NCBI GenBank assembly: GCA_037043015.1
Contig: CM073325.1
Coordinates: 7,667,001-7,731,000 of the forward strand
DNA length: 64,000 nucleotides
Direction: 5' to 3'
From: Bryum argenteum
Lineage: Eukaryota > Streptophyta > Bryopsida > Bryales > Bryaceae
The position numbers were made by a program, and so were the translations under genes. Within the stretch, counting starts at the first letter, position 1, and each line of letters opens with the position of its first letter. This document shows, piece after piece, positions 1-64,000 of this stretch. The notes under the pieces are model-generated. The model was not told the DNA's origin and searched no databases. It worked only from the letters and a program-made list of their open reading frames with translations.

Positions 1-963
1 CCATGGCAACGACGGGTCCAGACACAATGTAGTCGACCAGAGACCCGAAGAAGGGCTTGGTGGAGAGGTCGGAGTAGTGCTTCTCAGCGAAGGACTTCTC
101 CACCTGCATCATCTTCATGGCTGCCACAGTACACACAATCGTCAACCACCTACATGCAAACGCTCACTACAACAGATATCCTACGCACTTATCATGCATG
201 TGAAGCGAAAGGATCAGGGAAAGCCGAGTTATAACGTCCACATCATATTTCAGTGTTGTTATAAAACTTCTCATCACCTCCTCTAGCTGATCGCATGTTT
301 GATACAAGCGTGTAATCCGCATTTTTCCGAAGAATCGGGAAAAGTCTATCAGTACTTAAATGATGATCTTATCAAATACAATCGATTCATTTCAATTGAA
401 TAAACTATTATCTCCCCAGCGAGGAAGAAGATAGGCTGAACCGGACGAGACCGAACAACACATGCGGCATGAAGTAACCTTGGAAATTAACCGCAGGTAA
501 GGGATCAGGGAAAGCCGAGTTAAATCGTCAACATCGTATTTCAGTGTTTTGAAAAAACTTCTCATCACTCCCCTTGACTGCATACTAAAGAGTTCATATA
601 CTTCCGGCCCGAGCCAAAACCTTGTGTGAAGAAACTAAACAAAGCGAAGGGATCAGGGAAAGCCGAGTTATATCGTCCACATCATTATTCAGTGTTTTGA
701 TAAAACTTCTCATCACCTCCCTTCGGAAAACTCTCGACAATCTTAAAAACAGAGCATTTAAAGAAAACAAACCTTTGAGGAAGAAGCCTTTCTTTTCGAA
801 GCGGCAGATGATGTCACCGATCTGCGCATTGCAGAAAGAATAGAGCGTGAGACAATGCAAAGGAGGTAACCCTACGTAAAAGAGATTTGTAAACGAGACT
901 TACAAGGCCGCGCTGGACGCCATCGGGCTTGATCATGATGAAGGTAACCTCATCGTTGGCCAT
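1..963 (-). CDS. NDPK: Nucleoside diphosphate kinase, cytosolic type I, 5' part only
   Basis: NDPK moves the gamma phosphate from ATP to other nucleoside diphosphates. Three coding exons are visible on the minus strand: 904-963 (starts [23 protein letters not shown]), 773-821 ([16 protein letters not shown]) and 1-120 ([16 protein letters not shown], then [21 protein letters not shown]). All junctions are GT-AG and phases agree (60, 49 and at least 120 nt). The ATP-binding lysine motif MIKPDG and the [14 protein letters not shown] block are family hallmarks. The catalytic histidine lies beyond the window edge. The start fits cytosolic NDPK1, which begins just before TFIMIKPDG, and I see no transit peptide. 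Intron 2 (121-772) holds three copies of an ~80-bp repeat. About 76 of the usual ~150 codons are present. High confidence. Confidence 0.95.
205..725. repeat. Three spaced copies of an ~80-bp repeat in NDPK intron 2
   Basis: Copies lie at about 205-285, 501-579 and 643-725, all in the same orientation. Each starts with GGATCAGGGAAAGCCGAGTT and ends with AACTTCTCATCAC. They differ by a few substitutions and lie wholly inside one intron. Confidence 0.85.
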
Positions 964-1155
964 GGCTACGGGGTGGAAGCTGCAGGGACGGAGTCGAAGA
1001 AGCTGCGGCGGAAGAGGAAAACAATGGGGAGGATGTCGAAGGTGGTGAAGATATGGCGGAAGGGGTAAAGCTTAGCAAAGGGAGAGACGTCTGAACTTTG
1101 ACGCTGCCGGGCGGCTGCGGCCGTGGCGGCTTCCTCTCGTAGCCGGCTGCGACCT

Positions 1156-1164
1156 AAACCCTAA
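1156..1164 (+). promoter_or_regulatory. telo-box AAACCCTAA upstream of NDPK
   Basis: The 9-bp AAACCCTAA motif lies about 190 bp upstream of the NDPK ATG. Telo-boxes are known in plant promoters of growth and housekeeping genes. Assignment here rests only on motif and position. DNA between 964 and 1155 is GC-rich and is the likely NDPK leader and promoter; 1165-1404 shows nothing further. Confidence 0.35.
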
Positions 1165-1404
1165 CGTCGAGTTAGTTCTGTAGAATATTCTAGTGCTCGC
1201 ACGCAAGTGTGAACCCTGCCCTTAAAGTTTGTCTCCAATATCTTTTTTTTTTCAAATATAAGTGGTATGCCCTTGTGGCATTGCCACGCCCACTTAAATA
1301 CTTTGACTATATCCCTCTTGTTTTTATGCTAGATTTAAAATTAGGCCATTTTTGTACTTTATGGTGATTTGGGGGCCATAATTACTTGGAAATCAATATC
1401 CTCG

Positions 1405-1512
1405 GATACATCAGCCCAATTCGATACATCAGCCCAATTCGATACATCAGCCCAATTCGATACATCAGCCCAATTCGATACATCAGCCCAATTCGATACA
1501 TCAGCCCAATTC
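1405..1512. repeat. 18-bp minisatellite, 6 perfect copies
   Basis: The unit GATACATCAGCCCAATTC is repeated six times head to tail without a mismatch. Because 18 is divisible by 3 it creates open frames of repeated hexapeptides, which I do not regard as coding. Perfect identity implies recent expansion. Confidence 0.97.
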
Positions 1513-1647
1513 GCTCCCACCTACCAAAAATTCCACTTCCAACAACACCTCATGCATCCAGATGCGACCCAAAAGTTTGCAAGATTATAAATCACTCACT
1601 CACACTCACACACACAACAAACTACCTACCTTATGTAATAGATAACC

Positions 1648-1909
1648 ACGGATCACCACGGATCACCGTACTTTAGTGCTACGAGCATTTTTCAGGGGCG
1701 AGAGAGGAGATGGGTAAAGAGCCCCTAATTTTTTTTATGTGTAGGCTATAAATGCTAAGGAGTAGGCTCCATAGGGTAATTTGGGGTCCCATCCTTAAAT
1801 TTGAATTCAAAATTATAAAAAATAGTCGTCGGAGGATCGAAATGAAAAATTCTAGGGATTTGAGGAAAAAATCAGAGAAATGCTCGTAGCACTCAAAATC
1901 CAAGCACCC
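1648..1909. mobile_element. MITE family A, copy 1 (262 bp, 7-bp TSD)
   Basis: Internal inverted ends AGTGCTACGAGCATTT at 1675-1690 match the reverse complement at 1878-1893. Homology with copy 2 (42489-42760) extends outward to the bounds given. Flanking direct repeats are GATAACC (1641-1647) and GATAAGC (1910-1916), one mismatch. There is no coding capacity. The 5' ACGGATCACC is duplicated in this copy. Superfamily not assigned. Confidence 0.75.
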
Positions 1910-3510
1910 GATAAGCATTGTTACAAAGCCGCTTCCTAAAAACAATCCAGGTTGGTCGCCCCATCTACTATTCATTTTATTTTGATTGTCCATGAACATT
2001 ATTTTAAAATTTTAACCCAAGGATGTAGTCCCTAGCTTTATCTTACTCTCAAGAATTTCTCATAGGAATTTTTAAGAACTCATACAACTACAAAGTGCGA
2101 GGGCCCTCTTAAAATTGGGCTTCTATCACATTTCCATTCGGACCCTCCAAAGGACCTATGCTTCTTTTCATACCAACTAATGGTAGTAAGGATCGATCGC
2201 CAAGTGTCCCTCAATGTCCCTATGAAAATGCTTATCTAGAGAGCCTCTTCATTTCAAAACCGCCCTAGTAGTAAGGTCTACTCTTCAAGTATTGGATTTT
2301 GTGAATTTGTTCTCCAACGGCAATTTGTTTATTTTCAGAAAATGACTATGTCTTTATACTTAGTTTTGGATGTTGTCAATATATTCTTTGTTTTGTATGG
2401 GTGATTGATTGGCGCATTATTTGAGTATAGGTCTTTCAAATCATGATTATAATGACTAACAACTTCAAAAATTGCAAACCTGTATGTTGATATATGTCAA
2501 CCTATGTTTTTCCAAAACTATTGGAAGTATATAGAAATAATAAAATTGAAAATTATATGTACAAAATATCACAAAAATAAAAATTGCAAGCTATAATCCA
2601 TTTGGATTGTGAACGAAGCGAATTGCAAGTTATTATCCATTAGGATTGTGGACGAAGCGAAGTGAGACTCCCAAAGGAGTCAGAAGGCCCTTGCTAATTT
2701 CAAAACCCTACTTTGTTATTTGCCCTCAGAACGGACAAGCAATTCGCCTAGGCATGCTTCCATGCAAGCACTTGTAGTCATTGAAAGTGATTGCAACGAC
2801 GTATAACAAATCTCAACACTTCCTTAATCTGAAGAAATGTGCGAGCTCTGGTTTCTTCAACTTCTCGTACCATTTCAAACTTGCTTCTCATACTCTCGTC
2901 ATAAAACTACCATATCACTCATAATAACCTGATCCTGATGCTCTTTCCTCAAGCAATTTCCAACTGTGTGCAGTTTCTAAGCCGCATGTAGTTATTTCTC
3001 TCACAGGCCCTGCAATCAGCTACACTATACTGTACACATGTGGACTAGTACCAAAACTAAGATTTACATCACTCAACTCACTATAAAAATTGCTTATAAA
3101 AACTGTGAACGACAACTTTGGAAGTCTAGCAACATTTTTAGTACTCACCCCTCCTCAACTTTTCTGAGATAGCTTCTTCTATCCACATGAACAAAGCGAG
3201 ACCTACTCAATATGCACTGAAGAAAGACACAATCAGAAATGCGAAGACCGAGAACATGCCATTTGAAACGCATAAATCCATTTGTGCCTGTAAGACTTGT
3301 TGCATTCACTATGTAGTCCAAGTGTACGCATAACTGAGATTTGGAGCTAGTTTACTTTGATCTATATCGTTCTCAAAAATTTGCATTGCCGGACTTGTAC
3401 CCACATCATCTACTTGAGCCATGAACAGATTTGACACTAAGATAAGTAGTAAGTACAAGATATGAATGACTGAAGATAGACTACGCTATTTCGTACTCAG
3501 TTTTGGCAGT
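1910..3510. other. Intergenic, no gene seen
   Basis: AT-rich DNA between the MITE and the end of NUP62. I find no supported coding region. It contains a 39-bp tandem duplication at 2582-2620 and 2621-2659 (AATTGCAAGCTATAATCCA and variant). The right part probably includes the NUP62 3' flank. Confidence 0.6.
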
Positions 3511-3659
3511 CACCTGTACCTCAAGGCTACACTCAAGATGGGTGCAAAGTGACTTAAACTTCGGACCAAGTCATTTTTCAGCATCGGAAGTCACTGTACC
3601 TGCAGTCAAGTTGGGTACGAAGTGATTTAGTCTTCAGACCAAGTCATTTTTCAGCATCA
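3511..3659. repeat. Tandem ~70-bp duplication downstream of NUP62
   Basis: Two diverged adjacent copies, each ending ACCAAGTCATTTTTCAGCATC, at about 3511-3587 and 3588-3659. They lie 70-220 bp beyond the NUP62 stop codon, so probably in or near its 3' UTR. Confidence 0.7.
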
Positions 3660-3730
3660 AAAGAGCTCCAGCTTCATCAATATGAGCTGCAGTATGTCCG
3701 GAATCGCCTCATGCAGACACTGGAATGCAC

Positions 3731-5719
3731 TCAGGGTGCACGCAAACGATATCCTCGACTTTTCCCCTGATCGGCAAAAGATAGAATACGCCCTGACAAT
3801 TCTCCAGCCTTCTCATCAATCCAGAGCAAGGATGTCAACTGGTTATTCAAAATACGAACAACCAGATCCAGAGGATTAGCACCATCCACCATATCCAAGT
3901 CCGATCCAAGAGCAGCAGCATTCATATTCTGAATCGTCTCCTTGATCTGCTCGCCCATTCGTTCCAGTTCCCGTTCCACGAACTCTGCTTGCTCAAACAT
4001 CATATCACGAGTAGCTGCTGCTTCATCTTCCAACAAGCTCGGCCGCTCTTCCCTATACAGCTTCTCAGCTTCTTCCTCCATGCTCTCCAGTGACTTCTCG
4101 ACCTCCAGCTGATGCGTCTCAATGAGCTCCAGTTGTCGCTCAAGACTATGTTGCGATTCCACGGTCGATGCTACCTCACTCTCAAGCTTTATCAGCAAGT
4201 TCCTGTTCACAATTATCCGCCGATCCCACTCGCCCAATGTCTCCGCTTGTTGCCGAAACTTCACCGTTCGTTCCTGCAACTCCTGTGTCCATCCTTTCAT
4301 GATGTCCTCAATCGTTTTGCCGACAATCTCTGATGGTGGCTTCGGTGTCCGTGCTGGTGTAGTAACGAGAGATTGAGATTCAGCTGTGGCACCGGTTGAC
4401 GTAGTAGCTGATTTTGCGGTGGTGGATGTGCTGAAATTGAACGCCCCGAATCCGCCACTGCTGGACACGGCTGCTGTGGTTGAAGTAGTCGAAGCGGCTG
4501 AAGATGCAGTAGGAGTGCTTCCGGTAGCTCCAGCGCTGGACGCCGATGAGAAACCAAAGCCTGCTGTGGAGCCGAACCCAGTAGAAGCTGCTGCTGCAGT
4601 AGCTGGAGAGGATGCTGCAGCCGATGGGAAACTTAAGCCTGATGCAAAAGAGAGTGAGGAAGAAGGTGCTGAAGAAAGAGAAATGCCTGCTGATGAAGAT
4701 GGTGTTCCTGTCGTGGATCCAAATGTGGAGCGACCAAAGAGACTGGATGATGATGCTTGGCTCGGGGTCGGTGCCGAGCTTGCAGCAGCAGCAGCCGGGG
4801 TTGAAGTAGCGGCAGGTGTTGAATTGAAAGAAAAGCCAGAGAGAGTGCTCGGCGTTGAAGCAGCAGCTGCGGCGGGAGTCGATTGCGATTGAGCACCTCC
4901 GAATCCAAAAGACGGAGTGGCGCTTGAAATGCCGCCAAAAGAGAAGCCAGAGGGGGATGCGGAGCTTGCTGCTGCAGGAGTTGAGGATGCAGCAGGGGCA
5001 CTAGAAGGGGGAGTCGTCATACCAAATGGTGAAGGCGAACTAGTCTTGCTTGCTCCGAATCCCGAAAAGGCTCCTGCAGCGCTCGATGAAGCAGCACCGG
5101 GAGTAACTGGAGTGGCTCCGAACCCGGAAAAGGCTGCTCCTGCGCTGGATGAAGCTGCAGCTGGCGTGGCTCCGAACCCTGAAAAGGCCCCTCCTGCGCT
5201 GGATGAAGCAGCAGATGGAGTAGCTCCGAACCCCGAGAAGGCTCCTCCTGAAGCTGCACCAGAAGCAGGTAAAGTGGCTCCGAACCCCGAAAAGCCTCCG
5301 GATGAAGCAGATGATGGTGTGGACGCTGGGAACTGGGCATTTTTTGTTCCAAGTGAGGCTCCAAATAATGAGCCTGAGCTTGCGCTGGGAGTAGCAGCAG
5401 CCGAGGATTGAGCGAAAGAGAACAAATTCGGAGAAGGAGAGGCAGAGGAAGCAGCGCCAAAGGGGGAAGGGGAAGCGCCAAAGGGAGAAGGGGAAGAGCC
5501 AAACGGAGACGGGGAAGAGGAAGCGGCACCGAAAGGGTTACTGGTGGGGGTTCCAGAGCTTGATGCGCCGAAGAGCCCACCCCCTCCAAAACCAAATCCT
5601 GATGGAGTAGTACTTCCTGTTGGGGTAGAAGAACCAAATGCTGATCCTGACGATGCTCCGACAGAAAACGATGTGGGCGTGCTTTGCGACGAAGCGCCAA
5701 ATCCTGTGAAGCCCGACAT
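3731..5719 (-). CDS. NUP62: Nucleoporin NUP62 / Nsp1 homologue, intronless
   Basis: A central-channel FG nucleoporin of the nuclear pore. From the chosen start MSGFTGFGASSQS it is 662 residues. Residues 1 to about 455 are low-complexity Ser/Ala/Thr/Gly with many FG, GFG and FGA repeats (for example SGFGFGGGGLFGASS), which form the permeability barrier and bind transport receptors. From about residue 460 the Nsp1-C coiled-coil domain begins (SEIVGKTIEDIMKGWTQEL), continues through heptad-rich helices and ends ILNNQLTSLLWIDEKAGELS. An in-frame upstream ATG at 5849-5851 would add 44 unrelated residues; I prefer the internal start because conserved GFG sequence begins there. It is uninterrupted over 2 kb. 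Antisense-oriented copies of its 5' half lie downstream of both RLK genes. Confidence 0.93.
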   Translation of the reverse strand: MSGFTGFGASSQSTPTSFSVGASSGSAFGSSTPTGSTTPSGFGFGGGGLFGASSSGTPTSNPFGAASSSPSPFGSSPSPFGASPSPFGAASSASPSPNLFSFAQSSAAATPSASSGSLFGASLGTKNAQFPASTPSSASSGGFSGFGATLPASGAASGGAFSGFGATPSAASSSAGGAFSGFGATPAAASSSAGAAFSGFGATPVTPGAASSSAAGAFSGFGASKTSSPSPFGMTTPPSSAPAASSTPAAASSASPSGFSFGGISSATPSFGFGGAQSQSTPAAAAASTPSTLSGFSFNSTPAATSTPAAAAASSAPTPSQASSSSLFGRSTFGSTTGTPSSSAGISLSSAPSSSLSFASGLSFPSAAASSPATAAAASTGFGSTAGFGFSSASSAGATGSTPTASSAASTTSTTAAVSSSGGFGAFNFSTSTTAKSATTSTGATAESQSLVTTPARTPKPPSEIVGKTIEDIMKGWTQELQERTVKFRQQAETLGEWDRRIIVNRNLLIKLESEVASTVESQHSLERQLELIETHQLEVEKSLESMEEEAEKLYREERPSLLEDEAAATRDMMFEQAEFVERELERMGEQIKETIQNMNAAALGSDLDMVDGANPLDLVVRILNNQLTSLLWIDEKAGELSGRILSFADQGKSRGYRLRAP

Positions 5720-5850
5720 TGTGTCGGTCGTCTCGAGAATGCTCCTCCTGCTCTTACAATGTGCCTCCGATCGAGTAGTCCAGCAATAAGCCCTAAAACT
5801 TGTCAAGAAGTCGAACCGGAGTGCCCAATCCCGCCTGTGGACTCGCCTCA

Positions 5851-5898
5851 AACCCCAAAACCTTCAAACCCCAAAACCTTCAAACCCCAATACCTTCA
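5851..5898. repeat. 16-bp tandem repeat upstream of NUP62
   Basis: Three copies of AACCCCAAAACCTTCA, the third with one substitution, then degenerate units to about 5937. It lies 130-220 bp upstream of the chosen NUP62 start, in the leader or promoter. Confidence 0.8.
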
Positions 5899-5939
5899 AA
5901 CCTCGAACCCCAAAATCCTCGAAAACTCAAATCCCTGAA

Positions 5940-6846
5940 CCCTGATTTTTGAAAAATACTAGCGAAGTATCACGAAGTAGCCATTTCTTTCGAAGTTCAG
6001 AGGGTGGGAGGGCCTCGTCACTGAGGGCGGGAGAGTGGGGACTTGCGCCTCCTGCCCGCTCTTGCTCCGTGCCCGGCCAAAATCTGCTAGATTTTGTTTT
6101 TTCAATGTTTGGAGGCCCTCATGTAATCCTTTTACAATTTTGAGCTCCAACTTAATCACTACGTTGGTGGGATGGTGGGAGGATTGAAATTACTTATTGG
6201 CTCTTTAACAAAGTGGTTTCTTTACCTTATACTAGTGCACCTCTACCTATTGATCATTTTCTAAAAAAAACTCGCTTCCAACGACACCTCATGTACCCTG
6301 ATCCGACTTGCGGTGCCTGAAATCAAAATATCTCCCCATCTGCCTCAATCCGATTAGCGGTGTATGAAGTCAAAATATCTCCTCATCTGAGGTGCTCGAA
6401 GGCTCGATATCATGATGTGATATCGCCCAATCCGAGGTTCTTGAAATCATAATATCACGTCCAAAACAAAAGAAAACAAACTAGTACGTGCTTTAAATAA
6501 TATATACTTTATTTTGAGAAAGTAAGACACATCAAATCTTACTTCAAAAACCACAAAAGATGGGTTCAAAATTTCCCCTTAAAGTGAAATGGTATCAAAC
6601 TAAACTTTACTTGGTAGCAAAATCACGGACTCTCTTTGTCGCTAGAAACCGACTACAACTTAGGTAACAATGCACATGCCACATACACACAATGTTAGCA
6701 CCACTCGTTACTCAGAAATCCCTCAAAACACGCGGACGTACCACTTGGTGGCAAGGAGTGGCTTTCTATAATTGTCTAAGCTCCCAACGGTGGTACTATT
6801 TACCTCTGGAGCCAACCAGCCTTGCTTGTTGTCCAATTCTTTACTA
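5940..6846. other. Intergenic, no gene seen
   Basis: NUP62 upstream DNA followed by AT-rich sequence. There is a diverged ~42-bp direct repeat near 6299-6381 (ATCAAAATATCTCC and variants). A short stretch at 6280-6310 resembles 1535-1565 (TCCAACAACACCTCATG), so it is a dispersed repeat. No coding region is supported. Confidence 0.5.
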
Positions 6847-7262
6847 CACTAAAAATTATATTTAGTGTTGGCAAAACTAAATATGAACAACAACTTTAAT
6901 TATCAACAAGGGTAGAATTGTAGCAACTTCAATTGTCAATTCCAACACCAATTGTAAACAATAATAAAAATTAAGAAACTGAACAATGAAGAAGTTGACA
7001 TTTAGTATTAGATTTTGAAATATATATGTGCACAAGTAGGATTGTTGAAAAATTACATAATGATTAGAATTGAGAAGAATTTTGCAATGATAATAAAATT
7101 GAAAAAAATGACAAGTATCCCAATATAATGGAAAATTCACAAAAAGTATATTATTAGAAATGAGTTGCAAAAAATCTTTATTGAATAGAAAAAACAAACA
7201 TAGTGAAATCAAGGTGCCATAGGAAGTGGTGGTACTTCCAAACCACGGAAGTGTTGCTCATA

Positions 7263-8858
7263 CAGTGACCTTCAAAACTGTCCCAATGTTTGTACATGTT
7301 ACATTCAAAAAATAATGTAGGTAAGAGAAACTCATGGAATGGAATGTAGTAAATTTATTGAAATAGTACATACAATGTACTAATTGATTACAAAAATTCC
7401 AACAAAATTGAAGCGCTCAATGAGAAAGGAAAAAAACCTAAAGCTACTCTGTACATTGGTACACTTTTGAACGTCCAACATGGAAATTCCTCACCACTTT
7501 GTCCATTTTCCTCTGGATTTTAATACAGCTGCTATTCGTCTGGGCATTGATTCTATAAGTCTCTTGCAATCATCAAAAGTGATAGAAGGGAAGGTTTCTT
7601 CCACACGAGACCATAATTCAAGTATCCCTTTTGGTGGTGTGTCATATCGATTCAATCTCCTTTTCAAAATTGCCCATAGATTTTCTATAGGATTCAAATC
7701 TAGAGACCGAAAGAAAGCCAAGATAAGACACCAAAAGGTTGCCTAGAAAACCATTGTTTCATACTATTACCGGTATGTATAGGTGCATTATCCTGTTGAA
7801 ATATGACTCGATGGATCTAAATTATATTTTTGAATTGTACCATGGAGATGCTCCTCCAAGATTTTTGATAACCATGCCGATTGAGGCGACCTTCAATTCT
7901 ACACATCATGCCAGTCCATGTATACACATACATCCCCATATCATCACGAACCACCACCATGCTTAACGGTCGGAATAACGGTCCGCTCTCGAAAGTTCCC
8001 GTGGATCACCAACCCAACACCAAACTCTCCCATCCAAAGAAAATCATAATTTTAGTCTCATCCGAGAATATCACGTGACTTCGAGTCATCAATAGTATAG
8101 TCTTGATACTTTCTCGCAAATTCTAAGCGAGCCCTAATATTATTGCCGACAAATGTGGTTTCTTTTCTTTACATGCGATTGCAAACCCGCTCTCTGAAGT
8201 CCACTACGTACAATAACTTCACCGACTTGTACTCCAAAAACTTCTTGCACATGTTTAGTAGCTTCTCTTGCAAGAGACACCTTCCTTCTCTTGTTATACT
8301 AGTTACACAAGACCGCTCCATTGCACTTCACAACTCATGCGTGGTCTACCTCCAACTAAAAGCTTTGCATCCGGAAAATGCTTCTTACGGAGCCTCCGTA
8401 CACTTGATTTACCAACACGCAAAGAATTTGCTATCTCTCTCACACTACAACCTTTTTGAAGAAAGAGAAAGATACCTTGTTGCTTCCCCCTGACAAATGG
8501 TCTCACCATTTTCACTTGTGAAGCTAAACACGAAAGAAACAAATATACGACGCAAGAAGAACAAATACACACAATGAACACAAAACCAAGCAATTCACAA
8601 TGCATGTACACTTCACTTGCTATGCATACAAGATTCACTCATATGTACTTTCAAAACTGTCCCAATGAAGAGAAAATATCTAGAGCTTCAATTCATGCAC
8701 ATACATGTAGAGACAAGTGGTAAGCCTTGCTCCTTGATTACCTTACTAATGATAGTATGTAACTAAATTGATGCCATGTCAGTCTAGCATGCAATCACTA
8801 TGTGGTGACTCACCAAACTTTCAAATTATAAACATTGGGACACTTTTGAAGGTCACTG
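7263..8858 (-). mobile_element. Tc1-like DNA transposon, complete ends, nested in the pogo-like element
   Basis: 1596 bp, the usual size of Tc1 elements. Ends are CAGTGACCTTCAAAACTG at 7263 and the complementary CACTTTTGAAGGTCACTG ending at 8858, with TA at 7261-7262 and 8859-8860. Related motifs occur about 200 bp inside each end (7452-7475 and 8645-8668), in the opposite orientation to the adjacent terminus. The host site is the pogo-like transposase: closing the gap with one TA gives a continuous frame (VVKYEQHFRG). Confidence 0.92.
7491..8509 (-). pseudogene. Tc1-like transposase, frameshifted
   Basis: About 340 codons long in span, matching Tc1 transposases. The N-terminal helix-turn-helix starts MVRPFVRGKQQGIFLFLQ (8509) and includes VREIANSLRVGKSSVRRL. 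The DDE core is visible as VIFSDETKI (8025-8077), QQDNAPIHTGNSMKQW (7749-7806) and LDLNPIENLWAILKRR (near 7660-7715). The C-terminus is LIESMPRRIAAVLKSRGKW. The blocks are not in one frame: frame changes fall between the HTH and the first Asp block, and between the second Asp and the Glu block. All three catalytic acidic residues remain. Confidence 0.88.
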
Positions 8859-11361
8859 TATTTTACAACAATTTCTTGTAAGTGAGGAAACAATTGTTGA
8901 ACATTCCTAGTTCCATCAATTCTCAAAGTAAAACCACACCTAATCATGGACTTTCTGACAAAGGATATGTTATCAATGTCGACTTCCCTATTAACATCTT
9001 CAATTGCATCTGCTGCTAATTGAAGAAAAAAACTCTTTTCAGGGTTTTCAACTTTCCGAACCACATTCCATCTGCTCTGTGGACATTTTGTCAAGCATCA
9101 AGTTTAATAATTTCTGTTTTTTTGGCTTCCCATCTGCTAGTTCAAGCATCCTTTATCTTACAAATGACAAATGTGTCAATAGGTTGACGCAAATCTATGC
9201 AACATGGGGCAAAAATTTGAGGATTGTATTTTTCTCTCTCAAAGTAGCTTCTAGCCTAGGAGTGCTATCACAGCCAAAACATTTATTTAACCACACCAAT
9301 TTAGTACGTTGATGTAGCTCTCGCTGATAAGCACAGGTTCCAGAAAGTATTCTCGAAATAAAGTAGTGTCTATCCAACCTTTGGGACTTGTTTGATAACA
9401 AATACCAGAAATGTTATCATTGACACCTCTAATTGGATAAGTGCGATTAGAGTTTGTAAAAATGAGCATAGGCGCTTCGATCATTGAGCGCCAATCTCCA
9501 CAGATTCGCAAAACCAAAGTCCTGAATTCCCTATCAGTCACAATATCAACATATTTAACTGTAGAAGCGCCCCTAAATCCGAATGATCTATCATTGTCCA
9601 TGTTGATGACAAAGTGTGTCTCATCAACGTTTTCCATTAAGTTCTAATCAAACTCTCCAGTTTGGAAATCTCTATAGAGCAACCCTAGATGGTATGCAAC
9701 CATCTTCTAAATTTGGATCTCTTTAGCATTGCTAAGCATCAATCGGGCCCGTTGTGATAAAATGACTACATTATGGATATCTATAAATTGTTGGATCCAT
9801 GAGTTAATAATCTTTTCAATTAAAAGTTTATCATCTTTGAGGTCTCTAGATTCAGCATGGTAGATAGAATATGGGGATATCAGATTTGACATTACCAACT
9901 CTTCTAAGAGTTCGGAAGAAAACTTTATCCCAGATTTGCGATACATGTCAAATGACTTCAACAATTGTGGATACAACCATTGTACCCATTCATGGGCCTC
10001 GTCCAAAGGTTGCCTTCACCAACATTCGACACCGCCTAACTAAGTTGTTGCGGGTGCATGTCATTGGTGGAGCCACAATGTTGTCATTCTCAGCAAAATA
10101 GCGGTCACAGGAGGCCTACCAACGGTTTCCTTGTATAATATTTGTTGCTCTTTTGTCATCGAAATGTGTTGGAAAAGCTTGGATAGTCCTAGCACACAAC
10201 CCACAACACCATGTAAAGCGGAATGTTCAAGCATCCACGCAATTATCGTTTTCCGTGTGGCGATACGTGTCACTTGTTGAACATATCGTAAAATTCCAGG
10301 GCCACGCTCTATTATGAAAAACCTACAAAATAGAGTAAAGTAAGAGATAAAAAATACAATCCAATATACAAGATTCTTTTGACAAGTAATCGAAGTGAGT
10401 CTAACCTCAAAGTTTATTGATGACCTAATGTGGATAATAAGCTTTTTCTATTATATTGGATTCTAATTCAAGCCTAAGTTGTTATGTTAGAAAATGTTTT
10501 ATAATTTGTCTACATTTTATTTTTAGTAAGGTAATTTCAGCATACTCCATTCAAGTGTTTTTTGTAAAAATCATATCATGGTACACTTGTAGATTTTTAT
10601 AACACTATCAATTCAAGTCAGCTCAATATAATCAAATTTAAACCAAATGTGTTGTTTTGTCAATAACGGTGTTTTTTTTCTTACAAATAAGCCTCCCTTT
10701 CCCTTTTTATCCCTCAGGAACTATGACAATTTTGAACTTCAATATTTTCTAGAGGACTTTTTCTATTATACCGCATTCAGAGAATAAATTTTTAAAAAAA
10801 AATGATGTAGAGCAATGGGAAGCCGCACACTGTGACCACCAAAATCTATTGATAGAATTTATAGAAACAAGTATGAAGTCTATCCTTTCTGCTTTGGCTT
10901 AGGCAATGAGGACATGCTTTGAAACTGATTGAGATAAATCTTTAAATACTGATTAACATATTTTAACGAAACTCACCCACAATTATTGTAAAGAAGCTTA
11001 GACAATATAAAATTACTATTGTTATAAAAAATGGAACAATTAGATATGTATAATAGATTTAATTGAATAAGTCCTAGGTGGCCATGAACAGCAGTTGTGA
11101 TAAACAACATGTATGATGGAGAGCATGTATAATCGACATACTTTGATAATTGAATACACAACCAATATCGAGACCATTACACTGAGAAAGTAAAAGGTCA
11201 ACTGATCTCTTTTCAAACGAAAAAGTTTTATTGACATAGTACAGTTTGATAGAAGGAACAAAATTCATTTGAAAAAAAGAAAAAAGAAAAGAAAGAATAA
11301 AAATCAGCACTTAATGAAAGAAAAGAAAGAAAGAAACTCAATGTACCTATCAAAACTCCTA

Positions 11362-11467
11362 CTTTCTTGCAAAGTCCCTTCTTTCTTGCAAAGTCCCTCT
11401 TTTCTTCCAAAATCCTTCTTTTCTTGCAAAGTTCCTCCTTTTTAGCAAAGTCACACATTTCTTGCAA
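11362..11467. repeat. Subterminal ~20-22-bp repeat array of the pogo-like element
   Basis: Five to six imperfect copies of TTTCTTGCAAAGTCCCTTC lie about 350-450 bp inside the right terminus. Such arrays can be transposase binding sites, but that is inference. I see no matching array near the left end. Confidence 0.7.
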
Positions 11468-11812
11468 TAAAGGAGGTGTTTTGCAAAGCGAACTCTTAAT
11501 TACAAAGCACTCCAATTGCAATCTCTAAAATAAGTGAGCTCCAGTCAGAAGTAAGCTTAATGTGAGTTTTGAAAAAAAAAAAACTCTTTTAAGAGGAGGA
11601 TAATCAAAACCTCGAGGGAAGAGGATGAGACAAGGTCGCATGAAGAAGATGCCTTAATTATCCAAGTTGGAACTTTGGCGGCTAGAAAGGAGGGTGCAAT
11701 TAAAAAATCATGGCTCCACTACACTAATTGTCCACAAGTTGACAAATAGTTCTGGAGCATGATTGTGGTAACTATACTAATTGTCATTCAACACTAAATA
11801 TAATTTTTAGTG

Positions 11813-12970
11813 TAATTCTTTTCATTCATGTCTCTCACTTCATTCGGAACACTACTAAAAACCGGCACTAATTTTCACGCGAACTAGTTTGGAGCGGAAC
11901 GCTTTTTCAATCAAATGTTTTCGGATGCACACAAACATCCCATAATGCCCAAGGTGCAGGAATGAGGCTTCATCCCCACCTTCACCTCTTAGAGCCACCA
12001 TCACACCATGCGGAAGTGAAGAGGGAGACCACCCCTCCTCATAGTACATATGTATTCTTTAATAGCCTCCTCTCCTATTGTGTTAAGGAGTCTTCTATGA
12101 TATATTTTTCTTTGAAAGCCTATCCGTTTTTGTTTTAGTCCCAAAAATTGTTTGTAACTTTCTTAAGAGCTAACTTCTAGTTCAACTATCCAAACGAGAT
12201 GTGCAAGCACATTTTCGACATCCAATCTTAGAGTAAATATTGATAGAATACTTATTTTCCTCAATCAGAACATTCTTGAGAAAAGATATACCCCTGTGAA
12301 CATTCGGTGTCGCTGGAGGCAACATTCCCGAGTTCCAAAATCCCGACCACTTTGGGAAGCTACATCTCTAAAACCACTGATGTGCTCACCGTGTGCTTAA
12401 ACATTCTGAAAAACTCTCCATAGCTTTTGAAAAACATGCTACATTTCTTGAAGAAAGTCATTTAGATTCCCGAGAGGCCACAATTCCGAGTCTTAAGGTG
12501 TCATAAGAACACGCTTCAACTTTGGGCAGCCATATCTCACGACTCACAACTTCAGATTGCACGTTGTTTGGACCCTTCGGCGCGTGCTCAAACAAGGTTT
12601 CCAACCATGTAAGGAAAACCACCACATTCGTTTCAAGCACGACGCTATCGTCTCTTGTTTTCTCAAGACTTCTCTTGATCACCTCACTTTCTCTCTTATT
12701 AAGCCCGAAACGTCACTACCGAGGTCCTCTTGACTCACCACCGTTTTTGCACATCTTTTGAAAAGGAATGTGGCAACATACATCTACCAATCCATCTATA
12801 TCTAATAATTGTCAAAATTGCAACACTTAGGAAGTAAGAAAGAAAAAGTTCACAATGAAATGTCAATGAAATAACACTTGGCCAACATACTCCTCTCAAT
12901 TCATGTCCATCAGCTCTAATTTCTCTACTGTAAAAAATTGTTAATGTATAATGAGATTTCTTCCATGTAG
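11813..12970. other. Intergenic, no gene seen
   Basis: A possible CACTA left end (CACTACTAAAAACCGGCAC) occurs at about 11850 but I find no partner. No coding region is supported in the rest. Confidence 0.4.
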
Positions 12971-13290
12971 CACTAGTAGAAAATGACACAAAAATGACAC
13001 TAAAATGACGACTAAAATGACAACAATTTGTCAAAGAGTGCGTAGAAAGTGTCATTAATGACAAAGAGCTTTTGTCATTTCCATCAAGTCATTAATCATT
13101 ACAATATCAACATCTTTATCATTTGTATCAACCCATGATTCAATCATAGTAGCCCATGTGTAAGAGCTAGTCTGAACAAATTGTACATTTCCAATTCGTG
13201 TCACAAACGACGTCATTTCGTCCATCAAAGTGCAATCTTGTCACTTAAGATACTTCTCAAAAAATCAGAAATGGCCAAATTCTACTAGTG
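12971..13290. mobile_element. CACTA-type MITE, 320 bp, TAG target duplication
   Basis: Begins CACTAGTAGAAAATGACAC and ends with the complementary TTCTACTAGTG. TAG flanks both sides (12968-12970 and 13291-13293), the 3-bp duplication typical of CACTA elements. Subterminal AAAATGAC repeats run inward from the left (TGACACAAAAATGACAC...) and GTCATT repeats from the right. No coding capacity. Confidence 0.85.
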
Positions 13291-13546
13291 TAGTCGGCAC
13301 GATCTCAATTGTGTGTAAGAATACAACATCTTGTAATACATAGTGTCAAAAACATTATATTTACCATGCAATTTTCTCAATAATTCCGTCCTTGTTGTCT
13401 ACAAAGACATGGACTGGAGCGGCGACGTGCTTCACAAACATGTCATGGCGAATAAAGTACTCTCAATTTTTCTCAAAGTGAATTAGTGGCATGAGACTGA
13501 CTTGAGAAAAACCAATGTAATATGTAGAAGTCTTCGAATGATGTGC

Positions 13547-13660
13547 CACTCTTTGTCCCACTCCCACTCTCTGTCACCCTCTCACTCCCTGTCCTGCTCC
13601 CACTCCATGTCCCGCTCTCACTCCCTATCCCGATCGCACTCTCAATCCCGATCGCACTCT
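13547..13660. repeat. 18-bp minisatellite of CACTC/CCCGCTC units
   Basis: About six imperfect units of the type CACTCCCTGTCCCGCTCT. In one frame it reads SHSLSR repeats, but nothing else supports a gene. Confidence 0.8.
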
Positions 13661-13951
13661 GTAGTAGCTATTTATTATCATTTATAAAGTTATTTTAGAA
13701 ACTTTTTACTTTTTGGATAGATATAATAGTCTATATGTGAAAAAATATAAAAAAGTTACTCAAAATGTTATTAAAAATAGAAAAGTAGCAATAAAGGTAT
13801 TGACAGTAGAAAATTAGTGCAGTAAGAAATTAGTGTGACCAGAGCGGAGGGATGAGAAAATGGCTGGATGAAATTCCGAGGATGAAATTTCGAGAATGAA
13901 ATTTCGGCAGCTTACAAAATTCGCGCCGTTCGCGAGCGGACGCGCGCAGTG

Positions 13952-13957
13952 TATAAA
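13952..13957 (+). promoter_or_regulatory. Possible TATA box of an unassigned transcript
   Basis: TATAAA lies in a GC-rich patch (GCGCGCAGTGTATAAACTG). A plausible small intron with GTGAGT donor and TTGTTACAG acceptor follows at about 14674-14726. No conserved protein is seen in 13.9-15.3 kb, so this would be a non-coding or unrecognised transcript. Weak evidence. Confidence 0.2.
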
Positions 13958-15360
13958 CTGATTCGAATTTTTATAAAATTCACGACATTCTTTTCCTGTA
14001 ATGCGCGTTGTGTCGTCGTGATCTTGTGCTTGTTAATTGTATCGTTTCTGTGATTGTGTAATCATCGTATTTATGAGAGAAATTTCTGTTGTGTTTTGAA
14101 TTTTTGTGCGTCGCCGTGAGGGTGGCGTTCCTGGTAAGGAAGCGCGAAGAATTGTGGTGAGACTTGAAGCAATTAACGAAGATTGTAGAGTTTGGAGCAT
14201 CGATGCTGCTATGGCTGGATCGGAGGCAAGTTGTTATCAGGTTTGAGAATTGAACGTTCAATACATCTGTTAGAGTTGAGCCATCTGAGGAGTCGGATTC
14301 GACGGTGTTATGCTAATGGAAAAGCGGTGATTCAAGTGCAGGAACTGTAGGATAGGGATCAAGGCGAGAGAGATGCTCTGATGTATCCAACTGCATTCCA
14401 GTGTTCAGTACTGTGAAACGGTTTGACTCACACATTCCTAAACAAGGATCAGTAACCGAGTTGGAGAAGGTGTTGTTCAGTAGTTGCAGGGGTGCTTGTT
14501 GATCGAAGATGATTGAGCAGTACAGTAATCGGAAAAGTTTTTATGGAGAAACGGATCGAAGTTTGATTGTGGTAGTTTGAGGAAGTCGACAGCAACGACG
14601 TGAAAATTGAAATTCTCAATTTCGTCCACTCCTTGTTCCAGACAACTGCGAACGAATTGAAGCAGAACAGTACGGTGAGTGTTGGATTATTTCATATAAT
14701 TATTTGAAGTTGTAAATTTGTTACAGAAGACAGGAGCAGCTACCCACATCGAAAACAAGTGCTGCGCAGAATTGCAGATTGGAGCTATTAGCGAAAATAG
14801 AATTAGCATTCTATATTATAAAACAATTGATTTTAAGCTGTAGAGCTTCTGCATTGCATTCTAAATTGCATTGCATTCAGTTCATGGAGATTGAGTGAAA
14901 TTGTCGAAAATTGATTAAAACATGGGCAGAATTTCAGTCGCTTGAGTGCGCCAAAATTAGGGATTTGAATTGAGTTCTGCAGTTTGTCTGTCGAAAATTG
15001 CCCGGCTTTAGGGTCCCCTTCGGACGGTAATAGGGTACTCTTCACCACGGAAATAGGTCACAGACCACGGTTATAGGATCTGAAGTCTACGGCTATAGGG
15101 CAAAAAGCACGGTCTTAGGTGCTACATCGCGCGGAATAGGACTGTTGGATTAAATTCAAATTGAATTTTCTTAGAAATTTGACTCAACATAACTTTGAAT
15201 CTATACGGTGAAATATTTTGTAATTTGATACATAAACTAATTGGACAGCTTTGAACAAGATCGTACGGTTAGATTTTCTAAATTCAACTCTAAAATTGAA
15301 AGGACAATTTTCAAAATACGACAATTAGACAAGGTTGTTAGAAATTCATTTAAAGACTAA

Positions 15361-17455
15361 GGGGGGGGCCGCACAGGGCCATTCAGTTGAAAAATGGGCA
15401 CTTATTAGTTGAGATTTTTTTTCAACTCAAAAATGCACAAGAGGCTCATTTCAATTGTGAGAAAATTTTCAATCGTGTCCCACAGAGGAGAAAATTTCTC
15501 AACCTTGTCCCCCACACCTAATAATAACATAGTTGAGATTTAACACTATGAATCTCAACGAAACTCAATGGTGCCCCGACCCACCATTGAGTTTCATTTT
15601 TTAGAGGGCTTCCATGAATTGGATGTTAATTTGATCATCATCCATTTTTTTTTCCTTTCTTGTATTGCAATTACTAGAAATTGGTGCTTAATAAACTAGG
15701 GGCTTGAGGTACCAGTAGTACCAATACTCTCACCCCTGCTATTATTCTATCACCTCACCTCACCACTCGATCATATTATTAATAAAAATTAATAAATATT
15801 ATTACATTATTATATTATAAAATATTATTATACCATTAAATATTATTATATTATTAAATTATTAATATAAAAATATTCTATTACATATTATAAAATATGT
15901 ATTCATTATATTTGTATTAGTAAATTTTGTATTATTGATATATTAACAATACTAGTACAAGGAATTATGGTCATAAATGTGGTTTGAAATTTTTGAAACT
16001 AACTCATTTGTGATTGAAGTGTTATTAGTGAAAACAAAAGTAAGCTATTCAAATCTAAACTTTCCTTAAAAACCAAAACGGTCTTTTGTTGTTTGGGTAG
16101 CCTAGGTTTTAGGTTAAAATTCATATTTTTGACTAAGATTTTTGTTGAGTGCTCCCTATATTACAAGGTGTATGTGCAAAAAATTGCAAAGTCAAAATCC
16201 AATTTTAGAGTTTTTTAACGGTAATTTTTGAAAATGAACCTACGAAAATTTTAAGATAAAAAAATTCAACAACGAAGTCGTTGGAGATTATTATAAAATC
16301 ATACTTATGCAAAAATATTAGAAAAATCTATGGTAGATTTCACATAGTTGGAGTGTTCCACTGTTCACATATAAATGCAGATTCTACAAGTAGTATGATA
16401 ATGCAAGATTTAGGTAAAACTATCAATTTCTACCTGTATATATAATGTAGTCCATAATGGCTTCCCTATTGAATCGGGCACTGAACCTATGTTCTTCATT
16501 TGGGTCGTTCACTTCATCTCCAAAAAGAACTCCTTCAAAAAATCATTAGGAATTTGTAAATATTCCAAAATTTCTGATAATGTTTTATCTTTGCTTTGAA
16601 TCAAATAGTTATGCAGTATCGCACAACACTTAATAACATCCGGTACAAAACCCACCCTCAATTTTGTTTTGTTATCCATTTCCTTGAATCTTGCTTTGAA
16701 AATTCCAAATGTTTTTTTTGTACACTATGAATGAAGGGCCTTAACTTTGAAGAGCCATAACTCTGTCATTCAAATTTTGTTTTGAACCTTTTTGTACATT
16801 TTCAATTAAGGGCCTAAACTTTAAAAAATTCTTCAACGCTAAATAATTAATTTTTTGAGGGCTAAATAATTTATTTATTGAGGCCTAAGTGACAAGTTTT
16901 TTTAGGGCTAAATGACATATTTTTTGAGGAGTAAATAATAAGTTTTTTGAGGGCTAATTATTAAATTTTTTGAGGGTTAAATAATAATAATAATTAAATT
17001 TTTTTTATCTTAATACTCTAATTTGTGTTGAAATAGTCCAATATGTCTTGAAGTAATTTATATCAAAATAATGTAAATTGTGTCCAAACATTTGAACTTC
17101 TGTCAGTACTATGGAATAAGGCAAAGGAAAAAAATTGTGTCACAATTATCCAATTTATGTGAAATAATATTAAATACCTAATTTGTGTAAAAATAATTCA
17201 ATAAGTTGAATGGAAAGAAAGAGGATGTGTTGATGAATTATGAAGTCTCATCCATTGCTTTATTTTCAACCGGATTTCCTATGCGGCCTACAGTTGAAAA
17301 ACAATCCAAGTTCGGTTGAAAATCTTCAACTGGATTTTTTGAACTCAACTGCTAGTGCGGCCTACAGTTCAGTTGAAAACTTTCAACCAATAGTTGAAAA
17401 ACTCAACTAGCTAACTTCAACTCAACTCAACTGGACTCCCAGTGCGGCCCCCCCC
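15361..17455 (-). mobile_element. PIF/Harbinger DNA transposon, degenerate
   Basis: Both ends read GGGGGGGGCCGCAC inward, then continue with similar CAGTTGA-containing sequence, giving an imperfect ~30-bp terminal inverted repeat. TAA flanks both sides (15358-15360 and 17456-17458), the 3-bp duplication of this superfamily. It encloses a transposase remnant on the minus strand. The interior has AT-rich tracts and a degenerate repeat TTTTTTGAGGGCTAAATAA at 16846-16990. Size is 2095 bp, so the element is shortened. Confidence 0.85.
16509..16714 (-). pseudogene. PIF/Harbinger transposase, C-terminal fragment
   Basis: About 68 codons, ending in a stop at 16509-16511. It reads TFGIFKARFKEMDNK, then VGFVPDVIKCCAILHNYLI, then a short acidic tail. 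The pattern of FxxLKxRF followed by IxxCCxLHN is the conserved C-terminus of Harbinger transposases. The catalytic core upstream is not recognisable. Confidence 0.8.
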
Positions 17456-18960
17456 TAAGTGATTGGATTATTTAAAGAGTTGAAATATTAAGACCGTAAT
17501 TTGAAATTGAGTGAGACCTATTGACATAAATTTTAGGATAAGTTCTTGGGTTTGGATTTGACATTTTTTTATATATTCTTGTAGTTTTTAACTATTGTTG
17601 AGTGATTGAACATGAGGTTGAGCTGAGACTCCTGAAAGTGTGTTTGTGCAGGGCATATTTGCATACATACTACATGTGTACAAGACCTATTGACATGAGC
17701 GGACTGACGAGTTGCGCAGAGGTAGGCAGATTCTAAATCATTCCTTGCATCTGGATTTATTAACAAATTGATCTCTAGGCATTGTGTAAATAATATCGTA
17801 TGTAATACACTGGGACTGGACCTATTGACTAAATATTTATGTGTATTATTTCAAAATATTATATCGGCATTTTGCTTAGGTAATAGTCTGCATTTGGGTC
17901 TATTGACATAACCTGAACTATTGACCAGAACTATTGACTTCCCCTAGAATACTAGACATGACAAATACTACAGTGAGTCTAGATATAGTGCATTGGTAAT
18001 GACAGTAACCCAAATTAAGTGATCCCTGGGTTTAAGAGTGAATCGCCGCAAGACAAGCCCTCAGGTACGTTTATACATAGTTATACTTATACCGCGAATA
18101 CATGTGACCTTAGTCACAATACGACAGACTACTTTGTTTTTCCACCGTTGAACCACACTATACTGTAAGGAGTTTAGATTAGGGCAAAATCCCTATTACA
18201 CACTCCCTATCCCTCACTTTCACGTACTTGATTTTGTAGGTGGAGGAGACCCGCATACATGATATCATATGTCAAGGAAGTGCCGGAAATGTTCTAGAAT
18301 ATATATGAATTTTGTAAAATTGTCAATCACTAAGTATGAGTTATGTGAAGGTTGTAAGAGCAAAATAGTCCACCTATCATGCATTTCTTGTTTGCTTAAA
18401 GCTTTTTAACACATTATAATTTTCTTGTGAGAGAGCCGTAAGAAGTGTACAGAGTGCATTCTCAATTGGCAAGTTAGTTGATCTACTTCTATAATAAAAT
18501 ATTGTACGGCGATCCTTCTTACCTACCAGCGTACCAACCTACAAACTTGTGAACCTACGAACTTACCAACCTACCTACCTTATTTTATGTTTTCTTAATT
18601 ATGTACAACAAAATTTAAAAAACACATGCATATATAAAAAATTGTAAACATAAAATTGTTTGAGGAAATGGTCGATAAATGGTACTTTTTTAAATGTACT
18701 ATATAACGAGCTTCCCCGTCGGAATGACGGGGTCTTTACTATAAATTTGTTAATATGCTCATGAGAAAGGTATAGTTGAAGTAGGTGCTAATGCTTGCTG
18801 TTGAACAAGTTCTTTTCTATGGGCTGAATATGAAATGAGTGAGCATTGCAATTCATGTAAATGATGAGTGATTTTTCACTTTCAGCATCACTATGTCCCA
18901 AAATCCCAAAACAACCCTTAGAATCCGGGCCGCAAATCGCGGCTTAAGAACCGGAGAAGA
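17456..18960. other. Unassigned DNA with a recurring ACCTATTGACAT phrase
   Basis: ACCTATTGACAT or close variants occur near 17516, 17684, 17819, 17897, 17915 and 17930. At 18500-18590 there are ACCTACC/ACCAACCTAC repeats. No gene supported. Confidence 0.45.
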
Positions 18961-18965
18961 GGGGT

Positions 18966-19190
18966 ATGGGAGAGTCCAGCTGAAGGAGTCTTGGGGGCGG
19001 GGGATTTTAAGGGCAAGGGGTCTAGAGGCAGGGAGTCTTGAGGGCGGAGGATCTGGGGTACAAGGGTTTAGAGGCGGGGAGTCTTGGGGGCGGAGGATCT
19101 CGGGTGCAAGGGTTTAGAGGCGGGGAGTCTTGGGGGCAAAGGGTCTAAAGGTGGGGAGTTTTGGGGGCGGGGATCTTGGATTAGCAAATT
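18966..19190 (+). repeat. G-rich ~46-bp minisatellite
   Basis: About five imperfect units containing GAGGCGGGGAGTCTTGGGG and GGCGGAGGATC. The plus strand has many G runs of 3-5 spaced by 1-10 bases, so G-quadruplex formation is possible. An open frame across it is a by-product of composition. Confidence 0.85.
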
Positions 19191-19456
19191 TATCCCATAT
19201 CATTTGTAGCTCATTCATCTCCTGAGCAAGTACAAGAGGGCTCGGGATAGCGTCAAAGAATGATATTTTATAAAATGAAGTGTACTCATGGGGTCCATGT
19301 GGCACCCCCTTAAGGGGATCCATATGGCATGAGAGGACCTAGGTTAACCAACTAATGTCGTTGCATAGTGAAGGTCACTATGCAACAACCTCTCAACACT
19401 CATTCAAGCACTTTCACACGATTATAAGCAGGTTAGTTAACAATCACATGCGATGT

Positions 19457-19561
19457 TAGAAAGGCCCGGAGCTCACCGATGGTAGGGAAATTAGAAAGGC
19501 CCGGAGCTCACCGATGGTAGGGAAATTAGAAAGGCCCGGAGCTCACCGATGGTAGGGAAAT
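19457..19561. repeat. 35-bp tandem repeat, 3 perfect copies
   Basis: The unit starts TAGAAAGGCCCGGAGCTCAC and ends GGTAGGGAAAT. Three copies without mismatch start at 19457, 19492 and 19527. Confidence 0.97.
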
Positions 19562-19875
19562 CTGAGACATTGGGATTTGCAAGGAACTTCTATGGAAAAA
19601 TGACATGTGGTTTCATAAAATGCTTGGAAACGCTCTAGCCCTTCATAGGCTACCCTTTCCCAAATAGACCTCATGACCTATCTTCAATCCTCCAAGATTT
19701 TGATTGGCATGCATAGCAACATCAACCATTACAAATTAAGGGGAAATTTACCTACAAGGAATTTGAAGTAAACATGAAGCTACAAGGCTCCACTCACCCG
19801 CTTTTAATAAGTCGCAAGTCTAGACGGGTGAAAATGAGTAGCTTCTTTACGGATGAAGGTTAACCTCATGTAAGC

Positions 19876-20060
19876 GTTTGTAGGAGCTACGAAGGAGGAT
19901 GGTGTAAAGGAGCCCCTTAGGTTTTAATGTATTGGTTTAAATTGCCAAGGAGTATGTCCCGAGAGTAATTTGGAGCTGCGGACCCTATTTCTGAACTCAA
20001 AAACATTAAAAATGGCATCGGGGAGTCTCACTAGTAGCAACCAGAAATCATTGCCCAATA
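19876..20060. mobile_element. Diverged relative of MITE family A
   Basis: Blocks GGAGCCCCTTAGG, TTGCCAAGGAGTATG and AGAGTAATTTGGAGCTG follow the same order as the interiors of 1648-1909 and 42489-42760. Clear terminal repeats are not visible. A diverged direct repeat (AGTAGCTTCTTTACGG at 19838, GGTAGCTTCTTCGGCA at 20111) flanks the area. Bounds are approximate. Confidence 0.45.
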
Positions 20061-20380
20061 ACCTCCTACTCGCGCATTATTAGTAATAATGCTAGGAGAG
20101 TGAAGATAGGTAGCTTCTTCGGCAATGAAAAATGACTTGTGGTCTCTCGTCATGGCTCACCAATAGAAGAATGAGGAGGTAGAATTTAATTATGCTTTCC
20201 CTTTCTACTATAAGGAAAATACTTCATGATTCTCTAACTTTGAAAGTTACAATGTCACAAACGATAAGGAATTTGAATCTTAGATTTGGTACACCTCTAC
20301 GTGTATAATTTTGATACTAGATTCTATGATGACACTTTTGAGAATACATAATCATGTAAAACCCGTCAACTTGTATTAAC

Positions 20381-22270
20381 CCTTAAACACCATTTATAAA
20401 CGACATTTTGGATGAGAGGCAGAGACTTTGAAGAGCCATAACTTCTTTATCCACACTCATTTTTAGAGAAAAGCACTTGGATTGGGTCCCAAATGAAGTC
20501 TAGTTTGCCTAGTATAAATTGCTAACCGATAAAATAAATCATGATTAAATGGCGTGCATTTTAGTGAAGGTAGCTCTTCTTTTTGAGTTTTCTAACATGG
20601 ATGATGTTTTACCATTGTGAGGCAACTATGGGAAATGAAAAATACTTCTTCATGAATTCTTTTACATAATTATGATCTTAAGCAGAAATCTAACAACTTT
20701 GTAGTTGGAAGATTTTTGATCCAAAAACTTTTGATATTGGATTTTCAATGATGTTTCAACAATAAAAAAAAGTTAAAAAGTGGATGATTTTTAAGGTGCT
20801 ATATCTCCTTCATCCACCGTTGGATTTTAGCTTTGTTTTGTGTGATAGGTTCTAAATAGAATGTAGTTTAACCCCTAAAAATCCAGGAAAACCGATTTGG
20901 TTTTCTGAGATTTCGGGCAGCTCATTTTAAGCATTTAAATTGATATTTTTGCCTAAGATTTTTATTGGGTGCTCCCCATACAGTAATGTTTATGTGGTAA
21001 ATTTTTCAAAGTCAAATTTTGATTTTAAAACCTTCACCTAGAAATTTTAGGTTTCAAGTCGAAAACGGGTAGTATAAAATAATTTTTTTGAATTTTTTTT
21101 TTAGAAATATGTTCATTACCAAATTACTATTCAAATTTCAAAGTATCCGAAGTCAAAAAGTTTACCAATTTTACAAGGGCAGCCTCCAAAACTTTCAAAA
21201 ACAATCTTCACAATTTCTAGTAATTTTACAATTTTTTCTTTCAAAAATTGCCAAAATTCGAGATTTTGAATTTTTTCCAAGATTTTTTTTCTTCAAAATT
21301 CACATTATCATAAATGCACTTTCTCACCGTCGAGATTTTTCTCAAACTAAATATATCATATGTGGTGCTTGTTTACTATATGGTTGTCTTTTGACCTTCT
21401 TTCATAAAATATTTTACATTAAGGTCAAAAAGTGGAATTGGTCTCTAAAATTTTGCATGAGCATACCCAACTTGATTACCTACATGAAAAAAAATGAGGG
21501 AAAAATATTTGGAATAACAATCATCAAGTTGCCCTTGGCACCATTTAGACAATGCCTCTCACGCAGCGGCAAAGAAAAGTGTTGGTCAAACTTTGATTGT
21601 TATGATCTCACAAATGACAAACATCCAACGGTTGAAATTTTGACCAGTTCTTTGTATACAAGTAAGGTACAAGATCTTACGGTTCAAAGTTCAAAACCAG
21701 AATAAAAAGTTTCTCCATTTCCCCATTTACCAATGAAGGTGAAAAATGGCAGTTTTTGGTTCTGGAGGTCGAGGAAACCCCTGGATTTTTAGGGGTTAAG
21801 TGATAAAAATCCTAACTCAATCAAAGGTGTTTTGAAGATAAGGCAAGAATTTGAGTGCAATGGGTGTAGATTTGGACCCTTTTTCCTTTGTAAATATTGT
21901 AATAGTTTTCACCCTTGCATAGCTATTATTTGAGCCAATAAATTTTTGATGAATTTTTCTGTACAATAGTGTTGTTGAGATGAGGTTGGACAACTTTGTA
22001 GTTGGTTAATTTTCATTGCATATGTTTGTTGATAGCATTTTCACTTCAAAGTGAGAATTTTTAAAATTCAATGATCTTTTATGCGTACCAATATCTTACG
22101 ATCTTGCGATCTATGGGACCTCATGAATCCAAATTTGATCCACATTACCTACAACAAGTATACTACAATATGACACAAATGAGATATAAATAGCTTGCCT
22201 TCGTTTTTATTCATGACGCTTTGCAAAAAATTATGTTCCTAGGCTCTAAACCCCCTTGGGCGTTTAAGGG
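20381..22270. mobile_element. TTAA-flanked piggyBac-like non-autonomous element (outer)
   Basis: Left end CCCTTAAACACC and right end, reverse-complemented, CCCTTAAACGCC, with TTAA on both sides (20377-20380 and 22271-22274). TTAA duplication with CCC termini is the signature of the piggyBac superfamily. It contains a second TTAA-flanked element at 20872-21795. No transposase is recognised. Confidence 0.72.
20872..21795. mobile_element. TTAA-flanked piggyBac-like element nested in the outer one
   Basis: Perfect 16-bp terminal inverted repeat CCCCTAAAAATCCAGG, TTAA at 20868-20871 and 21796-21799, total 924 bp. The interior is very AT-rich with runs of A and T. A 205-codon open frame inside it (21088-21705) is compositionally biased and matches no family I know. 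Confidence 0.8.
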
Positions 22271-22309
22271 TTAATGCACGTTGCAATTAGCTTTTATTTT
22301 GTATTTTTG

Positions 22310-23640
22310 TCACACTTTAGAATGAGCTAAAGTAGATCCATATTTTTTAAATAGAGTAACAAATCGAGTTGAAATAAATGGTGGATGAAAAGGGACATAG
22401 CTCCTCAAGACCATGACTTTTTTGGTTTTCTCATGCCTAACCCCTAATGCTGAAATGAGCCCTAATAGGGTCGATTTGACTTTGGCCACCCACCCTCTCA
22501 TTTACTAAATATATATTTATGAAGTTAAAACTATTTACAAAAGTTTTTCTATACCTTTCCAAAAAGTAATTTCGAGCTTCAAAGTTCCTCATACTTTAGG
22601 AGACATTCATAGTCAAAGTTTGAAAACACTATTCCAAATTTGCTTCAGACTACCCAAACCATGGTATATGCTCATTTATTCCAAAAAATTGCCTAAAATC
22701 GTAGTAACTTCACAAAATATTACCAAAAATTGATTTTTTTTTAAAGTTTTTTGTTTTGTTTTGTTTTGTTTTGTTTTGTTTTGTTTTGTTTTGTTTTGTT
22801 TTGTTTTGTTTTGTTTTGTTTTGTTTTTGTACATGTAGAAGAGGTACTTAGTCAAAATCTAACCGTTTGGATTTCCAAGAATTTTTATTGTCAAAGACCA
22901 GGCTTTGTGTTTGCATTTCAACATACCTCCATGTGAATAATCCAACATTTCTATAGGTGGCGTAGGTCTAATAAGAGTAGAAATTATACAAACGTAATTG
23001 TAACTTGCTTAGGAACAAGGATTTGAAGAGCCTCAATTCCAAGTTATTCTTGAAAGAGGTTTTTTTGGCTCAAAAAACACTTCAAACCTCTTTACAACGA
23101 GGAAACAAAACTTTTTTTTCAACTTTGAACAATTACATTTTCACGATTGGTAAGGAATTCGAAATCAATATTTGGTGTGCACATACATGTACAAGTTAGG
23201 TACGAGATCCTACAATTACATACTCAAAAAAATTCTCATAACTTTACAATTTGCACCTTGCCATATTGAGGCTTTTTGGCAGTTTTGAGGCCTTACAAAT
23301 CCATTTCCAGATTACTTGGGTAAAGAGTTTTCCAACTAAAAAGTTGTTGGACTTCATCTTAAATTCATACTTGTATAGTGTTATTTCATAAATAACTAGT
23401 TTTGATTCAAATCATTGGATTATATGGTAATACATGCATTTTGTTTCAGAACCCTAAAACAAAAAATGATTGCACGAATTCCATTCCATAATTTTATAAT
23501 ATCTCAAATGACTCTCTAAATTTAATCACTTAAATTTAGACTTGATTTGGAATCCAACCAAACAATAAAAACGAATATCAAATTAAGAAGTGATGGCAAA
23601 AGTTTAAGCTAGTCATTCGAAATGTTGACTTTCAACATTT
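22310..23640. repeat. AT-rich DNA with a (TTTTG)n microsatellite
   Basis: The microsatellite runs from about 22748 to 22828, roughly 16 units. The remainder is AT-rich without supported genes. Confidence 0.7.
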
Positions 23641-23659
23641 GGCATATATAGGGGTTAAC

Positions 23660-24560
23660 TACCATCTTCATAAAAGACGATTTCTTACAAAGGTCAAAGG
23701 TGGGCCATAAAAAGAAAGTAAGTCTCACAATGATCAATTTATTGAATGCATTTCTTCAGAATTAATATTCTCACATACACTCACCTTTGTATTGTAGCTA
23801 GTTGAGGCCCTTACCACACGACCCATCGACAATTGGACCCGGATAGCTAGGATGAGGCGTAGGCCACTGGGTCAGCTGAGGATAAAGCCATCCCAATCAA
23901 CCACATGGGTGGCAGAAAGGGCCACATTAATATCCCATGATAACAGTGACATGGCATAGAATTTTGAACTACCAGAGGGTTGCCCCTGGTAGTGTCACCT
24001 CACACTACCCGCCACCTACCTACCACTCGTGCGTTGTGGGGCAGGCTGGGCCAATCACCGGCAGCAAGGCGAGCCCCCTGCCGGTCCTTTGGTAAGACCC
24101 TGAGTTACTAGTGTAAGATACCACCAACTTTGGACCTATAAGAGAGAAGTATTGTTCATCTTCTCTCTCCTTGTACCTCCATCTTCTCTCTTCTTGGTGC
24201 TTACTTTGTATTCTCCTTGCTTTCATTTGCATTTTCGAACAGCATTTACCATAAAAGACTAAAACACGGTACTCTATCCACATCCGACCACAGTTCTTCT
24301 TTGTCTCCATGTCCCACCACCCTCTCTGACCTGAAAGATATCATCCATAGTCAAATGGATGAATTATCACGTCACGAATGACAGACAAGTTCTCCCATCA
24401 ACGAATGAAGTCGACAATTCGCTTCACGAACTAATGAAAGAAACCGCGGTATCGAAGAAACCGGCAGTCAATTCAGCGTCTGGAGCTTTGACTGATAATC
24501 CGATCATGTGGTAGATCATGACATCTCGTTCACCTGACAAGAGCTTTACAGAGTAAAAGC
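23660..24560 (+). pseudogene. Third, broken copy of the RLK upstream region
   Basis: 24340-24560 is clearly similar to 27420-27610 and 43810-44000: shared GAATGA, GAACTAA, GAAACCGCGGTATCGA, TGTGGTAGATCA and CACCTGACAAGA blocks in order. A weaker match at 23690-23730 (CACAATGATCAATTTATTG) corresponds to 27118-27140. Between them lie about 600 bp of unrelated DNA, presumably inserted. No RLK exon follows, so only the promoter-side part of an older unit survives. Confidence 0.65.
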
Positions 24561-24566
24561 ATCTCC

Positions 24567-24859
24567 ACATAAGGTAGAGTGTCCTGAAAGCGCCACCTTA
24601 AGAGATCTGACCTATTTTTAGCACTAGTAAATTCAAAATAAAATTATGACCACATTCGAAATAGGTTTTCGGGAGGATTGCAAAAATTTGCAACATGTAA
24701 TTCGCATTTGTAAATTTTATACAAAATTCCAAAGTGCTAAGTAAGATTTGACCCAAATGCGTTATATACAAATGAGGTACATCTCTATCTTCACAATCTA
24801 CAAATGAGGACAGATCGCTTTTGGGTCCTGTGGCGCTTTTAGGACACTCTACCTTATGT
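24567..24859. mobile_element. MITE with ~30-bp terminal inverted repeat
   Basis: Left end ACATAAGGTAGAGTGTCCT followed by GAAAGCGCCAC; the right end is the complement with one mismatch. Size 293 bp. No convincing target duplication is visible, so superfamily is open. Confidence 0.75.
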
Positions 24860-24976
24860 TACCTTGAAATCACACTCCCCCACCCCAGGGTTCGGAAAGT
24901 TTTTTGAGTAATAACCGGCACTTCCCACACACGATCGGTTTTTCACATATTTTTTTCGGCAATTACCTTATTTTAT

Positions 24977-25235
24977 CCCCTAAAGGTCCTTGATACAAAA
25001 TTGTTTAAATTATCAAAAGAACCTTCTTCTACTTCAGGTGCAAAGAAACTCAATCTAAGCATTGATTAGAAGATCCAACCGTAGGATCTTGAAGTTAACT
25101 TGACCCTTTTCTCGAATGTCAAATTTGAACCGTTAATTTTTCTCCAATTTTGAGATTATAATGGTCAAAGTTGGCTGAATTTTCTCCCTGTGGAAATTCC
25201 AAAAAGCGATTTCCGCTTTCTTGGACCTTTAGGGG
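24977..25235. mobile_element. Small piggyBac-like MITE flanked by TTAT
   Basis: Perfect 13-bp terminal inverted repeat CCCCTAAAGGTCC. Both flanks read TTAT (24973-24976 and 25236-25239) in place of TTAA. Size 259 bp. The termini resemble the nested element at 20872-21795. Confidence 0.65.
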
Positions 25236-25963
25236 TTATATTGAGAATAGAAATTTATATGTAATTTTCATCGGTTTTTAGTTGGTGGTTTCATAAATGG
25301 GCCGACTAGTGTGCAAAATCCATCGGCTGATAATGAACTAGCTGTCGGTTTTTCTCAATCATTGCCCCACCCTTCTTAAAGGCCCCTCACGCACCAAAAT
25401 TGAAGATGAATTAGTCCATGCACCAATTGCAAGTAGAATATCAGATTTAGTCGACTAAACTGGAGGGCCATTTTCTTGATGCGCCAAAGTAGAGAGTGGA
25501 TGAGAAGGGCCTTTGACATTTCTCATCCGTTTAATGCGTGTGTCGGGCCCTTGGCAAGCATGAGTGCCGATGCTCTTTTGATTTGGTTCTTCCAATGGTA
25601 GATGACATGAGCTTTCCCATGAGCCTTGAGGTGCCGGGAGTGGTTCAGAAGAAATCTCGCCAACGCTGCCCGCGAAAGGCTCTCTACTAGTGATGGCTTC
25701 TTGGCTTCGGCCAATGAGAGACATGTCCGAGAAAGCGATGATTCTCACACACAACTGGATAAACAAGAATGTTGTCTTGTTGCTACGAGGAGAGTCAGAA
25801 CTCATCGCAAATGAGGTGAATTTGACGAGACCAAGAGCTCGTAAGGGTGAGACGGGAAAATGACGTGAGTTTTGGTGGTCGTGAGTTGGGGCGAGAAAAT
25901 TGAGGTGCTCCCTCCAAGCCCTAGTCGTGGGCCGCTTCCCAAGTCATGCAGGAGATGCTTTAA

Positions 25964-26901
25964 CCCTTTCATGACCAATCAACCAAATATGGTCGCTGAA
26001 GTGTGGTTATTCCATGATTGAGTAGAATCTGTGTAGAAACAACAAAATATTAGAGAACAACGCCAGAAGAGGAGTGTGTGGTGGATCTACTACACAAAAT
26101 AACGATGCATTTGGACTCGTATTCCGCGTGGTAGAGCTGTCTATACATGGTGATGAGTATGAGATACGGTAGCTGGTTTAGAAAGAAGTGAGAAAGATTC
26201 AGGAAATACGGCTGTCGAGGACACATGACACCAATTCTAAGGGTCCCTTGGGAATATAGGAACATGGGGGTACTACTCAATTGGCTCCGTCGTCAAAAGA
26301 AGTGTTGATTTCTTTTGGCAACCCTACACCGTCTATAAAAGCGTATACGTTTGTACAACCTGAAATCCTCTCCAAAAAGAATCAACACATGTTGTTTGCA
26401 CACTGATTCTACGTCAAGGCTCGGCGTCTGATGAATGTGACCATGTTTGATTTTTCAATTTGACCATATTTGCTACGATATCCCATGTATTTCTCGTACG
26501 CTACCGTATACAAGGAATTGGGTTCTTGGTCTCTTTTCACAATTTCGGTTTCATAAATGCTCGAAATGCAACGCTCATGGTGTGGTTGGATAGATCTTCA
26601 AACTCTCTACAATATTGACCACATGTGTTTTGCCCAAATCTGGATATTCTGGTCTCTAATTCTAGTAAAAAGCTTCGAGGTCATGTATACGCTATGTACT
26701 ACACTTGACTTGGAACATCATAATACTCTAGTTCATACGGTAAATCTGACCCATGTTTGGCGACTAGCATATTTGAAGTTCACTACACATTTATACGTTC
26801 GGATCTTAATTTTGACCCTTCATTTGTTCGATGCACTCCAAAATACATCCAGACACCTCAAAAAAACGTCGACTTCCAAAACAGGAGTGGTTATGAAAGG
26901 G
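25964..26901. mobile_element. TTAA-flanked piggyBac-like element in RLK unit 1
   Basis: Ends CCCTTTCATGACCA and, complemented, CCCTTTCATAACCA, with TTAA at 25960-25963 and 26902-26905. Size 938 bp. The matching place in unit 2 (near 42914) lacks it, giving an approximate empty site (CTGA where TTAA stands here). No transposase recognised. Confidence 0.8.
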
Positions 26902-26912
26902 TTAAACAACCC

Positions 26913-26980
26913 AACAAGTGCTAAATATAAATTATACAAGGATTGGCCCAAATGAAATCCAGATTAGATTTTTTTTGAAA
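26913..26980 (+). promoter_or_regulatory. Upstream duplicate of the RLK core promoter
   Basis: CAAGTGCTAAATATAAATTA and the next ~45 bp match the RLK1 TATA region at 27668-27720. The same extra copy occurs in unit 2 at 42925-42990, so it predates the segmental duplication. Confidence 0.55.
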
Positions 26981-27673
26981 ACTTAAAATCAATGTTGGTT
27001 GAATGACTTAGGCTCCATATGATGCTATTTTTTGACGGTTTTCAATCTCAGAGAGTGCAAAAAACCCTTAAAAACTCCATAAATTAAGTCAAAAGTATAA
27101 TTGATGAAAATGGACCACACAATGATCAATCCATTGCGTAAGTCTTTGTTTGCTTTTACCACAAAAGACTATGGGATTTTTTTACATTGAAGTGAGGCCT
27201 TATGTAATGCCAAAGGAGGCAAAAATCCGTTTCATGTGATTGATTTATTCTCGAAGTACTGAAAATGAACCAATCACATGGATGGGAATTTTTTCTTCCT
27301 TAAGCCTCATGTACAGCTTGACTCTCTATGTATAGCATCCCTAAATATGCACATACAACCGAAGTTCTTCATGTGTTTGAAATGTCTGACGTAAGTTGGA
27401 CTGAAAGTTATCACCTGACATGAAAATGGATGAAATATCACATCACGAATGAAACAGACTTCCGTCAAATGAATGACGTCAACCATTCGCGTCACGAACT
27501 AACGAAAGGAACCGCGGTATCGAGAAACCAGTCCTTTCCAGCGTCTAGGGCATTGACTGAGAATCTGATCTTTTTATAGGCATGTGGTAGATCAGAACTT
27601 CCCTTCCACCTGACAAGAACTTCAGAAAACAGAACCCAGCAAAAACCTCCAGGAAAAAGAACCCAGCAAGTGC

Positions 27674-27682
27674 TATATATAA
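27674..27682 (+). promoter_or_regulatory. RLK1 TATA box
   Basis: TATATATAA, about 410 bp before the ATG. The corresponding unit 2 site (44043-44048) reads TATAAA. The intervening leader contains a diverged internal duplication (27735-27828 and 27896-28000) built around CCACCAAGTTGCA and ACTGGCC. Leader assignment is inference. Confidence 0.5.
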
Positions 27683-28084
27683 CCCATATAAGGATGGGCT
27701 CACACGGAATCCAGGTTAGAGAAAGACTAGTTCGCCATAGCTCAGTCTTCGAACCCACCAAGTTGCAACTTGTGCACTGGCCGAGTGAGAGTTGACCGCG
27801 TGCAGACAGAATTGCATTTAAGTTGCGCACCAACACTTTCAACTAGCTGCTGAATCGATCACCTATCCGAGGTTTCTAGTTGTCTGCCGATCCCTGATAG
27901 CTCAGTCTTTTGTTAGTTCCCGGACACGTCGATCGATCCCACCAAGTTGCAGACAATTCGTACACTGGCCGCCGACAGAATCGTGTTTGCAGCAAGTTGC
28001 AGAACAGTTGCTGCTGAACAGAGTACTTATCCTGGCTCAGTGTTTGAGCTTCGCTGTCGTTAGACTGGAGCATGCACCCGAGCT

Positions 28085-31000
28085 ATGGCCGTTCGGCACT
28101 TCTTCGTAGCGGTCTTGCTAGTACTACTCTTCTGGATCTCGTCTGCTCCTTGTAACGCGCAAGGGGTATCGCAGTCCCAAGTATACTTCGAGGAACACTG
28201 TAAGTTCGTTTCGCTTTTTCAGACTCTGCAATTGTTGCTTCAGCACTTGGATACTTTCGTAACTAAGGCGCTTATGATAATCGAAGTCCTCATGAGGAAT
28301 CCGTGACACCATTCAGGCTGTCTGAATTAAAATTCTAGCTGAATATCAAGTTGTCTGTGTTTCTAGGTTCCCATTTCAGTAGCTAGTCCAGATATGAAGC
28401 TTCATAAAAACTCTGCCATGGTTGCGCCGGCACTTGCGGTACTTTCTGTGGTGCTTTGTGGATCGTAAATCGACCTGTTTTTGTGTCTAGTGGCTGCTCT
28501 GCAAGCTTTGTGGAACAATTGGAACAAGAGCACTCCCGACACTGCAAGCAACTTGGCAGGCTGGAGCTCCACGCAACAGTACCCTTGCAATCAGTTTATT
28601 ATCGGTGATGTACCGAATTGGCGTGGAGTGGAGTGCCTCACTACCATCAATTGTAAACCGGTCCCCAACGATACTACGCATGAAGACTGCAGTGCTTTCA
28701 TCATCGGCTTGTGAGCACTCTGACCAGTCTACGATTTGTTGCTATTTACGTCTTTTCAGGATCATGATGAAATAACAGAGAATGATTGTATACCGGCACT
28801 GACAGGACCTTGAACAATGCATCCATTGACGGCCACTTACCACCTGATATTGGCAATATCAGCACACTGACCACATTGTGAGTTGCCGACGAACCATTTC
28901 TTCCCTCCCATACTTATCACATATATTCTACTTCCTCTGTCTCATCATAATTGTAGAGTAGAACTTATCGTATATATTCTACTTCCTCTGTCCCGTAATA
29001 GTTGTAGAGTAGGTTCTCTCAGAAGGAGTAGCCGTTAGCCGGGTGATCTAACGAATAGTTGTAAGTCAGCTTAATGAAATGGTTGAATTAGCGATTGATT
29101 CTGAAAGTTTAGGATTGTGTTCAATTAAGAGTCAAAATGTTACCTACAAAATCACATACTTAGAATGATGTCTAAGCATCCCGTAGCTATCATGCACAAA
29201 TTATGGAATGGTCTTATATATGAAGGGGCGAAGAACAATTGGATGATTCTTGACTCTTTCCAAACAATGATTTGTACATTAGATTTACAAATTTAGTTTT
29301 TAAACAAGATTCAAAATTGAATTGTAGAGAATATTCTTGAGCTTGGTGTATCGGTGTTTTTGAACGACAAGGTGGTTGCATTTACATGTTTTGTAATAAA
29401 GTTTGTGATATATTTAAGCATCAAAATATCTTGTACATCTTGTCGGTCAATGTTCAAGAGTCTTGAGAAATGGCAAGTAGTGTATCTAACCTTTCGGTAG
29501 TTTTGATTTTAGGCTTATCGTTAGAAAGAGGCTGCCCTCTTGATTGTTGACGATGACATTTCTCCTTGTGCGTTGTTGCAGAGAGTTGACCGGAAATGAA
29601 AAACTAACAGGGCCTTTTCCTAGTACTTTGAGAAGTACTCAACTTGTTACATTGTAAGTCTTACCAATGATTTTTTAACATATAGATTTTTCATGTTAAT
29701 CCTAGGTGATATAATTGTGAGATTGTGGATGCTCATTGTAAAATGCAATGCAAAACCTTCATCAAGTTTGTCATGTTTTTTCTCATTTTGTTGCAGAGAC
29801 ATTCGTGACAATGATTTCTATGGTGCATTTCCGGACTTTGGAAATTTCGAATGGCCTCAAACATTGTAAGATAATTTTAGTTTTGAGTGCCTTTGAGTTT
29901 ATTTTGTGTTTAGGTAGATATTGTTGAAATGTTAGTGCATGGATTTTCTATGTTGTTTTTGTGTAGACTCCATAGTTGTTTTTTTTGGTTCGGTTCAAGA
30001 TAATTATTGCCAAATTCTTCAAAGCTTCAAACTCATCGAGTGTTTGACTTGATGGGTACCACTTGAATGGAATGCCTTGTAAGGAGAATGTCAACCGTTG
30101 GTTGACATGTAATAATGCATACATGTTCCATGATTGTACTAATGTAAACGCAATTGTTCTGACATGAGTGGGTGTGATTGCACAATAGGATCATAAGTGG
30201 CAATCGCTTTAGTGGCAAATTTCCATCCGACCAATTGCGAACTATGCAATACCTCCAGACATTGAGTTTGGAAAGGAATGAGTTTGAAGGAGAAGTACCT
30301 TACCGTGCATTTGAAAATAAAACACAACTTGTCAATCTGTAAGTACTTAAAGTATTGCATACTTTGGTTTATATTTTAGAGTGTCTAGCATCTCTTACAT
30401 GCATCAATAAGCTGCCTCTTAGGTAATGTGAAGAAATTTTCATTTTTTCAAATAGTTCTATGGTACCTTGTCTATCTTTACTTGAGTCACGAAGTCTTTA
30501 TTTCAAAATTAGATGTGAGTATTACAAAAGATTTAGCCTAAATTTTACAAAAGTTTGTTGTTGAATGTAGGGATTTATCTGACAATAAGTTCAATGGAAC
30601 TTTGCCAAATTTTTCAGTGATCAACTTCCTTCAACATTTGTGAGTTGTTTCTATCGCTTTTATTCATTCTTTGACATTCTCAATTGAGGACTTGATAAAC
30701 TTATATATTCTTTATTCACTTCACTTTGTCTCGAAGAGGATTCATGTACATTTATTTAATCATTTTATCAAAGTTCCATTAGTTAGAGCTATATATGATT
30801 TGGAAATTTATATAATGTGAAATGTTTGTGAGCCTCTTGGTATATTCTCAAAATTGTACATGTGATGAGTGTATCATGCCTATGGCTTGCTTGACATTGA
30901 GTTGATATAATACTAATATAAAGTCTAACATCTGGACTCACTGATCATGTTGTTGATATCTGCACTTTGTAGGGATGTATCAAACAACACATTTGTGGGA

Positions 31001-34000
31001 TCGTTGCCTGATTTGACAAAGATGATATCTCTATTGACTGCGTAAGTCTTGCATTTTGTTAAATATTGTCATCTCTTTCTCAAAATTGATTTGTAGTATG
31101 GAAAATCATTGTCTCGCTTTGAATCCTAAAATTGATTCAAAATGGAAGAAATGCCTCTGATTGCCAAGCTTTTATTTACATTTTGGTTCATTTAAATGAA
31201 TCATATTGAAAATTATTCAGTTGTTAAGATAGTTCCTCAAATCATGATGTTTCCTTGTAGGAGGTACTTAAGCATTTAAGGTTCTCAAACTTGTAAACAA
31301 CTTAATATGAGTCTCAATTGATGGTTAATCCTTTTACAGTTATTCTTTTTGGTTTTATCACTTGATGAAAGATCAATTTGCAGTACTAAAGAAAATCTCA
31401 AAAAATTTTGGGCGCTTGTTCACCTTGTTGTACATTGCCACCTTCAACGAAGTATTGTAGACACAAACAAGAGATATATATTGCTGACAATGTCTAGTAC
31501 TTGTTGCTTGTTACAGGGATTTTTCCAACAACAAACTTGATGGATCTGTACCAAATCTTACTTTGATCACAAGCATCCAACATTTGTAAGTGGGCATTTT
31601 CCTAAGATCTTTTACAATTACAATTACCAATACAGAGTATCTTTGTTTGCCTTTGTTTGTACAAATATATTCTTAGAAGTATTATTAACATTTTAAATGT
31701 TGAAACAATCAAGATAATGTCCTTGATGGAAGTACCCTTGGATGTATTTCCACATTAAAAACTTCAAATTATATGGTATTCTTTAGCACGTTTATATTGT
31801 ATATGGTATCCTTTAGCAAGTTTTAAGGGAATTACACTATCAATTGGGATCATTACAAAATTAACTCCTTACTTTTTTATAAATAAATTAAACTTCTCAC
31901 TCTTCAAGATTTATTTACTTATTTATTTATTTATTTATTTATTTTTAAATTTTATATTGTACGTTTATTTTCAATCATATGAACATATCTCAAACCTCAA
32001 AATACAAGAATTTTATCATATTCCAATCATCATGATATAGAAAAAGCCAAGTTTTACACAATCAAATAAGGAGTTACATAATTTAGTTTAAAACAACCAT
32101 ATTTTATTTTATTTTGATTTATTTATTTACTTGTTTTGTTTTGGCCTACCCAAAATTTAGTAAACCCAACTTCCATAAAAAATTACTCATTTTTATTTTT
32201 ATTTTTATTTTTTTACAGGAATTTGAGTCGGAATGCATTTACAGGACCAGTAGTGTTATCTCCTCTTGCAACAAATTCAAGCCTTTCAGTGGTGGACTTA
32301 TCTTACAATCAATTGAAGGGTTCCATAGACTCTTGGAATGAATTCGGACTTCTCTCTCTTCAAGAATTGTAAGTTTCTTTTTTGCTACCCTAGTTTCAAT
32401 AAAAAGGGTACTATTTGATCTTTTACTTCAAATATATAAAATAATGACTATAAACATGTTTGGTGTAGTTATCCATTACTTACAATATTTGCTTATTTTT
32501 GGATGTTGCAGGTACTTGGATGCCAACAATTTCACCGGGACTTTGAACATTAATAAACTCGCGGAGTTGGGTTTACTTAGAACAAGAGTAGCAAACTCAT
32601 CAGGATTCTCATCAGGGATGTTGAGAGTTGTATCATTGATTAACAACAGCATCGGCGATATTGTTTATGATCAAGTCGATATTGAAGAGGTTGCTACAAT
32701 CTTTAGGTGAGAATATGTGATAAGGCATTAGGGAGAAGTTGCAACATGTTGTTATACTTAAATCACCTATATTTTTTAACAATCTAATAATATTTTAATG
32801 AAATATTTAAGTAAGAAAAGTCATAATAGTTCTAGTCAATGAAATTTTGTTAGTTTGTAATCATACTATAATACTAACTTGTAGTACTGTACTTGGGCTT
32901 GTGTAGATTACAAGGAAACCCATATTGTGCTTCACCAGATGCTAATGATGGAACAAGATGTTTTTGCAAACAAATCTGCTTCAACTCAGGTATCAAAGTG
33001 TAGACCATTCAAATAGAGTCCGTACACTTTCACTCAAAGTGCATATAGGTTGATAATATAAATCTAAGAATCATAATATCACTCATTATGATATAGATTA
33101 TCTTTTCCAGCTGAATTTAGATTGAATGGATATATACTTCAAAATTATCTCATGTTCATCATATAGTTGTACTAGAAGTATTTATGTTGGTAATAGCCTA
33201 ATAAACGATCTTGTTTTGAACATGTATGAGAAGTAATATGGTATGTAGTAATTTGTAGCAATGATTGTTGTGAATGTCGCATAATTCTAGATAATAATTT
33301 CTAATTATGGTTTGTTAAAGAGTTGTTATTTTCTAAGGTTTCTTTCTTATAAAACTTCCTCTACACATCCATGACCTTTGAAACAATGGGTTTTTGTTTA
33401 GTCAAGATCACAGAACCAAGACCATCGCAAAATTATAGCAATAGTCGTGGGGACGGTGGTATCATGTTTGGTGTTCCTTTTGATCATCCTCGTGGCGTTA
33501 TATCGTTACAATAGGAGATATCAACGGTATCTTGAGCTCCAAGTCAAAGAAAGTAAGCGTAATCCAAGCTTGTTGTATAATTTCTTTTACATGGATACCA
33601 CATCTACGACTTCCTACACTCTAACAAATATAGTATCTTCATATTCAATGTCCATGTCTAAGTTTAAGTTTGTAGTTGAGATGTATTTATCTCCATACAC
33701 ATATTTGATAGTTAGTCTTCCTTGGATATATCTCAAGCATTATAGTAATTTATTATTATACTATTTATGAAGTATGATTAAGCATGTATATTTGTGATGT
33801 AGGATTTGATGAGGCTGAAGTGAAGCCAACCATATTCCCCTTCCAGCAGCTTAAGACTGCCACCCGGGACTTCCATCCGGATACAAAGTTGGGCGAGGGA
33901 GCTTATGGAGCAGTTTACAAGGTGAATAATCTTTGTTATTGTAGAAAATGTGGCTCAATGTTGAATAGCAATTACTTATGATGAATTATGTATTAACATT

Positions 34001-35520
34001 TGATTATTTGGTTTCTTGTAGGGTGTATTACCAAATGGAAGTGAAGTGGCTGTGAAGCAATTATTTGCCAAGACAACTCAAGATATTGATGACTTTTTGA
34101 ATGAGGTGGTTATGTTGACTGGGATGAAGCATCGAAACTTGATGAATCTGAAAGGATGTTGCGTACGAGAACAACAAAGGTTGTTGGTGTACGAGTATGT
34201 GGATAACCATGACATTGATTACGTTCTTCTGAGTGAGTTCAATTGCCAACACATGCATTTTTTCACTCTGTTTCCTATGTTTTGGAGTCACAATGATCTA
34301 TGTGCACAGCTATGTGCACACATAATTCAAGCGTAAAATAGCATAATTCCTACTCTTGAATCAACCATCTTTTATAAATCTCATTTCTTTGAACAAGATT
34401 GCCTATTTTCTTACAAATTCGAGATTATTTTCTTTTCTATATCGATGTTTTCATAACTATGCTTTCATGCTCATCTAACTCTCACCATGCATGCCTATGT
34501 TGCAGATGGAAAGCAGAAGGCCCTCTTGAGCTGGCCAGTGCGAAAGAAGATATTGTTGGAAGTTGCTCGTGGCTTGCATTACTTGCATGCTCTTGCTCAC
34601 CCTAAAATCATCCATCGAGACATCAAAGCGAGTAACATCTTGTTAACTCAAAATTATGAAGCAAAAATAGCAGATTTTGGGTTGGCGTTGTTGTTCCCGG
34701 GTGAAGAAAGTTACATCATGACCAAGCACGTTGCTGGAACACAGTGCGTTCCCTACCGTATCTTCACCATTTCTTGCTCGATTGGCATTTGGATTGTTTT
34801 CATGTAACCTTGGGCTAATCAAGAAAACTTGCATTACTAGGAATTACAGAAATCTCAAATTACGGGTGTGTATGTACAGGGGGTATATGGCACCAGAATA
34901 TGCATCATACGGTCAGCTGAGTGACAAAGTGGATGTTTTTAGTTTTGGGATTTTGTGCCTTGAGGTTGTTAGTGGTCGAAGAAATATCGATCATGAGGCA
35001 CTCCCCAACCAAACGTACCTCTCCAAATTGGTGAGTATTTTAGAATATGTATTCTGCTTCCCTTTGTGTGCCATTTTCCATAGTAGTTCAGAGGCCTGAC
35101 GTTCTATTCTGCCTGTAGGCATGGGAGGTTCATCGTGAGGGGAGGCTGATGGAAGTGGTAGATACAACACTCTCCTTGCAAGATGACGAGATCCTCGAAG
35201 TGGAGCGAGTGATCAACATTGCTCTTCTGTGCATCCAAAACGCAGCAGAGCAGCGTCCAAGCATGGAGCGAGTGGTTGCCATGTTGCAAGGCGGTACCGC
35301 TGCAGAAGTGGCCATGCCCCAAGCATCTCACGAGGAGGCCTACTTGGAGAATATCCGCTTGTTTGCCATGGGGAAAGGCTCCACTCTCGCCACTGTCAAG
35401 GAGGAGGTTCTCGGGGAGTCGTCTTCTTCTTTGAGTATTAGGAGGTCGTTTAAGAAGAGTGGGTTTGATGTTTTGTCCACTGGGGCGTTGCTTGAGCTTA
35501 GTGAAATCAAAGTTAGATAG
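28085..35520 (+). CDS. LRR receptor-like protein kinase RLK1
   Basis: Eighteen exons: 28085-28199, 28491-28710, 28806-28877, 29582-29653, 29797-29865, 30189-30338, 30571-30639, 30973-31041, 31517-31585, 32219-32368, 32512-32706, 32907-32989, 33421-33552, 33803-33921, 34022-34232, 34506-34743, 34880-35030, 35119-35520. They splice in frame to about 861 residues. Signal peptide [17 protein letters not shown]; Cys-paired cap with NWRGVEC; about nine LRRs, mostly one per 69-72-nt exon ([14 protein letters not shown]); membrane segment [16 protein letters not shown]; kinase with GEGAYGAVY loop, VAVK lysine, [14 protein letters not shown] and GYMAPEY. All catalytic residues are present. Exon 13 must use an acceptor 19 nt inside the ancestral one to keep frame. 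Ligand unknown; subfamily uncertain. Confidence 0.88.
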
Positions 35521-35639
35521 CCTCACTTGCTGCTACTACAAGAGAGTGTAGCTAGTGTTTGATGGTTTTGAATGGTTTGTGTATATTGTTTCATCATTCT
35601 ACAAGAAGATATTAGAGTTTGAAGTGGACTGAGAGTTTG

Positions 35640-36155
35640 AAGGAGAAGCCCGAGGGGGATGCGGAGCTTGCTGCTGCAGCAGAGGTACTAGAAGGGGAGT
35701 CTTCATATCAAATGGTGAAGGCGAATTAGGCTTGCTTGCTAGGCTCCTCCTGAAGCTGCTCTGGAAGCAGGTATATTAGTCACCAAAACCCGAAAAGCCT
35801 CCGGATGAAGCAAAGGATGGTGTGGAGGGTGGGAACTAGGCGTGTTATTTTCCGAGCGAGGCTCCAAACAATGAGCCTGAGCTTGCGCTGGGAGTAGTAG
35901 CAGCCAAGGATTGAGCGAAAGAGAACAAACTTGGAGAAGGAGAGGCGCCAAAGGGGGACGGGGAAGAAGAAGCGGTTACTGGTGGTGGTTCCAGAGCATG
36001 ATGCACCGAAGAACCGACCCCCTCCAGAACCAAATCCTTGTGGACTAGTACTTCTTGTTTGGGTAGAAGAACACAATGCCGAGCCTGACGATGCACCGAC
36101 AGAGAACGATGTGGGCGTGCTCCGCGACGAAGCCCGAAACCCTGTGAAATCAAGT
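35640..36155 (-). pseudogene. Antisense NUP62 fragment downstream of RLK1
   Basis: Complement of the RLK strand matches the first ~260 codons of NUP62 (compare 4938-5705), including GFGSGGG, SSSPSPFGASPSP, LFSFAQS and SASSGSLFGASLG blocks. The central FG repeats (around 5056-5236) are missing and the frame is broken several times. The other copy is at 53936-54493, so the transfer predates the unit duplication. It starts about 120 bp after the RLK1 stop. Confidence 0.85.
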
Positions 36156-36225
36156 GTGGATAAAGAATGACAAAATTGATTTGCAAACCTTCAACACACC
36201 AGTCAAAACACCCTCCACCACCAAT

Positions 36226-36373
36226 AGATGCATCGAGGAACTCCTGAGGAGTCTTCGTCTTCCTTGAGTAGGAAGTTGTTTAAAAAGTCGTTCGGAAAGA
36301 CTGGAATTGATGATTTGTCGATGATTTGTTGACCACGGCGTTGCTTGAGCTTAGTGAAAATCAAAGTTGGGTA
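36226..36373 (+). pseudogene. Older RLK C-terminal tail after the NUP62 fragment
   Basis: Diverged copy of the last RLK codons (compare 35401-35520): the GGAGTCTTCGTCTTCC, AGGAAG, TTTAAAAAGTCG and GCGTTGCTTGAGCTTAGTGA blocks are recognisable. It has frame damage and a small duplication (GATGATTTGTCGATGATTTG). It indicates that the NUP62 piece lies between two RLK 3' ends. Confidence 0.75.
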
Positions 36374-37039
36374 GCCTAGTAGGTGCTGCTGCGACTCGAA
36401 GAGTGTGTAGCTGGCAATTTTGAATCGTTTTAAGGTGTTGTGTATATTGTTTGATCATTTTTCAAGGAAATGTTAGATTCTGAAGTGGATTGTACTGTAC
36501 ATATAACTGTCAAATTACTCAACTGATTCGGTACTCCCCTGAATCTTGCTAAAAGCATACAAGAAAGTGTTTGGATTGTGATTGCTAGTACCTGTTTTAC
36601 TGAAAATGTAGAGTGATTTCTGTGCACAGAATCACTTAAGAAGATTGATCTTTCCACTTGCAATTCGGACAAGATATTGGACAACCAGATAAGAAAGGAT
36701 GTAGTTTTGCCATCACAAATATTGTGACCTACACCATGAAACAAGATAGCGTAGTTACTAGATTTTTGCTAACAGAACCACATGATCGTAGTATGATCAT
36801 GGCAAGTCTGGACGTGTTTGTGGAGTTTACTATAAAGTGCCGTCATGATAAATAGCTACTGTTACACTACCATTGCAAACCGAACACAGATTGCTACCTG
36901 CAATCATGCACCGAGATGCACATGATAGGGAAGAAATCACGCTTTACAAGTTTTGTGTCTACAATCGTTCTGATGAACATGTGTGTTCCGTTCGAGATCA
37001 GCAACACTTTCAGAACCAAATTGTCGACGTATTTGGCTT

Positions 37040-37440
37040 CGGATTTACTACTGAGAAGAAACAAGTTGCCTAATAGTCATTATGCTGCTGCAAAGTCAAT
37101 TCGGAGGTTGGGGTTGGACTACAACAACATCCATGCTTGTCCACATGGGTGTGTGTTTTACAAGAATGATTATAGAGAGTTGGAGATATGCCCAGAGTGT
37201 CTGAAGTCCAGATGGTCGGATAACACAAATTCCATCCCAACAAAGGTGATAAGACACTTTCCTCTCATTCCGCACCTCCAACGACTATGGAGATCTCCGG
37301 AGATTGCGAGCATGTTGACCGGTTACAAGAACCATGTTAGAGACGATGCATGGAATTATGCAATCTGCAATTGACAGTCTTGCGTGGAAGCACATCAACA
37401 TGGACTTTGCGTTCAAGGTTGTCATATCGGGCGTGTTGAG
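37040..37440 (+). pseudogene. CACTA TNP2-like transposase, N-terminal part
   Basis: Reads LPNSHYAAAKSIRRLGLDY, then NNIHACPHGCVFYKNDYREL, ICPECLKSRW and KVIRHFPLIPHLQRLWRSPE, the classic cysteine motif and following block of plant TNP2 transposases. The frame shifts near 37370, after which IDSLAWKHINMDFAF continues the family pattern. Sequence then runs into G-rich DNA and the rest is lost. Confidence 0.85.
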
Positions 37441-37512
37441 GTAATCGGGCAGACAAAACGGGCGTACGAGTTGTCGTGGACGGACGGGCGTGCTTGCGCA
37501 CCTTAATTGTAG

Positions 37513-37720
37513 GGGCGGAGGAGGGGGGGGGGGTTAAGGGCGGGGGAGGGGCAGGGGGCGGGGGAGGGGGGATTAAGGGCGGGGGTACGGGGGGTAGGAG
37601 AGGAGATAAGGGGGGTTGCTGCGTTTTTTTTTTTTTTTTTTTTTTTAATTTTTTAATTTTTTTTTTTTAAATTTTAAAATTTTTGAATTTTTTTGAATTT
37701 TTAAAATTTTTTTTGGGTGG
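37513..37720. repeat. G-rich tract followed by poly-T
   Basis: 37513-37610 is almost only G with short spacers on the plus strand; 37625-37720 is T-rich. The G part could form quadruplexes. A C-rich tract lies at 39837-39882 on the other side of the kinase-like pseudogene. Confidence 0.9.
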
Positions 37721-38000
37721 TATTTACAAACCGATTCATGCATAGGTTGAGTGGTATTTGGCAAGGTATGTATATGAGCGGTTGGACAAGTGAGGAGGGG
37801 TGGGAACTAATAAATATGTGCACCCAAATCAAAACAATGCAATTAAATATGTCATATGAAGATGTACAAATGCATCGAATAAGAGAAGTTGCTGCGTATA
37901 TTATATGTATGTGCACAATTGAAAATACATATAGTATTGTAATCATCCATGCAATCCTTCTACATACAATAGGCACACGCTAACTTTGGAGACCGCTAAA

Positions 38001-39660
38001 CTAAATAGCTGAATTACGGAAACAACTCATTGGCATGGTCCAACTAAATGGATACTTTTCTAAGGCCTCAATAACATCGGACACAATCAACCTTTTGGAC
38101 ACATCCGGGTCCTGGAGGCCTTTTAATTTGAAGCTGAGATACTCGTGATTGTGGGCGCGGTCTAGGCGGTGTGGCATTAAGTATTTCATATCGCACTCTT
38201 ATTGCCAAATGTGTTGTGCTAACGACCCGGCGGAGAATGCATCGGCTGCCTTGGAATATATGTGTTTGCATTCCATAACCTCAAGGGGATTGTCAGATTC
38301 GCGTGGACCATACAAAAACCATAATTCCGGTGCCACAAATCTTTGCCAAGTGCGTTGTTCATCCAACTCCTCTTCCTTCGCATATCTATACTTGGATGGC
38401 GCTTGTTCTACCACTCGACTTGAAATCCCCCAGTTGCAAAGCTCGATGTACACCGTCTCTGGTTCCCAATCATCGAAATGCAATAGAACATTGGCTGGAG
38501 TAATGTCATTGTGTAGATAATTTTGTTCACGACACTTTTCCACAATGACAAGCAACGACAATGCCAAATCAAGTCCGTCGTTTACGAAATGTTACAACCC
38601 AACGTAGTTGTATATCGGATAGCCCTGACTTGAGCTCTTTTGGAATGTCGTCATATTACAAGTGCTTTGGGATTTTCCGATTGATATGAATGTCAAAATC
38701 TTTGTAGCAACCTTCGTTCCACCATAGCGAAAATCCATCCATTGTTCTAGGATGCAAGTACGATAGTCTGATGATTCTAGGGTACTTCATTGGACATCCA
38801 CCCGCCTCATTTACGATTGCCATGCGCTTCTCCCTCTCGTTGTTCACATTTGTCAATTGTTTACGCGCAAATGGAATCCAACTAGGAATATGTTGAAGTT
38901 TTGTAAGCACCACCTTAGTCACCTTCCCATATCCACCTTGGATACGTTGTCCTGGCATAGATACCACGATAACGGTTGATTCTAGCCACTTGAAAGTTCC
39001 ACTGTTGCAATGAGACGTAACAAAATCCTCGGCTTTTAATTTCCATGTCTCATTCCTCTTCCCAGGACCTTTCGAAAAGAGTTGACCAAAAGTTTTCATT
39101 GTATCTAGCTTTGTAACTAGTTCTTCATCTTCAATTGTCCAGTTGCTCTTATGTGTCAATTTCTTCCCCGAAACATACGTCCATGCGTCCACGGTGTTGG
39201 TAGTCAACTCTACCACTCTGAGGTTCAACCATGCACCGTGGTCGTAGAAGTTGGTCCAATCACAAAGTTCGTAATTGTTTTCAAAACAACGCTCCAGGTA
39301 TTGGTGAAGCTCCTGACACAAATTGTGGTATCCTTCATCATTCGCCCCAATGTAAGACCTATGCAATTCTTGCATAGTTCGTATCTCATAGAAATGTATA
39401 CCGCTCCGTCGAGCAAAATTGAGATAGTCCTCGGTTGGTATAAGTGGTGTCTCTTCCTCCTCTAGCAAGATCGAATTGTTCTTTTTTGACCCCTTACTTT
39501 TTTTCTTTTTTTCCTTTCTATTCCGTGATCCCGATGAAGAAGGGTTTGTAGATTTTGTCTCCTTTGCAATTTCCTCTCTTTCCTCAAGACGGTCAAGGAA
39601 GGTTTCCAAATCTTCATTTCCATGTCGCATACTCGAACCTTGGCTCCCTTCACCCTCCAT
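38001..39660 (-). pseudogene. Protein-kinase-like gene, decayed, inside the CACTA block
   Basis: Begins MEGEGSQGSSMRHGNEDLE, followed by a Lys/Ser-rich region (KEKKKKSKGSKKNN) and an unrecognised ~150-residue domain. A kinase N-lobe follows (QGGYGKVTKV loop, FARKQL lysine). After a stop at 38656-38658 the catalytic part continues in another frame: NYLHNDITPANVLLHF (HxD..N motif), ELCNWGIS in the DFG position, FVAPELW for APE and a C-lobe end DPDVSKRLIVSDVIEALEKY. At least three in-frame TAA codons and one frame change are seen, so it is a pseudogene. Asn in place of the DFG Asp would suggest weak or no catalysis even when whole. No known family name. Confidence 0.7.
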
Positions 39661-39836
39661 TTCGAATCTGAGAAAATAACGGCAAAAACTCCTTCCTCGT
39701 GCTGAAAACACACCGCCAAGTGCCCACACTAACTCAATGAAGAAGTAGTGTTTGGCATCTAGCGGAGTGAGGTGAATAATGAAATAACTTGGCTTTTATA
39801 GGGGAGGGGAGTGTGGGAAAAGGAAAAGGAGGGTGG

Positions 39837-39882
39837 GCCTTCCCCCGCCCCCCCTTCCCCCTTCCCCGCCCCCCCCCCTTTC
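39837..39882. repeat. C-rich tract
   Basis: Runs of 3-10 C broken by TT, immediately upstream of the kinase-like pseudogene; preceded at 39797-39837 by a G/A-rich run. i-motif or G4 (other strand) potential. Confidence 0.8.
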
Positions 39883-39929
39883 TTGAACGTGAGGGCTCAT
39901 CTTCCTTTACACCTCGTCGAACACTCTTC

Positions 39930-40098
39930 ATATGCGGACCGGTCCATTGTAGATAGATGTATTCCATCGAGATATACTTGAAAACGCTGAAATGGTACGG
40001 ATGTACGCACATCTCAAACATAGCATAGCGGAAGGGTACCGGCTGGACGAAACTCTTGGATTTTGTACAGAGTATATGAAACACCATAGAGCAACAAC
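39930..40098 (+). pseudogene. CACTA TNP2-like transposase, C-terminal part
   Basis: Plus-strand fragments YSIEIYLKTLKWY, then MYAHLKHSIAEGYRLDETL and GFCTEYMKHH match the conserved ERYLKxLKxxVRN...SIAEGY...FCxxY block of TNP2 transposases. Frame changes occur within it. Same strand as 37040-37440, as expected if both belong to one element whose middle was lost or replaced. Confidence 0.7.
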
Positions 40099-40139
40099 TT
40101 ACTGGGTAAGGGATGCTAACGAATAAAATAAAACACTTC

Positions 40140-41160
40140 CTGCACAACTGTAAATTACACCAAACAATTTAGAAATACAACACAATCAAGTAGGAAATGT
40201 GCATCATGGATTTTTACATGTCATACTTTGGTTCCGTACGAGTCATTCTTTAGTCATATTTTGGTTATTGCAAGTCATTTCTAAGTCATTTCTAAGTCGT
40301 ACTGTAGTATTAAGATCAAAACCCTAAAATTTCAGCCCTGGTATGGCGGCGTCGACAACATTAGGGTTTTCAAGACTACCCAGGTACTATTTTTGAAAAT
40401 TGAGTGCTGCAAATTTTTGGTAGGCTTCATTATTGGCATGTGTGTATTCTTTCATCTTTGTTTAAGTGTTAGGTTGCTAAAAACATTACTTCAGGGTTTG
40501 TAATCACCATTTGCTTGAACTTCCTACCGCACTTAGAAACAAAGAAAGAAAAAAGGAAAGGAAGGAAATAGACATACCTTCACAACCATGCTTCTCCACA
40601 CTCTTTACTCAGAGATGGCATCATAACACCTAATCTCACAAAAAAAATAAAAAATAAATGCATATCTAATTAGTAATATTTTGTGCTTTTCTCTAACTAC
40701 TATGAATCAACTACTCTAAATTAAAGGCAATAAGTGCAAGCCTGCAAGGTAATCAAGTGAAGAGAGGAACTTTAATAAAAAAACTCAAGAAAAAAGAGCT
40801 TCAGATTAAGAGGAGAAAGAGTAATCTAAACTTCAGAAAATGGTGCAAGAAAAAGAGAGTACAAGAGATGGTGCAGACTATAATATGTGGTGCAGTTAGG
40901 GTTAGGGTTTGATAAGGTCAACGACACTAGTTTATGACCATTCTGTCTACACTAATTGTTGTAAAATTTAATTTCACATTAATTAATGGGTCTTATGTCA
41001 ACCTTACGGTCATGTTGAAAGATTGATGAAGTTTGCCACAAGGCCTAAATTTGTCATCTTTGTTTGCCCTATTGGATAAGAATAATGATATTTTTAAGAA
41101 TTGTATTGTCATGTCAACAATTCTATTGCCTCAAATGAAGATATAGCTATTTAGTTATTT
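40140..41160. other. AT-rich DNA, no gene
   Basis: GTCATTTCTAAGTCATTTC repeats at 40225-40310 resemble CACTA subterminal motifs. A second possible CACTA-like start (CACTAGTTTATGACC) is at about 40926. No coding region seen. Confidence 0.5.
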
Positions 41161-42330
41161 TATAGTAATAAAGAATGACTCCTTTGATTTCAAGCTGGAA
41201 AAATATAATATTTAGAGTTTCGCGGAAATTGTACTGCTAAATGTGGAGAAAAACACAAAAAAAATCTTGCCAACACAATGACTACAAAATGATACGAAGT
41301 CATCCACGTGTGACTAATTTCCAAATATATGAAATACGGAACAAAATAAAAGAGCCACATAGGGAAAAAAATATAAAGGTAACTGCGGTTTTTGCCAAGA
41401 AATGACTCCAACTTATCCACGTCATAAAATAATTTTTAAATAGATAAAATATGGAGAAAATAGAGGAATGATATAGAAAAAAAAAGTAAAAATACTATCT
41501 TCAGTTGTCGACAATAATGACTGCAGCATGACTCCAACTTTTCCACATATGAAAATATAAAACATGAATAATAAATGACAAAATTTGAAGATCTATGTCG
41601 GATTTTAGAAAACATGTAACTGCAATGGACGACATCGAATGACTGTTCAATGACTCATTGTTATCCTCGTCAGATATAATATTCAACATAAGAAAATTAT
41701 GAAGAAAATAGAAGATCCACGTGAGATTCTAGAAAACATGTAACTGCAATGCACGATATTGGATGATTTATTAATGACTCCTTGTTATCCACATCAAATA
41801 TAATATCAAGCATATAAAAAATAGGATGAAAACAGAAGATCCACGTTGGATTCTAAGAATGAAGAAACTGAAGTTATGCACCTCATATGACTAAACTATA
41901 ACTCTGTACTATCCACGTCACTAAGGATTTTAGAAATGAAATAAATAATGAACAGAACATAGGAGCCACGTCGGATCCCCTAGGTGAGCTAACTACATTT
42001 GTCGACCTCGAATGACAGTAAAATGACTACTCCAGTTCCACGTTAGCAGAAAGCCAAAATCCACGTCGGATTTGGGAACAAAAAAGCCAACGGTGTCTAC
42101 AGCATATGACTACCGCATGACTTGATCGTTGCCACGGAAGCAAAATGGACGATAACTTGTAAATGCAATTGGTCTTTGAGGCTTTGGCCATCATCCATTT
42201 AACGCCTACTCACATGCAATGACTGGCGAATGACATCGTTGTTTTTGTGACGTCCGACATGTTGTCATTCTGTACTCAACTAGTACTCATAAAGTAGTCG
42301 TAAATACATCAATGTCATTGTATTGTCGGC
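41160..42330. repeat. Degenerate ~110-130-bp tandem array rich in TGACT
   Basis: About nine units, each with a paired motif such as AATGACT...AATGACTCC, then TTATCCACGTC, then an AT-rich spacer ending near GATCCACGT. Units at 41581-41700 and 41701-41820 are the most alike. It is probably the enlarged subterminal repeat region of the CACTA element. Confidence 0.65.
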
Positions 42331-42488
42331 CCAAGGCGGTCACATTTACCTGAAAAGCTACTAGTGTTGAACTCCAATTCGACCAGTAAGAGAGATGTTT
42401 GAGAAAGCAACGATTTTCACACGCAAGAGGATAAACAAGGGTTTGGTGTCCTTTTGCTACGAGGAGAGCTAGAACTCATGGCAAATGA

Positions 42489-42760
42489 ACGGATCACAAT
42501 ATTTTAGTGCTACGAGCATTTTTCGGGGGCAAGAGAGGGGATGGGTAAAAGAGCCCCCTAATTTTTTGATGTATAGGCTTCAAATGCCAAGAAGTAAGCT
42601 TCTAGGGGTAATTTGGGGTCGCAGGTCTCAAATTTGAATTCAAAATTATCAAAATCGGATGTCGTGGGTCCAAATCAAAAATTTCAGGAATTTTGAAGAA
42701 AAAATCCCATCGACTGATCGGGCTCCATCAAATGCTCGTAGCACTTAAATAGAGGCGCCC
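42489..42760. mobile_element. MITE family A, copy 2 (272 bp, 7-bp TSD)
   Basis: Internal inverted ends AGTGCTACGAGCATTT at 42506-42521 and complement at 42730-42745. Direct repeats CAAATGA flank it (42482-42488 and 42761-42767). Unit 1 has the uninterrupted site, one CAAATGA at 25808-25814, which fixes the boundaries. Interior resembles 1648-1909. Confidence 0.88.
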
Positions 42761-43133
42761 CAAATGAGGTGACTTTGACGAGATTAGGAGCTTGTTGGCG
42801 TGAGACGAGAAAATAATGTGAGTCTTGATGGTCACTAGTTGGGGCGAGAAAATGAGGTGCTCCCTGCAAGCTCTATTTGCGGGCCACTTGCCAAGTCACA
42901 AAGGCGATCCTCTGAACAACCTTACAAGTGCTAAACATAAATTACATAAGAGTTGGCCCAAACGGTATCTAGATTAGAAAAAGACTGCTTTGCCAGAGCT
43001 TAGATAAGTTGATGTACGTATATAAGCTAGATTCTATGAAATACTCTCCTAAAGATGTGACCATTTCCAAAACTTCAACTTATATTAGTGCATGCTATAA
43101 GTGGTCTTTGTTTGGTACTTTCGTCACAATTTA

Positions 43134-43229
43134 AAAACAGAAGCAATTTACACAATATCCATTCCATAAATGAATATATCTAAAACAGAAGCAATTTACA
43201 CAATATCCATTCCATAAATGAATATATCT
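43134..43229. repeat. 48-bp tandem duplication
   Basis: Two identical copies beginning AAAACAGAAGCAATTTACAC, at 43134-43181 and 43182-43229. Present only in unit 2. Confidence 0.95.
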
Positions 43230-44109
43230 AAGACAAGGTACCACCAGGGATAGACGTGATTTGGGACCACACCAAACATATTTTGTCAAAGACATACTTT
43301 TAAAGAAGAAGTTACGACTGAATTTTGAGCTTGTCATCCAAAAATTCCAAATTTGATGCCTAGCATGTATAGGTTGAATGACTTTGGCTCCATATGATGC
43401 TATTCTGCTGTGGTTTTTGATCTCAAAGAGTGCACAAATCCTTGGGACTCGATAAATTACGTCAAAAGCATAGAGGAGTTGAAAATAGACCATACAATGG
43501 TGAATCCATTGCATGAGTCTTCGTTTGCTTTTACCACAAAGACTATAGGATGCTTTTACGTCCGAGTCAAGTCTTACATAATGCCAAAGGAGGCAAAAAT
43601 CCCTTTCATGCACATGATTGATTTATTCTCGAAGTACTGAAAATGAACCAATTACATGGATGGGAATTTTTTTTCTCTCATAGCCTCATGTACAGCTTGA
43701 CTCTCTATGTATAAATGTATAGCGTCCCTAATTATGAACATACAACCGAAGCTCTTCATGTGTTTGAAATGTCTGACATATGTTGGACTGAAAGTCATCA
43801 CCTGACATGAAAATGGATGAAATATCACATCACGAATAAAACATACTTCCATCAACGAATGGAGTCGACCATTCGCGTCGCGACTGACTGACGAAAGAAA
43901 CCGCGGTATCGAGAAACCAGTCCTCGTCTAGGGCATTGACTGATAAGATCTTTTTATAGACATGTGGGAGATCATAACTTCCCTTCCACCTGACAAGACC
44001 TTTACTGCGACCTCCAGAATAAAGAACCCAGCAAGTGCTAAATATAAACCACACAAGGATGGGTTTACACGGAATCCAGGTTAGAGGAAGACTGGTTCGC
44101 CATAGCTCA

Positions 44110-46024
44110 GGGCCGGTTTACACTACGGTGGAGAAGGCCTCCGGACGGTCAAGAATGCTTGGCCAAGACATGGTTATATGAGGCATATGGTGAATGTGCT
44201 GGAAAAGAATTAAATGCAATAATTTTTTTTTTAAGGAGTCTTGACCGGTTGTAGTCTAAACGCCTAAAGGAGAAGATTAGCAGTGATGTCCGCCGGAGAA
44301 GTCCACCGGTGAATAGAAGCTCACCTAATGGTAAAGATTTTTTGTGATAAAAAATCATAATTCTCTATATTCACAATGTATGAAAATACATCAAAAAAAA
44401 ATTCTTTTCATAAAATTCAATATGCATATGTATGGCAATTTGAGTAAAGTTCGAATTAAATTTTATGATCAACTTGTGCCGTAGGGCTGTAGACTAATGA
44501 TTTCTATGGTTCATGTTTACTTTAAATAGTATAGAAACATGTCATGGTCATATTATGTTCAATGTTATTAAAAAATAGTAATGCAGAGCTTGGTTTTGAA
44601 ACTTCTTCTTCTTTGAGGCACTTGATGATGCGGATTGAATGGTAGTAACTCGGTTGAATTTAAGCTTCATTAGCATTTGTTAAATTTTATTGTCCTCACA
44701 CACTAGTGTTGTCCACTCACGTGTTTCATACCGAAACCAGCTTGATGCCACCAATGATCAATCAAATCATAAAGCTTACATTCATGGTGGTCATTTCATG
44801 TAATCAAGTTAGCAAGTTTGTCCTCCTTGTAATGTTGAAAACTAAATCAAATTTCTTTCAACATACCTTGGCCGTACATGAAAATCCAAGAACTGTCTCT
44901 ATCATTTGTGCTTAAAGTCGAACCCATATATCATTACCTGATAAATATCAATTTTAAAATCCCACTTGCTCATGTGCACGAAAAGATGATAAAATGCCGT
45001 AAAAAATGAGCTCTAAGCCTTCAGAATGGCTTTGAAAATTTTACTACAGCATGTGGAGCTAGAGTAACAGATGTATATATACAAGACCAATAAGATTGGG
45101 ACATAAGGAGAAGGTGGGGATAGATGGCTACCCAACGGAGATTGATTAGTGGTCATGAGGTACAAGGTTCAAGTCTTTTTGATTTAGGGCATCCCCATTA
45201 GCCACGTGAAAGGCCCTCGCCAGCGGAAATTGGCAGGCCCGCACTAAAACGCGGAAATTGGCAGGCCCGCACTAAATCAGTACCCCAATGGCCGCGCCAC
45301 CCCTCCCTCCACCTTTCCGCGGCACTCTATTGCAGCCCCGCTCACGCCAAGTTTTCTCTCGTTGCAGGGAGACATTTTCCACACTTTATTGTGTAGTCAA
45401 CCCCAGGATGGCAGCTCTGTCACTGCGACTCTGATGAGAAAGAAAGCACGATCACAAATGCAAGGCCCCACCCTCCCTAGCCACACCGTCCCCAACCACG
45501 AGGATATGATGAACGGCCTGGCCCCGCCACGTCACCACACCAAGGCTGTTTGAGGGGCTCTGTAGCGAGCTTCCATTAGGGCCAAAACCCTCCATTTTGT
45601 CGCACGCTCAGGTACGTCCCTCGCCATTATCTGTTAGCGCGTCCCAAATTCTCAGTGGCGCGGAACCATTGGGGATGCTCTTATACCCTAGGTTTTTGAA
45701 AGTCAATCTGAAATCTACAGCCGTGATTCTTTTAATTTTTTTTTTTTTTTTATTGACGAGAGCTTCTCCGGAACAATGATTTCTTGTCCGGCCTCAAGAG
45801 GATAGACAAGAACTCAATGTTTTGGAGAAGCTCTAGAGCAAAAAGTACCGTCACCTAAGTAGCCATGTCTTTTTTTTTCATTCATGACAAAAGTTCACCA
45901 CATTTAATATCTTCACCAAATGTAAACATCCACCGGTCAAAAATGACATCTTAGACCAATCACATTGAAGAATCCCTTTTTTGCCTTGACAGGTGGACTT
46001 CTCCACTGTAGTCTAAACCGGCCC
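44110..46024. mobile_element. PIF/Harbinger-like element in the RLK2 leader
   Basis: Terminal inverted repeat of ~30 bp: GGGCCGGTTTACACTAC at left, GGGCCGGTTTAGACTAC complemented at right. The target duplication reads TCA (44107-44109, 46025-46027), or CTCAG if the outer G is assigned to the flank. Unit 1 has the intact site CATAGCTCAGTCTTCG at 27735. Size 1915 bp, no transposase recognised. It contains a nested MITE at 45187-45680. Confidence 0.88.
45187..45680. mobile_element. MITE nested in the 44110-46024 element
   Basis: Ends GGGCATCCCCATTAG and, complemented, GAGCATCCCCAATGG, with TTA on both sides (45184-45186, 45681-45683), a PIF/Harbinger-type duplication. The 494-bp interior is GC-rich compared with its host and includes a 28-bp tandem duplication around GCGGAAATTGGCAGGCCCGC (45224-45281). 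Confidence 0.78.
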
Positions 46025-46353
46025 TCAGTCTTCGATACCACCAAGTTGCAATTTGTGCACTGGCCGAGTGAGAGTTCACCGCTTGCAGACAGAATTGCAT
46101 TTAAGTTGTGCACCAACACTTTCAACCAGCTGCTGAATCGATCACCTATCCGAGGTTTCTAGTTGTCTGCCGATCCCGAATAGCTCAGTCTTTTGTTATT
46201 CCCCGGACACATCGATCGATCCAACCAAGTTGCAGACAAAACCGTGTCGGCAGCAAGTTGCAGAGCAGTTTCAACTAGCTGCTCAACAGAATACTTATTT
46301 CCGGCCGAGGTTTTGAGCTTCGTTGTCGTTAGACTGGAGCAGGCACCCGAGCT

Positions 46354-53820
<7,467 letters not shown>

Positions 53821-53935
53821 CCTCACTTGCTGCTACTACAAGAGTTGTAGCTAGTGTAGATAGTTAGGAATGGTTTGTGCATATTGCTTCATCATTATAC
53901 AAGGAAGTATTAGAGTTTGAAGTGGACTTAGAGTT

Positions 53936-54493
53936 TGAAGGAGAAGCCAGAGGGGGATGGGGAGCTTGCTGCTGCAGCAGGAGTTGAGGATGCAGCAGGG
54001 GCACTAGAAGGGGGAGTCGTCATACCAAATGGTGAAGGCGAACTAGTCTTGCTTGCTAGGCTCCTCCTGAAGCTGCATCGGAAGCAGGTCTAGTGGCTCC
54101 GAAACGCGAAAAAGCCTCCGGATGAAATAGATGATGGTGTGGACGCTGGGAACTGGGGCATGTTTTGTTCCGAGCGAGGCTCCAAACAATGAGCCTGAGC
54201 TTGCGCTGGGAGTAGCAGCAGCCGAGGATTGAGCGAAAGAGAACAAATTCGGACAAAGAGAGGCGCCAAAGGGAGGCGCGGAAGAGCCAAAGGGAGACGG
54301 GGAAGAGGAAGCGGTATCGAAAGGGTTACTGGTGGTGGTTCCAGAGCTTGATGCGCCGAAGAGCCCACCCCCTCCAAAACCAAATCCTGGTGCAGTAATA
54401 TTTCCTGTTGGAGTAGAAGAACCAAATGCTGATCCTGACGATGCATCGACAGAGATCGATGTGGGCGTGCTCTGCGACGAAGCCCCAAACCTT
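53936..54493 (-). pseudogene. Antisense NUP62 fragment downstream of RLK2
   Basis: Closer to NUP62 than the unit 1 copy: 53940-54057 is nearly identical to 4940-5050, and 54060-54480 matches 5239-5705. The section equal to 5056-5236 is missing, consistent with recombination between FG-coding repeats. It has an additional frame break and no start context. Begins about 115 bp beyond the RLK2 stop. Confidence 0.88.
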
Positions 54494-54527
54494 CAACACA
54501 CCAGTCAAATTACCCTCCACCAACAAT

Positions 54528-54662
54528 AGATGCATCGAGGAAGTCCTGGGGGAGTCTTCGTCTTCCTCGAGTAGGAAGTCGTTTAAAAAGTCGTTCAAGA
54601 AGACTGGGTTTGATGATATGTCGACTACGGCGTTGCTTGAACTTAGTGAAAGTCAAAGTTAG
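54528..54662 (+). pseudogene. Older RLK C-terminal tail in unit 2
   Basis: Reads [35 protein letters not shown] and ELSESQS then stop, clearly related to the RLK C-terminus [17 protein letters not shown]. Open over 44 codons, but no upstream kinase exon is attached. Counterpart of 36226-36373. Confidence 0.8.
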
Positions 54663-55435
54663 GTAGCTTAGTGAGTGCTGCTGCGGACTCCAAGAGTCTG
54701 TAGCTGGCAATTTTGAATCGTTTTAAGGTGTTCGTGTATGTTGTTTAATCATTTTACAAGAAAATGATAGATTCTGAAGTGGATTGTCCTGTACAGTACA
54801 CTTAACAATCAAGTTACTCAACTGATTCGGTACTGCCGTGAATCTTGCTGAAAGCATGCAAGAAAATGATTACATCATTGTAAATTGAACTTTCCAGTTG
54901 CAATTCGGACAAGAGATTGGACAACCCGATAAGAAAGGATCTAATCTGGCCATCACAAATACTGTCACCCACACCATGAAACAACATAGCGTAGTTACTA
55001 GATTTTTGCTAACAGAATCACATCATCATAGAATGATCATGGCAAGTCTGGACGTGTTCGTGGAGGTTACTGTAAAGTGCCGTCATGATAAATAGTTACT
55101 GTTACACTACCATTCAAACCGAACACAGATTGCTACCTGCAATCATGCACCGAGATGCACATGATAGGGAAAAAAGCAGGCGTAACGGAGGCAATGCTCA
55201 TATAATTGCACTCTCTCGTATTCTCAACAGGGAGTCTGTGTTAGCTCACAGCTTTCCTGTTCCTTGACCTACTCAGTAGTCGGGTAACTATATAAAGAAT
55301 CTCCTCACCTTGTCAAAGAATCTCACCTTGTCAACGAATCTTAATTTTTGATCTAACTCTACACAAAGTGGCTCCATAATCTACAAGCAGCTTCGGTCGG
55401 ACCCACTGTTTAACAAATCCTATGGTGAGCTCCTC

Positions 55436-58400
55436 CTAGACAGCCACAACTGGTCGGAACGAACCTGAGTCGATCACTTGGGTGGCATACTCGCGAGCCC
55501 AGCCATCGTAGTAAAGAATGTCCTCCAACGTCGGCTTCGAAACTAACTCCTGCCTGTGCTTAGCGCACGTCATCTCTATCACCTTCACAATGTCCAAGTA
55601 CCCGATCCTGCATCCCATTGCAAATGATTATTGTCAGGACAAGTAGCTATGGTGGAGAGAGCTTTACTTTTGAGAGCCGGGATAACACACATACCTCTCT
55701 TCGAGGAAGAGTTCAACAGCTTTCTCGTTTGCGGCACTCAACACACCCGTCATCGTCCCACCAGCTCGGCCAGCACTGTACGAGAGGTCCATTGAAGGGT
55801 ACTTTGCATGATCTGGCTTCATGAACGTCAGGTTGCCCATTCTGAACAGAACATGGGATTGAGTTAGAATAATCTGAAACTGTTGACTTTGATTGAGAGC
55901 ACATTAAAAAATAAGACATTCCAGATAGTGATAAGCTTTGAAAGTTGAATGATCGTCTTCAAAAATTACTCTGAAGATTGAGCTTACTTAAAGAAGTCCA
56001 GACGAGGCCATGTCTTCTCGGAGCAGTAGATGCGCTCTGGCCACGACATGGTGTACAGGATGGGGAGGCGCATGTCTGGCCACCCTAGTTGAGCAATCAC
56101 GGACGAGTCCTGAAAAGAAAAAAAATCTTACAGTTAGAAATTACATTGCCGAAATAGTAAATCTTGGCAACGTTCCTAATAAAAGGAAAAGGAAAAGGGT
56201 TTAATATAGACTTTCAACAGCTCGTGAGGACATTCTTTACTAGTGTTTCTTAAGGCTCTTGGAACGATGTATGCTTTGAGCAGGGTTTAAGATATACCTG
56301 GGTCTCCACCATAGAATGGATGATAGATTGTGGGTGAACAACAATGTCAATGTCATCATAGTCCGCCCCGAACAAATAGTGAGCCTCAATCACTTCCAAA
56401 CCCTGATAAACGCAACAAGATGAACATCATTGTCTGGTGGCTTAGAGAACAAATTACCAAAATTTCGCCCACCTATATAGAGCATAGGGGAAGGAACGTC
56501 GCTGCTGAAAATACATGCATGGTGGTAATAAGAAGAAACTAACCTTGTTCATCAATGTAGCAGAGTCGACTGTAATTTTACGACCCATGCTCCAGTTGGG
56601 ATGCTTCAGGGCATCTGCTACTTTCACATCTTTCAGCTTCTCCACAGGCCAATCCCTAAAAACGACAATGCACAACACCTTCTTAAGCCACCAGACGAGG
56701 TCGTAGAACTTTGCCTCCTAGGAATTTAACGATGAAAACTTACTACCAACGCTCTCGTAACTGAAAATGGAAATATTATAACGAAAAAAGTCCTGTACCT
56801 GAATGCACCTCCAGAAGCTGTGAGGATGATACGCCTCAACCCACCTTTAGGAAGTCCTTGGATACACTGTTCAGAAAATAGCATGCAAGATTCAGAAACA
56901 AGAGGTTTCCAAAGCTGACATTGACCACTTAACCATGGCAAATTGATTCCTGTAATTCAATGCGTTGAACAACGATGGAACTAAGACTCGGTTCATATAC
57001 CTGCTGCTTTGAATGTTTTCACTCTGCTTTCTTTGATAGGCATCTGGTCAATAATTACATATTGGCTCTCCTACTCACTGCAAAAAGAGAGTAAAAACCT
57101 GGAAGATGGCAGAGTGCTCAGAATCAGCAGGCAAGATGTTGATGCCGTGCTTCTTAGCCAAAGGTAGCACATATGGACCTCCAGCGATCAAGGTCTCCTT
57201 GTTGGCCAAAGCGATATCCTTTCCAGCTTCAATGGCAGCAACTGTGGGCTGCAACAAACATACCATCAAGTCAACACCTCATCTCTCTCTTGCCATCTTG
57301 CACTTCTCGTCACATTTTCAATCTTAATATCCCATTCCACTTATACACTCTTCAATATCTCATCCATTGTGCCCTCACAAGTTAACCCATGCTGTTCTAC
57401 ACTAAGTAGGAATAGAAAGTGAACGACGGATATAAGCTCTCAAATGATATCTTGAGGTAACCACGAAAAACCAACATAAATGGTTTGATCAGATTTCAGT
57501 ATTGAACTCTAGATTCCGTAACTACGGAAGGAGGTTGAAGATGCAGGCATTTCTGTACATTTCAAGGCATAGCAGAAATGATGATTGAGATCCATTATAG
57601 AAGGAAAGAGAATGTTGGGATTTGACTACAGGCTGCACAGACAGTGAGCGATGATGCATACCTTCAGTCCCGCACATCCCACGATTCCTGTGACAACAGT
57701 GACAGCCTCCGGATGCCTGGCCACCTCCACCATGCCTTGTTCGCCGACCATGATCTCTGGCAGCTTCTCCATGCCAGCCAGAGTTTCTTTCAACTCACCC
57801 ACTTTTGACGCGTCTTTTATTGACACGAGGCTTGGATTGAAAGCTCGAATCTGAAAAGCAAGTATGTCAACACAATCGATGTATTTACAGAACCTTTTCA
57901 TTACATGATCTTCTGGAGGTCATGTTGTAATCCCCTCTCTAATAGCAACCAACTAAATTCACCTCTGAACCTCGATAATCAGAACATGGCATTTCTGTAA
58001 TTATTGCAATGAAGTCCAAACATGTTGTGAGGACAAGTTGGGTGTCGTAAGTCGGGAGTTCACCTGCTCAGCCAACAGAGAAATGTTGGAGCCAGCAGCC
58101 AGTGCTACAATCTTGAACTTCTCTGGGTTCTCAGCAACAATGTCCAGCGTCTACAGCGTACAACACGACACAATGATCAGCGGCTTCAATCTCACATATT
58201 CAAGTAATCACTGATACCGGATAACTTCATACTGACAGTAGTATCCCAATATGGGCTACGAGGTCAAAACGTGAAGAGGGATTCGAAAATGATGCCCCCG
58301 AACATCTTGACTGCTATTACAGTAGTAGCAGTTAGGGCATATGCTGAACACGCGCAGAAAGTTACTCACGTATTTATCCTCAGCACGTTTGTCTTGTATA

Positions 58401-59318
58401 AAATGCACCACTCTCATGCTCATATCACATGTACAAATTGAAACTTCAAAACTTCAATTGAGTGAATCTTAGACAAGATAGCGGATCTAATAAACTCGTC
58501 TTAACCCCTAGCTGTACATTTCCAAAAACTCACATCTCCGTTCAAAGTGTAGGATCTCAGGAAATGAATGTGGGAAAATTGTGTAAGGGACGTTTGAAAG
58601 AAGGACAGCTAGAGAGGTCAAAGTGAATTGTAAGACTTAGATCAGGTCATTTGCGTAAAAAGGCATCCCACCTGTGTGCCGATGGAGCCAGTGGATCCGA
58701 TTAGAGAGATAGGCTTGGGACGGGTCCTCATCTTCACTTCCTCCGCAACTGCCCTGCCGGGCCATGCAGAAGGCACATCTACCAACACACTCCTCGTTCC
58801 TTGCACTCCCTTCGTCACCAGAGGACCTGCCTTCTGGCTGCCCTTCACTGCAATCACACACAGCAACCAAGTAAATATACAAGTTCCACTATTCCAAATC
58901 CCAGCTTAATCCCTCATCACTGCCACATTTTAACAGTTGGTCTGATGATGTAATAGAAAATAGTCGTCCTTGTTCGAAAATTTCACGCTCAAGCCTCTGT
59001 AATAATTCCGCATCGCCTTAAAATTCTTAGACTAGAATCCGGGTCTACATACGCATAACCTGACAGAAGCTCTCTTTCATGCAGAAGGAGATTGAGGAGA
59101 TTCTGAAATTCTTGAAAAGCGAGAATTGTTCGTGAAACAATAGAAAGCTGAATTGGAGGACCACGCGAAGAATGTCATGATCTCTGGTGACGAAAGACCT
59201 AGAACCTGCATTGTGCAGGTATCCGATACTGTTGTTTCTACGGTATTTTATACTACGGTAGAGATTGCGGACCTTGAAGTCTGCAGCCGGAGAACGAAGG
59301 CATATCCATGGCTCCCAT
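55436..59318 (-). CDS. DXR: 1-deoxy-D-xylulose 5-phosphate reductoisomerase, plastidial
   Basis: Catalyses the NADPH-dependent conversion of DXP to MEP, the second step of the plastid isoprenoid (MEP) pathway. Eleven exons: 59273-59318, 58672-58847, 58064-58150, 57662-57850, 57099-57248, 56799-56866, 56544-56655, 56298-56402, 55988-56109, 55695-55841, 55436-55607. All have GT-AG borders and total 1374 nt, 457 residues, close to plant DXRs. Residues 1 to ~50 form a transit peptide, then the plant motif [14 protein letters not shown] site GSTGSIGTQ (66-74); metal/substrate residues [12 protein letters not shown] (Asp208, Glu210); [42 protein letters not shown]. The start is the first ATG of exon 1; MDMPSFSG inside it is an alternative. 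No break found. It is the clearest gene in the window. Confidence 0.97.
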
Positions 59319-59780
59319 TCCTGCATCTTTCTGCACCGACATGCACAAGGCTACAGTTGATTAGACTATCAGCAAGAGACAAATTCCATCTCTATTGATT
59401 CATTAGTAGCTTCGAAGTTGCAAGTGAAAAGCACGACTCTCGTACACATTATTCCAGTACTGACCACAGTTAGATCTATAGCCTTGATTGTCATTGACTA
59501 GAATTTCAGTAGAAATCCACAAAAAATGTAAAAGAGAATTACAAAGACTCGGGAACCGAGCTCGACTCCAGAAAGCCCCGCCATCGAAACTGTCTTCAAA
59601 GCCATGTCTAAGACACTGCGTCACAACCAAAAAAACTCGGAGAAGCTACGAAGGTTACTCCGTAAGGAAGCGCACAGCTCTTCACCGCTCAATGCAACGA
59701 ATTCGAAGACAGGACGAAGCGCGCAAGGAATGCTCCAAAAGCCAGAACAGAATAGCTCGAACGGGCAACGAACTGCAACC

Positions 59781-59786
59781 TTTATA
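59781..59786 (-). promoter_or_regulatory. Possible DXR TATA box
   Basis: Minus strand reads GCTATAAAGGTTGC about 460 bp upstream of the DXR ATG, with GTGAATTGGATT just upstream. Plausible core promoter giving a ~430-nt leader; not proven. An opposite-strand open frame at 59604-59993 overlaps it and is not supported as a gene. Confidence 0.35.
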
Positions 59787-59999
59787 GCAAAATCCAATTC
59801 ACACCAGGAAACTGCGCATGAAATTAAGAAATGGCCAACCAGAAGTCGTTCCGCGACGGAGACTGGAAAAGAAGACTGGCTTGCAATCTCGCAAAGGATA
59901 GAAGCCCGGGATGAAGGTGGCGTCGCCTTCGTAGATTTTATGTGTGGGGTGTACATGCTGGGGACAAAATCTTCTCCCGAGGCTGATATTTGAGAGTAT

Positions 60000-61815
60000 T
60001 CGAAGGGCGTAGATTTTAGGGGTGGTGAAGGGACTCGGTCACGTGTAAGTCAGGGTGGACTGGCTGGTTCCTGGATCCGGCAGCCGTATCAGAATGCAGG
60101 AGTCGGTTTTGGGCGCTCTTTGAATTCTGGCACCCATTACCGCGGTGAATATTCCAAGGTCGCTCGGTTGTGGGGTATTAGTCTTCGATTTCGGTCAAAC
60201 TTTCTCAACCCCTGAAGTTGTGGTGACAAGTAACAAATTCTAAAATCAACATGAGATTTTTATTTTTTATTTTTTATTTTTTTAAAAATATATTTAAAGG
60301 TTTGATTGAATTTGACCATATGAATCTTCAGATATGTTCAATCAAAGTATTGTTATTCATCTAAGAAATCCTAATTTATTGTTTCTGGTCAAGATGATCT
60401 AAATTGATCTCTTTTCAACTTGAGGCGTTAACAAGGGCATATATATTTCTTATACAAGGTTTTGATTCAATATTTGAACTTTCTATGTATCTTTATTAGC
60501 AATTGTACAAGGAACAAGGACAATTACAAAATTTGCATGTTTTTTGATTGTGTAGAGTAAAGATGGAAATTCTTAGAAATCACCGGCAAGATTGTCTATA
60601 TCAATAAGAAGATTTCTCATATTCTTTGAAAAGGCTCTGGCATAACAATTAACAATATTTGCACTTAAAGGATGAGTGCTTCTTAAGCTTAATCTCTGTC
60701 TGTAGTTAATTGATTGACTTATTATAAGTTAAGATTTCTAAGCAAGTTCCATGCAATACAAATTTTTGTCGATCCTGTCACTATATGTAGCAGAGAAAAG
60801 GTTGGATTATAGGTTGGCAAACAACATCATGATTCTATTCACTTCTTATAAGATCTTAATGAGAAAGCTTATGTAGGGGCACTGATGGCGATAAAGATAT
60901 TGAGTAAACATGAAGATAGATTCGTTTAGTTATTGATTTTGTAAAGAGAGCACTCCTTAGCTTAGAAGTCTTGAAATCTATATTTAAGTTTAGAATCTGT
61001 ATCTCATAGCAATCATGTCGATTATGTCATGAGGTAATTCTAATGGTAATCTTAGACTACTGTGCATATTCTTATTGATAATTATTTCAACCTTCTACTA
61101 ATTTGTATAACAAGTTTAAGATATGGAGCATAAGGATTCTACTTAATGTTGCATAGTGACTCTAATGTGATGAGGCTGGGCTTAACTAGGAGGTGAAGAA
61201 ATCTTCAACTTAGTGCAATCAAACTTAGTTGGAAACATATAATTTAGTAGTCTTATATCTAACCAAAACAACAAGTGTTATCTCAAATACAGAAGAATAA
61301 ATAGTCTTGCTATCTAATGTAGCTTGCTCCATAATGACTAAACACTAAAAGACGCCAAATAAAGTGAGCTTTGTAGAAAGTATACATAAGCTTCCGTATA
61401 CAGTAGTAGCTGACAATGTATACAGTAGTAGCTGAAAAAAAATGCTAATTGTCAATTGTCTCCATTGCGTTAGAACAATAAATGTCAACCCTAACACTAT
61501 ATGTATAAATTAGTAACTCCGCGTATATACATACATTATACAATAACAATGTATACAATGACAATGTATACAATGACAATTATACAGTAGTAGCTGACTT
61601 ATGTCTATCAACTTTTGAGTATCAAATTCTGTGTATTGAGTTCTCACTGTCGACTTTGGTCTATTGATTTTTGCGTTAATTATGCTCCATCGACTTTTGT
61701 GTATCGACTTATGTGTATTTGTGTCGACTTATGGATTATCAATTTCTACTTTAGAAGCAAGTTAGCCAATCAACTTCTCTCTATCGACTTCTAAAGCAAG
61801 TAAGGGACTTCTATG
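60000..61815. other. AT-rich intergenic DNA
   Basis: No coding region supported. 61380-61590 holds repeats of TATACAGTAGTAGCTGA and AATGTATACAATGAC. From 61600 a family of TCGACTTNTGTGT phrases begins and continues after the MITE to about 62420; 61700-61800 and 62265-62365 are diverged copies sharing AGCCAATCAACTTCTCTCTA. Confidence 0.6.
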
Positions 61816-61817
61816 TA

Positions 61818-62251
61818 CCGTACCCGGCCGTCAGGGTCGGCAAAAATTAAATAAAAAAACAGAAGTTGAAAAAGATCGGGAATTATTGGAGAAGAGAGTC
61901 AAAAAGAAAAATTATTCATTGAAGAACATGCCGAATATTACAAAATTGAGCCAAGTTCATGCAGTAAAATCCCAAAATATTGCATACTCCACTTAACTAG
62001 TTGTTCACCTGTTGTGAAAGTTCATAGGGCATTCAATTAGGTTAAGCACACCAAGTCCACCACAAACGGATGAAAAATTAGAAAATTCTTCATTGCCGTA
62101 AACTAGCCTTGTATTAAAGCGCCGAATCTTTTATAATAATTTTTTTGAAACTTTGAAATTTTGATTAATTTCTTGCTGCCATGCCGTACCCACTTTCTCC
62201 ACTTTAATTAATTATTCGGCATGAGATGCCGACCCTGACGGCCGGGTACGG
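61818..62251. mobile_element. TA-flanked MITE, 434 bp
   Basis: Perfect terminal inverted repeat of at least 25 bp starting CCGTACCCGGCCGTCAGG, flanked by TA (61816-61817, 62252-62253). Removing it with one TA restores the local repeated phrase TATGTATCGACTTTTGTG. TA duplication suggests a Tc1/mariner-type origin, though the terminus is not a standard one. Confidence 0.82.
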
Positions 62252-62882
62252 TATCGACTTTTGTGTCTATGTGTCGACTTTGGTTTGTTATGGATTATTA
62301 GTTTTGATCTCAGAAGCAAGTAAGCCAATCAACTTCTCTCTATCCACTTTAGAAGCAAGCAAACCAAGTGAGTTCTATCTTTCAAATTATGTATCGGTTT
62401 TCGTTTATCAATAATAAAAGAGAAGCTTCACATCCAACTTCTAGGCTTCAAGGAAGCAAGTGCGTCACCTTGCTTCGATTTTTGGAATTCGTTCACACAA
62501 ATTTTTGATCAATTGAAAGAGACCAAGCTTTGAAGGCGGCCCTAACACTTATGCAAATCTCTATCCAACACCATTTGTAGTTCCAATTAATAACCAGTAT
62601 TTTGGGTAACAAGTGCATATAACAATAATCTTCATCTAACACTAATCTCCATTTAACACTAATCTACCTATTTAGTGTAATGTACCAAGTGCCAATAAAT
62701 TACACCTTGCTCGAGGGAGGGAGTAAATTATTCTTTGACTTGTATACTTCATCAAACTTACATACAAACAGTATGAAAGTGTAGCTAATCGTGAGAATCT
62801 TAAATAACGTTGAAACCACAGTTGATACCTGCGGACTGAAACAAGTCAACAATTTGCCGCTGAAAACATGAAGAAATGCCGA

Positions 62883-63239
62883 CTACACTACAAGACACAG
62901 ATCTACAAAATCATAGAGTCTATTCAACCTAAGTATGGTAGGTTGATCACATTTCCCGACAATGGTAAAGCTCCCGCAATAAGCGCACTGATCGACATTG
63001 CCGTAACTAAGTAGACAAGCTCGAGTAGATATGGAACCTGCCATTCTACAAACAATTGAGACCGAGCCATACTCCTTGTCTCTCAACAGAGAGGCCCAGA
63101 GAGGTTGAATATTGATCGATAGCGATGGCGGAGGTTCCGAGTACACAGTGATAATGAACAACACGAAGATGATTCGAACTTGAAAGTGGGCAACCATCGC
63201 TACTGCGCCGATTTCACGAACGTCCACATCGCTCCACAT
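62883..63239 (-). CDS. Possible small secreted Cys-containing protein
   Basis: A 118-codon open frame. From the internal Met at residue 15 it would begin MVAHFQVRIIFVLFIITVYS, which looks like a signal peptide, followed by about 84 residues with six cysteines (including QCAYCGSF and VGKC). No family recognised. No conserved neighbour or promoter motif supports it, and open frames of this length occur by chance here. Listed as a candidate only. Confidence 0.25.
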   Translation of the reverse strand: MWSDVDVREIGAVAMVAHFQVRIIFVLFIITVYSEPPPSLSINIQPLWASLLRDKEYGSVSIVCRMAGSISTRACLLSYGNVDQCAYCGSFTIVGKCDQPTILRLNRLYDFVDLCLVV

Positions 63240-63496
63240 CGACTAACAGGAATTTGATTGTGCTAGAGTAAGGTGGCCAATAATGGCACAATTTTCAGCA
63301 TCGAGAATTTTCTTTAGGATTTTACAAGAAATTTTCGTGGCACAAGGAGGTTGGTAGTAAGCTAGAGCAAGTGGAATCATCATTCTTGAACTGTTCTGCA
63401 ATGAATTTTGAATTCTTGAAGTTGGAAATATGGTTGTTCCAAAAAGAAACACTCTGAAATTAAAAAGATATTATGAAGGGTAAGGAGTGATGTTAA

Positions 63497-63857
63497 CCCT
63501 TAAACGCCGAAGGTGACCCGAGGGGTCATGTTCCAAGAGAATCTCCTCTGTAGCTCTCAATGTACTCAACTTTTCACTTATATTTTGATGTCAAACTGGT
63601 CACCTTCTTCTAATGCATTCAAAAAGTGAAATTTTAGAATTCAAATCACAATTTGTATGAGTGATTTTGTGCTTTGAAAGGATTGTGGTAGGTAGGTTGG
63701 GGTTGTACAATACTTGTAGGAGGTTGCAAGCTCATCATTGATTGGATCATTCATGATGCCCAAGTTCAAAAAGTGCACTATTCATCATGCCCACGTGCAA
63801 AAGATGCTCTGATCCAATACTGGGCTGCCCAAAACCGTATAGCTAGGCGTTTAAGGG
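63497..63857. mobile_element. TTAA-flanked piggyBac-like MITE, 361 bp
   Basis: Perfect 12-bp terminal inverted repeat CCCTTAAACGCC, TTAA at 63493-63496 and 63858-63861. The termini are the same as those of the 20381-22270 element, so they are one family. Interior non-coding; 63858-64000 shows nothing. Confidence 0.8.
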
Positions 63858-64000
63858 TTAAAATAACTGTCATGTTAGAGCCATGACTAGATGCACCCCT
63901 ACAATGCCACAAGGATCGAAATGGTACATACAGTTTGTCAAAATGGCACATGGCACAACGCTATTATCTACAAAATTGAAGTTATCACCAAAAATTGTCC

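Follow-up and report, generated by a model that had tools for sequence, protein, structure and literature searches.

The window (the whole stretch of 64,000 nucleotides that was analysed) contains five elements with inverted termini starting CCC and a four-base duplication at their ends, which is TTAA in every case except E3, where it is TTAT. The elements, all assigned here as predicted members of the piggyBac superfamily, are as follows.

E1: 20376..22274, strand not assigned; old non-autonomous element, body 20380-22270, TTAA at 20376-20379 and 22271-22274
E2: 20868..21799, + strand; 924-bp non-autonomous element, body 20872-21795, TTAA at 20868-20871 and 21796-21799
E3: 24973..25239, - strand; 259-bp MITE, body 24977-25235, TTAT at 24973-24976 and 25236-25239
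E4: 25960..26905, strand not assigned; 938-bp non-autonomous element, body 25964-26901, TTAA at 25960-25963 and 26902-26905
E5: 63493..63861, + strand; 361-bp MITE, body 63497-63857, TTAA at 63493-63496 and 63858-63861

All five had been proposed in an earlier note on this DNA, and each was verified here as a multicopy element. The start of E1 had been placed at 20381, one base away from the 20380 found here, and the five had been described as one family; instead, they represent at least five non-autonomous families that differ in age.

As a chance control, the window was randomized 20 times under a first-order Markov model. TTAA-flanked pairs with a terminal inverted repeat (TIR) of at least 14/16 were found twice in the window (E2 and E4) and in 0/20 of the controls. 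E3, with a TIR of 14/16 on TTAT, emerged when 12 further tetranucleotides were scanned in the window alone. When a CC[CT] start was combined with a TIR of at least 11/16, the window yielded five pairs, namely E1, E2, E4, E5 and one E2/E1 cross-pair, compared with one in the 20 Markov copies. An Rfam search of the window returned 0 matches, and a Pfam search of ten further window frames returned two weak matches below the cut-off, both in one frame.

Copy numbers and identities were taken from the best matches, so that the counts are lower bounds and favour young copies. E1 has a TIR of 11/16, which is weak taken singly, and is interrupted by E2, which sits in a TTAA of E1. The left end of E1 resembles the 5' ends of transposase lineage C (0/200 shuffles as good), while its right end, CCCTTAAACGCCC, resembles lineage A and is most like the 3' end of locus L010 (3/200 shuffles as good). 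Its right part has at least 40 genome matches, the others being 79-84% identical among the matches listed. At L059 a single TTAA is found where E1 holds E2; this is an empty site, into which the insert may never have come. E2 has a TIR of 16/16, CCCCTAAAAATCCAGG, and at least 42 genome matches; those listed include 39 others at 95-96% identity and two short pieces. E3, with termini CCCCTAAAGGTCC, has at least 41, the others being 97-99% identical with one at 80% among the matches listed. For E4, with termini CCCTTTCATRACC, 40 matches were listed from 180 candidates, with the others at 93-96% identity. E5, with termini CCCTTAAACGCC, has at least 43 matches, of which the top 40 are 98-100% identical; the best-matching ten copies fetched are identical to one another (0.00% pairwise difference), making E5 the youngest of the five by identity among the best copies. 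Thirty copies of E5, E2 and E3 were fetched, counting the three in the window, and 29 have TTAA on both sides; the exception is the window's E3, the lone TTAT-flanked copy, the nine other E3 copies having TTAA.

The termini recur genome-wide, as had been anticipated. Three terminal words gave 3775, 4371 and 274 exact occurrences (1887 + 1888, 2183 + 2188 and, for the E4 word, 139 + 135), and the reversed-word control gave 0 for each.

The earlier note had also predicted a transposase source somewhere in the genome, recognizable by the DDE_Tnp_1_7 domain (PF13843) and by the same termini. Such transposases were found in many copies for E2, E3 and E5; these three are thus multicopy and have partners of the expected superfamily, not of another. 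No partner was found for E4, and that of E1 is uncertain because its left end is lineage C-like and its right end lineage A-like. Scoring of 116 of the 777 candidates gave DDE_Tnp_1_7 matches that were all over the cut-off; they lie on every contig from C1 to C11, and by hand count 93 have no stop inside the match. Many of the piggyBac transposase genes are seemingly intact. Twenty transposase loci were read. Both ends are present at 16 of these, with identical flanks (TTAA at 15 and TTAG at one), and one or both ends are missing at the remaining four. The short TIR starting CCC, in termini of the form CCC...GGG, is found both in the elements and at these loci. The bounded transposase elements are ~4.5-6.5 kb in length; that of L009 was taken as 2531-7480, with 156-525 treated as a separate E5-like element. 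Lineage A elements carry the termini of E5, and lineage B elements carry those of E2 and E3. The left 35 nt of E5 match the 5' end of the transposase element L019 at 91% identity, and a comparison of the E5 interior with L019 gave no match beyond these 35 nt; direct parents were not found.

piggyBac, a working tool of animal transgenesis, has termini starting CCC in Trichoplusia ni (T. ni) and carries a second copy of its terminal palindrome at the other end; the related piggyBat has a bat as its host. Small non-coding piggyBac-like MITEs with TTAA duplications are reportedly present in corals (PMC2872659), again animal hosts, and resemble the present MITEs in this general description.

The L019 protein matches T. 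ni piggyBac (PDB entry 6x67) with an E value of 4.6e-30 and the same transposase core in piggyBat (PDB entry 9c0f; 578-residue chain) with 2.3e-24. T. ni piggyBac (PDB entries 6x67 and 6x68) shares with the transposases here the TTAA target, the DDD catalytic domain and the C-terminal Cys-rich domain. By regular expression, the first, second and third catalytic aspartates were located in 19, 20 and 19 of the 20 frames, the two gaps being variants in L011 and L010 that could be read by eye. The Cys/His pattern of the C-terminal zinc domain was matched in 11 of the 20, and some of the other nine frames stop early or show variant spacing. The lineages are ~27-42% identical to one another. Codon comparisons indicate that the core is under purifying selection: of five lineage-A pairs, the four whose dS exceeds 1 give dN/dS values of 0.05-0.08, and the close pair L021/L023, with few changes, gives 0.26. 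The stop-to-stop frames of 469-1331 aa compare with 594 aa for the T. ni transposase and, unlike the latter, several have N-terminal extensions that are conserved between copies. A Pfam search of these extensions gave only transposase matches and weak ones below the cut-off, with no match whatever for two pieces, and a PDB search with the L027 extension returned nothing. A likeness of the L019 extension to MITSUBA-1 was considered, but the single weak PDB match (E 0.0021), with no stretch passing alone, was taken as chance.

Near bp 25 of the ends there is a palindrome, which occupies bp 16-34 at the left end of E2, bp 17-33 at the right end of E3 and bp 18-32 at the left end of E5; it is only weak in E4 and absent from E1. 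Centred at bp 25, it is present in 9 of 28 non-redundant ends, compared with at most two in any of 300 shuffled sets (8 of 27 ends if the left end of L009, a separate element, is left out). Among 14 transposase elements, 11 have a palindrome at bp 25 or 25.5, always at the transposase-upstream end; L027 and L028 score 9 there, and the scores of L015, L016 and L020 at bp 25 are below 5. There are exceptions to this asymmetry, because the left end of L017 (at bp 28) and the 3' end of L027 (at bp 25.5) carry other palindromes. For T. ni piggyBac, a palindrome spanning bp 17-33 of one end has been described (PMC7351741). The bp-25 palindrome is in the register of this Cys-rich-domain site and is a putative binding site, its position being kept although the letters differ between lineages. 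In 17 elements we saw no second copy at the 3' end beyond the level of shuffles (lowest shuffle fraction 0.20), which differs from the arrangement in T. ni piggyBac.

Could the repeats have arisen by chance? TTAA is frequent in AT-rich DNA, and E1 alone reaches just the 11/16 level that one pair in 20 controls also attained. An origin of this kind is nevertheless practically inconceivable given the empty Markov controls at 14/16 or above, the absence of reversed terminal words from the genome and the sharp ends of the multicopy elements, whose alignments stop at TTAA; even for E1, the left end fits lineage C better than all 200 shuffles. Kolobok elements would also account for the TTAA-specific 4-bp duplications, as stated in PMC9587614, but the termini given there are 5'-RR...YY-3', which differ from the CCC start found here, and the elements sharing the ends of E2, E3 and E5 encode PF13843 transposases. 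We have dropped Kolobok as very improbable; the grounds apply to E2, E3 and E5.

Insect or other foreign DNA in a plant assembly, or one recent horizontal transfer, would agree with the identical E5 copies, which suggest recency, and with piggyBac being best known from animals. Against this, the transposase matches are on each of the 11 contigs, old E1 copies lie alongside young ones, and the divergence between lineages, together with dS values above 1, implies long residence or several entries; we regard such an origin as highly unlikely. It is somewhat less improbable, although still unlikely, that E4 alone stems from a different TTAA-using lineage. E4 matched none of the 20 transposase loci, and none of the 116 PF13843 matches, nor of the 45 and 42 places from protein searches with L011 and L015, was noted inside the four long E4 pairs (C2:16142908, C4:4833286, C4:11909850 and C4:24371911) against which they were compared by eye, these being drawn from the first 100 E4-end places. 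On the other hand, E4 shares CCC termini and TTAA with the other four elements, and the scored transposase candidates made up 116 of the 777.

In our view, the five elements are very probably non-autonomous members of the piggyBac superfamily, mobilized by transposases of larger elements elsewhere in the genome. The ~4.5-6.5 kb elements would supply the enzymes that cut out the five and paste them into TTAA, lineage A serving E5 and lineage B serving E2 and E3. By analogy with T. ni piggyBac, excision would proceed seamlessly through a hairpin with TTAA, followed by strand transfer into a TTAA target, and a Cys-rich-domain dimer would bind the palindrome near bp 25 at the transposase-upstream end. 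The identity of its copies suggests that the E5 family moved very recently.

This plant-like genome is thus predicted, from sequence, to hold a number of piggyBac families together with their MITEs; that the host is a plant is suggested by one Nup62-like gene. The earlier note had called piggyBac elements rare or absent in most studied plants. In the passages of plant papers that were covered, piggyBac figures merely among the superfamilies listed, as a small repeat count (in a fern) or in a single mention (in longan). The titles, term counts and abstract openings surveyed pointed to no paper describing piggyBac as abundant in a land plant; the 'piggybac' mentions for the moss Niphotrichum are the word piggybacking. 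We lean towards a broader reading, in which a land plant, probably a bryophyte, harbours an extensive piggyBac radiation that was active until recently. It would comprise several deep transposase lineages that serve MITE families and differ in their termini, N-terminal extensions under selection and unlike any Pfam domain, a palindrome placed at the transposase-upstream end as in the moth element, insertions mostly outside one 44-Mb gene-poor chromosome (contig C1), and at least one family that may still move. If so, thousands of piggyBac ends and many uninterrupted transposase matches would represent native plant piggyBac systems, offering a test of plant silencing against a TTAA transposon. 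With the place of the palindrome kept and its letters varying, they would also allow the recognition of piggyBac ends to be tested independently. One transposase element, L027, is itself inserted at a TTAA that lies within an E5-like terminus, and a single TTAA borders it on either side.

All five elements (E1-E5) that the earlier note had described in the window, with TTAA or TTAT duplications and termini starting CCCY, are present at positions right to within one base, and E2 is nested within E1. As a chance control, 20 first-order Markov copies of the window were scanned. TTAA-flanked terminal inverted repeats (TIRs) matching at 14 or more of 16 positions occur twice in the window (E2 and E4) and in none of the 20 copies; E3 has a 14/16 TIR on TTAT flanks, from a TTAT scan that covered the window, the controls having been scanned for TTAA. 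Relaxing the threshold to 11/16, with CC[CT] required at the start, adds E1, E5 and one cross-pair to E2 and E4 in the window and yields a single match across all 20 control copies. Taken alone, E1 is a weak TIR case. Its right part recurs across the genome as a repeat ending at the TTAA that bounds E1, and its left end resembles other piggyBac ends; when aligned with L059, an E1 copy elsewhere in the genome, its initial ~120 bases are unaligned. We note a 210-residue open frame within the 924 bp E2 (window 21073-21705, plus strand), which matches no Pfam family and is probably a chance frame in AT-rich DNA.

The search for multicopy families with the same ends was extended to the whole assembly (258.8 Mb, 25 contigs), as the earlier note had proposed, and terminal words were found in hundreds to thousands. 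Eleven contigs (C1-C11) make up nearly all of the assembly, the remaining 14 summing to under 1 Mb, and the window is C5:7667001-7731000. The exact words TTAACCCTTAAACGCC, TTAACCCCTAAARRTCC and TTAACCCTTTCATRACC occur 1887+1888, 2183+2188 and 139+135 times, respectively, and the same words reversed, used as a control, do not occur in the genome. The DNA search gave the following matches.

Genome matches of the window elements, with first-look candidates in parentheses
E5: at least 43, the best 40 at 98-100% (2358)
E3: at least 41, others listed at 97-99%, one at 80% (2273)
E2: at least 42, 39 others listed at 95-96%, and two short pieces (4333)
E4: at least 40, others listed at 93-96% (180)
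E1 right part: at least 40, others listed at 79-84% (3699)

Among the ten best-matching copies fetched per family, the window's copy included, pairwise divergence is 0.00% for E5, with medians of 0.75% for E3 and 2.04% for E2. Together with the identities and word counts, these values indicate five or more families differing in age, of which the youngest is very young.

Among the fetched copies of E5, E2 and E3, 29 of 30 carry TTAA at both flanks; the exception is the window's E3, with TTAT on both sides. L059 lacks E2 and has a single TTAA at the position of E2 (715 of 856 aligned columns identical to E1). An E5-like terminus holds the transposase element L027, inserted into a TTAA and bordered by a single TTAA at either end. 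A second non-TTAA duplication is found at another locus:

L028:225-6024, transposase element, TTAG on both sides

The noncanonical flanks of E3 and L028 are identical at both ends, which rare integration at sites other than TTAA would explain better than later mutation. Three E5 copies abut a second copy 87-91% identical to the window's E5 (C3:3877226-3877955, C10:10006931-10007671 and C3:12462750-12463487), as if one had landed in the TTAA flanking the other. E1-like pieces (L017:1519-1600 and 7357-7755) flank the transposase element of L017 on both sides, and this element appears to sit within an E1-like copy.

A profile search of the genome with PF13843 (DDE_Tnp_1_7) gave 116 scored matches of 777 candidates, all above the cut-off (best E = 7.4e-82), 93 of which are stop-free by hand count. 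Among the 20 loci read, both element ends were located in 16 (L009, L010, L012, L014-L021 and L024-L028), a single end in L013, L022 and L023, and neither in L011; the bounded elements span ~4.5-6.5 kb. Pairwise identity sorts the loci into three lineages and two singles; between these groups it is 27-42%.

Transposase lineages and their ends (as given or near-identical)
Lineage A: L009, L010, L013, L016, L019, L021, L023, L025, L026; CCCTTAAACGCCC
Lineage B: L012, L014, L017, L018, L020, L024; CCCCTAAAGATCC
Lineage C: L022, L027, L028; CCCTTAAGCGGGCC and CCCCTAAACGTTTCG
Singles outside the lineages: L011 and L015 (CCCCTCAAGGCCC)

L019 matches T. ni piggyBac (6x67) with E = 4.6e-30 and piggyBat (9c0f) with E = 2.3e-24. 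The D motifs were found by regular expression in 19, 20 and 19 of the 20 frames, and the C-terminal Cys/His pattern in 11; in the two cases where a D motif was missed, a variant was recognised by eye. In the nine frame pairs compared, core dN/dS is 0.05-0.08 for four lineage A pairs (dS > 1), 0.26 for the close pair L021/L023 and 0.15 for L014/L024, and is undefined for L014/L017 and L017/L020; L027/L028 gives 0.17 over the whole frame. The values for the N-terminal extensions, 0.15-0.23 (three lineage A pairs), 0.50 (L021/L023) and 0.29-0.42 (three lineage B pairs), indicate that these are probably coding and constrained; a Pfam search of the extensions gave no family above its cut-off.

The transposase with matching termini anticipated in the earlier note is found for E2, E3 and E5; no partner for E4 was found among the transposase loci compared. 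The ends of E5 are of the lineage A type (over its left 35 nucleotides it shares 91% identity with the 5' end of L019) and those of E2 and E3 are of the lineage B type. The left end of E1 matches the lineage C 5' ends of L027 and L028 and an E1-like end at L017:7783 (shuffles as good, 0/200 each), and its right end is closest to the lineage A 3' end of L010 (3/200), which leaves the partner of E1 uncertain.

The Cys-rich domain of T. ni piggyBac binds DNA as a dimer, at a palindrome lying within bp 17-33 of one transposon end (PMC7351741). We scanned 38 ends (five window elements and 14 transposase elements), counting scores of 5 or more, and found a palindrome centred at bp 25.0 in 13 and at 25.5 in two. 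With similar ends collapsed, nine of 28 lie at bp 25; 300 shuffles, a control that leaves kinship within a lineage in place, gave 0.17 on average and never more than 2. One of the nine, the left end of L009, is part of a separate E5-like element, and excluding it gives 8/27. Eleven of the 14 transposase elements carry the palindrome, in each case at the transposase-upstream end, and the other three, L015, L016 and L020, score 3-4. L027 and L028 of lineage C, scored in addition to the 14, reach 9 at this end. Its letters differ (L021, CGTGCCCCTGGGGCACG; L012, AAGCCGAATCGGCTT; L027, ATGTCGAAAATCGACAT; E2, GAAAACCGATTTGGTTTTC) and its register is conserved. A search of the 3' ends of 17 elements gave no further copy of this palindrome, and E1 and E4 lack a strong one. 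Strict one-endedness is weakened by different palindromes elsewhere, centred at bp 32 in five cases (four opposite ends in lineage A plus the right end of E5), at bp 28 in the other end of L017 and at bp 25.5 in the 3' end of L027.

By homology, the transposase would act as a dimer, excising the element through a hairpin carrying TTAA, with seamless repair of the donor site and reinsertion into TTAA, and Cys-rich dimers would bind the palindrome end. The non-autonomous elements retain the ends, and E2, E3 and E5 the palindrome as well, without the gene, and therefore have to be mobilised in trans.

A C-Fern repeat table lists 1230 PiggyBac copies (122 kb; PMC6890710), a paper on longan refers to PiggyBac elements (PMC12946498) and a plant transposable-element review includes PiggyBac among the superfamilies (PMC10794571). 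In what were mostly titles, term counts and abstract openings, no report of abundant piggyBac in land plants was found.

The window contains several other features.

3731-5863, minus strand, 710-residue frame with an Nsp1_C domain (E = 3.4e-20)
27741-36572 and 46024-54871, 9 kb direct duplication, 92% identity
36644-36942/54884-55181 and 26997-27745/43372-44110, further duplicated pieces
53938-54489 and 35741-36148, Nup62-like gene pieces, 76-96% identical to parts within 4938-5710
38656-39795, minus strand, 379-residue open frame, no Pfam family

The 710-residue frame resembles plant NUP62. Nup62-like pieces are present in each copy of the 9 kb duplication and read as a captured or duplicated gene fragment.

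Contig C1 (44.1 Mb, 17% of the genome) is nearly free of piggyBac, with 67/3775 of the TTAACCCTTAAACGCC words, 4/274 of the E4-type words, 5/116 of the scored transposases and, among matches listed, 3/206 of those to E1-E5. None of the 132 kinase matches listed lies on C1, which therefore looks gene-poor; it is possible that C1 is a U/V sex chromosome.
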